This document shows, in pieces, positions 1-64,000 of a stretch of DNA of 64,000 nt. The stretch covers positions 7,877,156-7,941,155 of the forward strand of contig OY848918.1 in assembly GCA_963693285.1 (NCBI GenBank), written 5' to 3'. The translations under genes and the position numbers were made by a program. The first letter of the stretch is position 1; each line of letters opens with the position of its first letter. This DNA comes from Xestospongia muta (lineage: Eukaryota > Porifera > Demospongiae > Haplosclerida > Petrosiidae). Under the pieces are notes generated by a model. It saw nothing but the letters and a program-made list of their open reading frames with translations, was not told where the DNA came from and did not search any database.

Positions 1-69
1 GTAGCATATAGTACAATGGAACAACAACCATCACTTAATACTCCTCCTGTTTATGAGACAATGCATTAA
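1..69 (+). CDS. Receptor tail 1, last exon (partial, cut by window start)
   Basis: The window opens inside the last exon of a receptor. It reads VAYSTMEQQ, then PPVYETMH and a stop at 67-69. This matches the end of tail 1 found in many downstream genes, so its ectodomain lies to the left of the window. Both distal tyrosine motifs are kept: YSTM (YxxM, the class bound by PI3K p85 SH2 domains in animals) and YETM, where paralogs have YETI. The final residues MH differ from the usual IN. The next receptor starts 329 bp downstream on the same strand. Confidence 0.85.
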   Translation, partial: VAYSTMEQQPSLNTPPVYETMH

Positions 70-397
70 AGCAACTAGTAATATCTGCTGATTTCATTTT
101 ATGTTGTAAATTACCAGATAGATGATATTAATTTAATATTATTTATTTATCAAGAAAAATATGTCTTGCTACAAGAAATGAGTGTTCCAACTGGGGGGGG
201 CCTTGTACAACTAAAACACTAAAACACTAAATATTCTACATGTAACACCTTTCTACTGGTTCTATATAAATATACTGCTATATTATGAGAATACATATTT
301 ATACATGTGCAAATTGTATAGTTATATATGAGTCATATCTAAAATAGACTGTTCATTTTACTAACTAACTCAACCCACAATTATAACACTCCTCAAG

Positions 398-2627
398 ATG
401 GAGGAGTATACTGTAGCATTAGTTTGTATTCTCATCCATGTTATAGGTGAGTTGATGTTATAGTCATAATATTAAATGTAACATATTACTTTATAGTCAA
501 GACAGAAGCTTCAGTTACAAGTCTAGACTGTAATCATGGAGTATGTCCACAAACACAAGGAGCAGTCACTTGTACAATAACAGGCAGTCTAGCAGCTTGG
601 TATATTCCTCTATTAGATAGTAATCAGATTGCTACAGTAACAACCTCTGGACTAGTTAAATATTTTGGTAATACTGGCCATGGGTTTATTACTGCTCTTG
701 TGAGCAATAATTCTGGACTAACAACTAATTTAAGTTTTACTGCCACTACTGATAAGAATGGAACACAAGTCAGGTGTGTTGATGCTACAGATAGAAACTC
801 AATGACTTGTACTATTATGATATCAGGTATGTCACTAACAGTATCATATATAACTAACATGTACTATCATTATAAGGTCCTCCAAGTGATGCTCCTACAG
901 GACTGGGTTTTGCACCTCTCACAAACACTTCAGTCACTCTCTACTGGTCACCTCCTACTCTTCATCCTAACTGTATAGTTAACTACACTGTTGAGATCAG
1001 GACAACCAGTAATAATTCATTGATCAGTAGTCTTAGTACTGGTAGTAATATCACCAGTATTAATGTATCTACTGGTCTCTCTCAGTCAGTAGAGTATCAG
1101 TACAGAGTAGTAGGATCTGATATTATCAATAGATTAGGACTCTATAGTCAATATATTATGTTCGCTCTGGATGGTAAGAAATAAATTTTTAACCTCTTGA
1201 GTAGTGCCAATTTTTAGTTCTACAGGCTGTACCACTAATCACTTATAATATCACAAAAAATACAGAGAACTACACTATCATTCTTGATTGGGAGGTATAT
1301 ATTATATTTTATAATTTTGTTACTCTAGTTTCCTTTAGTCACCTCCTCTTTCCTCTCATCCTCCTCTCTTGTACTACAAAGTCTATCACAACATATCAGG
1401 TTCACTAACTGTTAATATAACTACTGTTACTAACATTACATTGACTGGAGTACTAGCTGGATATACCTACATTATAACAGTGGTACCAGTTAATATACTA
1501 GGAGATGGATGCCCTAATAAGACTATAGGTTATTTAAATATTATTATAAAGTGTGTTATGTTTACTTCTCATACAGTTATCATTCCTAAAGACCCAATAA
1601 TATTCAGTTTGATAGTATCTTCACAATTCTATTGTAAGAATAGACAGTATATTAGTCCTCAATTATATTATAAATTCACTAATTAGCATCATTAAGAATA
1701 TCAAGTATCTCTACAACTGTAGACAATAAGACATCCAATATTAGTAAGTGCAATATTATGTATTATACATCTAATCAATATTGTTATCATATACTGAGTA
1801 TAGTAATTACTAGTTCATTGAAGTATTTGTTAATAATTACATCTTTAGATTCAACTTGTATATACGTCATATAGAAGACTTTGTTAAATGATCAACTATC
1901 TATATTGTAGATGCTGTTTTGAGTTCTTCTACATTGCTAACGTCTTCAACTGTTTATTCAAGTAAATTAATAGTAAAGTTATAATAAAATTAATTTCCAA
2001 TATAGCTAATGAAATCCAACTGGCCTCGTTTTTAACAGGTAATAAACAAATATGTTACATAATGTACCAACTACAGGTCCAGACCATTCCTACATAGTCA
2101 ATGCTATAGGTATACTGCTTAATTGATACTTTGACTGTATATAGGATCCATGCCTATTATGACATTATTACCTTCAGTATCAGCTACAGATAGACCTCAC
2201 AGTACTAGAGGTAGGGATATATATTATTACTATTGTTGTTCACTATTTCTTTTATATCTAGTACTAAGTAATGGAGTTATTCCTGGTATTATTATTAGTA
2301 TTGTTATCTTACTAATACTAATAATAATTGTTATTTTAACTATTGTAGTAATCTTGATATATAAAGGTCAGTACTATATAGTAGTGAGTTGTACTATTTA
2401 TTACCACTGTATGTGTGTGTGTCCTACTAGTGTCCAGTACTAAACAGAGTAGAGGTGAGACTAGTCTAGTGATAAAAGAGTTCTTCTCAGAAAAAAATGA
2501 AGCCTATGGTATAACTAAAGGACCAGATCATCAGTCACCAATTGAAGTAACAGAGAATGTAGCATATAGTACAATGGAACAACAACCATCACTCAATACT
2601 CCTCCAGATTATGAGACAATAACTTAA
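398..2627 (+). CDS. Ig-FN3-FN3 receptor, family A ectodomain with tail 1 (11 exons)
   Basis: Deduced exons: 398-446, 497-826, 877-1173, 1218-1294, 1339-1633, 1687-1743, 1911-1961, 2006-2038, 2145-2210, 2262-2366, 2431-2627; total 1557 nt, 518 aa. Exon 1 is a signal peptide starting MEEYTVALVCILI. Exon 2 is an Ig-like domain with cysteines in GAVTC and TQVRC, a Trp in AAWY, and an extra LDCNHGVC cysteine pair. Exon 3 is FN3 domain 1 (LYWSPP, VEYQYRVVG). Exons 4 and 5 are FN3 domain 2, split by the only phase 0 intron. Exons 6-9 are a Ser/Thr-rich stalk, exon 10 is an uncharged TM helix ending IYKG, and exon 11 is the tail with NEAYGITK, NVAYSTME and PPDYETIT. Many N-x-S/T sites point to heavy glycosylation. 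Role inferred: a surface recognition receptor whose ligand is unknown. Confidence 0.85.
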
Positions 2628-2943
2628 GATAATAACAAAACAACTATTAATGTCTGTTAGTTTAATTTTATTTTTGAAATTAGTAAAAAGAGGATATTAA
2701 TTATTATGTAATAAGAAGAGAATTTCTAGCTACACTGTACACCTGAACAGGCCTTGTGCAATAAGTCTAATGCCTTTCTAATTTATGCTGGTTATGTATA
2801 ACTACTATACTGTTATATTATGACAATATACACATTTATACATATACAAGTCATAAACATTCATCTTATCTGTGTCATCTTTACAATATTCTAATTCATT
2901 AAACTAGCTCAACCCACAACCCACAATTATAACTCTCCTCAAG

Positions 2944-5347
2944 ATGGAGGAGTATACTGTAGCAATAGTTTGCATTCTCATCCTTGTTATAGGTGAGTTG
3001 AAGTTGTAATTGTAATAATAAATTGGTTTATAGTCAAGACAGAAGCTTCAGTAACAAGCCTAGATTGCAGTCATGGACTATGTCCACAGACACAAGGAGC
3101 AGTCACTTGTACAATAACAGGCAGTGTAGCAGCTTGGTATTCTCCTCCGTCAGATAGTACTCCCGTTGCTACAGTAAGTTCTGGACAAGTTAGTAATATT
3201 GATAATACTGGCTTTACTGCTGCTTTTGTGAGCAATATTTCTGGACTAACAACTAACTTAAGTTTTACTGCCACTACTGATAAAAATGGAACACAAGTCA
3301 GGTGTGTTGATGTGATAGATACAAACTCAATGATTTGTACTATTATGATATCAGGTATATCACTAACAGTATCATATATAACTAACATGTAATATCATTA
3401 TAAGGTCCTCCAAATGATGCTCCTACAGGACTGGGTTTTACAGCTCTCACAAACACTTCAGTCACTCTCTACTGGTCACCTCCTACTCTTCATCCTAACT
3501 GTATAGTTAACTACACTGTTGAGATCAGGACAACCAGTGATAATATATTGATCAGTAGTCTTAGTACTGGTAGTAATATCACCAGTATTAATGTATCTAC
3601 TGGTCTCTCTCAGTCAGTAGAGTATCAGTACAGAGTAGTAGGGTCTGATGCTGTTAATAGAGTAGGACCCTATAGTCAATACACTATGTTCACTCTGGAT
3701 GGTAAGAATTAAAATATTTTAGCCTTTTAAACAGTGTTACTTTAGTTCTACAGGCTGTGCCACTAATCACGTATAATATTACAAAGAATTCAGAGAACTA
3801 TATCCTTGCTGTGATTTGGGAGGTAAATATTGTTCATATCATAACTGAATCTAGTTTTCATTTAGTCTCCTCCCCTCTCCTCTCGTCCTCCTCTCTTGTA
3901 CTATAAAATCTATCACAACATATCAGGTTCACTAACTGTTAATATAACTACTGTTACTAACATTACATTGACTGGAGTATTAGCTGGATATACGTACATT
4001 ATAACAGTGGTACCAGTTAATATACTAGGAGATGGATACCCTAATAAGACTGTAGGTTATTTAAATATTATTATAAAGTGTGTTATGTTTACTTCTCATA
4101 CAGTTATCATTCCTAAAGAGCCAACAACATCTAGTTTAATAGTATCTTCTGAATTTTATAGTAAGAATAGACAGTATAATCCTCAATCATAATGTTAAAT
4201 AATTATAAATTAGTATCAGCAAGAATATCCAGTACTTCTACAACTGTAAACAATGAGACATCAAATATTAGTAAGTACAATATTATGTTGTCATACATCT
4301 AATATTGTTATCTTATGCTGACTATAGTAACTACTAGTTCAGTGATATCTTTGTCATACAACTACGTGACTTGTATTTATGTCATATAGACTATTTAATT
4401 AATTGATTAGTTACCTATTATTGTAGATACTGTTTTGAGTTCTTCTGGATTACTAATGTCTTCAACTGTTTGTTCAAGTAAATTAATAGTAAAGTTATAA
4501 TAAAATTAATTTTTATTACAGCTAACGAAAACCAACAAACCTCATGTTTAACAGGTAATATACAATATATTACATAATGTAGCATCTAATATCACTATGT
4601 CGTCTTGTTTATATTCTTTGTACAATGGACTAATGTTAGCCATTCCTCCTTCTTATCTGATTTTGTTATGACTTCTAATTAATTAGAGAAGACTATTCAT
4701 ATAATATTTCTAAAACTCCTACATCAGTCATTATTATATCTTGTTATAGAGAAGAGTATATGATGTTAAGAGGTTTGTTCAGTATTTGTTGAGGTAAAAT
4801 GTTATCTGCTAGTCTGGACCATCCCTAGATAGGTAGTCGTATATATATACTGCCTGGTTGATATATTAATTTTTTATAGGATCCATGCCTACTATCACAT
4901 CAGTACCTTCAGTATCAGCTACAGATAGACCTCTGAGTACTAGAGGTAGGGATATATATTATTACTACTATTGTTCACTATTTCTCTTATGTCTAGTACT
5001 AAGTGATGGAGTTATTGCTGGTATTATTAGTAGTATTGTTATCTTACTAGTATTAATAATGATTGTTATTTTAACTATTGTAGTAATCTTGATATATAAA
5101 GGTCAGTACTATATAGTAGTGAGTTGTACTATTACCATTGTGTCCTACAGTGTCCAGTACTAAACAAAGGAGAAGTGAGAGTAGTCCAGTGATAAAAGAG
5201 TTCTTCTCAGAAAAGAATGAAGCCTATGGTATAACTAAAGGACCAGATGATCAGTCACCAATTGAAGTAACAGAGAATGTAGCATATAGTACAATGGAAC
5301 AACAACCATCACTTAATACTCCTCCAGTTTATGAGACAATAAATTAA
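2944..5347 (+). CDS. Ig-FN3-FN3 receptor, family A ectodomain with tail 1 (11 exons)
   Basis: Tandem paralog of the gene just upstream. Deduced exons: 2944-2992, 3034-3354, 3405-3701, 3746-3822, 3866-4160, 4214-4270, 4427-4477, 4522-4554, 4880-4945, 4997-5101, 5151-5347; 1548 nt, 515 aa. The signal peptide starts MEEYTVAIVCILILVIG. The Ig domain has LDCSHGLCPQT, AAWYSPP and TQVRC; FN3 1 and FN3 2 are nearly identical to the neighbour. The tail has NEAYGITK, NVAYSTME and PPVYETIN. The intron between TM and tail is only 49 bp and lacks the GT microsatellite that other copies carry. Divergence is concentrated in the Ig loop between Trp and the last cysteine, while the TM and tail exons are nearly invariant. 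Confidence 0.85.
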
Positions 5348-6150
5348 GATAATAATAAAACAACTGCTAATGTCTGTTAATTTTTTTGTCTGTTATTGTA
5401 TTGAATGTAAAATATAGTATGATTTTTTAGGAATCAAATTTAGCTTATAATTGTAAAATCATCATTAAAAAGATTTTCAAGCCACAATTCTAATTTATAA
5501 ATAAATGCGATAAGTTATGTACAATACAAGAAATTAATGAAAAAAGTACTTTGATTTATCAATTAGATAATTCAAAAAATCATATAATACAAATCAAATT
5601 ATAAGTCTGTTATGTTACTTAAGTACTCATTAACATTGTCTCAATATTATAGATAATGAAAGTAAAAACTGATTTTAAAACTTAGCAACGCTTGCATATT
5701 GTCATGTTGTTATAATTCATTTATGCTATAAATAAATATACTACATTTATATTGATCTTTAATCAGATATGACTAAATGGACTTGTTATACACTAGAAGA
5801 GGTTCACCACATGTATTCAAATTAATTCTTTTAAGTGAGAATTGCGATTTTAAGATTCATCATAATTTGTGATATATGTCTTTAACTAGACATTATACTA
5901 ACTACTGTACTAGTAAAAACACAATCCAATCATTGTAATAGTAGCAAGAACATATAGTGCTTGTGTATACAGCTGCTGACAGTATTAGTACAAGCACTGT
6001 TACTTTCAACAACAGTGAACACTATCATGACACGAATAAACCAAATTAATAGTAGTATGGTATCAAATGGTACATTATTCCCTTCTATGGTACATAACTA
6101 GATATAATGAACAGATCAGTAGTTATGCATTGCTATTTAATACATCTGTA
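5348..6150. other. Intergenic, conserved upstream flank of family B genes
   Basis: About 800 bp of AT-rich DNA without a credible exon. Much of it recurs upstream of the other B genes (10.6-11.3, 18.1-18.6, 21.5-21.9 and 26.4-27.1 kb). It includes a block around 5990-6110 with the words TATGGTATCAAATGGTACAT and ACTAGATATAATGAACAGAT. The conservation marks it as part of the duplicated unit and probably as the regulatory region. Confidence 0.5.
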
Positions 6151-6153
6151 TTG

Positions 6154-6190
6154 AAGGTGGAGAGACTTCCTTACTCCTCCCACTCCATCA
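6154..6190 (+). promoter_or_regulatory. Conserved GGTGGAGAGACTTCC box upstream of B genes
   Basis: The box GGTGGAGAGACTTCC followed by TTACTCCTCCCACTCC lies about 35-65 bp before the B gene ATG at 6220. The same box precedes each B or B' gene at 11341, 18636, 21936 and 27120, at a similar distance. It holds GAGACTTCC, or GAGACTTTCC in two copies, which differs by one base from the classical NF-kappaB site GGGACTTTCC. That resemblance is an inference only. Position and conservation support a core promoter or proximal element. Confidence 0.45.
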
Positions 6191-6219
6191 TTCAACTTTC
6201 TACAACCATCTCAGAGATT

Positions 6220-8152
6220 ATGGTATCTTTAATTCAGTTTATTATTATTATTGCGACTCTTCAAGATTTATCATTAAGTAGGTTATGTTCATTTTAGTAT
6301 CTTTATTTGTCTTATTATTTATTATTTTATTGGGTCTTTAGGTCTTCTATACCAAAATTCTCCATCTTATTCTCCTGTATGTCCTGGAGATACTGTGGTC
6401 TTTACTTGTATCACAAACACTGGATTTGTCTCATGGGCAGATCATTCTGATGGAACTGGAGCTATAGGATACAATAGTGCTAATGCAATAGGACAACCAC
6501 CAAGACAATTAGGAATATTTAAAATTGCTCTCACTAGTGTCAATGGAATGATGTTTGTATCAACAGCTACAGTAGATAATGTAACATACAGTCAGTCATC
6601 TTCTAATATTTACTGTTCAGCAGATGCTATCAACTTCAATGACGTGGATACATTAAGTTAAGATCATAACATACTAGTAATTTATTTGTTTTCTTTGATC
6701 AGACCTAGATCAACTTGGTTCACCAATTGGATTATCAGTGCTAGTACTTGATAACAGTCAATTCCAACTCACTTGGTCTCCACCATCTGATCACTCTATC
6801 TGTATTACTAAATACACTATCAGAGCTATTAGTGATACTGTAGTAGATAAAACAGCTAATACCAGTGGAAATATGACGATATTTACAATAATGGAGTTAT
6901 TATCAGGAAATGTGTATAACTTTAGTGTTGCTGGAGTAGATAAGAGAGACATCATTGGATTATTTAGTGAACCAGTGATAATTGATTTATCAGGTAAATA
7001 AGTTGACTGTATAATTTAATTTGATATCATTTGTAGAGTTCCAGATCAAGTTATAAACCTTCAACATAATATCATTTACATTGGATCTAACAATGTTAAT
7101 ATCACTGTGTACTGGAATGTAAGTTATATTTGTTATATCAGTTATTACTGGTCTATTTTCTTTAGTCACCTTTGACCTCATTATATCATCCTAATATAAC
7201 ACATTATAATATCTATCATAATACTTCCTCTATTATATCACATGATATGACAATACTGACTTATTATGTATTGTCTAATATTCCCACCAACCACACCTAC
7301 TTTATTAGTGTATCTAGTGAGAATGTAATTGGAGAAGGAGACAACAATACCATATATGGTAATGTGTTATTTTAGACTAATGACAATAACTTTGACCATT
7401 CACATGATCAATTTCTTTATGGTTTATTTTCTTATCCAGTATATCCAACCACAACAATAAAATCAACTACTAATACAAGTAAGATATTAGTTAGCTACTG
7501 AGTGACTGCCTTAGTCATAACTGAGGTACATATTATATTATAAATTCAATTTTAGAGATACCCACTACTGTCATGACATCATATAGTGTAATAAAGACAC
7601 TCAGTATTAATAGTGAGTTCATTTATATATGAACTACTTATAATGTTTGACATTATCACTTATCAAATTAACAACAATTACAAGGTCATACATCATTTAT
7701 ATCAATTTGTATTTTATTTAGGTGCCTTGTCTTCACTAATAAGTACCACATATACAACTAGTACTATTACATCAACAATGTACACACAAAGTACATTAGT
7801 ATATAGTACTGTTATATCTACATTATCAACAGCTGATACTTCTTGTGTGATATCATGTACAGCTGGTATGTTAAGTAAATGTTATACATACAATATGTAT
7901 TTTTACTTCAACACAGTTGCTATACCACTTAGTATGTTCTTCTCCTCTGTATTAACTGCTGTTATTACTACACTTATTGTCTATCTTATTATGAGAAGGA
8001 GGAGCTACAATAAAGACACTCCACCTACTACTACTACCCAATTAGGTCCAATATATGATGATGTTAAGTTACCAGAGACCTCAGAACAGAAAGAGATTAT
8101 TGAATTACAAGGAAATACTGCATATGGATATAACAGACAGATTACAACATAG
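6220..8152 (+). CDS. Ig-FN3-FN3 receptor, family B ectodomain with tail 2 (9 exons)
   Basis: Deduced exons: 6220-6277, 6342-6656, 6703-6993, 7039-7118, 7166-7358, 7440-7478, 7556-7612, 7722-7865, 7917-8152; 1413 nt, 470 aa. Signal peptide MVSLIQFIIIIATLQDLSLS. The Ig domain has SPVCPGDTVVFTC, VSWADHSDGTGA and SSSNIYCSADA. FN3 1 contains LTWSPPSDHSICITKY, and FN3 2 is split by a phase 0 intron. A Ser/Thr stalk (exons 6-8) leads to a TM exon ending LIVYLIMRRRSY. Tail 2 contains GPIYDDVKL and NTAYGY. The end of exon 2 is odd: paralogs have ACACTAACTGTGAGAG then gtaag, but a short deletion leaves ACATTAA then gttaag, an apparent replacement donor that keeps the reading frame. Confidence 0.83.
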
Positions 8153-8325
8153 TTGTAATTCATGATGTTTCAAACTGATATAAAACTGTTAAAACTCAAG
8201 TATTACAGTGTGTAATATATACCGGATATTAACAGTAATAATAATTATGTTCATAATTGAATATTTATTATTAGCCCTAAAAATAAAACATTCTATTTAT
8301 AGAACTACAATTAGCTGAGCTAGCA

Positions 8326-10556
8326 ATGTTGATGAGAAGATGTAGTCTTTTACTAACACTAGTGCTGAATATATTATCATGTAAAACTCAAGGTAAAGCA
8401 ACTCTATATTATGATCATTGACTATATACACTTGCTATAGTTAGTCTACAACAGTCATCTCCCTCTTACTCTCCAGTATGTTCTGGAGATAATATAGTCT
8501 TCACTTGTAATGTCACTGGTGATATACTGATATGGGACTATTATGGACAAGGAAGGGCATACTTGGCTGGTAGTTCAAGTGACACAGTTCTTGGTGGCTT
8601 TAATATAAGTCTTGTTAGTATAATGAATGGAGTGATTAGATCAGAAGCTAAACTTCAACATGTCACATCTAATGATAGTGGTAGAAATATAAATTGTACT
8701 GATACTAGTGCAGTACGTCATCAGGCTACAGTTATAGTTGCTGGTAAGTTAGTATGATATATTGTAATAAGATATTGAATTACTACATAGATATTCCCTC
8801 AAGTCCACAAAATGTTACTTTCTCTCCTCTCAATTCATCATCTCTCATATTACACTGGTCAGTACCATTAGAGAGTGGATACTGTATAGTTAACTACAGT
8901 GTTAAAGTGAACAATACTTGGCAACAACTAGTAACCACTAATACTTCAGTAGTAATAACTGGTCTATCTGTTGGCTCAATATATGAGATTATAGTAACTG
9001 GAAGGGACAACGAGGGAAGACAAGGAGTTAACAGTGACTTACTAACTATTACATGGGATGGTAAGTGATACACTAACTTACCATTATGTTATCTGATATA
9101 TCTAGTACCTCTACCAGTTATAACATTAAATGTCACTACTACTTATGAGGGATTATTAACAACTATTAACATATTCTGGGAGGTATGATACATCTATCAT
9201 TAATGTACATTAACTATTCTATAGTCAAACATTGATGCTTCAAGACCATTAGTTCTGTATTATATAATATCTCATAATATTAGTGGAGGAAATATCACTA
9301 CAATTAATATGACTAATATTGTCTTCACTTATAACACTATTATACCTGGAATATATGATATTAATGTATCTGCTGTGAATATATTGGGAGAAAGTCTACA
9401 GAGATATGCAGAAGGTATAATTCTTTAATAATTATTATATTAATTACGCAATACTTTTTAGTGAATATTGATATTAACTTTGTCAGTACTACTAAATCAA
9501 CAGGTATTTAGTATATATTAAATGAACACTTAAACTAGTAGAGTAAATGGAAAATTAATTTTCTGTTTGTTCCTCTAGAATACAGCACTATTGGTTATGC
9601 ATCATTAGTGACTTCATATAGTAAGTGATAATTACATTTCTAGTGAAATGAAGGAATTGTTAATCATTTCTAGTTGATAAATTGGGCTAATAATCTTTAT
9701 TGTTCTTTATCATAGGAATTTGAATAATTAATAATATAATTATAAATTTATAATTATTATAGTTATAATACAAACAACATTGAAAACAGTGACAAGATCT
9801 TTATCAGGTCTGTTAAAAGTATCTGTACTGATACACTGACCATCAACATGATAAATACAATATACCTCATATTACAATTATAACTATTAATTAAGTTTTC
9901 AATATCAATATAATATATAATACATATAAAAGAGAATGATCAGTTTTGGTGAGATATTTTATGTTTTCTACTACAATCATGTCAATAGATAATGTAGACC
10001 ATCCCTACATACCTGTATATATTCAGTGTTATATTGTCTGTCTAATGTGTTGATTATAGGGTCCACATCTACAATCATAGTAGTAGCTTCAGTCCTTTCT
10101 ACACCTACTGCAACAAATTCACCCACAAATAGACCTAGTAGTGGTAAGTTATATATTACTACTGTTGTTTAGTATCTCTCTTATGTCTAGTACTAAGTGA
10201 TGGAGTTATTGCTGGTATTATTATTAGTATTGTTATCTTACTAGTACTAATAATAATTGTTACTTTAACTATTGTAGTAATCTTGATATATAAAGGTCAG
10301 TACTATATTGTAGTGAGTTGTACTATTACCACTGTATGTATGTGTGTGTGTCCTACTAGTGTCCAGTACTAAACAGAGTAGAGGTGAGAGTAGTCCAGTG
10401 ATAAAAGAGTTCTTCTCAGAAAAAAATGAAGCCTATGGTATGATTAAAGGACCAAAGCATCAGTCACCAATTGAAGTAACAGAGAATGTAGCATATAGTA
10501 CAATGGAACAACAACTACCATTTAATACTCCTCCAGTTTATGAGACAATAAATTAA
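8326..10556 (+). CDS. Ig-FN3-FN3 receptor, family C ectodomain with tail 1 (11 exons)
   Basis: Deduced exons: 8326-8392, 8441-8743, 8791-9060, 9106-9182, 9225-9414, 9462-9503, 9579-9620, 9763-9807, 10060-10143, 10191-10295, 10360-10556; 1422 nt, 473 aa. Signal peptide starts MLMRRCSLLLTLVLNILSC. The Ig domain has SPVCSGDNIVFTCNVTGD, IWDYYGQ and GRNINCTD. FN3 1 has LHWSVPLESGYCIVNYSV. FN3 2 is encoded by the 77- and 190-nt exons. Four short Thr/Ser exons form the stalk. The TM exon (SDGVIAGIIISIVILL) and tail 1 (NEAYGMIK, NVAYSTME, PPVYETIN) are the cassette also used by A and B' genes. The gene lies 174 bp after the B gene and probably has its own promoter in that gap. Confidence 0.85.
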
Positions 10557-11340
10557 AACATTAATAAAACAATTAGTAATATCTGTTAATTTTTTTCTGT
10601 TAATTTATTGAATGTAATGTATAGTATTATTTTTTAAAAATTAAAGTTAGCTTAGAAATGTAATATCACCACTATATAAGTTTTTAAATCACAATTCTTA
10701 TTGATCAATAAATGAGATAGTTATGTACAATACTAGATATATAAGAACAAAATACTTTGATTTGTCAATTGAATGATTCCAAAACAAAATCATGTAAATA
10801 CAAATCATATTATAAGTCTGCTTATGTCATCATATGTTTATTAACATTGTCTCAATATTTATAGGTAATGAAAACAATAAAACGTTTAACAACACCTTCA
10901 TCTTGCCTTGTTATAATTCATTTATAATATTAGTAAATATACTACATTTATAATGATCATTAATCAGATGTGACTAGATGCATTTGCTATACAATGGAAG
11001 AGTGTCACCACATGTATATAAAATAATTTCTTTTAAGTGAGAATTGTGACTTTAAGATTTATCATAATTTGTAAAATGTTTCTTCACTAGATATTATACT
11101 AACTACTGTACTAGTAAAAGTACAATACAATTACTGTAATAGTAGTAAGAATATATATAGTACTGTTGTATACAGCTGCTAACAGTACTAGTACAAGTGC
11201 TGTTACTTTCAACTACACTACCATTTTATACATAAACTAAATTAATATTAGTATGATATCAAATGGTACATTGTTTCTTTCTATGATACATAACTAGATA
11301 TAATGAACAGATCAACAGTTTTGTATTGCTTCTGTGTTGA
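10557..11340. other. Intergenic, upstream flank of a B' gene
   Basis: About 780 bp with no credible exon. It aligns by eye with the flank before 6150 and with 26337-27120. Shared landmarks are the CTTTGATTTGTCAATTGAAT word, the ATAAGTCTG word and the block ending in TATGATACATAACTAGATAT. Confidence 0.45.
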
Positions 11341-11372
11341 AGGTGGAGAGAATTCCTTGCTCCTCCCACTCT
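11341..11372 (+). promoter_or_regulatory. Conserved GGTGGAGAG box before the B' gene
   Basis: Same element as at 6154, here GGTGGAGAGAATTCC followed by TTGCTCCTCCCACTC, about 35-65 bp before the ATG at 11405. The ACTTCC core of the other copies has become AATTCC here, so any Rel-like resemblance is weaker in this copy. Confidence 0.4.
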
Positions 11373-11404
11373 ATTATTCAACTTTTAAAAGCATCTCAGA
11401 GATT

Positions 11405-13825
11405 ATGGCATCTTTAATTCAGTTTATTATTATTGTTACTACTCTTCAAGATTTATCATTAAGTAGGTCATGTTCATTCTAGTATCTTTATTTGTCTTAT
11501 TATTTATTCTTTTAGGTCTCCTTTATCAAAGTTCTCCATCTTATTCTCCTGTATGTCCTGGAGATACTGTGGTCTTTACTTGTATCACAAACACTGGATA
11601 TATATTCTGGGCAGATAATTCTGATGGAACTGGAGCTCTGGGATACACTAGTTCTAATGCAATAGGACAACCACCAAGACAATTAGGAATATTTAAAATT
11701 GCTCTCACTAGTGTCAATGGAATAATGTTTGTATCAACAGCTACAGTAGATAATGTAACACACAGTCAGTCATCTTCTAATATTTACTGTTCAGCAGATG
11801 CTATGAACTACAATGACATGGATACACTAACTGTGAGAGGTAAGTTATGATCATAAAACACTAGTAATTTATTTGTTCTCTGTGATCAGACCTAGATCAA
11901 CTTGGTTCACCAATTGGATTATCAGCAGTAGTACTTGATAACAGTCAAGTCCAACTCACTTGGTCTCCACCATCTGATCACTCAATTTGTATTACTAAAT
12001 ACACTATCAGAGCTATTAGTGATACTGTAGTAGATAAAACAGCTAATACCAGTGGAAATATGACAATATTTACAATAATGGAGTTATCATCAGGAAATGT
12101 GTATAACTTTAGTGTTGCTGGAGTAGATAAGAGAGACATCATTGGATTATTTAGTGAACCAGTGATAATTGATTTATCAGGTAAATAGATTGAGATTTAA
12201 AATAACTTTATTCAGATTAATTTAGTTCCAGGTCAAGTTACAAACCTTCAACATAATATCACTTACATTGGATCTTACTATGTTAATATCATTGTCTACT
12301 GGAATGTAAGTTTAGGAGTACCTTTAATATTTGACTACAAACTGTTAAGATTAAAATAATACATATTGATCAGTAGTCATAGTAACATTATTAACATTAA
12401 TATATCTACTGAACTTACAATATTTAGTATTAGATTAATAGACAGTGCTTCCTATATTCTATTTCTTTTATTTCTCCTCTTATCAGCTATTGTCCTAATA
12501 TTAATATTCTTATTCACAGTCTCAGGCAGAGTTATTTCATCCTCCTATCTTGTATTATACTTTAACAAATCTATTGACCAATACAGTTCTTAATACTACT
12601 AATACCGGTGTTATTATTACTGGACTAACTCCTGGCCAATATTACATTATTAATATCACAGCTGTTAATGTCATTGGACCTGGTCCAGTACTTATGATAA
12701 ATGGTAAATTAATATAATATTATAGAGATATGGGTTGATAAAATTCCTTATAGTTACAATACCACTAATAGTGACAAGTTCTTCATCAGGTCAGTAATGT
12801 ATGACATTGTCATTACATTTCAATTTTACCTAGAAATATCCAGTATTGATCTTGTAACATCAATATTCACTACTAATAGTGAGTTAACTTATATAATTTG
12901 TGTCTATTATGTAAAATATTTTAAATTCCTTATCAAGTTATCCACACTAGTAAACTCAGTCAGTTTATATTTTGTCTCAGGTGTGTTCAATTCATATCAA
13001 ATAAGTACTACAACTGATTCTTCATCTATTGACACACAGTGTACTATGACCACTGATATATCTTGTTTGACAATCAAATATACAGGTGTGTTAAGTACAC
13101 CTTAGAATATTATAAGTAAATAAAAAGCACCAGTTACTAATAATAAATAAGATTTAATGTCAGTCCATTAATAAGAATACTAACAAGATGGTAGAATGGT
13201 AGTTGCATAGTGATAGACAATGCAATTATAAAATCATACAAATTTTATATCGTCGTTTTAGTTTATATAATTAAATTTTCTCTATTTTGTGGCAATGATA
13301 CAACAATCTGGGTCATCCATATATATATAGGCAGTGTTTACTTCCTACCTACAATAGGAACCACACCTATTACCACAGTAGTACCTTCAATATCTGAACC
13401 TAGTAATGGTAAGGTATATATATATATTACTGCTGTTGTTTAGTATCTCTCTTATGTCTAGTATTAAGTAATGGATTTATTGCTGGTATTATTGTTAGTA
13501 TTGTTATCTTGGTAATACTAATAATAATTGTTATCTTAACTATTGTAGTAATCTTGATATATAAAGGTCAGTACTATATAGCATTGAGTTGTACTATTAG
13601 CACTGTATGTGTGTGTGTGTCCTACTAGTGTCCAGTACCAAGCAGAGTAAAGGTGAGACTAGTCCAATGATAAAAGAGTTCTTCTCAGAAAAAAATGAAG
13701 CCTATGGTATAACTAAAGGACCAGATGATCAGACACCAATTGAAGTAACAGAGAATGTAGCATATAGTACAATGGAACAACAACCATCACTTAATACTCT
13801 TCCAGTTTATGAGACAATAAATTAA
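11405..13825 (+). CDS. Ig-FN3-FN3 receptor, family B' ectodomain with tail 1 (11 exons)
   Basis: Deduced exons: 11405-11462, 11516-11839, 11890-12180, 12226-12305, 12520-12703, 12754-12789, 12834-12878, 12981-13085, 13358-13408, 13462-13566, 13629-13825; 1476 nt, 491 aa. Signal peptide MASLIQFIIIVTTLQDLSLS. The Ig domain and FN3 1 are B type (SPVCPGDTVVFTC, IFWADNSDGTGA, SSSNIYCSADA). The second half of FN3 2 is a different exon (SQAELFHPPILYYTL, ITGLTPGQYY). The stalk also differs, with a cysteine-bearing exon (SIDTQCTMTTDISC). The gene ends in TM plus tail 1 (NEAYGITK, NVAYSTME, PVYETIN) instead of tail 2. It is therefore a natural exon-exchange product. The intron at 12306-12519 holds a decayed FN3 exon of family A type. 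Confidence 0.83.
12364..12450 (+). pseudogene. Relic family A FN3 exon inside an intron of the B' gene
   Basis: The segment beginning TTGATCAGTAGTCATAGTA and running into ATATCTACTGAACTTACAAT resembles the middle of the A-type FN3 1 exon, which reads TTGATCAGTAGTCTTAGTAC then GTATCTACTGGTCTCTCTC. It sits between the two FN3 2 half-exons of the B' gene, lacks usable splice sites for that frame and has small deletions. The same relic recurs at 28140-28225 and about 34710-34795, so it predates the block duplication. Confidence 0.55.
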
Positions 13826-14054
13826 GATAATACTAGTGTTTAATAATTTATATAATATATTATAAGGCATGATTTTTTAAGGAATTGTTTTTTTAGAAAA
13901 ATGTATGAACAAGCTAAAATCACAGTTGAAATCATTTTCAATCCACAATTCCTATTTATAAATTAGTGAGATATATGTCTGTGATACTAGTAACTAAAAA
14001 GTGAACTACTTTGATTTGTCAAACATACATTTTAATCTCACTCATGTTAACACA

Positions 14055-14120
14055 CATATAAAACTTAAGACAATACACATGACATCATTAACTCAACCCA
14101 CAATCATACCACTTTTAAAG
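14055..14120 (+). promoter_or_regulatory. TATA-like box and conserved leader of a family A gene
   Basis: CATATAAAAC at 14055-14064 lies about 57-66 bp before the ATG. It is followed by a conserved leader with ATGACATCATTAACTCAACC and CACAATCATACCAC. The same arrangement precedes the A-type starts at 30137, 43717, 54350 and 61635, which supports a core promoter shared by A genes. GACATCA resembles a CRE/AP-1 half-site; that is a weak inference. Confidence 0.5.
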
Positions 14121-15966
14121 ATGGAGAAATATACACTTACTGCATCTATAATTTTTATTGTCATAATTGTAATAGGTAAGTTGATGTTATAATTATGACA
14201 TAAAATGTACTAAGATTTATTACAGATAACACAGAAGCTTCAGTTACAAGTCTAGACTGTAATCATGGAGTATGTCCACAGACACAAGGAGCACTCACTT
14301 GTACAATAAATGGCAGTTTAGCACATTGGTATTCTCCTCCATCAGATAATACTGCCATTGCTACGGTAAGTTCTTTAGGACAAGTTTTTAATGGTCCTAA
14401 TACTGGGTTTACCGCTACTCTTGTGAACGTTAACAATCCTGGACTAACAACTAATTTAAGTTTTACTGCCACTACTGATAAGAATGGAACACAAGTCAGG
14501 TGTAGTGATGCCACAGCAATAGATGGAAGTTCAATGACTTGTACTATTATGATATCAGGTATGTCACTAACAGTATCTATCATATATAACTAATATGTAC
14601 TATCATTATAAGGTTCTCCAAGTAATACTCCTACAGGACTGGGTTTTACAGCTCTCACAAACACTTCAGTCACTCTCTACTGGTCACCTCCTACTCTTCA
14701 TCCTAACTGTATAGTTAACTACACTGTTGAGATCAGGACAACCAGTGATAATATATTGATCAGTAGTCTTAGTACTAGTAGTAATATCACCAGTATTAAT
14801 GTATCTAGTGGTCTCTCTCAGTCAGTAGAGTATGAGTACAGAGTAGTAGGGTCTGATGCTATCAATAGGTTAGGACCCTATAGTCAATATATTATGTTCA
14901 CTCTGGATGGTAAGAACTAAATTATTTTAACTTTTTAAGGAATGCTAATTTTTAGTTCTACAGGCTGTGCTACTAATCACTTACAATATTACAAAAAATA
15001 CAGAGAACTACACTATTGTTGTGATTTGGGAGGTGTGTATTATTGTGTACTATAACTGGATTGAGTTTTGTATTTAGTCACCTCCTCTCTCCTCTCATCC
15101 TCCGATCTCGTACTACAAAGTCTATCACAACATATCAGGTTCACTAACTGTTAATATAACTACTGTTACTAACATTACATTGACTGGAGTACTAGCTGGA
15201 TATACCTACATTATAACAGTGGTACCAGTTAATATACTAGGAGATGGATACCCTAATAAGACTATAGGTTATTTAAATATTATTATAAAGTGTGTTATGT
15301 TTACTTCTCATACAGTTATTATTCCTAAAGAACTGATAATCACTAATATTAGTACTAGTGTTGTGACATTATCATCTGAACATTGTAGGAGTGATCAATA
15401 TAACATATAATAAAAATTACATTTTATTTAGTATTAGTAACACCAGTAAATGTGCCTAGTCCTTCTTCTACAAATGTAGTCATTATAAGTGATACATCAA
15501 CTATTAGTAAGTACTAAATAGTAATCATTTTTTTAAAATATTAAAGTGTTCATTTTAATTTTTTACTTTGACAGTGACAGTATGTTCACCAGTAATTACT
15601 GCTGTTTGTCCAGGTATGTCTTCACTACAGTAAACTACAATTACATAATTCCATTATAGCTAATGAAAAACAACAAACATCATGTTTAGCAGGTGCTTTA
15701 TAAAACAAACATGTTACATTACTGAATTACATTACTTAACAGTGAGTATACCAGTCAGTATGTTCATCACATTTCTATTAACTGCTGTACTTACTACACT
15801 TATTGTCTATCTCATTATGAGAAGGAGGAGCTACAATAAAGACACTCCACCCACTACTACTACCCAATTAGGTCCGATATATGATGATGTTAAGTTAGCA
15901 GAGACCTTAGAACAGAAGGAGATCATTGAATTACAAGGAAATACTGCTTATGGATATATTAATTAA
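14121..15966 (+). CDS. Ig-FN3-FN3 receptor, family A ectodomain with tail 2 (9 exons)
   Basis: Deduced exons: 14121-14175, 14226-14558, 14613-14909, 14956-15032, 15078-15384, 15432-15506, 15575-15613, 15660-15692, 15743-15966; 1440 nt, 479 aa. Signal peptide MEKYTLTASIIFIVIIVIG. The Ig domain (LDCNHGVCPQT, AHWYSPP, TQVRC) and both FN3 domains are A type. The stalk then changes to VPSPSSTNVVII, VCSPVITAVCPG and ANEKQQTSC. The TM and tail are type 2 (VSIPVSMF, LIVYLIMRRRSY, GPIYDDVKL, NTAYGYIN). This is the clearest ectodomain and tail swap in the window. Close A relatives at 398, 2944 and 30137 carry tail 1, so near-identical ligand-binding parts are joined to different signalling tails. Confidence 0.85.
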
Positions 15967-17055
15967 GAACATGTGTTAACTTTATTATATATAACTACTA
16001 AACTCAGTCAAGTTATGTGATTACAGTATGTTTAATATTTTGTTATAAAGAGTGAAATATTCACTTAGAAAAGTTATTATTAAGTTATTACCTATTGGCA
16101 ACAAAATAGATAATAGAGTGAATAATTTGTTTATATCACTCCATTATTTTTTATTTATGTTACTAATCATATCTATAGTTGAACTAACAAAGTTCACATC
16201 CACTCAACATTTTTAGTCTATTCAATTAAATGATACACATGTAAAAGTTCATAAAAGCAAGAAGTTACACCGTGTGATGAAAAGTACATGTATTAATTTC
16301 ATCATTAATACTAGTCACAAATATCAATTTTTTATAAAATATTGATATTTATATGCAATATGAACTTTATATGATCACTCTATATCATTAGCATATTATC
16401 TAGTATAAATTGTGCTTTCTCTTTAAAGTAATGATTGTTTATTTTTAAAATTTGTATTTTCGATGATGTGATTAATTATTTATATAATGTAGTTATTGCA
16501 GCTGATATGATTGGGTAGTCAGTTCTAAAAATATTTTTAAGATTATAATATGAAATTCAAGATGACAACAAGATCACCAATGATTTGAAAAATACAACAA
16601 TATATTAAAACAAATGTATTATTATTATTTTAACAATTTTTATATTTAAATTACAATTGTTGTAATTTACTTTCATTTTTCCAAGTATGTACATACACTT
16701 GCACATCTATAGATCCATCATCACCCACACATAGAGTAATTATAACATGTGGTCAGTTCAATTTACATTAACTATCATAACATATGTACTTCATTTCCTT
16801 TATAACCAACAAAATGTACAGTCGTTAAAACAAATATGTATGTCTGTACATAATTAGTAATTTATAGCTTTAACATTGATCATCATCAACTATGACAACA
16901 TTAACATTATAGGTAACATTTACATTGGGAAATGTCTATAGGTCTAGCAGAAATTGATATATTGCTGTGTATAGTTAATGTTTAGGAAGTGCCCTTACTC
17001 TGGACAGTGAGAATAAAATAATTTTTTTTAATTTCTGAAAATTTTATGTATACTT
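15967..17055. other. Intergenic AT-rich region with an R1 repeat
   Basis: About 1.1 kb without a credible exon. The first part matches the 3' flanks of the other tail 2 genes (33968-34260 and 49100-49900). Around 16736-16830 it contains a copy of the dispersed R1 repeat (ACATATGTACTTCATTTCC, TTTATAACCAACAAAATGTA). Confidence 0.45.
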
Positions 17056-17066
17056 CATTGATTAGT

Positions 17067-17145
17067 TCTACAGGCTATATCACTAATCACTTATAATATT
17101 ACAAAGAATACAGAGAACTACACTATTGTTGTAATTTGGGAGGTG
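17067..17145 (+). pseudogene. Orphan FN3 2 half-exon upstream of a D-type start
   Basis: An isolated copy of the 77-nt first half of FN3 2 (ATCACTTATAATATTACAAA, AACTACACTATTGTTGTAAT, then TTTGGGAG|gtgtgt). It has no FN3 1 before it and no second half after it. Similar orphan copies precede both D genes, at 50428-50506 and 56780-56848, so it belongs to the D-gene upstream block and is not an active exon. Confidence 0.55.
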
Positions 17146-17315
17146 TGTATTATTTATTTAGTATATAATTAGTCTACATGTTACTAAATAGACGTTACAC
17201 TAATAATATATAAACTCAACCCACAAAGACACCACCTCCATTAATAAGTCTATTCATTATATTACAATATCATAAGTTAATGTCATGACCCATTTAGACT
17301 ACCAATGCAGTCAAA

Positions 17316-18046
17316 ATGGATAACAAATGGTACTGCAACATATTTGATTGTGTATCAATAAGTAAGTAGCTTATTTAATGATAATGTCAGTGTCAAACAA
17401 TTTCTATAGTCATTTTAGAGCAAATGTAGGGGTCTACTGATCTATGGTGTTCAGGTGACGAACTAATCTTAACTTGATTGTCTATTAGTACTGGATTTTT
17501 TTTCAATGGATTGATCTTGAAGGTTATTTGTTAGTGGAAATCAAAGTTGCCTGGTTGATGTTAATTTTTTATAGGATCCATGCCTACTATCACATTTGTA
17601 CCTTCAGTATCAGCTACAGATAGACCTCACAGTACTAGAGGTAGGGATATATATTATTACTACTGTTGTTCACTATTCTCTTATGTCTAGTACTAAGTGA
17701 TGGAGTTATTGCTGGTATTATTAGTAGTATTGTTATCTTACTAGTACTAATAATAACTTTTATTTTAACTGTTGTCTTGATATATAAAGGTCAGTACTAT
17801 ATAGTAGTGAATTGTACTATTACCACTTTATGTTTGTGTGTCCTACTAGTGTCCAGTACTAAACAGAGTAGAGGTGAGACTAGTCCAGTAATAAAAGAGT
17901 TCTTCTCAGAAAAAAATGAAGCCTGTGGTATAATTAAAGGATCAGATGATCGGTTACCAATTGAAGTAACAGAGAATGTTGCATATAGTACAATGGAACA
18001 ACAACCATCACTTAATACTCCTCCAGTTTATAAGACAATAAATTAA
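17316..18046 (+). CDS. Minimal receptor without ectodomain: D-like exon 1 joined to stalk, TM and tail 1
   Basis: Possible exons: 17316-17361 (MDNKWYCNIFDCVSIS), 17575-17640 (stalk, PSVSATDRPHSTRG), 17691-17789 (TM, six bases shorter than in paralogs) and 17850-18046 (tail 1). All joins are phase 1 and the total is 408 nt, 135 aa. Exon 1 aligns with D-gene exon 1 but has lost its hydrophobicity, so the TM would act as signal anchor. The tail keeps NVAYSTME but the first tyrosine is Cys (NEACGIIK) and the last motif is PPVYKTIN. Either it is a remnant of a deleted D/A hybrid or it is a small adaptor-like protein. A structural relative lies inverted at 63493-63993. Confidence 0.45.
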
Positions 18047-18630
18047 AATGATAATAAAACAAATACTAATATCTGTTAATTTATATATTAAAATGTAATA
18101 TATTTATAATTTTTTTATAAAGTTAGATTTTGAAAAATAAGAAAGTAAAAAACCACTATTAAATATGTTTTAAACCACAATCCTTTTTTAAATAAATGAG
18201 ATACTTATGTACAATACCAGAAAGGACACAGTACTTTGATTTGTTAATTGGATGTCTTCAAAACAAAATAAAAAACAAATTATAAGTCTGTTTATGTTAT
18301 TAAGTATTCATTAACATTATCTGAAAAGGAGAAACTGTTTTTAAACCTTAAGAAACACTAGCATACTACCTTTTGGTTTTTGTTATGATTTACAGATGTA
18401 TACTTTAATTACGTGATCTACATTTTCAAGGATCATTACTAAATGTCTTTGTATTTTTAATACAGCTGCTAACAGTATCAGTACAAGTACTGTTACTTTC
18501 AACTACACTATACATAAACCTCATTAATAGTAGTATGGTATTAAATGGTACATTATTATTTATTATTATGACACATAACTAGATATAATGAACAGATCAA
18601 CAGTATATATTGCTATTTAATACATCTGTG
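18047..18630. other. Intergenic, upstream flank of a B gene
   Basis: About 580 bp with no credible exon. It aligns with the other B upstream flanks in shortened form; the AACAGTATCAGTACAAGTAC and TATGGTATTAAATGGTACAT words are kept. Confidence 0.4.
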
Positions 18631-18635
18631 TTGAA

Positions 18636-18668
18636 GGTGGAGAGACTTTCCTTTCTCCTCCCACTTCA
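18636..18668 (+). promoter_or_regulatory. Conserved GGTGGAGAGACTTTCC box before the B gene
   Basis: Copy of the B-gene proximal element, here GGTGGAGAGACTTTCC then TTTCTCCTCCCACTTC, 33-65 bp before the ATG at 18701. It has GAGACTTTCC, nine of ten bases of the classical kappaB site. Confidence 0.42.
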
Positions 18669-18700
18669 ACATTCTACTTTATTAAAACATTTCAGAGACT

Positions 18701-20707
18701 ATGTTCTTCTTAATCCAGTTTATCATTATTGTTGCTACTCTTCAAGATTTATCCTTAAGTAGGTCATGTTCATTGTGATGACTTTATAATCAATTGTTCT
18801 TTGGATCCTTAGGTCTTCTTTATCAAAGTTCTCCATCTTATTCTCCTGTATGTCCTGGAGATACTGTGGTCTTTACTTGTACCACAAACACTGGACTTGT
18901 CTCATGGACAGATAATTCTGATGGAACTGGAGCCCTAGGATACAATAGTGCTAATGCAATAGGACAACCACCAAGACAATTAGGAATATTTAAAATTGCT
19001 CTCACTAGTGTCAATGGAATAATGTTTGTATCAACAGCTACAGTAGATAATGTAACATACAGTCAGTCATCTACTAATATTTACTGTTCAGCAGATGCTA
19101 TAAACTTCAATGACATGGATACATTAACTGTGAGAGGTAAGTTATGATCATAAAATACTAGTAAATTATTTGTTCTTTGTGATCAGACCTAGATCAACTT
19201 GGTTCACCAATTGGATTATCAACAGTAGTACTTGATAACAGTCAAGTCCAACTCACTTGGTCTCCACCATCTGATCACTCTATCTGTATTACTAGATACA
19301 CTATCAGAGCTATTAGTGATATTGTAGGAAATAAAACAGCTAATACTAGTGGAAATATGACAATATTTACAATAATGGATTTATCATCAGGAAAGGCGTA
19401 TAACTTTAGTGTTGCTGGAGTAGATAACAGAGACATCATTGGATTATTTAGTGAACCAGTGATAATTGAATTGTCAGGTAAATATGAAAATTATTCTGAC
19501 TCTATGCATTTACATTATGTATAGTGCTATAAATTATAAATTAAAATGTAAAGTGCAAATTATACATTGACTATATAATTTCATTTTATATAGTTCCAGA
19601 TCAAGTTATAAACCTTCAACATAATATCACTTACATTGGATCTAACAATGTTAATATCACTGTGTACTGGAATGTAAGTTATATTTGTTATATCAGTTAT
19701 TACTGGTCTATTTTCTTTAGTCACCTTTGACTTCATTATATCGTCCTAATATAACACATTATAATATCTATCATAATACCTCCTCTATTATATCACATGA
19801 TATAACAATACTGACTTATTATGTACTGTCCAATATTCCCATTGACCACACCTACTTTATTAGTGTATCTAGTGAGAATGTAGTTGGAGAGGGAGACAAC
19901 AACACCATATATGGTAATGTGTTATTTTAGACTAATGACATTAACTTTGACCATTCACATGATCAATTTCTTTATGGTTTATTTTCTTATACAGTATATC
20001 CAACCACAACAATAATATCAACTACAATTACAAGTAAGATATTAATTAGCTACTAAGTGACAGCCTCAGTCATAACTGAGGTACATATTATATTATAAAT
20101 ACCATTTTAGAGATACCCACTACTGACATGACATCATATAGTGTAATAAAGACACTCAGTATTAATAGTGAGTTCATTTACATTTGAATTACTTATAATG
20201 TTTGACATTATCACTTATCAAATTAACAACAATTACAAGGTCATACATCATTTATATCAATTTGTATTTTATTTAGGTGCCTTGTCTTCACTAATAAGTA
20301 CCACTAATACAACCAGTACTATTACATCAACAATGTACACACAAAGTACATTAGTATATAGTACTGTTATATCTACATTATCAACAAATGATGCTTCTTG
20401 TGTGACATTATGTACAGCTGGTATGTTATGTACATTTTATATATACAAAATTTATGTTTACTTCAACACAGTTGCTATACCAGTCAGTATGTTCCTCTCT
20501 TCTTTATTAACTGCTGTTATTGGTACACTTATTGTCTATCTCATTATGAGAAGGAGGAGCTACATTAAAGACACTCCACCCACTACTACTACCCAAATAG
20601 GTCCAATATATGATGATGTTAAGTTACCAGAAACCTCAGAACAGAAAGAGATTATTGAATTACAAGGAAATACTGCATATGGATATAACAGACAGATTAC
20701 AACATAG
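18701..20707 (+). CDS. Ig-FN3-FN3 receptor, family B ectodomain with tail 2 (9 exons)
   Basis: Deduced exons: 18701-18758, 18813-19136, 19187-19477, 19594-19673, 19721-19913, 19995-20033, 20111-20167, 20277-20420, 20472-20707; 1422 nt, 473 aa. Signal peptide MFFLIQFIIIVATLQDLSLS. The Ig domain has SPVCPGDTVVFTC, VSWTDNSDGTGA and STNIYCSADA with the canonical exon end LTVRG. FN3 domains and Ser/Thr stalk are as in the 6220 gene. TM (VSMFLSSLLTAVIGTLIVYL), MRRRSY and tail 2 (GPIYDDVKL, NTAYGY) are intact. The gene is nearly identical to the one at 6220, and the following C gene continues the same order, so it belongs to a duplicated block. Confidence 0.85.
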
Positions 20708-20880
20708 TTGTAATTCATGATGTTTCAAACTGATATAAAACTGTTAAAACTCAAGTATTACAGTGTGTAATACATAGCGGATATTAACAGTAATAATAAT
20801 TATGTTCATAATTGAATATTTATTATTAGCTCTAAAAATAGAACATTCTATTTATAGAACTATAATTACCTGAGCTAACA

Positions 20881-21490
20881 ATGTTGATGAGAAGATGTAG
20901 CCTTTTACTAACACTAACGCTGAATATATTATCATGTAAAACTCAAGGTAAAGCAGCTCTATATTATGACCATTGACTATTATACACTTGCTATAGTTAG
21001 TCTAGAGCAGTCATCTCCCTCTTACTCTCCAGTATGTTCTGGAGATAATATAGTCTTCACTTGTAATGTTACTGGTGATAGACTGATGTGGGACTATTAT
21101 GGACAAGCAGTGTCATACTTTGATAGTAGTTCAAGTGAGACAGTTCTTGGTGGCTTTAATCTCACTCTTGTTAGTATAATGAATGAAGTGATTAGATCAG
21201 AAGCTAGACTTCAACAAGTCACATCTAACGATAATGGTAGAAATATAAATTGTACTGATCTTAGTCTTATACAACATCAGGCTACAGTTATAGTTGCTAG
21301 TAAGTTATTGTGATAAAATATAATATATTACAGAATTATTATTACTACATAGCTATTCCCTCAAGTCCACAAAATGTCACCTTCTCTTCTCTCAGTTCAT
21401 CATCTCTCATATTATACTGGTCAGTACCATTGGAAAGTGGACACTGTATAGTTAACTACAGTGTTAAAGTGAACAATACTTGGTTATAAT
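20881..21490 (+). pseudogene. Truncated family C receptor
   Basis: Exon 1 (20881-20947, MLMRRCSLLL), the Ig exon (20997-21299, SPVCSGDNIVFTC, MWDYYGQ, GRNINCTD) and the first half of FN3 1 (from 21353) are intact. At about 21484, right after VKVNNTW, the sequence jumps into the upstream flank normally found before B genes (TTATAATTCATTTATACTAT), giving a stop two codons later. All stalk, TM and tail exons are missing. If transcribed, it would make a secreted Ig plus half-FN3 product. The junction looks like an unequal recombination or deletion breakpoint. Confidence 0.75.
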
Positions 21491-21935
21491 TCATTTATAC
21501 TATTAGTAAATATATTACATTTATAATGATTACTAATCAGATATGGTTATATTTATTTGTTATACACTGGAAGAGGTCACCACATGTATATAAAATAATT
21601 CTTTTAAATGAGAATTATGACTTTAAGATTCATCATAATTTATGAAATGTTTCTTTCACTAGATATTATATTAACTACTGTACCAGTAAAAGTACAGTAC
21701 AACTACTGTAATAGTAATTTATTTTCAGGAAGAACCAATACATTCATATCAAAGAGAAAATTGTGATTTTAAGGCTCTTCATAAATGTTTATATATTAAT
21801 ATATATAATAATAAATAATAAAAAAATAATATTAGTATGGTATCAAATCGTACATCATTCATTATTATGACACATAACTAGACATGAATGAACAATCAAC
21901 AGTATAAATTGCTATTTAATACATCTGTGTTGAAG
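21491..21935. other. Upstream flank of a B pseudogene
   Basis: About 440 bp, AT-rich, no exon. It is the B-gene upstream block fused to the truncated C gene. It contains TATGGTATCAAATCGTACAT and ACACATAACTAGACATGAAT, matching the other B flanks. Confidence 0.4.
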
Positions 21936-21968
21936 GTGGAGAGACTTTCCTTTCTCCTCCCACTTCAT
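21936..21968 (+). promoter_or_regulatory. Conserved GGTGGAGAGACTTTCC box
   Basis: Copy of the B-gene proximal element, identical in its core to the one at 18636 and at the same distance from the ATG at 22000. It survives although the gene behind it is broken. Confidence 0.4.
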
Positions 21969-21999
21969 CATTCTACTTCAATAAAACATTTCAGAGATT

Positions 22000-23956
22000 A
22001 TGTTCTTGTTATTTCAGTTTATTATTATTGTTGCTACTCTTCAAGATTTATCATTAAGTAGGTCATGTTCATTCTAGTATCTTTATTTGTTTTATTATCT
22101 ATTCTTTTAGGTCTCCTTTATCAAAGTTCTTCATCTTATTCTCCTGTATGTCCTGGAGATAATGTGGTCTTTACTTGTACCACAAACACTGGAATGGTAT
22201 CATGGGCAAATAATTCTGATGGAACTGGAGCTCTGGGATACACTAGTTCTAATGCAATAGGACAACTACCAAGATAATTAGGAATATTTAAAATTGCTCT
22301 CATTAGTGTCAATGGAAGCATGTTTGTATCAACAGCTACAGTAGATAATGTAACATACAGTCAGTCATCTTCTAATATTTACTGTTCAGCAGATACTGTG
22401 AACTACAATGACATGGATACACAACTGTGAGAGGTAAGCTATAATCATAAACACTATATAATTGTTTTATTTGTTCTCTGTGTTCAGACCTAGATCAACT
22501 TGGTTCACCAATTGGATTATCAGTAGCACCACTTGATAACACTCAAGTCCAATTGACTTGGTCTCCACCATCTGATCACTCTATTTGTATTACTAAATAT
22601 ACTATCAGAGCTATTAGTGATATTGTAGTAGATAAAACAGCTAATACCAGTGGAAATATGACAATATTTACAATAATGGAGTTATCATCAGGAAATGTGT
22701 ATAACTTTAGTGTTGCTGGAGTAGATAAGAGAGACATCATTAGATTATTTAGTGAACCAGTGATAATTGATTTATCAGGTAATTATGAGAATTGTTTTTA
22801 CTCTATACATTTATATTATGTATAGTTCCAGGTCAAGTTATAAACCTTCAACATAATATCACTTACATTGGATCTAACAATGTTAATATCACTGTGTACT
22901 GGAATGTAAGTTATATTTGTTATATCAGTTATTACTGGTCTATTTTCTTTAGTCACCTTTGACCTCATTATATCGTCCTAATATAACATATTATAATATC
23001 TATCATAATACCTTCTCTATTATATCACATGATATAACAATACTGATTTATTATGTATTGTCTAATATTCCCACCGACCACACCTACTTTATTAGTGTAT
23101 CTAGTGAGAATGTAATTGGAAAAGGAGACAACAACACCATATATGGTAATGTGTTATTTAGACTAATGACATTAATTTTGACCATTCATATGATCAATCA
23201 CTTTATGGTTTATTTTCTTATCCAGTATATCCAACCACAACAATAATATCAACTAGTATTACAAGTAAGATATTAATTAGCTATTGAGTGACACCCTCAT
23301 CATAACTGAGGTACATATTATAATATAAATTCCATTTTAGAGATACCCACTACTGTCATGACATCATATATTAATTTATATAGTGTAATAAAAACATTCA
23401 GTATTAATAATGAGTTAATTTATATGTGAATTACTTATAATGTTGAATGTTATCACTTATTAAATTACTAACTCAATTATAATTTCATACATCATTTATA
23501 TCAATTTGTATTTTATTTAGCTGCCTTGTCTTCACTAATAAGTACCACTAATACAACCAGTACTATTATATCAACAATGTACACACAAAGTACATTAGTA
23601 TATAGTACTATTATATCTACATCATCAACAACTGATACTTCTTATGTGACATTATGTACAGCTGGTATGTTAAATAATTCAATACATACAAAATTTTATG
23701 TTTACTTCAACACAGTTGTTATACCACTTAGTATGTTCTTCTCTTCTCTATTAACCACTCTTATTACTACACTTTTTTCTATCTCATTATGAGAAGGAGG
23801 AGCTACACTAAAGACACTCCACCCACTACTACTACCCAATTAGGTCCCATATATGATGATGTTAAGTTATCAGAGACCTCAGAACAGAAAGAGATCATTG
23901 AATTACAAGGAAATACTGCTTATGGATATAACAGACAGATTACAACAAAGTTATAA
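22000..23956 (+). pseudogene. Family B / tail 2 receptor pseudogene
   Basis: All nine exons are recognisable: 22000-22057, 22111-22433, 22488-22778, 22826-22905, 22953-23145, about 23226-23264, about 23341-23409, 23521-23664, 23716-23956. The gene carries at least four independent lesions. A TAA at 22275-22277 replaces Gln in the Ig domain (GQLPR stop). A one-base deletion near 22422 breaks the frame before the exon end. The donor after the stalk exon near 23409 reads atgag instead of gtgag. A one-base deletion near 23772 breaks the TM helix. The tail beyond it (GPIYDDVKL, NTAYGY) is still readable in the shifted frame, so inactivation is recent. Confidence 0.85.
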
Positions 23957-24126
23957 TTCATGATGTTTTAAACTTATATAAAACTGTCAAAACTCAAGTA
24001 TTACAAGTCTGTAATATATACCGGATATTAACAGTAGCAATACTTTATGTGCACTAATTGAATATTCATAGTTAACTGTAAAAATAGAACATTCTATTTA
24101 TAGAACTATAATAAGCTGAGCTAGCA

Positions 24127-26336
24127 ATGTTGATGAGAAGATATAGCATTTTACTAACATTAGTGCTAAATATATTATCATGTAAAACTCAAGGTAAAGT
24201 AACTCTATATTATGACATTTGACTATACCCTTACTGTAGTTAGTCTACAACAGTCCTCTCCCTCTTACTCTCCAGTATGTTCTGGAGATAATATAGTCTT
24301 CACTTGTAATGTCACTGGTGATAGACTGATATGGGACTATTATGGACAAGCAGTGTCATACTTGGCTGGTAGTTCAAGTGACACAGTCCTTGGTGGCTTT
24401 AATCTTAGTCTTGTTAGTATAATGAATGGAGTAGTTAGATCAGAAGCTAGACTTCAACATGTCACATCTAACGATAACGGTAGGAATATAAATTGTACTG
24501 ATCTTAGTCTTATACGTCATCAGGCTACAGTTATAGTTGCTAGTAAGTTAGTATGATATATTGTAATATGATATTGAATTACTACATAGATATTCCCTCA
24601 AGTCCACAAAATGTTACTTTTTCTCCTCTCAATTCATCATCTCTCATATTATACTGGTCAGTACCATTAGAGAGTGGACACTGTATAGTTAACTACAGTG
24701 TTAAAGTGAACAATACTTGGCAACAACTAGTAACCACTAATACTTCAGTAGTAATAACTGGTCTATCTGTTGGCTCAATATATGAGATTATAATAACTGG
24801 AAGAGACAATGAGGGAAGACAAGGAGTTAACAGTGACTTACTATCTATTACATGGGATGGTAAGTGATACACTAACTTACTATTATGTTATCTGATATAT
24901 CTAGTACCTTTACCAGTTATAACATTAAATGTCACTACTACTTATGAGGGATTATTAACAACTATTAACATATTTTGGGAGGTATGATACATCTATCATT
25001 AATATACATTAACTATTCTGTAGTCAAATATTGATGCTTCAAGACCACCAGTTCTGTATTATATAATATCTCATGATATTAGTGGAGGAAAAATCATTAC
25101 AACTAATATGACTAGTATTGTCTTTACTTATAACACTATTATACCTGGAGTATATGATATTAATGTATCTGCTGTGAATATATTAGGAGAAAGTCTACAG
25201 AGATACGTAGAAGGTATTATTCTTTAATGATTATTGTATTAATTACACAAAGTTTTTTAGTAAATATTGATATTAGCTTTGTGAGTAGTACTACATCAAC
25301 AGGTATTTAGTATATATTAAATGAACAGTTAAACTAATAGACTAAATGGAATTTAATTGTATTATGTTTGTTACCTCTAGAATACAGCACTATTGGTTAC
25401 ACATCATTACTGACTTCATATAGTAAGTGATAATTACATTTCTAGTGAAATGAAGGAATTGTTAATCATTTCTAATTGATAATTTGGGCTAATAATCTTT
25501 ATTGTACTTTATCATAGGAATTTAATAATTAATAATATAATTGTAAATTTATAATTATTATAGTTATAATACCAACAACAATGAAAACAGTGACAGGATC
25601 TTCATCAGGTCTGTTAAAAGTATCAATACTAGACACTGAGCACCAACATGATAAATACAATATACTGTAATATATAACTAGTAATTCAGTTTTTTATATC
25701 AATATAATATATAATACATATAAAAAAGAGTTTTGGTAAGATATTTTATGTTTTCTACTACAATCATGTCAATAGATAATGTAGACCATCCCTACATACC
25801 TGTATATATTCAGAGTTATATTGTCTGTCTAATGTGTTGATTATAGGGTCCACACCTACAATGATAGTAGTATCTTCAGTCCTTTCTACACCTACTGTAA
25901 CAAGTTCACCCACGAATAGACCTGGTGGTAAGTTATATATTACTACTGTTGTTTAGTATCTCTCTTATGTCTAGTACTAAGTGATGGAGTTATTGCTGGT
26001 ATTATTATTAGTATTGTTATCTTACTAGTACTAATAATAATTGTTATTTTAACTATTGTAGTAATCATGATATATAAAGGTCAGTACTATATAGTAGTGA
26101 GTTATACTATTACCACTATATGTGTGTGTGTCCTACTAGTGTCCAGTACTAAACAGAGTAGAGGTGAGACTAGTCCAGTGATAAAAGAGTTCTTCTCAGA
26201 AAAAAATGAAGCCTATGGTATAATTAAAGGATCAGATGATCAGTCACCAATTGAAGTAACAGAGAATGTAGCATATAGTACAATGGAACAACAACCATCA
26301 CTTAATACTCCTCCAGTTTATGAGACAATAAATTAA
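24127..26336 (+). CDS. Ig-FN3-FN3 receptor, family C ectodomain with tail 1 (11 exons)
   Basis: Deduced exons: 24127-24193, 24240-24542, 24590-24859, 24905-24981, 25024-25213, 25261-25302, 25381-25422, 25564-25608, 25847-25927, 25975-26079, 26140-26336; 1419 nt, 472 aa. Signal peptide starts MLMRRYSILLTLVLNILSC. The Ig domain has SPVCSGDNIVFTC, IWDYYGQ and GRNINCTD. FN3 1 has LYWSVPLESGHCIVNYSV. Stalk, TM (GVIAGIIISIVILLVLII) and tail 1 (NEAYGIIK, NVAYSTME, PPVYETIN) are complete. The 60-bp intron between TM and tail has no stop and stays in frame, so retention would add 20 residues without losing the tail. It corresponds to the gene at 8326 in the other block copy. Confidence 0.85.
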
Positions 26337-27119
26337 ATTATTAATAATGCAATTAGTAATATCTGTTAATTTTTTTCTGTTAATTTATTGAATGTAATGT
26401 ATAGTATTATTTTTTTTAAATTAAAGTTAGCTTAGAAATGTAATATCACCATTATATAAGTTTTTAAATCACAATTCCTGTTCCTCAATAAACGAGATAG
26501 TTATGTACAATACTAGATATAAAAGAACAAAATACTTTGATTTATCAATTGAGTGATTCCAAAACAAAATGATGTAAATACAAATCATATTATAAGTCTG
26601 TTTATGTCATCCTAACATTCATTAACATTGTCTCAATTTTATAGGTAATGAAAACAATAAAATGTTTAACAACACCAATGTTGTCTTGTTATAATTCATT
26701 TATACCATTAGTAAATATACTATATTTATAATGATCATTAATCAGATGTGACTAGATGCATTTGCTATACAATGGAAGAGGGTCACCACATGTATATAAA
26801 ATAATTTCTTTTAAGTGAGAATTGTGACTTTAAGATTCATCATAATTTATGAAATTTTTTTTTCACTAGACATTATACTAACTACTGTACCAGTAAAAGT
26901 ACAATACAACTACTATAATAGTAGCAAGAACTTATATAGTACTGATGTATACAGCTGTTAACAGTACTAGTACAAGTGCTGTTTCTTTCAGCTACACTAT
27001 CATTTTATACATTAACCAAATTAAAGGTAGCATGGTATCAAATGGTACATTGTTCCTTTGTATGATACATAACTAGATAGAAATGAACAGATCAACAGTT
27101 TTGTATTGCTTCTGTGTTG
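26337..27119. other. Intergenic, upstream flank of a B' gene
   Basis: About 780 bp without exon, closely matching 10557-11340 (same words CTTTGATTTATCAATTGAGT, ATAAGTCTGTTTATGTCATC). It confirms the block duplication in non-coding DNA. Confidence 0.45.
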
Positions 27120-27152
27120 AAGGTGGAGAGACTTCCTTACTCCTCCCACTCC
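27120..27152 (+). promoter_or_regulatory. Conserved GGTGGAGAGACTTCC box before the B' gene
   Basis: Copy of the B-gene proximal element: GGTGGAGAGACTTCC followed by TTACTCCTCCCACTCC, ending about 33 bp before the ATG at 27185. Confidence 0.42.
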
Positions 27153-27184
27153 ATCATTCAACTTTTAAAAGCATCTCAGAAATT

Positions 27185-29610
27185 ATGGCATCTTTAATTC
27201 AGTTTATTATTATTGTTACTACTCTTCAAGATTTATCATTAAGTAGGTCATGTTCATTCTAGTATCTTTATTTGTCTTATTATTTATTTTTTTAGGTCTC
27301 CTTTATCAAAGTTCTCCATCTTATTCTCCTGTATGTCCTGGGGATAATGTAGTCTTTACTTGTATCACAAACACTGGATTTGTCTCATGGACAGATTCTG
27401 ATGGAGGTGCAGGCCTAGGATACAATAGTGCTAATGCAATAGGACAACCACCAAGACAGTTAGGAATATTTCAAATTGCTCTAATTAGTGTCAACGGAAG
27501 CATGTTTGTATCAACAGCTACAGTAGATAATGTGACATACAGTCAGTCATCTTCCAATATTTACTGTTCAGCAGATGCTATGAACTACAATGACATGGAT
27601 ACACTAACTGTGAGAGGTAAGTTATGATCATAAAACACTAGTAATTTATTTGTTCTCTGTGATCAGACCTAGATCAACTTGGTTCACCAACTGGATTATC
27701 AGGAGTAGTACCTAATAACAGTCAAGTCCAACTCACTTGGTCTCCACCATCTGATCACTCTATCTGTATTACTAAATACACTATCAGAGCTATTAGTGAT
27801 ACTGTAGTAGATAAAACAGCTAATACCAGTGGAAATATGACAATATTTACAATAATGGAGTTATCATCAGGAAATGTGTATAACTTTAGTGTTGCTGGAG
27901 TAGATAAGAGAGACATCATTGGATTATTTAGTGAACCAGTGATAATTGATTTATCAGGTAAATAGATTGAGATTTAAAATAACTTTATTCAAATTAATTT
28001 AGTTCCAGGTCAAGTTACAAACCTTCAACATAATATCACTTACATTGGATCTAACTATGTTAATATCATTGTCTACTGGGATGTAAGTTTAGGAGTACCC
28101 TTAATATTTGACTATTAACTGTTGTGATTAAGATAATACATATTGATCAGTAGTCATAGTAACATTTTTAACATTAATGTGTCTACTAAACTTACAATAT
28201 TTAGTATTATAATAATAGACAGTACTTCTTTTATTCTATTTCTTTTATTTCTCCTCTTATCACCTTTTGTCCTAATAATAATATTCTTATTCATAGCCTC
28301 AGGCAGAGTTATCTCGTCCTCCTATCTTGTACTATACTTTAACAAATCCATTGACCAATACAGTTATTAATACTACTAATACCAGTGTTATCATTACTGG
28401 ATTAACTCCTGGTCAATATTACATTATTAATATCACAGCTGTTAATATCATTGGACCTGGTCCAGTACTTATGATAAATGGTAAATTAATATAATATTAT
28501 AGAGATATGGGTTCATAAATTCCTTATAGTTACAATACCACTAATAGTGACAAGCTCTTCATCAGGTCAGTAATGTATGATATCATAATTACATTTCAAT
28601 TTTACCTAGAAATATCCAGTATTGATCTTATAACTTCAATATTCAGTACTAATAGTAAGTTAATTTATTAATTTGTGTCTATTATGTAAGTTTTTTTGAA
28701 TTTTGAATTCCTTTTCAAGTTATCAACACTATATATATATAGTAAACTCAGTCAATTTATATTTTGTCTCAGGTGTGTTCAATTCATATCAAATAAGTAC
28801 AACAACTGATTCTTCATCTATTGACACACAGTGTACTATGACCACTGATACATCTTGTTTGACAATCAAATATACAGGTGTGTTAAGTACACCTTAGAAT
28901 ATTATAAGTAAATAAAAAGCACCAGTTACTACTAATAAATAAGATTTAATGTCGGCCCATTAATAAGAAAACTAACAAGATATGGTAGGAAGGTAGTTGC
29001 ATAGCAATAGACAATGCAATTATAAAATCATACAAATTTTATGACATCATTTTAGCCTATATAAATAAATTTTCTTTATTTTGTGGCAATGATGCAACAA
29101 TCTGGGTCATTCCTATATATAGGCAGTGTTTTACTTCCTACCTACAATAGGAACCACACGTACTGCCATAGTGTTGCCTTCAATATCTGGACCTAGTAGT
29201 GGTAAGGTATATATGTATATTACCGTTGTTTAGTCTATGTCTAGTATTAAGTGATGGAGTTATTGCTGGTATTATTATTAGTATTGTTATCTTACTAGTA
29301 CTAATAATAATTGTTACTTTAACTATTGTAGTAATCTTGATATATAAAGGTCAGTACTATATTGTAGTGAGTTGTACTATTACCACTGTATGTATGTGTG
29401 TGTGTCCTACTAGTGTCCAGTACTAAACAGAGTAGAGGTGAGACTAGTCCAGTGATAAAAGAGTTCTTCTCAGAAAAAAATGAAGCCTATGGTATAATTA
29501 AAGGATCAGATGATCAGTCACCAATTGAAGTAACAGAGAATGTAGCATATAGTACAGTGGAACAACAACCATCACTTAATACTCCTCCAGTTTATGAGAC
29601 AATACATTAA
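27185..29610 (+). CDS. Ig-FN3-FN3 receptor, family B' ectodomain with tail 1 (11 exons)
   Basis: Deduced exons: 27185-27242, 27296-27616, 27667-27957, 28003-28082, 28297-28480, 28530-28565, 28610-28654, 28773-28877, 29151-29201, 29245-29349, 29414-29610; 1473 nt, 490 aa. Signal peptide MASLIQFIIIVTTLQDLSLS. The Ig domain has SPVCPGDNVVFTC, VSWTDSDGGAGLGYNS and SSSNIYCSADA, and is three bases shorter than its paralog at 11405. The B'-specific second FN3 half is PQAELSRPPILYYTL. The cysteine-bearing stalk exon SIDTQCTMTTDTSC is kept. TM and tail 1 (NEAYGIIK, NVAYSTVE, PPVYETIH) are intact, but YSTM has become YSTV here, which changes the YxxM class to a YxxV class. Confidence 0.84.
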
Positions 29611-30070
29611 GATAATAATAGTGTTTGATTCCATAGCATAAATTTTTAAGGAATTGTTTTTTTAGAAAAAGTATCAACAAGCTAAAATCAAAGTTAAAAA
29701 CATTTTCAATCCACAATTCCTATTTATAAATTAGTGAGATATATGTCTGTGATAGTACAAATTAAAAAGTGAATTAATTTGATTTGTCAAACATACATTT
29801 TAATCAAATGATTCTAAAACAAGAACATTTAATCACGTTTATAGTGAAACAAAGGAAATAAATTAAAATAATAAAATAAAGTCCATTTATTTCAATTATT
29901 AAGTGATAAAAAATACATTATCATGATTTTAGCTAATAAAACGATAATATATTTCAAAGATGTTTTGTTAAAAATATTAATATTTGTTGTTGTATTTTAC
30001 ATACATTATCATATCTTACTTTTACAATATGACTGTTGTGTTGTTGTATAGGAAGACTAACATTAACACA

Positions 30071-30136
30071 CATATAAAACGTAAGACAATACACATGACA
30101 TCATTAACTCAACCCACAATCATACCACTCTTAAAG
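30071..30136 (+). promoter_or_regulatory. TATA-like box and leader of a family A gene
   Basis: CATATAAAAC at 30071-30080, about 57-66 bp before the ATG at 30137, followed by ATGACATCATTAACTCAACC and CACAATCATACCACTC. Arranged as at 14055. Confidence 0.5.
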
Positions 30137-32596
30137 ATGGAGAAGTATACATTTACTGCATCTATAATTTTTATTGTCATAATTGTAATAGGTAAGTTGA
30201 TGTTATAATTATAAAATAAAATGTAGTAAGACTTACTATAGGTAACACAGAAGCTTTAGTAACAAGTCTAGACTGTAATCATGGAGTATGTCCACAAATA
30301 CAAGGAGCACTCACTTGTACAATAAATGGCAGTTTAGTACATTGGTATTCTCCTCCATCAGATAACACTGCCATTGCTACAGTAAGTTTTTTGGGACAAG
30401 TTTATAATGGTCCTAATACTGGGTTTACTGCTGCTCTTGTGAGTGTTAACAATCCTGGACTAACAACTAATTTAAGTTTTACTACCATTACTGATAAGAA
30501 TGGAACAGAAGTCAGGTGTCGTGATGAAATAGATGGAAGTTCGATGACTTGTACTATTATGATATCAGGTATGTCACTAACAGTATCATATATATTAACA
30601 TGTACTACCATTATAACTATAAGGTCCTCCAAGTGATGCTCCTACAGGACTGGGTTTTACAGCTCTCACAAATTCTTCAATCACTCTCTACTGGTCACCT
30701 CCTACTCTTCATCCTAACTGTATAGTTAACCACACTGTTGAGATCAGGACAACCAGTGATAATATATTGATCAGTAATCTTAGTACTGGTAGTAATATCA
30801 CCAGTATTAATGTATCTACTGGTCTCTCTCAGTCAGTAGAGTATCAGTACAGAGTAGTAGGGTCTGATGCTATCAATAGATTAGGACCCTATAGTCAATA
30901 TACTATGTTCACTCTGGATGGTAAGAACTAAACTATATTATTTTAACCTTTTAAGTATTACTAATTTTTAAGTTCTTCAAGCAGTACCACTACTCATATA
31001 TAATATTACAAAGAATACAGAGAACTATACTATTGTTGTGATTTGGGAGGTATATATTATTGTTTATAATAACTGAGTCTAATTTTTTAAAATTTAGTCC
31101 CCTCCTCTCTCCTCTCGTCCTCCTCTCTTGTACTACAAAGTCTATCACAACATATCAGGTTTACTAACTGTTAATATAACTACTGTTACTAACATTACAT
31201 TGACTGGAGTACTAGCTGGATATACCTACATTATAACAGTGGTACCAGTTAATATACTAGGAGATGGATACCCTAATAAGACTATAGGTTATTTAAATAT
31301 TATTATAAAGTGTGTTATGTTTACTTCTCATACAGTTATCATTCCTAAAGAACCAATAATATCCAGTTCAATAGTATCATCAGAATATTATAGTAAGTAT
31401 AGACAGTATAATCTCCTCAAATATATAATGTTAATTACTTAATTAGTATCATTAAGAATATCAAGTACCTCTACAACTGTAAATAGTGAGACATCAAATA
31501 TTAGTAAGTACAATATTATGTATCATCTAATCTAATATTGTTATCATATACTGAGTATGGTAACTACTAGTTCAGTGAAATCTTCGTCAATAACTATATC
31601 ATTAGACTCGACTTGTATTGTCATATAGACTGCTACACTAAATGATTAGTTATCTATATTGTAGTTGCTGTTTTGAGTTCTTTTACATTGTTAATGTCTT
31701 CGAGTAAATTAATAGTACAGTTATAAAACGTTTAGCTATCCATTACTGCTAATGAAAACCAACAAACCTCGTATTTAACTGGTAATAAACAAATAAACAA
31801 ATATGTTACATAATTTAGCAACTAACATCATTTTGTATTCTTTGTACAATGGACTAATTAATGTTAGCCTTACGTACATCTTTACTGATTATTATGATTT
31901 CTAATTAATCAAAGAAAACTATGTAATATTTACTAAAACTCCTACATCAGTCATTACTTCATAAATCTTGTTATAGAAAAGAGTATATGATGTTAAGAGT
32001 TTCTGATTAATATTTGGTGAGATATCATGTTATCAGCTAGACCGGACCATCCATTCATAGACAGTGTTATATATATATAGTATACTGCCTTGTTTATATG
32101 TTGACTGTTTATAGGGTCCATGCCTACTATCACATTAGTACCTTCAGTATCAGTTACAGATAGACCTCACAATACTAGAGGTAGGGATATTATATTATTA
32201 CTATTACTGTTCACTATCTCTCTTATGTCTAGTATTAAGTGATGGAGTTATTGCTGGTATTATAATTAGTATTGTTATCTTACTAGTACTAATAGTAATT
32301 GTTATTTTAACTATTGTAGTAATCTTGATATATAAAGGTCAGTACTATATAGTAGTGAGTTATACTATTACCGCTGTATGTGTGTGTGTGTCCTATTAGT
32401 GTCCAGTACTAAACAAAGTAGAGGTGAGACTAGTCCAGTGATAAAAGAGTTCTTCTCAGAAAAAAATGAAGCCTATGGTATAATTAAAGGACCAGATGAT
32501 CAGTCACCAATTGAAGTAACAGAGAATGTAGCATATAGTACAATGGAACAACAACCATCACTTAATACTCCTCCAGTTTATGAGACAATAAATTAA
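30137..32596 (+). CDS. Ig-FN3-FN3 receptor, family A ectodomain with tail 1
   Basis: Deduced exons: 30137-30191, 30242-30568, 30624-30920, 30973-31049, 31098-31392, 31447-31503, 31665-31703, 32115-32180, 32233-32337, 32400-32596; 1515 nt, 504 aa. Signal peptide MEKYTFTASIIFIVIIVIG. The Ig domain has LDCNHGVCPQI, VHWYSPP and TEVRC; FN3 1 and 2 are A type. The 33-nt stalk exon used by paralogs (ANE..Q near 31748) has lost its acceptor, TACTG in place of TATAG, so it is probably skipped. Both neighbouring introns are phase 1, so skipping keeps the frame. The stalk exon at 31665 is also 12 nt shorter than in paralogs. Tail 1 has NEAYGIIK, NVAYSTME and PPVYETIN. The gene matches the A gene at 14121 by position in the block but carries the other tail. 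Confidence 0.83.
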
Positions 32597-33540
32597 GATA
32601 ATAATAATACAACCAGCAATGTCTGTTAATTTATTAAATGTAATGATTTTTAAATTTTTATGAAATTATACTTTTGAAGAATAAGAAATTTTAAACTCAC
32701 TGTTAAATATGTTTTTAAACCACAATTCCTATTTATAAATAAATGAGAGTTGTATACAATACTAGAAATTAAAGATCAAAGTACTTTGATTTGTCAATTG
32801 AATGACTCCAAAACAAAATAATACTAATACAAAACAAATTATAAGTCTGTTTATGTCATCAAATGTTTGTTTACATCATCTCAATATTTGTAGGCAATGA
32901 AAACAGGAATTATTTATAGAACATTAACAATTGTTCTTAGTTTGGTGATAATGAGTCATCCTTGATTTGAAAAATACAACAAAATAATATAACATTAAAT
33001 AACTTTAAATGAATAGTTAAATGTATCATTAGATTTTACAATTTTTGCAATGAATTATGCAATTTGCTTTTGCATTTCATTTATATATGTACATGTACAT
33101 GTTATAATGCTCAACAACGCCCACACACAAAGTAATTATAACTTGTGGTCTGTTCAGTTTACATTAACTATCATAACATATGTACTTCATTTCCTTTATA
33201 ACCAACAAAATATAATATACAGTATATAAAACAAGGAAAGGTGACTTTATAATATTACTAGTACATCTTGATGTGTGTGTGTGTCAGTTACATGTTAAAC
33301 TATTAAACATTATTATGACATATTTTAAGTTCAGTTCACACCACTTTATCTTGTGACAGTATATACTAGTACATCTTGATGTGTATATGCTAAACTAGTA
33401 ACAGTTAATGTGACATTTTTCATGTTCACTTCACACCATTTAATTTTGTGACAATATAATTATTTTATGCAAATACCATATCTTTTTACTGGTAGCTCCT
33501 ATATTATAACCAGTTTGACTAAATGATTAGTTATCTATTT
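32597..33540. other. Intergenic with R1 repeat and a tandem duplication
   Basis: No credible exon. A copy of the R1 repeat spans about 33132-33234. Immediately after it, a roughly 100-bp segment starting CTAGTACATCTTGATGTGT and ending CTTGTGACAGTATA is present twice (about 33258-33365 and 33366-33450), the second copy more decayed. Confidence 0.45.
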
Positions 33541-33545
33541 TACAG

Positions 33546-33967
33546 ACATTTACTTTAGTTCTTCAGTCATTCAAATTCCTACAGTCACTGTAACTTCAAC
33601 TGTTTGTACATGTCCTAGTAATTTATAGTCAAAAGTATAAGTGTACAGTTGTATTTTCATTATAGCTAATGAAAAACAACAAACATCATATTTAACAGGT
33701 AAATAAACAAACATGTTACGTTACTGAATTACATTACTTAACAGTGAGTATACCAGTCAGTGTGTTCCTCTCTTCTCATTAACTGCTGTTGTTACTACAC
33801 CTATTGTTTATCTCATTATGAGGAGGAGGAGCTACAATAAAGACACTCCACCCACTACTACTACCCAATTAGGTCCAATATTGGATGATGTTAAGTTACC
33901 AGAGACCTCAGAACAGAAACAGATCATTGAATTACAAGGAAATACTGCTGATGGATATATTAATTAA
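33546..33967 (+). pseudogene. 3' end of a tail 2 receptor, both tail tyrosines lost
   Basis: Three exons remain: a stalk exon at 33546-33617, the ANEKQQTS exon at 33666-33698 and the TM/tail exon at 33745-33967. No ectodomain precedes them. The TM exon is 223 nt, against 224 nt in the intact A/tail 2 gene; a one-base deletion in TCTTCTCATTAACTGC breaks the frame. In the readable tail frame GPIYDDVKL has become GPILDDVKL and NTAYGY has become NTADGY, so both candidate phosphotyrosines are gone. Confidence 0.8.
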
Positions 33968-34259
33968 GGGCAGTCATTAAATTAACTTTACTATATGTAA
34001 TTAGTCAAGTTATGAGATGACAATATGTTTAATGTTTGTTATAAAGAGACTCACTTAGAAAAGAATCATATTGGTGACAAAATAGATACTAAAGTGAATA
34101 ATATATTTATTTCACTCTATTATTTCTATTATTGAACTAACAAGTTCACATCAATTTATTATCTAAAGAATATTCTGTAATATGATACACATTTAAAAGT
34201 ATTGTATACACTGTTATTGAAGTTCAATAGTAAATATGCTGTTATATTGTTACATAAAT

Positions 34260-34846
34260 ATAATATGTTATATTGTGTGACTATTTTAATACAATTACTG
34301 TAATAGTAGCAAGAACATATATAGTATTGGTGTATGCAACTGCTAACAGTACTAGTGCAAGTGCTGTTACTTTCAGCTACACTATCATTACATACATAAA
34401 TCAAATTAATAGTAGTATGGTATCAAATGGTACATTGTTCCTTTCTATGGTACATAACAAGTGTTACTAGAGTAGATAAGAGAGACGTTATTGGACTATT
34501 TAGTAAACCAGTTGTTATTGATTTATCAGGTAAATAGTTTGAGATTTAAAATAACTTTTCAAATTAATTTAGTTCCAGGTCAAATTATCAACCTTTAACA
34601 TAATATCACTGACATTGGATCTAACTATGTTAATATCATTGTGTACTGGAATGTAAGTTTAGGAGTGCCTTTAATATTTGACTATTAATGTTGGGATTAA
34701 GATAATACATAATGATCAGTAGTCATAGTAACATTATTGACATTAATATATCTACTGAACTTACAATATTTACTATTAGCTTAATAGATATTCACATTTT
34801 ACATATCATTCTTTTTCTTTATCTATCTAATGTTGTTTCTATTTTC
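34260..34846 (+). pseudogene. Scrambled B' receptor fragment
   Basis: 34290-34455 is the upstream flank of a B gene (TATGGTATCAAATGGTACAT). At about 34456 it is joined directly to the end of the B FN3 1 exon (VDKRDVIGLF, then LSG and gtaaat near 34531). The 80-nt first half of FN3 2 follows at about 34572-34651, with a stop (TAACATAATATCAC where CAACATAATATCAC is usual). The decayed A-type FN3 relic known from B' introns lies at about 34710-34795. Signal peptide, Ig and the rest of the gene are absent. The next recognisable sequence is a HARS fragment. Confidence 0.7.
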
Positions 34847-34849
34847 TAG

Positions 34850-35013
34850 ACTGGAGTTATGGGACAAGTAAGAACTATTAATACTGAAATGATGATAGCA
34901 TCTGCTCAAAAGAACTTGTGTCAAGAGAGAATGAGAATATGTAGTCTGTTATGGATGCTGGGATTAAAGTAAGACCCTCTTATTATAATATTTTTAATTA
35001 TATATTGAGGCAT

Positions 35014-35079
<66 letters not shown>

Positions 35080-35413
35080 GGCTGAGATGACATACAAAAT
35101 GAACCCAAAGTTCCTCAATCAAATACAATATTGTGAATGTGGGACGATTCCTATAATGGTGGTTATTGGAGAGGAAGAGAGAACACAAAGAGTCAAGATA
35201 AGAGATGTTAAAACACAAGAAGAGGTAAGTTGATATCATGTATCTTGTCAATGTTCATTATAATATCTCATTGTTTGTAGGTATTTTAAAATACACATTG
35301 AAACAGAAATTAAACTGTCTCAATAGGTGAAGATCTCGACAGTCCAGTCAAAGAAGGTCTTCAGAGAATTCATTACTAATGAGTACACAATTGACCAGGA
35401 CAAAAAATCATGA
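34850..35413 (+). pseudogene. HARS: Histidyl-tRNA synthetase, C-terminal anticodon-binding part (pseudogene)
   Basis: Three exons: 34850-34967, 35080-35224 and about 35327-35413. The first reads VRTINTEMMIASAQKNL then CQERMRICSLLW. The second reads KMNPKFLNQIQYCE, then PIMVVIGEEE and RVKIRDVKTQEE. This follows animal cytosolic HisRS closely, where I recall IRTTETQVLVASAQKKL, KKNPKLLNQLQYCEEAG and LVAIIGEQE. One base is missing in TTATGGATGCTGGG (about 34952), where the family has LWDAGIK, so the frame is broken before the intron. The catalytic domain is absent upstream, replaced by receptor sequence. A (CT)n tract forms the polypyrimidine end of the intron. The last exon, ending DQDKKS, is less certain. 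Confidence 0.78.
35019..35079. repeat. (CT)n microsatellite
   Basis: About 30 CT units directly before the acceptor AG of a HARS pseudogene intron. It probably expanded from the polypyrimidine tract. Confidence 0.95.
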
Positions 35414-36150
35414 TCATCAGCACGCGCCTAGCGATTAACAGCAAACGCGTGACCACCATTATGGCGGGAAAATATCAACCATCAGCACACGCCTAACAAG
35501 CAAAACACTTTAACAGATTTTAAAGTAATTTTTGTAAAAAATTATTATCAATTAAAATTATTAATATAGTTTAATTTTTTCATAAAAAAGAACATTAATA
35601 TAATACAAATTAAAGTATTGTGTTAAGTTTTAAAAGAAATTGAGTTCTAAACTAATTCAGTTTTTATGAAAAAAGTTAAAGTAATTTTATAAACTTAAAA
35701 TATCTTTAAAACTAAAGTTAAGATTGACTTTTGACAAATTTTAGTTTTTTTAAAAGACAATTAACATCTAAAATAAAACAAAAATTGTAAAAAAAAGAAA
35801 ACTAAAAAATATTTTTAAAAATAACTTAAAATAAAACAGTCTCTGTAGTTGAAAAGTCCCCAAGAAGTCCAGTGAAGGTCTCCAATCCAGCAATTGTAGG
35901 AACGAGAAGATAGAGAGTTCCCAAGAGTCCAGTCAGTCCACAAGTTTGAACATAGAGGAAGAAAAAGAGAATAACAACTGGATTACTAAAGAATGGATGA
36001 GAAGTGGATGGATGGATGGAGAGACAGCTCACCTTTCTCACCAGTGCTGCTCCTGCAGGGAAAGAAAAAGAGAGTAGTTATGAACTGATGGTGACAATAA
36101 GTGGATAGAGAGTGAAGAGAGACAGAGGAAGTGAAAAAAGACCACCAACC
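35414..36150. other. Non-receptor island, AT-rich start
   Basis: No recognised gene. A short duplicated motif, CAGCACGCGCCTAGC and CAGCACACGCCTAAC, lies near 35420 and 35490. 35510-35840 is nearly pure A/T. A readable minus-strand stretch at 35826-36041 (LYVQTCGLTGLLGTLYLL) has no supporting domain or splice evidence. Confidence 0.4.
35462..35474. promoter_or_regulatory. E2F-like site TGGCGGGAAA
   Basis: ATGGCGGGAAAAT matches the E2F/DP core GGCGGGAAA. A second, fuller match (TTTGGCGGGAAA) lies at about 36792-36803. Both are in the non-receptor island and stand out in otherwise AT-rich DNA. The assignment rests on motif match only. Confidence 0.3.
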
Positions 36151-36296
36151 TACACACACAAACGCATCCTAGAAGATCAGAACTCTCCCCCGCCACCTGG
36201 CGGCCTAGGATATTTTTAAAAAAAATTTTTTTTAGGCCGCCAGGCGGCAGGGGAGAGATAATTAATAGGATTTGTATGAATGTGTGTATAGTGTAT
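36150..36296. repeat. Long imperfect inverted repeat (foldback element)
   Basis: Left arm CTCTCCCCCGCCACCTGGCG (from 36183, continuing GCCTA) pairs with the right arm at 36233-36257 (TAGGCCGCCAGGCGGCAGGG, then GAGAG) with about two mismatches. The loop is about 25 bp of A/T. Weaker pairing continues outward: TACACACACAAACGCATCCT on the left against AGGATTTGTATGAATGTGTG on the right. It is a strong GC-rich hairpin inside AT-rich DNA and most likely a small foldback or MITE-like element. Confidence 0.65.
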
Positions 36297-37320
36297 AGGC
36301 TGGATAGCTCAAAATAAAATAAAAATAAAAATTAAAAGAAGAGGAAAGAAGGCTTGAAGGAAGAAGACAGAAGAGACTAGGCAGGAGAGCGACTCATCTT
36401 TTACTTCCAGAGAACATCAGATAATGGAGAACAGTCAATAACATCAGAGAGAACATCAGTAAGAGCTTCCAAAATGAGTTCTGTAGAAATGAAGAGAAAA
36501 ACAATTACAAAAATTTTTTAAAAATGATTAAATAAAAAAAAGAACAGAAAAGAAAATGAAAAGAATGATCATAACAAAATGAAAAAATGATCCATGGAAG
36601 AACGAGAAGTGACGAACGAAAAGACGAGTCGTGAAGAAGGACGATCCCACGAAGTGACGAGTCGTAGCGACGAAGACACACGGGGGTCTGTAAACTAATA
36701 TAAGCTTGCAAATGGAGACCTTTTATATTTTCAAGACATCTCTGTCATGCTTCACTTTGACAAACATACGGCACAAACTCGTGACATTCAAATTTGGCGG
36801 GAAATACCATCACACCTCTCACATGAGTGCCAAATTAATTGATTTTTTAATTTATCTAATTAATAGAGTCTTCTAAATGTGTAAACATTACCTATTCGAG
36901 TTGTTACTGGGAACTGACCAATCAGTCTACGGGGAAAAATTTGCTGTCATATTCATGAGTCATGATCACAGACACTAGCTTCTACCTATTAACAAGGTTT
37001 TAATATGTCATCAAGTTTTCTTAAAGAGATTTTGTTAGTGTTAAATTTGTGATATGTTTTCAGCATTAATGTATCATAAACTAACAACCTACACAACATC
37101 TATTGCAAGACTGGGTAGTGCTAAAGAATTAAGAGACAGTGAAAAGAGCGCACAATGCCTTGTTATTAAATTAAGTGGAAGAAATCAGTAGGTTTATGAA
37201 TAATTCAGCTGCACTACATTGAGTTGACTTACAAGATATTTATACTAGCACCTCTTTGTAGAGACATTATGTATTGAATCCTTAGAGGAATATAAAAATA
37301 TAATAATGATATTTAAAAAT
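36297..37320. other. Non-receptor island, unassigned
   Basis: No gene recognised. 36590-36680 has repeated GACGA/GTCGT words (GACGAGTCGT twice), and a CCAAT motif (GACCAATCAG) lies at about 36917. This may be a promoter region of a neighbouring gene, but no first exon is clear. Confidence 0.3.
36792..36803. promoter_or_regulatory. E2F-like site TTTGGCGGGAAA
   Basis: Complete match to the E2F consensus TTTSGCGGGAAA. It lies in an island that carries fragments of housekeeping-type genes. Motif match only. Confidence 0.35.
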
Positions 37321-37326
37321 ATATTT

Positions 37327-37590
37327 TAAAGATTAGAAATAATTTTTCTTTCACTATCTAGTTTCAGAAATTGAGCTACTCTTTTAGTTATCACTGTATT
37401 ATATTCTATCATTTCAGAAAATACTTCATTATCTTTAATCACAACTTGACACAAATGAGTACACAACTCTTCTTCATTATGAGAGAGACACTCATATTCA
37501 CAAAATGGTGACTTGATCATGTTAAGGACAACATCTTCACCAGATAATGTCATCATAACTGGAGTCTCATCAGTTGTTGAAACATGTGAT
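37327..37590 (-). CDS. Unrecognised last exon on the minus strand
   Basis: A minus-strand reading frame runs from about 37590 to the stop at 37327 and looks protein-like. It begins SHVSTTDETPVMMTLSGEDV and ends QFLKLDSERKIISNL, with SPFCEYECLSHNEEELC and DNEVFSEMIEYNTV between. Charge and residue balance resemble an alpha-helical C-terminal exon, and the stop is followed by AT-rich DNA. I do not recognise the family. An upstream stop (TGA before SHV) means an acceptor must lie near 37590, or the exon is broken. A host gene fragment is likely. Confidence 0.4.
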
Positions 37591-37599
37591 CACCAGGAG

Positions 37600-38150
37600 G
37601 ATAAAGATTATCATCTTTTCCAATAGTCTAATTGAAAATACATCAAACATTTAAAGTAGGCAGCTGCTATTTATCCAGTAGGAAGTCCATACTTTTTAAA
37701 TTGTATTATGATATCGATCCCCTAATTCTCACATAAACTATACACAACAAAGTATCGACTACCTGCTGGACTGATAGTCACTACATTTACTTCAGTAGCC
37801 ATCAATTTAACTAAGTATTTATCACACTTAAAAATGTGTTGTACATAAACTGTAAACTTAAGAATTGTACTTATTATATTCTATCATTGTTTGAAACTTA
37901 CTATTGTTGTTCTGTCTTTACATAGGATCCTTAAAGCCACTTTCCGGACAAAGATCCAATATAAGATTGGTATAACGCATAGGAGTGTATCATAGGTAGA
38001 GAATATAACCTAGATGACAATATTATCAATATGTGATATAGGTGCAATCAGGTGTAGCTATAGAAATGGTATTTTAAATAATTTAATTTAATTTAAATAA
38101 ATAATTCTTACTGTCAAAGTAGTTATATAAATATTATTCACTGTATCCTC
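37600..38150. other. Unassigned island sequence
   Basis: About 550 bp with no credible exon or repeat that I can name. AT-rich with scattered stops in all frames. Confidence 0.3.
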
Positions 38151-38153
38151 ATA

Positions 38154-38752
38154 CCCAGGCTAAACGCCTGGTAACTACTGTTTGCGCATGCATTTAATTT
38201 CCACAGATTTCTTGGAAAATAGTATACTCTAGAAGTCCTCCGTCAACTATGATGTCAAAATTCCTTTAACCTCAATGTTAGATTAATTGTGATGGCTACT
38301 TGTAGTACTGATAGAAACTTTTCTGCTGGTCTACTGTATACTCTAAAGAAGCTAAGAACCAGCTGTTTGAATGCCTCTAAGTCTGCAAAAGATTTCTCTA
38401 GAGACACAATTCGAAGTTTGCACTTAATACAAATAATAAAGAGAGACCATGATCTCTCGAAACGATAACATTAAACAATGAAGTTATTCGAGAAACCCAG
38501 TTGTTTTGCATCCCAACAGCACTGAACAAGTTTGTTGCTCTTTTGGCTTCCACTAAATCACTGCTTAACCGACAAACTCAACTAGCCATGCTTAAACTCG
38601 TGTAGTGAATGAAACGTCATCATTATAAACCCAGCCCTTGATTCTTCATTTAATTGAAAAAGTAGTAATAATGATGTCAACCTGTTTCAATAATTACGCG
38701 CATGCACAAGAAGTAGTCACCAGGTGTTCTACTCTTTACTAGAACACCTGGG
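38154..38752. mobile_element. 599-bp TA-flanked inverted-repeat element (MITE-like)
   Basis: The left end is CCCAGG at 38154-38159 and the right end is CCTGGG at 38747-38752, each flanked by TA (38152-38153 and 38753-38754). The inverted repeats extend inwards: CGCCTGGTAACTACTGTTTG then CGCATGC on the left matches the reverse complement of GCATGCACAAGAAGTAGTCA then CCAGGTG on the right. A TA target duplication fits the Tc1/mariner superfamily (established for that group), but no transposase is present. A short plus-strand frame from about 38294 (MATCSTDRNFSAGLLYTLKK) is present, of unknown meaning. Confidence 0.65.
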
Positions 38753-38754
38753 TA

Positions 38755-39390
38755 CAAGGCTATATTCCCTGGTGTTATTAATAGAGCAAGGAACTATATA
38801 CGTGTATATATGCATTTAATCTTTAGATGTTAAAAATTCACTTTTAAAATGTTACCAATTGAGTCGTCAATGTTTTGATCAAGTAATTTAACCCTCTATA
38901 CACTAGTATTGTTATTTAATGAAAATGTACCTGACCATGAGGGCTACATCACCAAACTAAGGAGGAGCATGTATAGTTTTTTCTCTCTTTGTGATTCTAC
39001 CATCTTTTGAGGATTCATCCACTACTCAAAGAAAAAAGTATCATGATGGACATTGCTTTCTGAAACAGTTAAGTAGTGTGGAAGCAACAACATTGTATAT
39101 GCATAATAATTGTATATATGTACCTGTAGTTTTGAAATCTCTCCCAAATCAAGAGACACATCTGGCTTCCTATCCAGACAGCAAAGATAAAACATGGTAT
39201 CGAAACAAACTGGAGAATTTCTAGGAGTTAACCAGTTAGATCATTCAATTAATGAAAGATATCAGGAACACATCTTAATTCAATAAAGGAGAAAGATAAA
39301 GAAAACTTTATTAATTCAGTTTAGTATGATATAATTTTATTACAAGTCTTAATAAAGTAGTAACAAGATAAATTTTAATTTAAAATTAAT
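38755..39390. other. Unassigned island sequence
   Basis: No gene I can support. A plus-strand open stretch at about 38991-39224 (QLSSVEATTLYMHNNCIYVP) could be a terminal exon fragment but has no recognisable domain. Confidence 0.25.
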
Positions 39391-39519
39391 TTTGATGCTT
39401 AAAAAATCCATAACAAAACACTACCACCATTGTACAAACAATGTCGAGATAGGGAGGTAAGCATTATGTCAAAATGTCTGCCAATAACATAGTTTTGATG
39501 AGACATGACAATAATACCT

Positions 39520-40073
39520 GCACATGTATGGACTCTGTCCCTCCATTGAAAGAGGTTTTCATAAGACAAGGACATCAAAGCCAGTGACATACTTCCAGGA
39601 TAATGACTAATCTATTGTAACATGTCCTCATGTTGTCTAACTAGTAGAACTCCCATTTCTTCAAAAAGGTCTTGTATTGGACAAATTCTGTATGCAATCT
39701 CTCCAGGAATATCTAAACAAGCAATATAAAGTACACTTTAGTAGTAATACTAAAGTAACTTCTTTAATATTCAATATGAGAGATATTTGACTGACCTTTA
39801 TAGAAAGGGTTGTTGTAGAGTGGCAGTTTAGGTTGTAATGAAAAAGACAAGAAAATACTTGAAGAATGAAATATATTGAGACAATCTCTACAGTAATCTG
39901 CCTCATCAAGTTGTCCACCTGGAAATCCATGTACATTAGCCTATAATTGTAATAGAAATAAAGAAAAATGTAGCCATTAATCTTCCTCATCTTCACTTTC
40001 ATCACTCTTACTCTTTCATAAGTTCATCATCAAAGTCTCGCTGCAGAGCCGAGGAGTACTGACCCGCTGACAT
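39520..40073 (-). pseudogene. Unrecognised minus-strand gene fragment with in-frame stop
   Basis: On the minus strand a start at 40073 reads MSAGQYSSALQRDFDDELMK. About 80 bp on, a protein-like exon reads NVHGFPGGQLDEADYCRDCL and ends PKLPLYNNPFYK before a gtcag donor (about 39945-39795). After an intron the frame continues DIPGEIAYRICPIQDLFEEM, GVLLVRQHEDMLQ, then a TAG, then HYPGSMSLALMSLSYENLFQ and WRDRVHTCA before gtatt (about 39715-39520). Splice phases between the first two parts do not join cleanly and the TAG is in frame, so this is probably a broken copy. The family is not recognised; the GFPGGQ and DYCRDCL motifs would identify it in a search. Confidence 0.4.
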
Positions 40074-40907
40074 TTTCTCTACTGATGTCAGTCATTTTAC
40101 AAGTGATAGCTACAAAGGCGAAAAGTCAAACTAAACGGCTATTCGACTCACAGCAACTGGAAAAGGGATGAAAAACACTTTAGAACACTGTAGTAATGGA
40201 AATTGAATGAGATGACGTTGTTTTTTCTCGAATATGCAAGTAGAACAGAAAGATATCTAACCCACAGCCATTAGGTAATTTAAAGGTGAAGGCCCCAAAA
40301 ACAAAAGTCTGGGTCTGGAACGAATGTTATATTCTAGGAACACTAGTGCCAACATGTTCATAGGGCTGTTTAAACAAAGACCTCAGACGTGTTCATAGGG
40401 CTGTTTAAATAAAGACCTCGATTAGATGACCTGAAAGATGGCGTCAGGAGAAGTTACCGTCTAAATTTCCGCATTTTCTTGGAAATCCTTGTAAAATCCT
40501 TCTTTAAGGAAGCCACACCTCGTTTTAATTAATAAGAACGGCATAGTCTACACAACGTAAATTATTACTATCTTATTATCATTAATATTGTTAATTTTGT
40601 TTAGGTGATTCTTTTTTTAAGAAAAAGATCTTGACCACAATAGTAATAAAGTTATTAACTTCTTAATTATACTTTATACAAGTGTTACAAATATATGTGA
40701 TGTGAGACGTCATTGTCATGGTTGCCCTCTCGACATGATTCATGAACCCACAGACTACAAACTTCATATTCAATATTAGTGATATATGTTCATTAGTCTC
40801 TTTGTCCTGTTCTTGCCAACATATACCACATACTTTATATCAGTTTTGCCATCTTTGATTTAACTTCAGTTTTTCATCCAGTATTGATTTAGATCATCTC
40901 TTTCTAG
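40074..40907. other. Unassigned region with a short direct repeat
   Basis: No exon recognised. GTTCATAGGGCTGTTTAAA followed by (C/T)AAAGACCTC occurs twice in tandem at about 40358 and 40391. The region separates the divergent minus-strand fragment (start 40073) from the HARS N-terminal exon and may hold their promoters. Confidence 0.3.
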
Positions 40908-42385
40908 TTTTTCTCGAAGCTGTTGAAACATTATGTAGTTTAAAGACAAAACTTGGAACTGAGGCTCATCTGGGTCAAAGTTTTGTACTCAAATGTCCTA
41001 AAGTAAGTTTCCAAGCAATTGTTATCTTGTATTTTGTTACTTATAAGATAACAAATGTATTATGCAATAATATGTAATAATTAATGCTTTGTAGTCATGT
41101 GATATATAAAATTAATCCATAATATTAACCTCAAGTCTTGTATATCATTCTGTTATTAAAAATAGTCTAACTTCTAAACTTAGTGTCACTTTCTAATGAT
41201 GTCATTATGACTAAATCTGAATAATGACCCTATAGCACAAAATTTTTTTGAACATAATTTTCTTTTATATGTTATTTTTAACGGTGAGTCATTGGTTGGT
41301 AGGTGGAGCTATTAGCTATTGATAGATTATGTGGAGTTAAGAGTATTAAATACCATTTTAGTGCATAGTCCTTGATCAATAGCTTGTTCTCCATCACAAT
41401 ATGGACTCTCTTCAACTATATATCAGATAAAAAGAGTACTTGTTAGAATTGATCTATTAATTATTAATTCTATAATTACCTGCATTTTTGCATACCGAAG
41501 CCATCTTTTGTTTCTTATTGCAAACAGTTTGCCCTTTAATGTTTACATAGAATAACCATACTCACTGAATAAATATTAGCCTTGTTTAAAAGCTTTGTGC
41601 CTATGAATATTATCAGCCTTGATAACTTTTTAACTTAGTGAGTTATGGTCACATGACAAATTGTCTTACCATCCCATTCATGAACATATTGTTTATATGT
41701 GTTGTGGTTTCTTGTGCAAACATTAGAGGGCAGCTTTAGACCAATGGAATGTTCATACCTTTACTCTACTAGGCCCTGTTCTACATGTTATATCAATGTA
41801 TTATTTGTTATTTATTGTACAGTATAAAATATATGTTACTGTAACCTACATCATCAAATCTTGTAATACTTAGTGTGTGTGTTTGTCTGTTTCTTTGTTG
41901 TCATAGTAAGTGTTACAGTCCTCAATATAACATGTACAGGTACCATTTGTTATATTGTAACACTGTATGGTCCTTAAATAATATAACATGTACAGGTACC
42001 ATTTGTTAGATATTTCGCTATGAACAAAATTAAACAGATGAAGGAGATATCATATAGCACAGGTATATAGACGTGATCAACCAGCTATGACAAGAGGAAG
42101 ATACAGAGAGTTCTATCAATGTGTAAGTTAATAATTAAAGTAAGACTAATTACTGTAATCATGTGACATAGACCACACTCACTACTTTTATGATCTACTT
42201 TAATTTGTTTGTACTAGTTTATTTGGTTAGTTCTATAAACATAGTTCAATAATAGATAATGTTATGATATTGTTATGTTTTGTTACTATAACAATATTTG
42301 TATCATTTAGGATTTTGATATTGCTGTTGAGTATGATCCTGTTACCTGATGCTGAGAGTGTTAAGATAATGGTAGAGATCCCTAA
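40908..42385 (+). pseudogene. HARS: Histidyl-tRNA synthetase, N-terminal and central pieces (pseudogene)
   Basis: Exon 40908-41002 reads EAVETLCSLKTKLGTEAHLG then QSFVLKCPK|gtaag. This corresponds to the end of the N-terminal helical (WHEP) region and the FVLKTPK start of the catalytic core. Exon 41996-42122 reads VPFVRYFAMNKIKQMK, then, after one extra base, RYHIAQVYRRDQPAMTRGR and YREFYQC, the class II motif 2 region. Exon 42311-42375 reads DFDIAVEYDPV, then a frameshift, then PDAESVKIMVEI. The exon carrying motif 1 is missing between 41003 and 41995. Two frameshifts and the missing parts show it is dead. At 42376-42400 the match ends in CCTAAACCCTAAACCCTAAA, a telomere-like run. Confidence 0.8.
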
Positions 42386-42514
42386 ACCCTAAACCCTAAA
42401 GCTAAGGTATAAACTGACTTCATTACACATAGTTACTTTACTAAAGAAGACTAGATCACACATAACATAATATAGTTAATTTAGATGATAGAGCACTGAT
42501 ATGAACTATGAAGT

Positions 42515-43137
42515 TGCATAGCAATAGACAATGCAATTATAAAATCATACAAATTTTATGACATCGTTTTAGCTTATATAATAAAATTTTCTCTATTTTG
42601 TGGCAATGATGCAACAATCTGGGTCATTCCTATATATAGGCAGTGTTCTACTTCCTACCTATAATAGGAACCACACGTACTACCACAGTGGTACCTTCAA
42701 TATCTGAACCTAATAATGGTAAGGTATATATGTATATTACTGCTGTTGTTTAGTATCTCTCATATGTCTAGTACTAAGTGATGGAGTTATTGCTGGTATT
42801 ATTATTAGTATTGTTATCTTACTAGTACTAATAATAATTGTTATTTTAACTATTGTAGTAATCTTGATATATAAAGGTCAGTACTATATAGTAGTGAGTT
42901 TTATTATAACTATTGTATGTGTGTGTGTGTGTCTTACTAGTGTCCAGTACTAAACAGAGTAGAGGTGAGACTAGTCCAGTGATAAAAGAGTTCTTCTCAG
43001 AAAAAAATGAAGCCTATGGTATAATTAAGGGATCAGATGATCAGTCACCAATTGAAGTAACAGAGAATGTAGCATATAGTACAATGGAACAACAACCATC
43101 ACTTAATACTCCTCCAGTTTATGAGACAATAAATTAA
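42515..43137 (+). pseudogene. Stalk, TM and tail 1 exons without ectodomain
   Basis: Exons 42668-42718 (TTTVVPSISEPNNG type stalk), 42772-42876 (TM) and 42941-43137 (tail 1: NEAYGIIK, NVAYSTME, PPVYETIN) are intact and phase compatible. The DNA from 42515 matches the intron before the same exon in the B' genes (13205 and 28996), so this is the 3' half of a B' gene whose 5' half is missing. HARS pseudogene sequence lies immediately upstream, so the breakpoint is at about 42400-42515. Confidence 0.75.
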
Positions 43138-43640
43138 GATAATAATAATGTTTAATAATTTATATAATATATTCTATAGCATGATTTTTCAAGGAATTGT
43201 TTTTTAGAAAAATGTATGAACAAGCTAAACTCACAGTTAAAAACATTTTCAATCCACAATTCCTATTTATAAATTAGTGAGATATATGTCTGTGATAGTA
43301 CAAACTAAAAAGTGAACTACTTTGATTTGTCAAACATACATTTTAATCAAATGATTCTAAAACAAGAATATTTAATCACATGTATAGTGAATGAAAGGAA
43401 ATAAATTAAACAATAAAATAAAAGTCCATTTATTTCAATTATTAAGTGATCACAAACACATTATCATGATATTAGCTAATAAAAACTGAAACTGAAACAA
43501 TATTATATGTCTCAGATAAATGTTAAAATCATTAATGCTTGTTGTTGTGTTGTTGTATTTTACATAGATTATTATATATCACCTTTACATAAATTACAAT
43601 TTGACTGTTGTGTTGCTGTATAGGAAGACTAGCATTAACA
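43138..43640. other. Intergenic, A-gene upstream flank
   Basis: About 500 bp, AT-rich, no exon. It matches 29611-30070 upstream of the A gene at 30137 (shared CTTTGATTTGTCAAACATAC and CAATTCCTATTTATAAATTA). Confidence 0.4.
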
Positions 43641-43642
43641 CA

Positions 43643-43985
43643 CATATAAAACTTATGACAATACACTCTTACATATTACATCATTAACTCAACCCACAAT
43701 CATACCACCCCTCAAGATGGAGAAGTACATGTTTATTGCATCTATTATTTTTATTATCATAATTGTGATAGGTGAGTTGATGTTATAATTATGAAATAAA
43801 ATGTAATAAGATTTATAACAGGTAACACAAAAGCTTTAGTAACAACTTTAGACTGTAATCGTTGAGTATGTCCACAGACACAAGGAGAACTCACTTGTAC
43901 AATAAATGGAAGTTTAGTATATTGGTATTCTCCTCCATCAGATAACACTGCTGATAATACTGAGGTACATGTACATACTATGAAT
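43643..43985 (+). pseudogene. 5' end of a family A receptor, broken
   Basis: A TATA-like CATATAAAAC at 43643 and the usual leader precede an intact signal exon at 43717-43771 (MEKYMFIASIIFIIIIVIG). The Ig exon starts at 43822 (LVTTLDCNR), hits a stop where paralogs have Gly (TGA for GGA), continues CPQTQGELTCTINGS and YWYSPPSDNTA, and breaks off near 43955. It then passes into AATACTGAGGTACATGTACA, an intron segment of B genes, and reaches the 4.1-kb insertion at 43986. Confidence 0.75.
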
Positions 43986-44813
43986 GAAAGGCACTAAAGT
44001 GCCGAACCTCGCTGTAGTTTCTAAGTTATTTATAAATTCTATGCCAGCTTAGGCCCAGCTATGATGTTGTTATTGCAAGAAAATTTATTAACATTCCAGA
44101 AGGTGTGGTTATAAAATGGTAATGTTTGTCATTCTGGATATGCTTAGTAATTGTTGCTTGATTTCTAGCTTTGCCATGTTTGTGAAGCAGTAACTGAGTA
44201 AGTGATAGTATCATTCAATTTCCAAGCAAGATTAAGTGCTAATTTCGTGATGAAAAGTTTCTCTGAGTCTTTACATGACCCTTTAAAATGTATCAATATT
44301 TCATATACAAAATTTATTGTAACTTGAAGATGAAACGTTCTTTGGAAACGTCCCGTAGTACAAATATAAGTCGATATATTATCTATTAGTAGCAGTCTTT
44401 TCAGTGCTTGGAGACGTTTCCTGAATGCGTTACTTCGCTCCAAGTCCACAAAACATTTTTCAGAACTTTTCTAACGATTACTTCGACCAACGGCCTTCTG
44501 TCTTGCTGATCCGTATTCCTCTGAGATTGTTTACAACATACTAAAAAATCTCCACGTTAAGTTTTTTTACTTTTCGAGAAACGGCACTTGACCTCTGCAG
44601 CCTGAAAATTCTTTTGCGAGTTTTAAGCTTCTGCTTTCCTTGACGATGTTCTTGATACTACTGTTGTAAAGTCCACATGCTTTTCTATTCGTTGCTAAAC
44701 GGTAGCTGCTAATGCTTCGGTTGCCAAGTTATAGCAGTTCAAAAAAAACAGACACACACACACACACAAACAGACTACAGTACCCTCGCTATGCGCCCAC
44801 GCACGGCGAGGTT
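43986..44813. mobile_element. Element copy 1 (ends AACCTCGC...GCGAGGTT)
   Basis: It starts GAAAGGCACTAAAGTGCC then GAACCTCGCTG and ends CGCCCACGCACGGCGAGGTT, so the ends carry the short inverted repeat AACCTCGC/GCGAGGTT. From about 44170 to the right end it aligns base for base with copy 2. The minus strand has a readable frame (44449-44165) containing AFRKRLQALKRLLLIDNIST, GRFQRTFHLQVTINFVYEIL and CKDSEKLFITK. A (CA)n tract lies near the right end. Confidence 0.6.
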
Positions 44814-45330
44814 AATGATTCACAGATCATATGAAAACTCTCCCAGTCCTCATGAAATACATTTTGCAATATAAAGTCCTGTTCCTCAATTGTCTTGATA
44901 GAGATACTAGTAACTGTTGGCAGAAGTAACCAGATGACTTAACCACTGTACTTATAGATATAGTGTTCCATACTTGATCTAGCTGGAAGAATCGTTAATC
45001 TAGAAATTACATAACGCTTGCTTTTCAAACATAGACATATCAGTTGTCACTTCTTAATTTGCAGACTAGCAGTACTTAAAATCGAGTTCATAAATCAGGA
45101 AATCTGTAAAAGGCACAAGCAAAAAAAAGCAAGAACACTTCTAGCTATAGTACTAAACACTAGCTACTATATAAACCCAATTGCATGTGATGGCCATACA
45201 CCAACATAATGCAGTACACCCATATATATGGCAGTTGTACATGCATTGTCACTATTTACTCTATATAATTATACAAATCAAAATTATTCATAAGTATAGT
45301 ATAAATGCATGTAGTTATAGTATTAACAAT
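44814..45330. other. Insertion payload, unassigned left part
   Basis: About 500 bp between element copy 1 and the microsatellite. No exon or repeat recognised. Confidence 0.3.
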
Positions 45331-45434
45331 AAAAATAACAATAACAAAAACAATAACAAAAACAATAACAAAAACAATAACAATAACAAAAACAATAACA
45401 ATAACAAAAACAATAACAAAAACAATAACAAATA
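45330..45434. repeat. (AACAAT/AACAAA)n microsatellite
   Basis: About 100 bp of short imperfect repeats of the type AATAACAAAAACAATAAC. Confidence 0.92.
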
Positions 45435-45644
45435 GCACTAGCTAATATACAATTATGAAATAAAAAATTACAAATAACTTTATATATTAAGCATATTGTG
45501 TGTACTACTTAATAAATTTAGTTGTTATGCAATAATCGTAAAATTCTTATTATGGGAAAATGCTTGTTTACAAATAAAATAGAAATTAAAAATATTAAAA
45601 AATAACAACAATAATATTAAGGTTATGTGTGTGTGTGTGTTTAT

Positions 45645-45770
45645 ACACCAATGCCTCAAGCTTAGATGCATGAATGCAGGCTTTAATATAGCATATTATA
45701 GCTATGATCCAATGATACGATCAATATCCGCATTGTATTAAAGCAAGAAGAGTAAATGTGAGGATTTCCG
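45645..45770 (-). repeat. Partial duplication of the membrane gene 3' coding end
   Basis: 45650-45770 (TTTAATATAGCATATTATAG, AAAGCAAGAAGAGTAAATGT) is a decayed tandem copy of 45898-46004 (TTTGATATAGCATATTAAAG, AAAGCAAGAAGAGTAAATAT), which encodes the segment around EFGYRIMALICYIKVYIQAS. The copy lies just beyond the gene's stop codon and is no longer open. Confidence 0.6.
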
Positions 45771-45778
45771 AGTGAAAC

Positions 45779-46581
45779 TTAAGTGGTAGTCCATGGACAT
45801 TGCTTCCTCAATTCTATTAGTCCATCTTGACCACGATTGCTTGATGCATTTTCAAGTTTCACATCAGAATCCCCACGATACTGTGCTACTTTAGCCTCAT
45901 CTCTAGATGCTTGAATGTAAACTTTGATATAGCATATTAAAGCCATGATACGATATCCAAATTCTATTAAAGCAAGAAGAGTAAATATGAGTGCTTCAGA
46001 GTTGATATTACCAACATCCATGCTACGCAATGCAGTCAATCCCATACAAATAACATGAACAAGCATTGTTCCATTATAGGCAGCACTTAAGTATACGTGA
46101 TATTGAAACTCGCTTGACATTTTATGAGAGTATGTCTTCAAGTTCACTAAAAACAATATTTCGTGCACAGTGTGAGATAGCATGGATAAAAATGGCATTA
46201 TAAGAAAAAGCTGAATACCAAATGGACACGTTATTGCATACGATATGTATATGTATATAAACATACAAACTTCGTAGCCAACAACTAGCAAAATCATTAC
46301 AAAAATTGTTAGTATATATAAATTGACTTTGCCTAACAGATATAAAATTGGCAAGATCGTTTCAAAGGTGTTCATACCATAGCCGAGTAAATTACATATT
46401 GCAGTTACTGACAGCCATATCAGGAAACTAGTAATATGAGTTAGTTGAAATGAGATATCTCCAAGAGGTGACCAGATAATAAACTCATCATCCTTATCCT
46501 GCAAAGTCGCACAAGATCGGATAAGCACCAATACCAGAAGTAGGTAAATTAAAGGTGCTGCTAGGGCCTGTCTGAATCTAG
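45779..46581 (-). CDS. Unrecognised multi-pass membrane protein, large last exon
   Basis: The minus-strand frame is open from an acceptor near 46581 (TTTCTAG|ATTCAGACAG) to the stop at 45779, about 267 codons. No clear ATG begins it, so a 5' exon is expected upstream. It starts FRQALAAPLIYLLLVLVLIR, followed by a loop with QDKDDEFIIWSPLGD and then about six hydrophobic helices (ITSFLIWLSVTAICNLLGYG, ILYLLGKVNLYILTIFVMIL, LVVGYEVCMFIYIYISYA, FGIQLFLIMPFLSMLSHTVH, YNGTMLVHVICMGLTAL, ALIFTLLALIEFGYRIMALI). The C-terminus is polar (SRDEAKVAQYRGDSDVKLE). Topology suggests a six- to seven-helix membrane protein. I cannot name the family. It sits inside the 4.1-kb insertion. Confidence 0.6.
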
Positions 46582-47197
46582 AAATTATAAAAAAGATGAG
46601 AGTTTAGTATAAACACAATCGCTTACGTAAGCATAGTTACTTGAGACCAACTGAGAGTACACTATACGTTTTATGTCTGTCCAATTAGTCGAACTTATCT
46701 ATGAGGATGAACTGCTATTAACAGTAATGAGAATATATTTCTATAATTCATCAAAAATCTGCTTCAGAAGTCTCCTCCGTCTTAGTGTTTACAGCACTTC
46801 CTACCAATACCTTGTGCGCATGCGCGGTTACGCCTCTTCGGCTCTTCCTCTTTAAGCGACGAAATCACAGTGTAAATGTTTGCTCACTATTAGAACTTAT
46901 TTTTAATTATAGTTTATAGACCATGATACAATGTATTGTTGAAAGTACTATATGCAATGTAGATATTCACTGTAAACCTAAACTCTAAATCCACTTGTGG
47001 AGAGTTCACATGAAGGATGCCAGCAGAATCTCCAACATTCTCATTTCAATTAGTAAACTATACTAAACACACAACTATTTAACACATTAGTTTGTAAAAT
47101 ATCTAGAGAAGAACTTATTATACAAACCTTTAATTTTGTCATGGAATAAAGGTGCACCTTACAAATAAGCAGTTGAAGCCTTCTCCAATCCAATAAT
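46582..47197. other. Upstream of the membrane protein gene
   Basis: About 600 bp. It holds the NRF-1-like site at 46814-46826. On the minus strand a short frame at about 46757-46704 (MNYRNIFSLLLIAVH) could be a first coding exon with a signal sequence, but no clean donor was found. Confidence 0.35.
46814..46826. promoter_or_regulatory. NRF-1-like palindrome TGCGCATGCGCG
   Basis: TGCGCATGCGCG is a full match to the animal NRF-1 consensus YGCGCAYGCGCR. It lies about 235 bp upstream of the minus-strand membrane protein exon, in a locally GC-richer patch that could be its promoter. Confidence 0.45.
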
Positions 47198-48090
47198 GAA
47201 AAATGCACTAAAGTGCTTAACCTCGCTGCGGTGCCCAGTGTAAATCTATACTGCATAGTGCATGTAACATGTGCATTTAAGATTGGACAAGGTGTGGTCA
47301 AATTATTGATGGGATCACGTGATGCACATTGCAAACTGTTGTTTGATGACTCAGCATTTCTCTTCAATCAAAGGGAAAAAGCTTTGTCGTTTACTGGGTA
47401 CCTTGTACTCTGATTGACATGTTTGTGAAGCTGTAACTGAGTAAGTAATAGTATCATTCAATTGCCAAGCAAGATTAAGTGCTAGATTCGTGATGAATGT
47501 TTCTCTGAGTCTTTACATGACGCTTTAAAATGTTTCAATATTTCATATATAAAATTTATTGTAACTTGAAAATGAAGCGTTCTTTGGAAACGTCCCGTAG
47601 TACAAATATAAATCGACATATTTTCTATTAGTTGCAGTGTTTTCAGTGCTTTGAGATGTTTCCTGAATGCGTTACTTCGCTCCAAGTCCATGTACAATCC
47701 TGAAAAACTTTTCAGAACTTTTCTGACGATTGCTTCGACCAACGGCCTTCTGTCTTGCTGATCTGTAGTCCTCTAAGATTCTCTACAGCATACTACAAAA
47801 TCTCCAAAATAAGGTTTTTTTACTTTTCGAGAAACGGCACTTGACCTCTGCAGCCTGAAGATTCTTTTGCGAGTTTTAAGCTTTCGTTTTCTTTGACGAT
47901 GTTCTTGATACTACTGTTGTAAAGTCCACACGTTTTTCTATTCGTTGCTAAACGTTGGTAGCTGCTAACACTTCGCTTGCCAAGTTATAGCAGTTCAAAA
48001 AAAAAACAGGCAGTGCAGACACACACACAAACACACACACACACTGACAGACTACAGTACCCTCGCTTTGCGCCCACGCACAGCGAGGTT
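47198..48090. mobile_element. Element copy 2 (ends AACCTCGC...GCGAGGTT)
   Basis: It starts GAAAAATGCACTAAAGTGCT then TAACCTCGCTG and ends CGCCCACGCACAGCGAGGTT. From about 47418 it matches copy 1 to the end; the first 200 bp differ except for the terminal 35 bp. The minus-strand frame 47742-47482 reads MVEAIVRKVLKSFSGLYMDL, AFRKHLKALKTLQLIENMSI, GRFQRTLHFQVTINFIYEIL and CKDSEK, then shifts frame where copy 1 stays open. The two copies are broken at different places. Confidence 0.6.
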
Positions 48091-48096
48091 AATTAG

Positions 48097-49298
48097 AGAT
48101 ACCCACTACTGTTGTAACATCATATAGTGTAATAAAGATACTCAGTATTAATAGTGAGTTCATTTATATATGAACTACTTATAATGTTAGATAATATCAC
48201 TTCTGATAAATATGCCCACATATTAATTAAGCAATAACAATAACATGTAAATATTTGTGTTGTTTACATAATATGGTAATTAACACTGACCACAACATGT
48301 TACAGCTAGTGATTGACTGAAGTATTTAGTTCTAAAAATATTATTGTGATTATGTAAATTATTGAAAAGAAAAGGTTGATTGTTCTTGATTTAATTTGAT
48401 GATAATGAATCATCCTTGTTTTGAAAATACATTAAAATAATATAACAGTAAATAAATTTAAACAAATGGTTAAATGTATCATTAGATTGTACAATTTTTG
48501 CAATGAATTACGCAATTTGCTTTCATCTTTCCAAGTATGCACAAGTACATGTATGTAGATGTCAATAACAATGCCCACACACAAAGTAATTATAACATGT
48601 GGTTTGTTCAGTTTACATTAACTATCATAACATATGTACTTCATTTCCTTTATAACCAACAAAATATAATATACAGTGTATAAAACAAGGAAAGGTGACT
48701 TTACAATATTACTAGTACATCTTGATGTGTGTGTATATTATAACCAGTTTGACTAAATGATTACTTATGTATTACATACACACTTATTTGAGTTCTTCAG
48801 TCAATCAAATTCCTACAGTCACTGTAGCTTCAACTGTTTGTACATGTCCAAGTAATTTATAGTCAAAAGTGTAAGTGTACAATTATATTTCCACTATAGC
48901 TAATGAAAGACAACAAACATCATGTTTATCAGGTAATTTATAAAACAAACATGTCACATTACTGAATTGTTTACTTAACAGTGAGTATACCAGTTGGTAT
49001 GTTCCTCTCTTCTCTATTAACTGCTGTTATTGCTACACTTATTGTATATCTCATTATGAGGAGGAGGAGCTACAATAAAGACACTCCACCCATTTATTTA
49101 CTCTTATTTCTATCATTGAATAATTACAAAACTCAGTCAAGTTATGTGATGACAGTATGTTTAATGTTTTGTTATATAGAAATTCATTTGGAAAAGAGTG
49201 ATATTGGTGACAAAATAGATACTAAAATGAATAATTTATTTATTCACTCTATTATATCTATCATTGAACTAACATGTTCACATCAATTTATTATCTAA
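48097..49298 (+). pseudogene. 3' part of a family B/tail 2 receptor, tail replaced
   Basis: The stalk exon at 48097-48153 (IPTTVVTSYSVIKILSIN) directly follows the insertion. About 600 bp of non-coding DNA with an R1 repeat follows. Two more stalk pieces lie near 48785-48853 and 48900-48932 (ERQQTSCLSG), and a TM exon starts at 48982 (VSIPVGMFLSSLLTAVIATL, YLIMRRRSY). The tail breaks at 49092 after KDTPPI, where a deletion joins it to downstream DNA, so GPIYDDVKL and NTAYGY are missing. The frame happens to stay open to 49298, but the new tail has no known motif. Confidence 0.72.
48587..48690. repeat. Dispersed repeat R1
   Basis: A roughly 100-bp repeat with the core TAATTATAACATGTGG, CATTAACTATCATAACATAT, GTACTTCATTTCCTTTATAA, CCAACAAAATATAATATACA. 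Copies occur near 16736, 33132, 48587, 50045, 54599, 56260 and 61880, with a stub at 63450, always on the same strand and between receptor modules. No terminal inverted repeats were seen. It may be a fragment of a larger duplicated intergenic block or a solo element. Confidence 0.7.
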
Positions 49299-50427
49299 AG
49301 AATATTCTGTTATATGATACACATGTGAATGTAATGTAACACAAGATGTTACATTGTATGACATAAAAGTATATGTACTAATTTCATTCTTATATACAAT
49401 ATGAACATCATTACAATCACATTTAACAGCTGTTATATTTATCATTATTATCTGGTTGAAACCATTAACTATTTATTATTTTAATATCTTTAGTTAATGA
49501 TTATTTATTTTAAAAATTGATGTTGACACGAGCATCATCCTTTTAACAAATATAATCTATTATATCCTAATAAATAAACACACCAATATAGCAACAATCA
49601 TTAATAGTATTTATAAAAAATAATGCTATAATAACAATAAACTATATTAGATAATTTACAAACCATTATTATAAATATTACATGTTATTTAGACACACAT
49701 GTTGTATATAAACTTATGTAATACAAGTTACTACTTAAAACTAGTGCTTGTATTTTCAATAATGTAATTATTTTACTTACATAATGTAGTAATTACAGCT
49801 GGTAAATAATTAGGCATTCATTCCTAAAACTATTTTTAAGATTATTATATGAAATTCAAGATGACAACCTGACAAGGTTAATTTGATGATAATGATTTCA
49901 AAAATACAACAAAATACATAACATTAAACAAATTTAAACTAATGTTTCATCAGGAATTTTGTAATAATCGTTGAGTTTTGCTTTCACCTTTACAAGTATG
50001 TACATGTATGTGTATATAGTACTCAACAACACCCATATATAAAGTAATTATAACATGTGGTCTGTTCAGTTTACATAAACTATCATAACTTATGTACTTC
50101 ATTTCCTTTATAACCAATAAACCAAGAAAAGATAACTTTATAATATTAATATATGTAATATTTCCTTTATAACCAAACAAAATATACAGTTATGAAAACA
50201 AAGAGGTATCACTGTACATAATTAGTAACTTACAACTTTTCACTGATCATCATCAAGTATGAGAACATTAGCATTATAAGTGACATTTACATTAGTAAGT
50301 GCTATAGGTCCAGCAAGAAGTAATATATTGCTGTGTATGGTTACCGTTTAGGCAATTTCATTACTGTGGACAATGACAATGAAATAAGTATAATTTTCTA
50401 AAAAAATTATGTATACTTCATTGATTA
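49299..50427. other. Intergenic, AT-rich, with R1
   Basis: About 1.1 kb without exon. It is the 3' flank of tail 2 genes followed by an R1 copy (about 50045-50120) and the conserved upstream block of D genes. Confidence 0.45.
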
Positions 50428-50506
50428 GTCCTACAGGCTATATCACTAATCACTTATAATTTTACAAAGAATACAGAGAACTACACTATTGTTGTGATTT
50501 GGAAGG
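50428..50506 (+). pseudogene. Orphan FN3 2 half-exon upstream of D gene 1
   Basis: Copy of the 77-nt A-type exon (ATCACTTATAATTTTACAAA ... TTTGGAAG|gtgtgt), with the usual WE now WK. It lies 150 bp upstream of the D start with no partner exons, as at 17067 and 56780. Confidence 0.55.
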
Positions 50507-50655
50507 TGTGTATTATTTATCTAGTAATAAAATTAGTCTACACATTACACTAATAATATATAAACTCAACCCACAAACACACCACCTCCATTAATGAGTC
50601 TAATCATTATATTACAATACTGTAAGTTAATGACCCACCTGCCAATGCAGTCAAA

Positions 50656-53600
50656 ATGAATAAGTGTGCTGTAACATATTTGATTTCTCTTCTCTTAGTT
50701 ATCATAAGTGAGTTAATATATTATAAAACAATATTAGAAGTTTATTTCTTATAGTGAACATAGAAGCTTCAGTTACAAGTCTAGATTGTAATCATGGAGT
50801 GTGTCCACAGACACAAGGAGCAGTCACTTGTACAATAACAGGCAGTGTAGCAGCTTGGTATTCTCTATCAGATAGTAAACCCTTTGCTAGTGTAACAACC
50901 TCTGGACAAGTTATAAAGTTTGATGATACTGGGTTTACTGCTACTTTTGTGAGCAACAATTCTGGACTAACAACAAATTTAAGTTTTACTGCCACTACTG
51001 ATAAGAATGGAACACAAGTCAGGTGTTGGGATGGTAATGCTAGAAAGTCAATGACTTGTACTATTATGATATCAGGTATGTCACTAACAGTATTATATAT
51101 AACTAACATGTACTATCATTATAAGGTCCTCCAAGTGATGCTCCTACAGGACTAGGTTTTACAGCTCTCACAAACACTTCAGTCACTCTTTACTGGTCAC
51201 CTCCTACTCTTCATCCTAACTGTATAGTTAACTACACTGTTGAGATCAGGACAACCAGTGATAATATATTGATCAGTAGTCTTAGTACTGGTAGTAATAT
51301 TACCAGTATTAACATATCTACTGGTCTCTCTCAGTCAGTAGAGTATCAGTACAGAGTAGTAGGGTCTGATATTATCAATAGATTAGGACCCTATAGTCAA
51401 TATACTGTGTTCACTCTGGAAGGTAAGAATCAAATAGCTTTAATATCTTAACTAATTTGCTTTACTAGTTCTACAAGCTGTACCACTAATCACTTATACT
51501 ATTACTAACAACACAGAGGACTATACTATTTTTATTATTTGGGAGGTATAATATTATTAATAATCACTTGATAATATTCTAGTTTTTCATTTAGTCTCCT
51601 CCTCTTTTCTCTCGTCCTCCTCTCTTGTACTACAAAGTCTATCACAACATATCAAGTTCCCTAACTGTTAATATAACTACTGTTACTAACATTACATTGA
51701 CTGGAGTACTAGCTGGATATACCTACATTATAACAGTGGTACCAGTTAATATACTAGGAGATGGATACCCTAATAAGACTATAGGTTATTTAAATACTAT
51801 TATAAAATGTATTACATTTACTTCTCATACAGTTATCATTCCTGATAAAGAACTAGTTATTACTGGTACTAGTACTAGTACTAGTGTTATCATTCCTGAT
51901 GAGGAACCAGTTATTACTAGAACTAGTGTTGTAACAACATCATCTCAATATCATCGTAAGTGTGTTTAACATTAAAATATTATTTTAGTTTAAAACATTC
52001 AATTGTTTAATACCAACAACATCATTAGGTGTACTTAGTACATTGTCTGTAGTCATGACAAGTAATACATCAAATATTAGTAAGTGTACAATAATGTATT
52101 AAATGTTACTGTCATAATTAACTTGTGATGGAGTATAGAAACTACAAGTACTTCAATGTCTTCATCGCAAATTACAACTCAGACAATTACTGGATCTTCA
52201 AACTTAGCTAGTAGGTTCTATGTATTTTGAAAAAAACTTCCATTGAATATTAATTGTACATATAATTAGTATATAATTTATAGTGTTTTACCTATAGCTT
52301 TTAAGTTCATTTCTTATAAATAATCTAACAAGTATTAATTTAATTATTCTAATAAAAATAACTATTTCTACTTTGACAGTCACTACTACAACATCATCAT
52401 CAACACCTGCTGGAATATATTATGTTATTGGGACTGTTGGAGGTATTATTGTTTTCATAGTAATTGCTGTAGTACTAGTTCTAACTGGTTGTATAATCAT
52501 TAGAAGACAAAATAAAAGTCAGACCTCTTGTAATTTATTGATCCTTTAAACTCTCAATATAGATAACAAACCAAGTGGTAGTCCATTAACTGTTTCTCTG
52601 AGGTAAGTTAATACAGTCATATGTGTTAACAGTTCAATGATCATACTTTAGAAGTATCAAAGACGATAACTTAGAAGAGGTATAATATTGTTACTTACAT
52701 GTACAAAGCTAAAAACAGTAGTCAACTTTCAAATCCTATACAATACCTACACAATAAATTAAATATTACATTTATTTGATATCAAAATGAGCATTAAACT
52801 CACCATTAGTTGTAACATATTCAAGTCAATCTAATGTCAGGATTTAGTCATCATTCCTTCAAATTAGACTTTAATAGTCATATCTGGTCTTTATTAATTC
52901 CATTATAGATATCTTCAAATCCCATCTATGCTGAAGTAAACAAAAAACGACAACCTTTATCTCTACAATATGATGAAGTTCCTCCTCCCATACCACCTTA
53001 CTTAGTTAATAATGACCAACCACCTCCTATACCACTGCTCCATAGTGAAGATGAACCTCATGTACATCTTTATAATGGACCTCTGACAACTCAGTACTCT
53101 GAAGTCAAGAGAGGAGATATGGCACCTCATGTATTACCTCATGATAAAGCGTTTGGAGGAGATTATTCATTATTAAAGAGAGATGGTATACCTCATGTAC
53201 CACTACATAATGTGACATCTGGAGGAGACTACTCTGTCATAAAGAAAGATGATGTATGTAATGGTTTGGCAGCTGGAGGTCACTATTCTGTCTTGAAGAG
53301 AGAAGAGAAAGAGGTTAATTGAACATAGGTGGACAATCATAGTCTAATTTACAATAATATTATAGAACAGAGAAAATAATTCTCAGTTACAACAGACTGG
53401 TTTGTATTCAACTCTAAATAATGAAGTAAGAGATAATACAGTCAACTGTATCATAATAACTTACATCATATTAGATAAACAAACCAATTGAAGCCAGAGC
53501 TGAGCCAATAGGAGCTGGAGATATAATATATGATGAAGTAGACAATGTTCCTAAGAACAGACAAATGGCACCTCCTCCATCATTTACAGAGCAGTCTATT

Positions 53601-53807
53601 ATCTACTCTGATATCAAGGCATCAACTGACCCTAATAAGGTATAACATTTCATGATACATCAATGTTGCTATAGTTAAAATTCTCTTCTTTGTCACTAAC
53701 AAAAGCTCTCTACAAGAGGTGCAATGATTCAGGTTCAGTTAGGAGAACCACAACCTCCATCACATCATCCTAAACCTGATCCCAAACCAGGTTCCCAACA
53801 ACAGTAA
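50656..53807 (+). CDS. Family D receptor: Ig-FN3-FN3-TM with a long multi-ITIM-like tail (14 exons)
   Basis: Deduced exons: 50656-50707, 50755-51075, 51126-51422, 51469-51545, 51595-51955, 52029-52079, 52139-52210, 52380-52517, 52563-52602, 52652-52679, 52909-53313, 53366-53425, 53475-53639, 53706-53807; 2169 nt, 722 aa. Signal peptide MNKCAVTYLISLLLVII. The Ig domain has LDCNHGVCPQT, AAWYSLSD and TQVRCWD. The stalk has TGTSTSTSVIIPDEEPVITR. The TM is YYVIGTVGGIIVFIVIAVVL. The tail of about 260 aa has NPIYAEV, SLQYDEV, TTQYSEV, GGDYSLL, GGDYSVI, GGHYSVL, GLYSTL, GDIIYDEV and QSIIYSDI. LQYDEV, IIYDEV and IIYSDI match the ITIM consensus (I/V/L/S)xYxx(I/L/V). Polyproline runs (DEVPPPIPPYL, QPPPIPLL) suit SH3 or WW binding. 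An inhibitory or multi-SH2 docking role is inferred. Confidence 0.85.
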
Positions 53808-54349
53808 CCTCCTCCATACATCATTTGTAAAATGAAAACAATATGTTTTTAACTCACTGCTGACTTGTATAATGTTATAATGTGTCACTTTATAGTTTGT
53901 TATTTTACTTTGTCATGTTTTTCTAAGTTTAGTTATTTAGTGTTCACCATAAAACTGGTAATTAATTTATTGATATGAGCTCACATGGTCACCTTGTATC
54001 ACTATAGTAAACTTAGTACAGTATGTACACCCATTACAGCTAGCTTCGTATTATCATTTCCCTCTTATACTACACATATCATGCACATGATAGTCACATG
54101 TCCACTATGCATGTGTTTATATATAGAGACAGTTAGTCTATATTTCTATAACATGTGTACACCTGGTATGGGTACATTAGTATTTATAATACAATTGGGA
54201 ATATTTTGTCATATTATATTATTGTAACTATATCACTTTTACATTAATGAATGTTGTGCTGTTATATAAAAATACTCACATATATAAAACAATATGCCTT
54301 TACATATCTAATCCATTTAACTCAACTTACAATCATACAACTTGTCAAG
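53808..54349. other. D gene 1 3' flank
   Basis: About 540 bp with no convincing exon. It matches the 3' flank of D gene 2 (61105-61634) nearly base for base, so it belongs to the segmental duplication. Confidence 0.5.
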
Positions 54350-55292
54350 ATGGAGAAGTACATGTTTACTTCAATATTGATTTTTATTTTCATTCTTGTT
54401 GTAGGTAAGTGAGTTAATCTTATAATTATGAAATAAAATATACTAAGATTTACTTCAGGTAATATAAAATATAATAATAATATAATATATAATATAATAT
54501 AATATAATATAGAAGCTTTAATAACAAGTCTAGACTGCAATCATGGACTCAATACATGTATATATGTATATAGTACTCAACAACACTCACACATACAGTA
54601 ATTATAAGATGTGGTCTGTTAGGTTTACATTAACTATCATAACATATGTACTTCATTTCCTTTATAACCAACAAAATATAATATACAGTATATAAAACAC
54701 TGAAAGGTGACCTTACAATATTACTAGTACATATATACTTATATCTATATGGATGCAACAACACCCACACACACAGTAATTATAACATGTGATTGATTTT
54801 CATTACTTGTTTCCAAGTTTTTTCAGTAATACCAAAATCACATTAAGTAGTATCATATCATTAAACATCTTACCAATAGTATATAGTGACACAATGAAAT
54901 CGATACCATGCATTAATATATTGATCAGTAGTCTTAGTACTGGTAGTAATATCACCAGTATTAATGTATCTACTGGTCTCTCTCAGTCAGTAGAGTATCA
55001 GTACAGAGTAGTAGGTCTGATATTATCAATAGATTAAGGCCCTATAGTCAGTATATTGTATTCACTCTGGATGGTAAGAACTAAACTATATTATTTTTAA
55101 ACCTCTTAAGTATTACTAATTTTTTAGTTCTACAGGCTGTGCCACTGATCACTTATAATATTACAAAGAATACAGAGAACTACACTATTGTTGTGATTTG
55201 GGAGGTATATATTATTGTTTATAATAACTGAGCCTAACTTTTATTTTGTCTTCTCCACTCTCCTCTCATCCTCCTCGCTTGTACTATAAATT
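54350..55292 (+). pseudogene. Decayed family A receptor fragments
   Basis: The signal exon 54350-54404 (MEKYMFTSILIFIFILVVG) is intact. An (AATAT)n stretch and the first codons of the Ig exon follow (LITSLDCNHGLNT), and at about 54550 the sequence passes into R1. From 54916 part of FN3 1 reappears (LISSLSTGSNITSINVSTGL) with a one-base deletion (GTAGGTCTG for GTAGGGTCTG). An intact first half of FN3 2 lies at 55128-55204 and the start of its second half breaks off at about 55290. No TM or tail follows. Confidence 0.72.
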
Positions 55293-56397
55293 CAGACTGC
55301 CACACCTTTTGTTTGCAATAAATTACTTATAGAACTCTATTCCTTTTGTTGTTAGTTGTACTTTATAATGTTATAGTCTTTATTAGTTTAATGTTACAAA
55401 CAATTATTCTTGTGAGCACTTCAAATTGTAAATAATTTATGTAGAAATCAACAATAAATGGATCTAATTTTCAATTTCATGAAGGAAATATATCACAACT
55501 GGTTTATTGATTTTCTTACACAGTATATCAATAATACCAACTAGTATTACAAGAAAGATATTAATATACTATTAACTACTAAGTGATGACAGCCATAGTT
55601 ATAGCTGAGGTACATGTACATATTATGAATTAGAGATATCCACTACTGTTGTAATGTCATATAGTGTAATAAAGATACTCAATATTAATAGTAAGTTCAT
55701 TTATACATGAATTACTTATAATGTTAGATAATATCACCTCTGATAAATATGCCCATGTTTTAATTATATATTAATTATATATTACATTAAAATACAATCC
55801 ATATTAATATGACATGTTATATAGACCACATGTTATATATTATATACTATACTCCAATATAAGTTACTACTTAAAACTAGTGCTTGTATTTTCAATAAAG
55901 TAATTGTGTTATTTATATAATGTATTTTTACCCTCACCACAACACATGTGGGTGAGGGTTACAGTACTTGGTTTGTTACAGCTAGTGATTAACTGAAGTA
56001 TTTAGTTCTAAAAATATTATTGTGATTATATATCTCATTAAAAAAGAAAAGGTTGATTGTTCTTAGTTTGATGATAATGAATCATCCTTGATTTAAAAAA
56101 TACAACAAAATAATATAACAGTAAATAAATTTAAACAAATGGTTAATGTATCATTAGATTTTACAATTTTTGCAATGAATTATGCAATTTACTTTCATCT
56201 TTCCAAGTATGTACATACACATATACATGTATAGATCTAAACAACAGCCACACATAGAGTAATTATAACATGTGATTTGTTCAGTTTATATTAACTATCA
56301 TAACATTTGTACTTCATTTCCTTTATAACCAACAAAATATAATATACAGTATATAAAATAAGGAAAAGTGACTTTACAATATTACTAGTACATCTTG

Positions 56398-56444
<47 letters not shown>

Positions 56445-56775
56445 AGTTACATGTTAAATTAGTAACAGTTATTGTGACATATATTTCATGTTCATTTAAC
56501 ACCACTTTATCTTGTGACAGTATACACTGAGGAAGTAATATTTCCTTTATAACCAACAAAATGTACAGTTATGAAAACAGAGTTCTCTATATCATGATTA
56601 TATTTTTATATATGAAATAACATATGATGATAAATTATGACAATATGAGGTACCACAAGTAAGCAAGCACTGTATAGATATTTGTATCTCTGTACATAAT
56701 TAGTAACTTTAAGCATTTACATTGATCATCAAGTACGACATTATTAACATTATAAGTGACATTTACATTAGGAAA
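55293..56775. other. Intergenic with B stalk relic, R1 and (TG)n
   Basis: 55500-55700 holds relics of B-gene stalk exons and their introns, including the empty site of the 4.1-kb insertion near 55627/55628. R1 lies at about 56260-56365. A (TG)n tract occupies about 56398-56442. No complete exon is present. Confidence 0.5.
56398..56442. repeat. (TG)n microsatellite
   Basis: About 21 TG units following CTAGTACATCTTGATG, the same site that carries short GT runs in the other R1 neighbours (33274 and 48727). Confidence 0.95.
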
Positions 56776-56779
56776 CATC

Positions 56780-56848
56780 ACCTAATCACTTATAATACAC
56801 ACGAAGACAAAATACTGAGAAGTACACTATTGTCATGGTTTGGGAGGT
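56780..56848 (+). pseudogene. Orphan FN3 2 half-exon upstream of D gene 2
   Basis: A decayed copy of the 77-nt exon ending TGGTTTGGGAG|gtgtgt, at the same place relative to D gene 2 as the copies at 50428 and 17067 relative to their D-type starts. Confidence 0.5.
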
Positions 56849-57008
56849 GTGTATTATTTATTTAGTAATATAATTAGTCTACATGTTACTATATAGACAT
56901 TACACTAATAATACATAAACCCAACCCACAAAGACACCACCTCCATAAATAAGTCTATTCCAATACTATTAAGTTCATGACCCGTTTAGCTCTATCAATG
57001 CAATTAAA

Positions 57009-60000
57009 ATGGATAAGTCTACTACAACATACTTGTTTTATCTTCTCTTACTTTTCATAGGTGAGTTAATATATTACAACACAATATTTGTAGTTTATTT
57101 CTTATAGTGAAAATAGAAGCTTCAGTTACAAGTCTAGACTGTAATCATGGAGTGTGTCCACAGACACAAGGAGCAGTCACTTGTACAATAACAGACAGTA
57201 TAGTAGCTTGGTATCTTCCTCTATTAGATAATAATCAAATTGTTACAGTAACAACCTCTGGACTAGTTAAAATTGAGCGTAATACTGAGTTTATTGCTTA
57301 TCTTGTGAGCAACAATTCTGGACTAACAACTAATTTAAGTTTTACTGCCACTACTGATAAGAATGGAACACAAGTCAGGTGTGTTGATGCTATAGATAGA
57401 AACTCGATGACTTGTACTATTATGATATCAGGTATATCACTAACAGTATCATATATAACTAACATGTACTATCATTATAAGGTCCTCCAAGTGATACTCC
57501 TACGGGACTGGGTTTTACAGCTCTCACAAACACTTCAGTCACTCTCTACTGGTCACCTCCTACTCTTCATCCTAACTGTATAGTTAACTACACTGTTGAG
57601 ATCAGGACAACCAGTGATAATATATTGATCAGTAGTCTTAGTACTGGTAGTAATATTACCAGTATTAATATATCTACTGGTCTCTCTCAGTCAGTACAGT
57701 ATCAGTACAGAGTAGTAGGGTCTGATATTATCAATAGATTAGGACCCTATAGTCAATATACTATGTTCACTCTGGAAGGTAAGAATCAAATAGCTTAATA
57801 TCTTAACTAATTTGCTTTACTAGTTCTACAAGCTGTACCACTAATTACTTATACTATTACTAACAACTCAGAGGACTATGCTATTTTTATTGTTTGGGAG
57901 GTATAACATTATTAACAATCACTTGATATTATTCTAGTTTTTCATTTAGTCACCTCCTCTCTCCTCTCGTCCTCCTCTCTTGTACTACAAGGTCTATCAC
58001 AACACATCAAGTTCACTAACTGTTAATATAACTACTGTTACTAACATTACATTGACTGGAGTACTAGCTGGGTATACCTACATTATAACAGTGGTACCAG
58101 TTAATATACTAGGAGATGGATACCCTAATAAGACTATAGGTTATTTAAATATTATTATAAAATGTATTACATTTACTTCTCATATAGTTATCATTCCTAA
58201 AGAACCAGTTATTACTGGTACTAGTACTAGTACTAGTGTTATCATTCCTGATGAGGAACCAGTTATTACTAGAACTAGTGTTGTAACAACATCATCTCAA
58301 TATCATCGTAAGTGTGTTTAATATTAAAATATTATTTTAGTTTAAAACATTCAATTGTTTAGTACCAACAACATCATTAGGTGTACTTAATACATTGTCT
58401 ACAACTGTAATCATGACAAGTAATACATCAAATATTAGTAAGTGTACAATAATGTATTAAATGTTACTGTCATAATTAACTTGTGATGGAGTATAGAAAC
58501 TACAAGTACTTCAATGTCTTCATCGCAAATTACAACTCAGACAATTACTGCATCTTCAAACTTAACTAGTAGGTCTCTATATTTTGAAATGTTTGTAGAT
58601 TAATAATTGTAAATACAATCTTTTAATCATTCTAAAAATTTCTATTTCTATTTTGAAAAGCTAAAGTACTAATTTGTTATATTTACCTCTCATACAATTT
58701 TTATTCCTGGAGAAGAACCAGTTACTCCTAGTACTAGTATTAGTGCTGTTACAACGTCATCTCAATATCATAGTAAGAGTGTTTAATATAAAAATATTAT
58801 TTAAGATTTAACAATCATTTATTTAATATAATAACATCATTAGGTGTACTTAGCACATTGTCTGTAGTCATGACAAGTGATCCATCAAATATTAGTAAGT
58901 GTACAATAATGTATTAAATGTTACTGTCATAATTAACTTGTGATGGAGTATAGAAACTACAAGTACTTCAATGTCTTCATCGCAAATTACAACTCAGACA
59001 ATTACTGCATCTTCAAACTTAACTAGTAGGTCTCTATATTTTGAAATGTTTGTAGATTAATAATTGTAAATACAATCTTTTAATCATTTTTAAAAATTTC
59101 TATTTCTATTTTGAAAAGCTAAAGTACTAATTTGTTATATTTACCTCTCATACAATTTTTATTCCTGGAGAAGAACCAGTTACTCCTAGTACTAGTATTA
59201 GTGCTGTTACAACGTCATCTCAATATCATAGTAAGAGTGTTTAATATAAAAATATTATTTAAGATTTAACAATCATTTATTTAATATAATAACATCATTA
59301 GGTGTACTTAGTACATTGTCTGTAGTCATGACAAGTGATCCATCAAATATTAGTAAGTGTACAATAATGTATTAAATGTTACTGTCATAATTAACTTGTG
59401 ATGGAGTATAGAAACTACAAGTACTTCGATGTCTTTATCGCAAATTATAACTGAGACAATTACTGCATCTTCAAATTTAACTAGTAGGTTCTATGTATTT
59501 TGAAAAAAACTTCCATTGAATATTAATTGTACATATAATGAGTATATAATTTATAGTGTTTTATACATCAGATTTTATCTATAGCTTTTAAGTTCATTCC
59601 CTATAAATAATCTAACAAGTATTAATTTAATTATTATAATGAAAATAACTATTTCTACTTTGACAGTCACTACTACAACATCATCAACATCTGCTGGAAT
59701 ATATTATGTAATTGGGACTTTTGGAGGTATTATTGTTTTCATACTAATTGGTGTAGTACTAGTTCTAACTGGTTGTGTGATGCTTGGAAGACAAAATAAA
59801 AGTCAGACCTCTTATAATTTCTTGATCCTTTAAAACTCTTAATATAGATAACAAACCAAGTGGTAGTCCATTAACTGTTTCTCTGAGGTAAGCTAATACA
59901 GTCATATGTGTTAACAGTTCAATGATTATTCTTTAGAAGTATCAAAGACAATAACATAGAAGAGGTATAATATTGTTACTTACATGTACAAAGCTAAGAA

Positions 60001-61104
60001 CGGGAGTGAAGTTTCAAATCCTATACAATACCCACACAATAAATTAAATATGACATTCATTTGATATCAAAATGATCATTGAACTCACCATTAGTTGTAA
60101 GACATTCAAGTCAATCTAATGTCAGGAGTTAGTCATCATTCCTTCAAATTAGACTTTAATAGTCATATCTGGTCTTTATTAATTCCATTATAGATATCTT
60201 CAAATCCTATCTATGCAGAAGTAAAGAAGAAACCACAACCTTTATCTCTACAATACGATGAAGTTCCTCCTCCCATACCACCTTACTTAGCTGATAATGA
60301 TCAACCACCTCCTATACCACTGCTCCATAGTGAAGATGAACCTCATGTATCTCTTTATAATGGACCTCTGACAACTCAGTACTCTGAAGTCAAGAGAGAA
60401 GATATTGCACCTCATGTATTACCTCATAGTAAAGCAGCTGGAGGAGATTATTCATTATTAAAGACAGATGGTATACCTCATGTGCCACTACATAATGTGA
60501 TACCAGGAGGAGACTACTCTGTCATAAAGAGAGATGATGTACTTAATGGTTTGGCAGCTGGAAGTGACTATTCTGCCTTAAAGAGAGAAGAGAGAGAAGT
60601 TAGTTAAATATTGGTAGACAATCATAGTCTAATTTTCAAATATTATTTTTGTATTATTATAGAGCAGAGAAAATAATTCTCAGTTACAACAGACTGGTTT
60701 GTATTCAACTCTAAATAATGAAGTAAGAGATAATACAGTCAACTATATCATAATAACTTACATTATGTTAGATAAACAAACCAATTGAAGCCGGAACTGA
60801 GCCAATAGGAGCTGGAGATATAATATACACTGAACTAAGCAATGCTCCTAAGAACAAACCAATGACATCTCCTCCATCAAATTTAGAGCAGTCTGTTATC
60901 TACTCTGATATTAAGGCATCAACTGATTCTAATAAGGTATCACATTTCATGATACATCAATGTTGCTATAGTTACAATTCTCTTCTTTGTCACTAACAAA
61001 AGCTCTCTACAAGAGGTGCAATGTTTCAGGCTCAGTTAGGAGAACCACAACCTCCATCACATCATCCTAAACCTGATCCCAAACCAAGTTCCCAACAACA
61101 GTAA
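57009..61104 (+). CDS. Family D receptor with expanded stalk and multi-ITIM-like tail (18 exons)
   Basis: Deduced exons: 57009-57060, 57108-57431, 57482-57778, 57824-57900, 57950-58307, 58381-58437, 58497-58568, 58844-58894, 58954-59025, 59302-59352, 59412-59483, 59667-59801, 59848-59887, 59937-59964, 60194-60598, 60663-60722, 60772-60936, 61003-61104; 2418 nt, 805 aa. Signal peptide MDKSTTTYLFYLLLLFIG. The Ig domain has VAWYLPLLDNNQ and TQVRC. Compared with D gene 1, the pair of stalk exons (LSTLS..MTS and TSTSMSSSQITTQ) is present three times through a tandem repeat of about 460 bp. The TM is YYVIGTFGGIIVFILIGVVL. The tail has NPIYAEV, LQYDEV, TQYSEV, DYSLL, DYSVI, SDYSALK, GLYSTL, DIIYTEL and SVIYSDI plus the same polyproline runs. 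Confidence 0.85.
58381..59500 (+). repeat. Tandem repeat of about 460 bp (three copies of a stalk exon pair)
   Basis: Exon pairs start at 58381/58497, 58844/58954 and 59302/59412, a period of about 460 bp. The second and third units are almost identical, including introns. Between units lies an extra fragment (58675-58772 and 59136-59230; FTSHTIFIPGEEPVTPSTS) copied from the end of the FN3 2 exon. It has an in-frame TAA and no usable acceptor, so it is probably not spliced in. D gene 1 has a single unit. Confidence 0.85.
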
Positions 61105-62253
61105 CCTCCTCCATACATCATTTGTAAAATGAGAATGATGTGTTTTTAACTCACTGCTGACTTGTATAATGTGTCACTTTATAGTTTGTTATTTTACTTT
61201 GTCATGTTTTTCTAAGTTGAGTTATTTAGTGTTCATCATAAGACTAGTTATTAATTTATCAATATGAGGTCATATGACCTTGTATCACTATAGTAAACTT
61301 AGTACAGTATGTACACCCATTACATCTAGGCTCATATTACCATTTTCCTTATATACTACACATATCATGCACATGATAGTCACATGTCCACTATGCATGT
61401 GTTATATATAGAGACAGTTAGTCTATATTTTTATAACACGTGTACACCTGGTGTGGGTACATTAGCATTTATAATACAATTGGGAATATTTTGTCATATT
61501 ACATTATTGTAACTATATCACGTTTACATTAATGAGTGTTGTGCTGTTTTATAAGAATACTCACATATATAAACCAATACACTCTTACACATCTAATCCA
61601 TTTAACTCAACTCACAATCATACAACTTGTCAAGATGGAGAAGAACATGTTTACTTCAATATTGATTTTTATTTTCATTCTTGTTGTAGGTAAGTGAGTT
61701 AATCTTATAATTATGAAATAAAATATACTAACATTTTACTTCAGGTAATATAGAATATAATAATAATATAATATATAATAAAATATAATATAGAAGCTTT
61801 AGTAGCAAGTACTAGTCTAGACTGCAATCATGGACTCAATACATGTACGTTTATATAGTACTCAACAAACTCACACATTAAGTAATTATAACATGTGGTC
61901 AGTTCAGTTTACATTAACTATCATAACATATGTACTTCATTTCCTTTATAACCAACAAAATATAATATACAGTATATAAAACACTGAAAGGTGACCTTAC
62001 AATATTACTAGTACATATATATTTATACCTGTATCTATATGGATGCAACAACACCCACACACACAATAATTATAACATGTGATTGATTTTCATTACTTGC
62101 TTCCAAATTTTTTCAGTAACACCTAAATCATGTTAAGTATTATCATATTATTAAGCATCTTAATCACAACATATAGTGAAACACTGGAAATGATACCATG
62201 CATTAATGACCAAGAGTTAATTGTCCTCAACCCACATAACCTCCATTAATAAG
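61105..62253. other. D gene 2 3' flank with family A relic and R1
   Basis: The flank matches 53808-54800. It includes a relic A signal exon (61635-61689, MEKNMFTSILIFIFILVVG), a few Ig codons ending at CATGGACTCAATACATGT (about 61850) and an R1 copy (about 61880-61982). The A relic has the same truncation point as the one at 54350, so it broke before the D block was duplicated. Confidence 0.6.
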
Positions 62254-63395
62254 TGTAGAAGCTTCAATTACAAGTCTAGACTGTAATCATAGAATATGTC
62301 CACAGACACAATGAGCAGTCACTTGTACAATAATAGGCAGTTTAGCAGCTTGGTTTTCTCTATCAGATAATAGTAATCACATTACTACAGTGACAACCCC
62401 TGGACGAGTTAATAATGTTGCTAATACTGGGTTTACTGCTGCTCTTGTGAGTATTAACAATTCTGGACTAACAACTAGTTTAAGTTTTACTGCCACTACT
62501 GATAAAAATGGAACATAAGTCAGGTGTAGTGATGTAACAGATACAAACTCAATGACTTGTACTATTATGATATCAGGTATGTCACTAACAGTATCATATA
62601 TAACTAACATGTACTATCATTATAAGGTCCTCCAAGTGATACTACTACAGGGCTGGTTTTACAGCTCTCACAAACACTTCAGTCACTCTCTACTGGTCAC
62701 CTCCTACTCTTCTTCCTAACTGTATAGTTAACTACACTGTTGAGATCAGGACAACCAGTGATAATATATTGATCAGTAGTCTTAGTACTGGTAGTAATAT
62801 TACCAATATTAATGTATCTACTTGTCTCTCTCAGTCAGTAGAGTATCAGTACAGAGTAGTAGGGTCTGATATTATCAATAGATTAGGACCTTATAGTCTA
62901 TATATTATGTTCACTCTGGATGGTAAGAATTAAATTATTTTAACCTTTTAAGGAGTGCTAATTTTTAGTTCTACAGGCTGTACCACTAATAACTTATAAT
63001 ATTACAAAGAATACAGAGAACTACACTATTGTTGTGATTTGGGAGGTGTGTATTATTGTGTACAATAACTGGATTGAGTTTTACAATTAGTCACCTCCTC
63101 TCTCCTCTTGTCCTCCTCTCTTGTACTACAAACTTGATCATAATATATCATGTTCACTAACTGTTAATATAACTACTGTTACTAACATTACATTGACTGG
63201 AGTACTAGCTGGATATACCTACATTATAACAGTGGTACCAGTTAATATACTAGGAGATGGATACCCTAATAAGACTATAGGTTATTTAAATATTATTATA
63301 AAGTTTATTCATGTTTACTTCTCATAGAGTTATTATTCCTAAAGAACTGATATCTACTAATACTAGTGTTGTGACATTATCATCTGAACATTGTA
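62254..63395 (+). pseudogene. Family A receptor pseudogene (ectodomain only)
   Basis: Ig exon about 62254-62576, FN3 1 62627-62922, FN3 2 halves 62969-63045 and 63091 to about 63395. There is no signal exon. Lesions: TGA at 62312-62314 (CAATGAGCA where paralogs have CAAGGAGCA), TAA at 62516-62518 (GGAACATAAGTC for GGAACACAAGTC), a one-base deletion in FN3 1 (GGGCTGGTTTTAC), and an insertion in FN3 2 that gives a stop at 63325-63327. It runs into an R1 stub and then the inversion breakpoint at about 63493. Confidence 0.85.
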
Positions 63396-63492
63396 GGACT
63401 GATGTACATGTACATGTATATAATACTCAACAACACCCACACGTAGAGTAATTATAATATGTGGTCTAATGACTTTATAATATTAATATATG

Positions 63493-63993
63493 TCTCACCA
63501 CTACTCTGTTTAGTACTGGACACTAGTAGGACACACACACATATACAGTGGTAATAGTACAACTCACTACTATATAGTACTGACCTTTATATATCAAGAT
63601 TACTACAATAGTTAAGATAACAATTATTATTAGTACTAGTAAGATAACAATACTAATAATAATACCAGCAATAAATTCATCACTTAATACTAGACATAAG
63701 AGAGATACTAAACAACAGTAGTAATATACATATATATCTTACCACTACAAGGTTCAGATATTGAAGGTACCACTGTGGTAGTAGGGGTGGTTCCTATTAT
63801 AGGTAGAAAGTAAAACATGGCCTATATATATAGGGATGACCCAGATTGTTGTATCATTGTCACAAAATAGAGAAAATTTAATTATATAAACTAAAATGAC
63901 TATAGAAATTGTTTAATATTGATATTATCATTAAATAAGCTATTTACCTATTGATACATAATCAAATATGTTGCAGTACCATTTGTTATCCAT
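63493..63993 (-). pseudogene. Inverted minimal receptor: D-like exon 1, stalk, TM, truncated tail 1
   Basis: On the minus strand: exon 63993-63948 (MDNKWYCNIFDYVSIG), stalk exon 63793-63743 (GTTPTTTVVPSISEPCSG), TM exon 63689-63585 (ending IYKG) and a tail exon from 63522 (VSSTKQSSGET) that crosses an inversion breakpoint near 63493. Beyond it the frame continues a few codons (YINIIKSLDHIL) and stops. All joins are phase 1. It has the same architecture as the ectodomain-less gene at 17316-18046, but with the stalk and flanking intron of B' genes. It is the only receptor module on the minus strand. Confidence 0.6.
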
Positions 63994-64000
63994 TTTGACT

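Follow-up and report, generated by a model that had tools for sequence, protein, structure and literature searches.

The window, i.e., the whole 64,000-bp stretch of DNA analysed here, contains a tandem series of receptor genes together with broken copies and fragments of such genes (Table 1). Twelve complete genes with the order Ig-FN3-FN3-TM-tail could be modelled in it from ATG to stop, with GT-AG at all junctions and with no frameshifts or in-frame stops. Their coding lengths are 1557, 1413, 1422, 2169, 2175, 1548, 1512, 1488, 1416, 1419, 1515 and 1575 nt. Five of the 17 tail-anchored models are broken, and further tail-less fragments are present in the window. An earlier note, made from the sequence alone, had proposed about ten intact and about ten broken genes; this count is refined here to 12 intact genes, five broken tail-bearing copies and several fragments. 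Four of the coding lengths it listed (1557, 1413, 1422 and 2169 nt) were recovered exactly and 2418 nt falls within 3 nt of 2421 nt, the length of the 2175-nt model once two additional in-frame copies of a 51+72-nt pair of stalk exons are included, while 1476 and 1440 nt were not reproduced. The Ser/Thr-rich stalk exons are the part where gene models may differ, and some of them are approximate. The 5' end of the gene starting at 54350 is less certain because its signal exon lies 2.7 kb away from the Ig exon; this first intron contains E1 FN3 fragments at 54915-55072. The 458-bp tandem repeat inside the same gene triplicates an in-frame two-exon stalk module.

Table 1. Receptor genes, broken copies and associated features in the 64-kb window
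Position	Strand	Feature	Evidence or remark
1-66	+	3' end of neighbouring receptor gene, tail A	Mostly outside window
398-2627	+	Intact receptor gene, E1, tail A; 11 exons, 1557 nt	fn3 match
2944-5347	+	Intact receptor gene, E1, tail A	Ig exon used for fold prediction
6220-8152	+	Intact receptor gene, E2, tail B; 1413 nt	fn3 match
8326-10556	+	Intact receptor gene, E3, tail A; 1422 nt	fn3 match
11405-13825	+	Intact receptor gene, E2 Ig and first FN3, different second FN3, tail A	Stalk model approximate
14121-15966	+	Intact mosaic receptor gene, E1, tail B	blastn; stalk model approximate
16011-18046	+	Broken copy without Ig and first FN3; remnant, stalk, TM, tail A	
18701-20707	+	Intact receptor gene, E2, tail B	
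20924-21501	+	Broken E3 copy: Ig exon and part of first FN3, tail absent	
22000-23947	+	Broken E2-tail B copy	One in-frame stop, two frameshifts
24127-26336	+	Intact receptor gene, E3, tail A	
27185-29610	+	Intact receptor gene, E2 with different second FN3, tail A	Stalk model approximate
30137-32596	+	Intact receptor gene, E1, tail A	
32831-33964	+	Broken copy: stalk and tail B	Frameshift
34451-34528	+	E2 first-FN3 exon fragment	
42656-43137	+	Tail A module (stalk, TM, tail)	Ectodomain absent
43717-43951	+	Broken E1 copy: signal exon and start of Ig exon	Stop at 43863
48734-49092	+	Truncated tail B module	Tail B match 48984-49091
50656-53807	+	Intact receptor gene, E1, tail C; 14 exons, 2169 nt	fn3 match
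54350-61104	+	Intact receptor gene, E1, tail C	Signal exon 54350-54404
58267-59505	+	458-bp tandem repeat, 2.7 copies, 94% matches	Inside 54350 gene
62252-64000	+	E1 copy	Two stops in Ig exon; continues to window end

The window is a slice of a much larger receptor array of about 1.4 Mb, located at about 7.37-8.75 Mb of chromosome 2 (C2). The tandem cluster proposed in the earlier note is real and extends well beyond what was claimed. Across the array there are at least 103 near-full-length E1-type Ig exons, at least 97 of them stop-free; both counts are lower bounds, as 150 of 247 candidates were scored, and in a recount 115 of these 150 scored rows were taken in and 35 left out, being read as clearly partial. 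Among 25 E1 Ig exons compared, no two were identical and the mean dN was 0.152. Blocks at 8.225-8.235 and 8.279-8.289 Mb repeat with identical scores at a constant offset of 54,398 bp. An Rfam scan at gathering thresholds gave no match, and no account of such an array was found in the titles and abstract beginnings of sponge-directed open-access literature.

Profile searches only partly bore out the reading of the ectodomain as Ig plus FN3. Pfam fn3 matched above its cut-off in all four representative genes (once in that of E3, twice in each of the other three), and when the complete E1-tail C gene was searched at the protein level, a single match was returned, the FN3-bearing P0001 (E 2.3e-6). 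No Pfam Ig match was obtained with the four full representative proteins, Ig_3 reached at best E 0.013, below the Pfam cut-off, in three of 12 Ig exons tested, and a PDB sequence search with an Ig profile gave no significant match (best E 0.15). The Ig assignment consequently rests on structure prediction. AlphaFold models the distal domain of E1 (pLDDT 80.5) as a nine-strand V-set-like fold, a V-type sandwich that includes C' and C'' strands and has the B-Cys, C-Trp and F-Cys core, and on this model the domain is predicted to be a V-set-like Ig. The alignment of E2/E3 Ig exons folded poorly (pLDDT 60.2), with no Foldseek match at E <= 0.001, and the V-set designation is therefore claimed for E1 and not for E2/E3. 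A receptor of the Ig-kinase type (RTK) was considered and rejected, the kinase domain being absent from the four representative proteins, which carry tails A, B and C.

Three tails (A, B and C) are present in the window, as had been stated before. Whether the ectodomain families number three or, as formerly proposed, four depends on the definition: by Ig type there are three, and the fourth is obtained if genes 11405 and 27185, with the Ig and first FN3 of E2 but a different second FN3, are counted apart. The E1 ectodomain was found on tails A, B and C, and E2 on A and B. On the Ig tree the tail type changes 10 times (minimum 2; shuffled mean 11.1) and is scattered about as in shuffles; the suggestion that related ectodomains sit on interchangeable tails is upheld, as tail labels are not clustered on ectodomain trees. 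The second-FN3 tree (19 rows) had no starred branch, and its one-clade p values of 0.116 (A), 0.031 (B) and 0.040 (C) were not relied on. Gene 14121 is a mosaic: its main blastn match to E1-tail A genes stops at 15340, a weak 71-73-nt match to the same genes lies at 15649-15719, and from 15739 onward it matches E2-tail B genes at 90-91%.

Within the E1 Ig exon, dN/dS was 1.81 (1.17-3.04) in the CDR-like segments, which were named after the alignment had been inspected, versus 0.49 in the framework; as pairwise values among paralogues, these rest on pairs that are not independent and could be distorted by gene conversion. The two FN3 exons adjoining the E1 Ig exon gave 0.55 and 0.33. The excess of nonsynonymous change lies in the BC and C-C'-C''-D segments; the FG (CDR3-like) segment by itself was not above 1 (0.78), nor was the whole Ig exon significantly so (0.77-1.55). 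No excess was seen in E2-type (0.64, n=7) or E3-type (0.63, n=4) Ig exons. Relaxed constraint alone was rejected as an explanation, given framework and loop values so different within one exon. Judged from the sequences, a signature expected of a recognition receptor, diversifying change concentrated in the CDR-like parts, is found; the tip varies somewhat in the manner of an antibody.

Tail C has nine YxxPhi sites in each of its two copies in the window (shuffled mean 2.1; none of 2000 shuffles reached nine). The ITIM pattern matches three and four times in these copies (equalled or exceeded in 25 and 4 of 2000 shuffles) and the ITSM pattern once in each (79 and 87 of 2000), and the LQYDEV site of exon C11 has its Tyr in only three of seven copies. 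Tail A has one YxxM (85 of 2000 shuffles) and two YxxPhi (136 of 2000), and motif counts in the short tail B were not above shuffled chance. No ITAM was found in the three tails, and no charged residue was seen by eye in the TM helices of the 12 models. The dN/dS of the tails was 0.81 for A, 0.73 for C11, 1.56 for C13 and 0.39 for B (n=4); A and C are not strongly constrained. The genome also encodes an SHP-2-like phosphatase, and the combination of such a gene with a tail rich in putative SH2-type tyrosine motifs is found here as would be expected of recognition receptors.

Clustered paired receptors are familiar from vertebrates, where KIR, LILR, chicken CHIR and fish NITR use inhibitory-type motifs with SHP phosphatases. 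The sponge array resembles them in its related ectodomains on tails of presumably different function, in its fast birth and death and in its inhibitory-type motifs alongside an SHP-2-like phosphatase gene; it differs in that no ITAM was found in the tails tested and no charged residue was seen in the TM helices. Moreover, the Ig domains of KIR and LILR are C2-type, whereas the E1 model is V-set-like and followed by fn3. Among invertebrates, the literature describes the Hydractinia Alr family as a complex of 41 V-set and I-set IgSF receptors (PMC11999971, PMC12065747), with ITIM/ITAM-type motifs in candidate allorecognition genes (PMC12065747). An IgSF receptor complex with many paralogues and ITIM-type motifs is common to both, but by those descriptions two FN3 after the Ig, three exchanged tails and about 100 near-full-length E1-type Ig exons distinguish the sponge array. 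The Botryllus FcoR family (53 loci, Ig domains, YxxI/L/V tails; PMC12065747), as far as it is presented there, is similar in the V-type Ig tip, the TM, the long tail with ITIM and YxxI/L/V, the gene-content variation and the variable exons between Ig region and TM. FcoR is described as having sushi and C2-Ig domains, a hemITAM and, at many loci, SH2 domains (PMC12065747); the four sponge genes scanned have FN3 and none of these domains. Sponge adhesion and recognition molecules, some of them Ig-like, appear in two papers: an RTK and an adhesion molecule of Geodia cydonium (PMC12018476, PMC11999971), and aggregation factors in an adhesion/recognition context (PMC11999971). The array genes differ from the Geodia RTK in having no kinase domain (four scanned), and from aggregation factors, which are extracellular proteoglycans, in being predicted TM receptors in a large array with exchangeable tails.

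Based on these results, we consider it probable that the array is a variable, paired-receptor-like system for non-self recognition, made up of single-pass type I receptors. Each would carry one V-set-like Ig, two FN3 and a stalk rich in Ser/Thr, joined through a single TM helix to a cytoplasmic tail of one of the three types. We predict that the Ig tip forms the variable ligand-binding surface, its diversity presumably arising by duplication, selection and exchange among copies. Recombination around the stalk introns could join any E1 ectodomain lineage to any tail, and we propose that one binding specificity could therefore give rise to different signals. Tail C, whose nine YxxPhi include ITIM/ITSM-like sites, would be inhibitory and recruit SHP-type phosphatases. 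Tails A (YxxM and two YxxPhi) and B may signal differently and are possibly activating or co-stimulatory; an activating arm stays conjecture because neither an ITAM in the tails nor a charged residue in the TM helices was seen. Expression, ligand, signalling direction and cell type of the receptors are what we infer.

As to function, an allorecognition (histocompatibility) complex is possible, though short of probable: V-set-like tips would bind allelic partners on cells of the same species, perhaps homophilically, and decide fusion or rejection. The variable tip, whose BC and C-C'-C''-D segments show the signs of selection, and the linked multigene array agree with this, as do the parallels with Botryllus FcoR and Hydractinia candidate genes and the likeness of the stalk-exon variation to a splicing that affects exons lying between the Ig region and the TM, both as portrayed in PMC12065747. 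Related Ig exons are also present on other large contigs and, where tested, differ from those in this assembly. Two Ig exons of a 1,454,069-bp contig have best matches of only 95% and 87% in this genome and are therefore absent from the assembly, whereas the other 42 listed exons of that contig were compared with 260 kb only. A minus-strand ORF inside the array is found at 100% on the contig of the window, at 85% on a 125-kb contig and at 72% on a 6.7-kb contig; no match was reported on the 1,454,069-bp contig among rows giving only the longest contig per cluster. Such exons would fit haplotype polymorphism, another individual or another species, and the last of these would weaken the case, as does a number of about 100 copies per haplotype, which exceeds the need of a single determinant.

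The receptors could, just as tentatively, form a repertoire for microbes or symbionts, binding variable microbial surfaces and gating phagocytosis by sponge cells. In its copy number, its turnover and its broken copies the array is like arrays of immune receptors, and the selection on the Ig tip and the inhibitory-type tail with its SHP-2-like partner gene are in accordance with such a role; however, allorecognition would predict an equal pattern. That these are ordinary developmental cell-adhesion receptors, tandemly amplified and varying through relaxed constraint and gene conversion, seems unlikely. The Ig-FN3 architecture is common among adhesion molecules, and the fairly high dN/dS of tails A and C and the frequent broken copies could be accommodated, but neither the contrast between framework and loops nor the scrambling of tails would be expected. 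Inflation of the copy number by uncollapsed alleles is very improbable, since the 25 E1 Ig exons all differ and the unknown contig order flagged in the genome note (chr2 16.1-18.9 Mb) lies outside the array, even though the blocks at constant offset and the 28 haplotypic duplications removed during curation, according to that note, point to such an artefact.

A further reading of the paired-receptor-like system, which we regard as doubtful, is that the array corresponds in sponges to a histocompatibility/NK-receptor complex, with a haplotype-specific V-set-like repertoire, loops under diversifying selection, and tails (multi-ITIM inhibitory or other) re-plugged through stalk-intron recombination. 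If this is true, variable recognition coupled to exchangeable signalling, along with SHP-type phosphatases, would have arisen, or would already have been present, near the base of the animals. To our knowledge, cell-surface non-self recognition in sponges and the molecular basis of their allorecognition are a long-standing open question. The recognition system proposed here is testable at once, since an alternate haplotype (GCA_963693275.1) and RNA-seq (ERR13669939, listed in PMC12398682) are deposited for the likely source genome. If the proposal is right, sponges would own a paired-receptor-like system in which V-set-like domains are combined with FN3 domains; it would parallel the systems of cnidarians, tunicates and vertebrates and yet differ from them, and the array would be a candidate for self/other discrimination in one of the oldest animal lineages.

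Cytoplasmic tails, of which three types (A, B and C) occur in this array, were exchanged among lineages of E1, one of the ectodomain families (E1, E2 and E3) composed of an Ig and two FN3 domains. A tree was built from 25 E1 Ig exons, of which 24 could be given a tail (A 5, B 9, C 10). It required 10 changes of tail type, the minimum possible being 2 and the shuffled mean 11.1, and 60 of 200 shuffles were as low as the observed value. One clade per tail was rejected on this tree (p-AU 5e-43, 2.5e-35 and 3.6e-4). The first FN3 exon tree also required 10 tail changes, with a single clade rejected for B and C and not rejected for A (p 0.056). When only the 17 event-free E1 genes were used (A 5, B 6, C 6), 7 changes were obtained vs 8.4 after shuffling (37/200 shuffles as low). 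A tail C gene at 8075446 and a tail B gene at 8096452 of contig C2 carried closely related ectodomains (99/97). The gene at window position 14121 resembled E1-tail A genes mainly up to 15340, a weak E1-tail A match of 71-73 nt followed at 15649-15719, and from 15739 the similarity was to E2-tail B genes (90-91%). The switch between 15340 and 15739 therefore places the join in the stalk region, where introns are in phase 1 and the frame is thus kept.

Gene models in the window were first drawn by eye, after which a spliced protein-to-DNA aligner requiring GT-AG introns was applied. An uninterrupted ATG-to-stop frame was present in 12 of the 17 tail-anchored loci, and these intact genes contained 116 introns with a median of 53 nt, 93 of them shorter than 100 nt. 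Most introns (90) were in phase 1, with 22 in phase 0 and 4 in phase 2. A signal exon, an Ig exon and a first FN3 exon were followed by a second FN3 split over two exons by a phase-0 intron, a stalk encoded by several short Ser/Thr-rich exons, and then transmembrane and tail, the exact choice of stalk exons being uncertain in some models. The FN3 assignment of the earlier note was borne out on the spliced proteins, with Pfam fn3 above the cut-off in all four representatives scanned (42.9-51.6 bits vs 25), three of them having two fn3 stretches and the E3 gene a single one. Among the exon-set lengths it proposed, 1557, 1413, 1422 and 2169 nt were reproduced, 1476 and 1440 nt were not, and 2418 nt was close to a gene of 2421 nt in which a tandem repeat has made three copies of a stalk exon pair (see table); the repeat number can alter the stalk length of this gene. 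An open frame of 274 aa contained several hydrophobic stretches and had no Pfam match; relatives lay on other contigs (85% and 72%), and the repeat pair flanking it is possibly a mobile element.

Coordinates of features in the window and elsewhere in the assembly (G000)
Feature	Location	Remark
458-bp tandem repeat	window 58267-59505	triplicates in-frame two-exon stalk module of tail C gene
274-aa open frame	window 45779-46603 (minus)	
0.65-kb repeat pair	window 44171-44816 and 47414-48093	88% identical
Further ectodomain types on tail A	G000:C2:7804434-7809831 and 7871712-7877221	just outside the window
SHP-2-like intronless ORF (L022)	G000:C5:8740601-8742900	two SH2 and tyrosine phosphatase; PDB match
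Three SHP-2-like intronless ORFs in tandem (L021)	G000:C3:11955801-11962200	SH2-SH2-phosphatase
Large arrays matching tyrosine-phosphatase domains	C2:9.41-9.70, C11:3.76-3.99, C12:0.98-1.34, C7:0.32-0.72 Mb	among matches listed
Clustered SH2-containing open frames	C8:6.53-6.58 Mb; C6:0.12-0.24 Mb	8 strong matches; 6

The window spans C2:7877156-7941155, and its assembly comprised 158,027,690 bp in 28 contigs (C2 22,145,118 bp, C3 13,573,638 bp, C5 8,747,271 bp), and GC in the window was 0.28-0.34. The X. muta genome note gives 158.52 Mb in 298 scaffolds and 15 chromosomes with a GC of 31.5-34%, chromosomes 2, 3 and 5 being 22.15, 13.58 and 8.75 Mb (PMC12398682). Among the best 150 of 247 candidates, which were those scored, at least 105 E1 Ig exon matches had at least 95% exon coverage; in a recount, 103 of these 105 were located in C2:7.37-8.69 Mb, 97 of the 103 being stop-free and 3 only 36-43% identical. 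Tails B and C share this interval, with all but one of the best 150 of 214 tail B candidates within C2:7.37-8.74 Mb and all but one of 95 tail C matches within C2:7.47-8.75 Mb. Tail A (112 matches) also had satellites on C1, C4, C7, C11, C12 and elsewhere on C2. Matches with equal or close scores recurred at constant offsets of 54,398 bp (C2:8.225-8.235 and 8.279-8.289 Mb) and about 38.1-38.2 kb (C2:7.685, 7.723 and 7.761 Mb), representing either recent segmental duplications or uncollapsed haplotypes.

The detailed gene-level reading covered 260 kb of the 1.4-Mb array, window included, in which 28 of 64 tail-anchored models were event-free with an N-terminus (E1A 5, E1B 6, E1C 6, E2A 3, E2B 2, E3A 6, where E1A denotes E1 with tail A). 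Three models in the E3A count represent further ectodomain types (first FN3 39-45% identical). The further types tabulated for positions close to the window were 37-41% identical to E2/E3 Ig exons. A search of the Ig alignment against 5.8 billion predicted proteins gave 207 hits; among the 120 listed, 26 fell on the window's own contig of 1,554,166 bp, 44 on a contig of 1,454,069 bp, 17 on one of 841,867 bp, 7 on one of 1,600,931 bp, 5 on one of 726,659 bp, and the other 21 on smaller contigs. The 44 were 70-97% identical to the 260 kb, and the two that were compared with the whole assembly reached best matches of 95% and 87%. Related arrays holding other copies therefore occur elsewhere, in another haplotype, another individual or a relative.

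Selection was estimated from stop-free exons of the 260 kb with at least 95% query coverage and at least 60% identity, the others being left out. Mean pairwise dN/dS, calculated across paralogue pairs that are not independent, was 1.09 in E1 Ig (n=25), 0.55 in the first FN3 (n=25) and 0.33 in the second FN3 (n=19), with dS of 0.139, 0.110 and 0.103 and dN exceeding dS in 181/300, 39/300 and 9/171 pairs, respectively. No such excess was found in the Ig exons of E2 (0.64, n=7) or E3 (0.63, n=4), and the value for the whole E1 Ig exon was not significantly above 1 (0.77-1.55). The BC, C-C'-C''-D and FG segments of E1 Ig, defined by Cys/Trp landmarks after the alignment had been viewed, together gave 1.81 (column bootstrap 1.17-3.04) and singly 3.88, 2.10 and 0.78, and the framework gave 0.49 (0.31-0.80). 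Their fit to the structure model was only rough, with BC running three residues into strand C, and with C', C'' and the greater part of strand D falling inside the long C-C'-C''-D segment.

Both copies of tail C in the window carried 11 Tyr, 9 of them in YxxPhi (shuffled mean about 2.1; 9 reached by 0/2000), together with 3 and 4 ITIM pattern matches and one ITSM pattern match. Tail A had one YxxM and two YxxPhi, reached by 85 and 136 of 2000 shuffles respectively, and the motifs of tail B were not above chance in the shuffle test. ITAMs were not found in the tails tested, and inspection by eye showed no charged residues in the transmembrane helices of the 12 window models. Also by eye, tail A retained its three Tyr in 16, 17 and 17 of 17 copies, and most Tyr of the tail C exons were kept, that of LQYDEV in exon C11 in only 3/7 copies. 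The tails are not strongly constrained by dN/dS (A 0.81, C11 0.73, C13 1.56, B 0.39 with n=4). Candidate signalling partners for them are present in the genome as predicted SH2-SH2-tyrosine phosphatase ORFs. The best PDB match of the ORF on C5 was PTPN11/SHP-2 (E 1.4e-196), and a fifth set of SH2/phosphatase matches, on C8, was split. The phosphatase signature is HCSxGxGRTG; two of the three ORFs on C3 depart from it (QCSNGVGRTG and HCSSGIGRSA), and their activity may therefore be altered. Among the matches listed, the phosphatase array on C2 sits less than 1 Mb past the receptor array.

We infer by analogy that the array may work like the vertebrate paired receptors, and like FcoR of Botryllus and Alr of Hydractinia. 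It differs by its FN3 domains, its scale and the systematic exchange of tails, and is likened to these families rather than assigned to any of them. FcoR and Alr are described as Ig receptors that are variable and bear ITIM-type or YxxI/L/V tails (PMC12065747, PMC11999971). The function of the sponge array would be allorecognition, microbe recognition or both, to which we give about equal weight.
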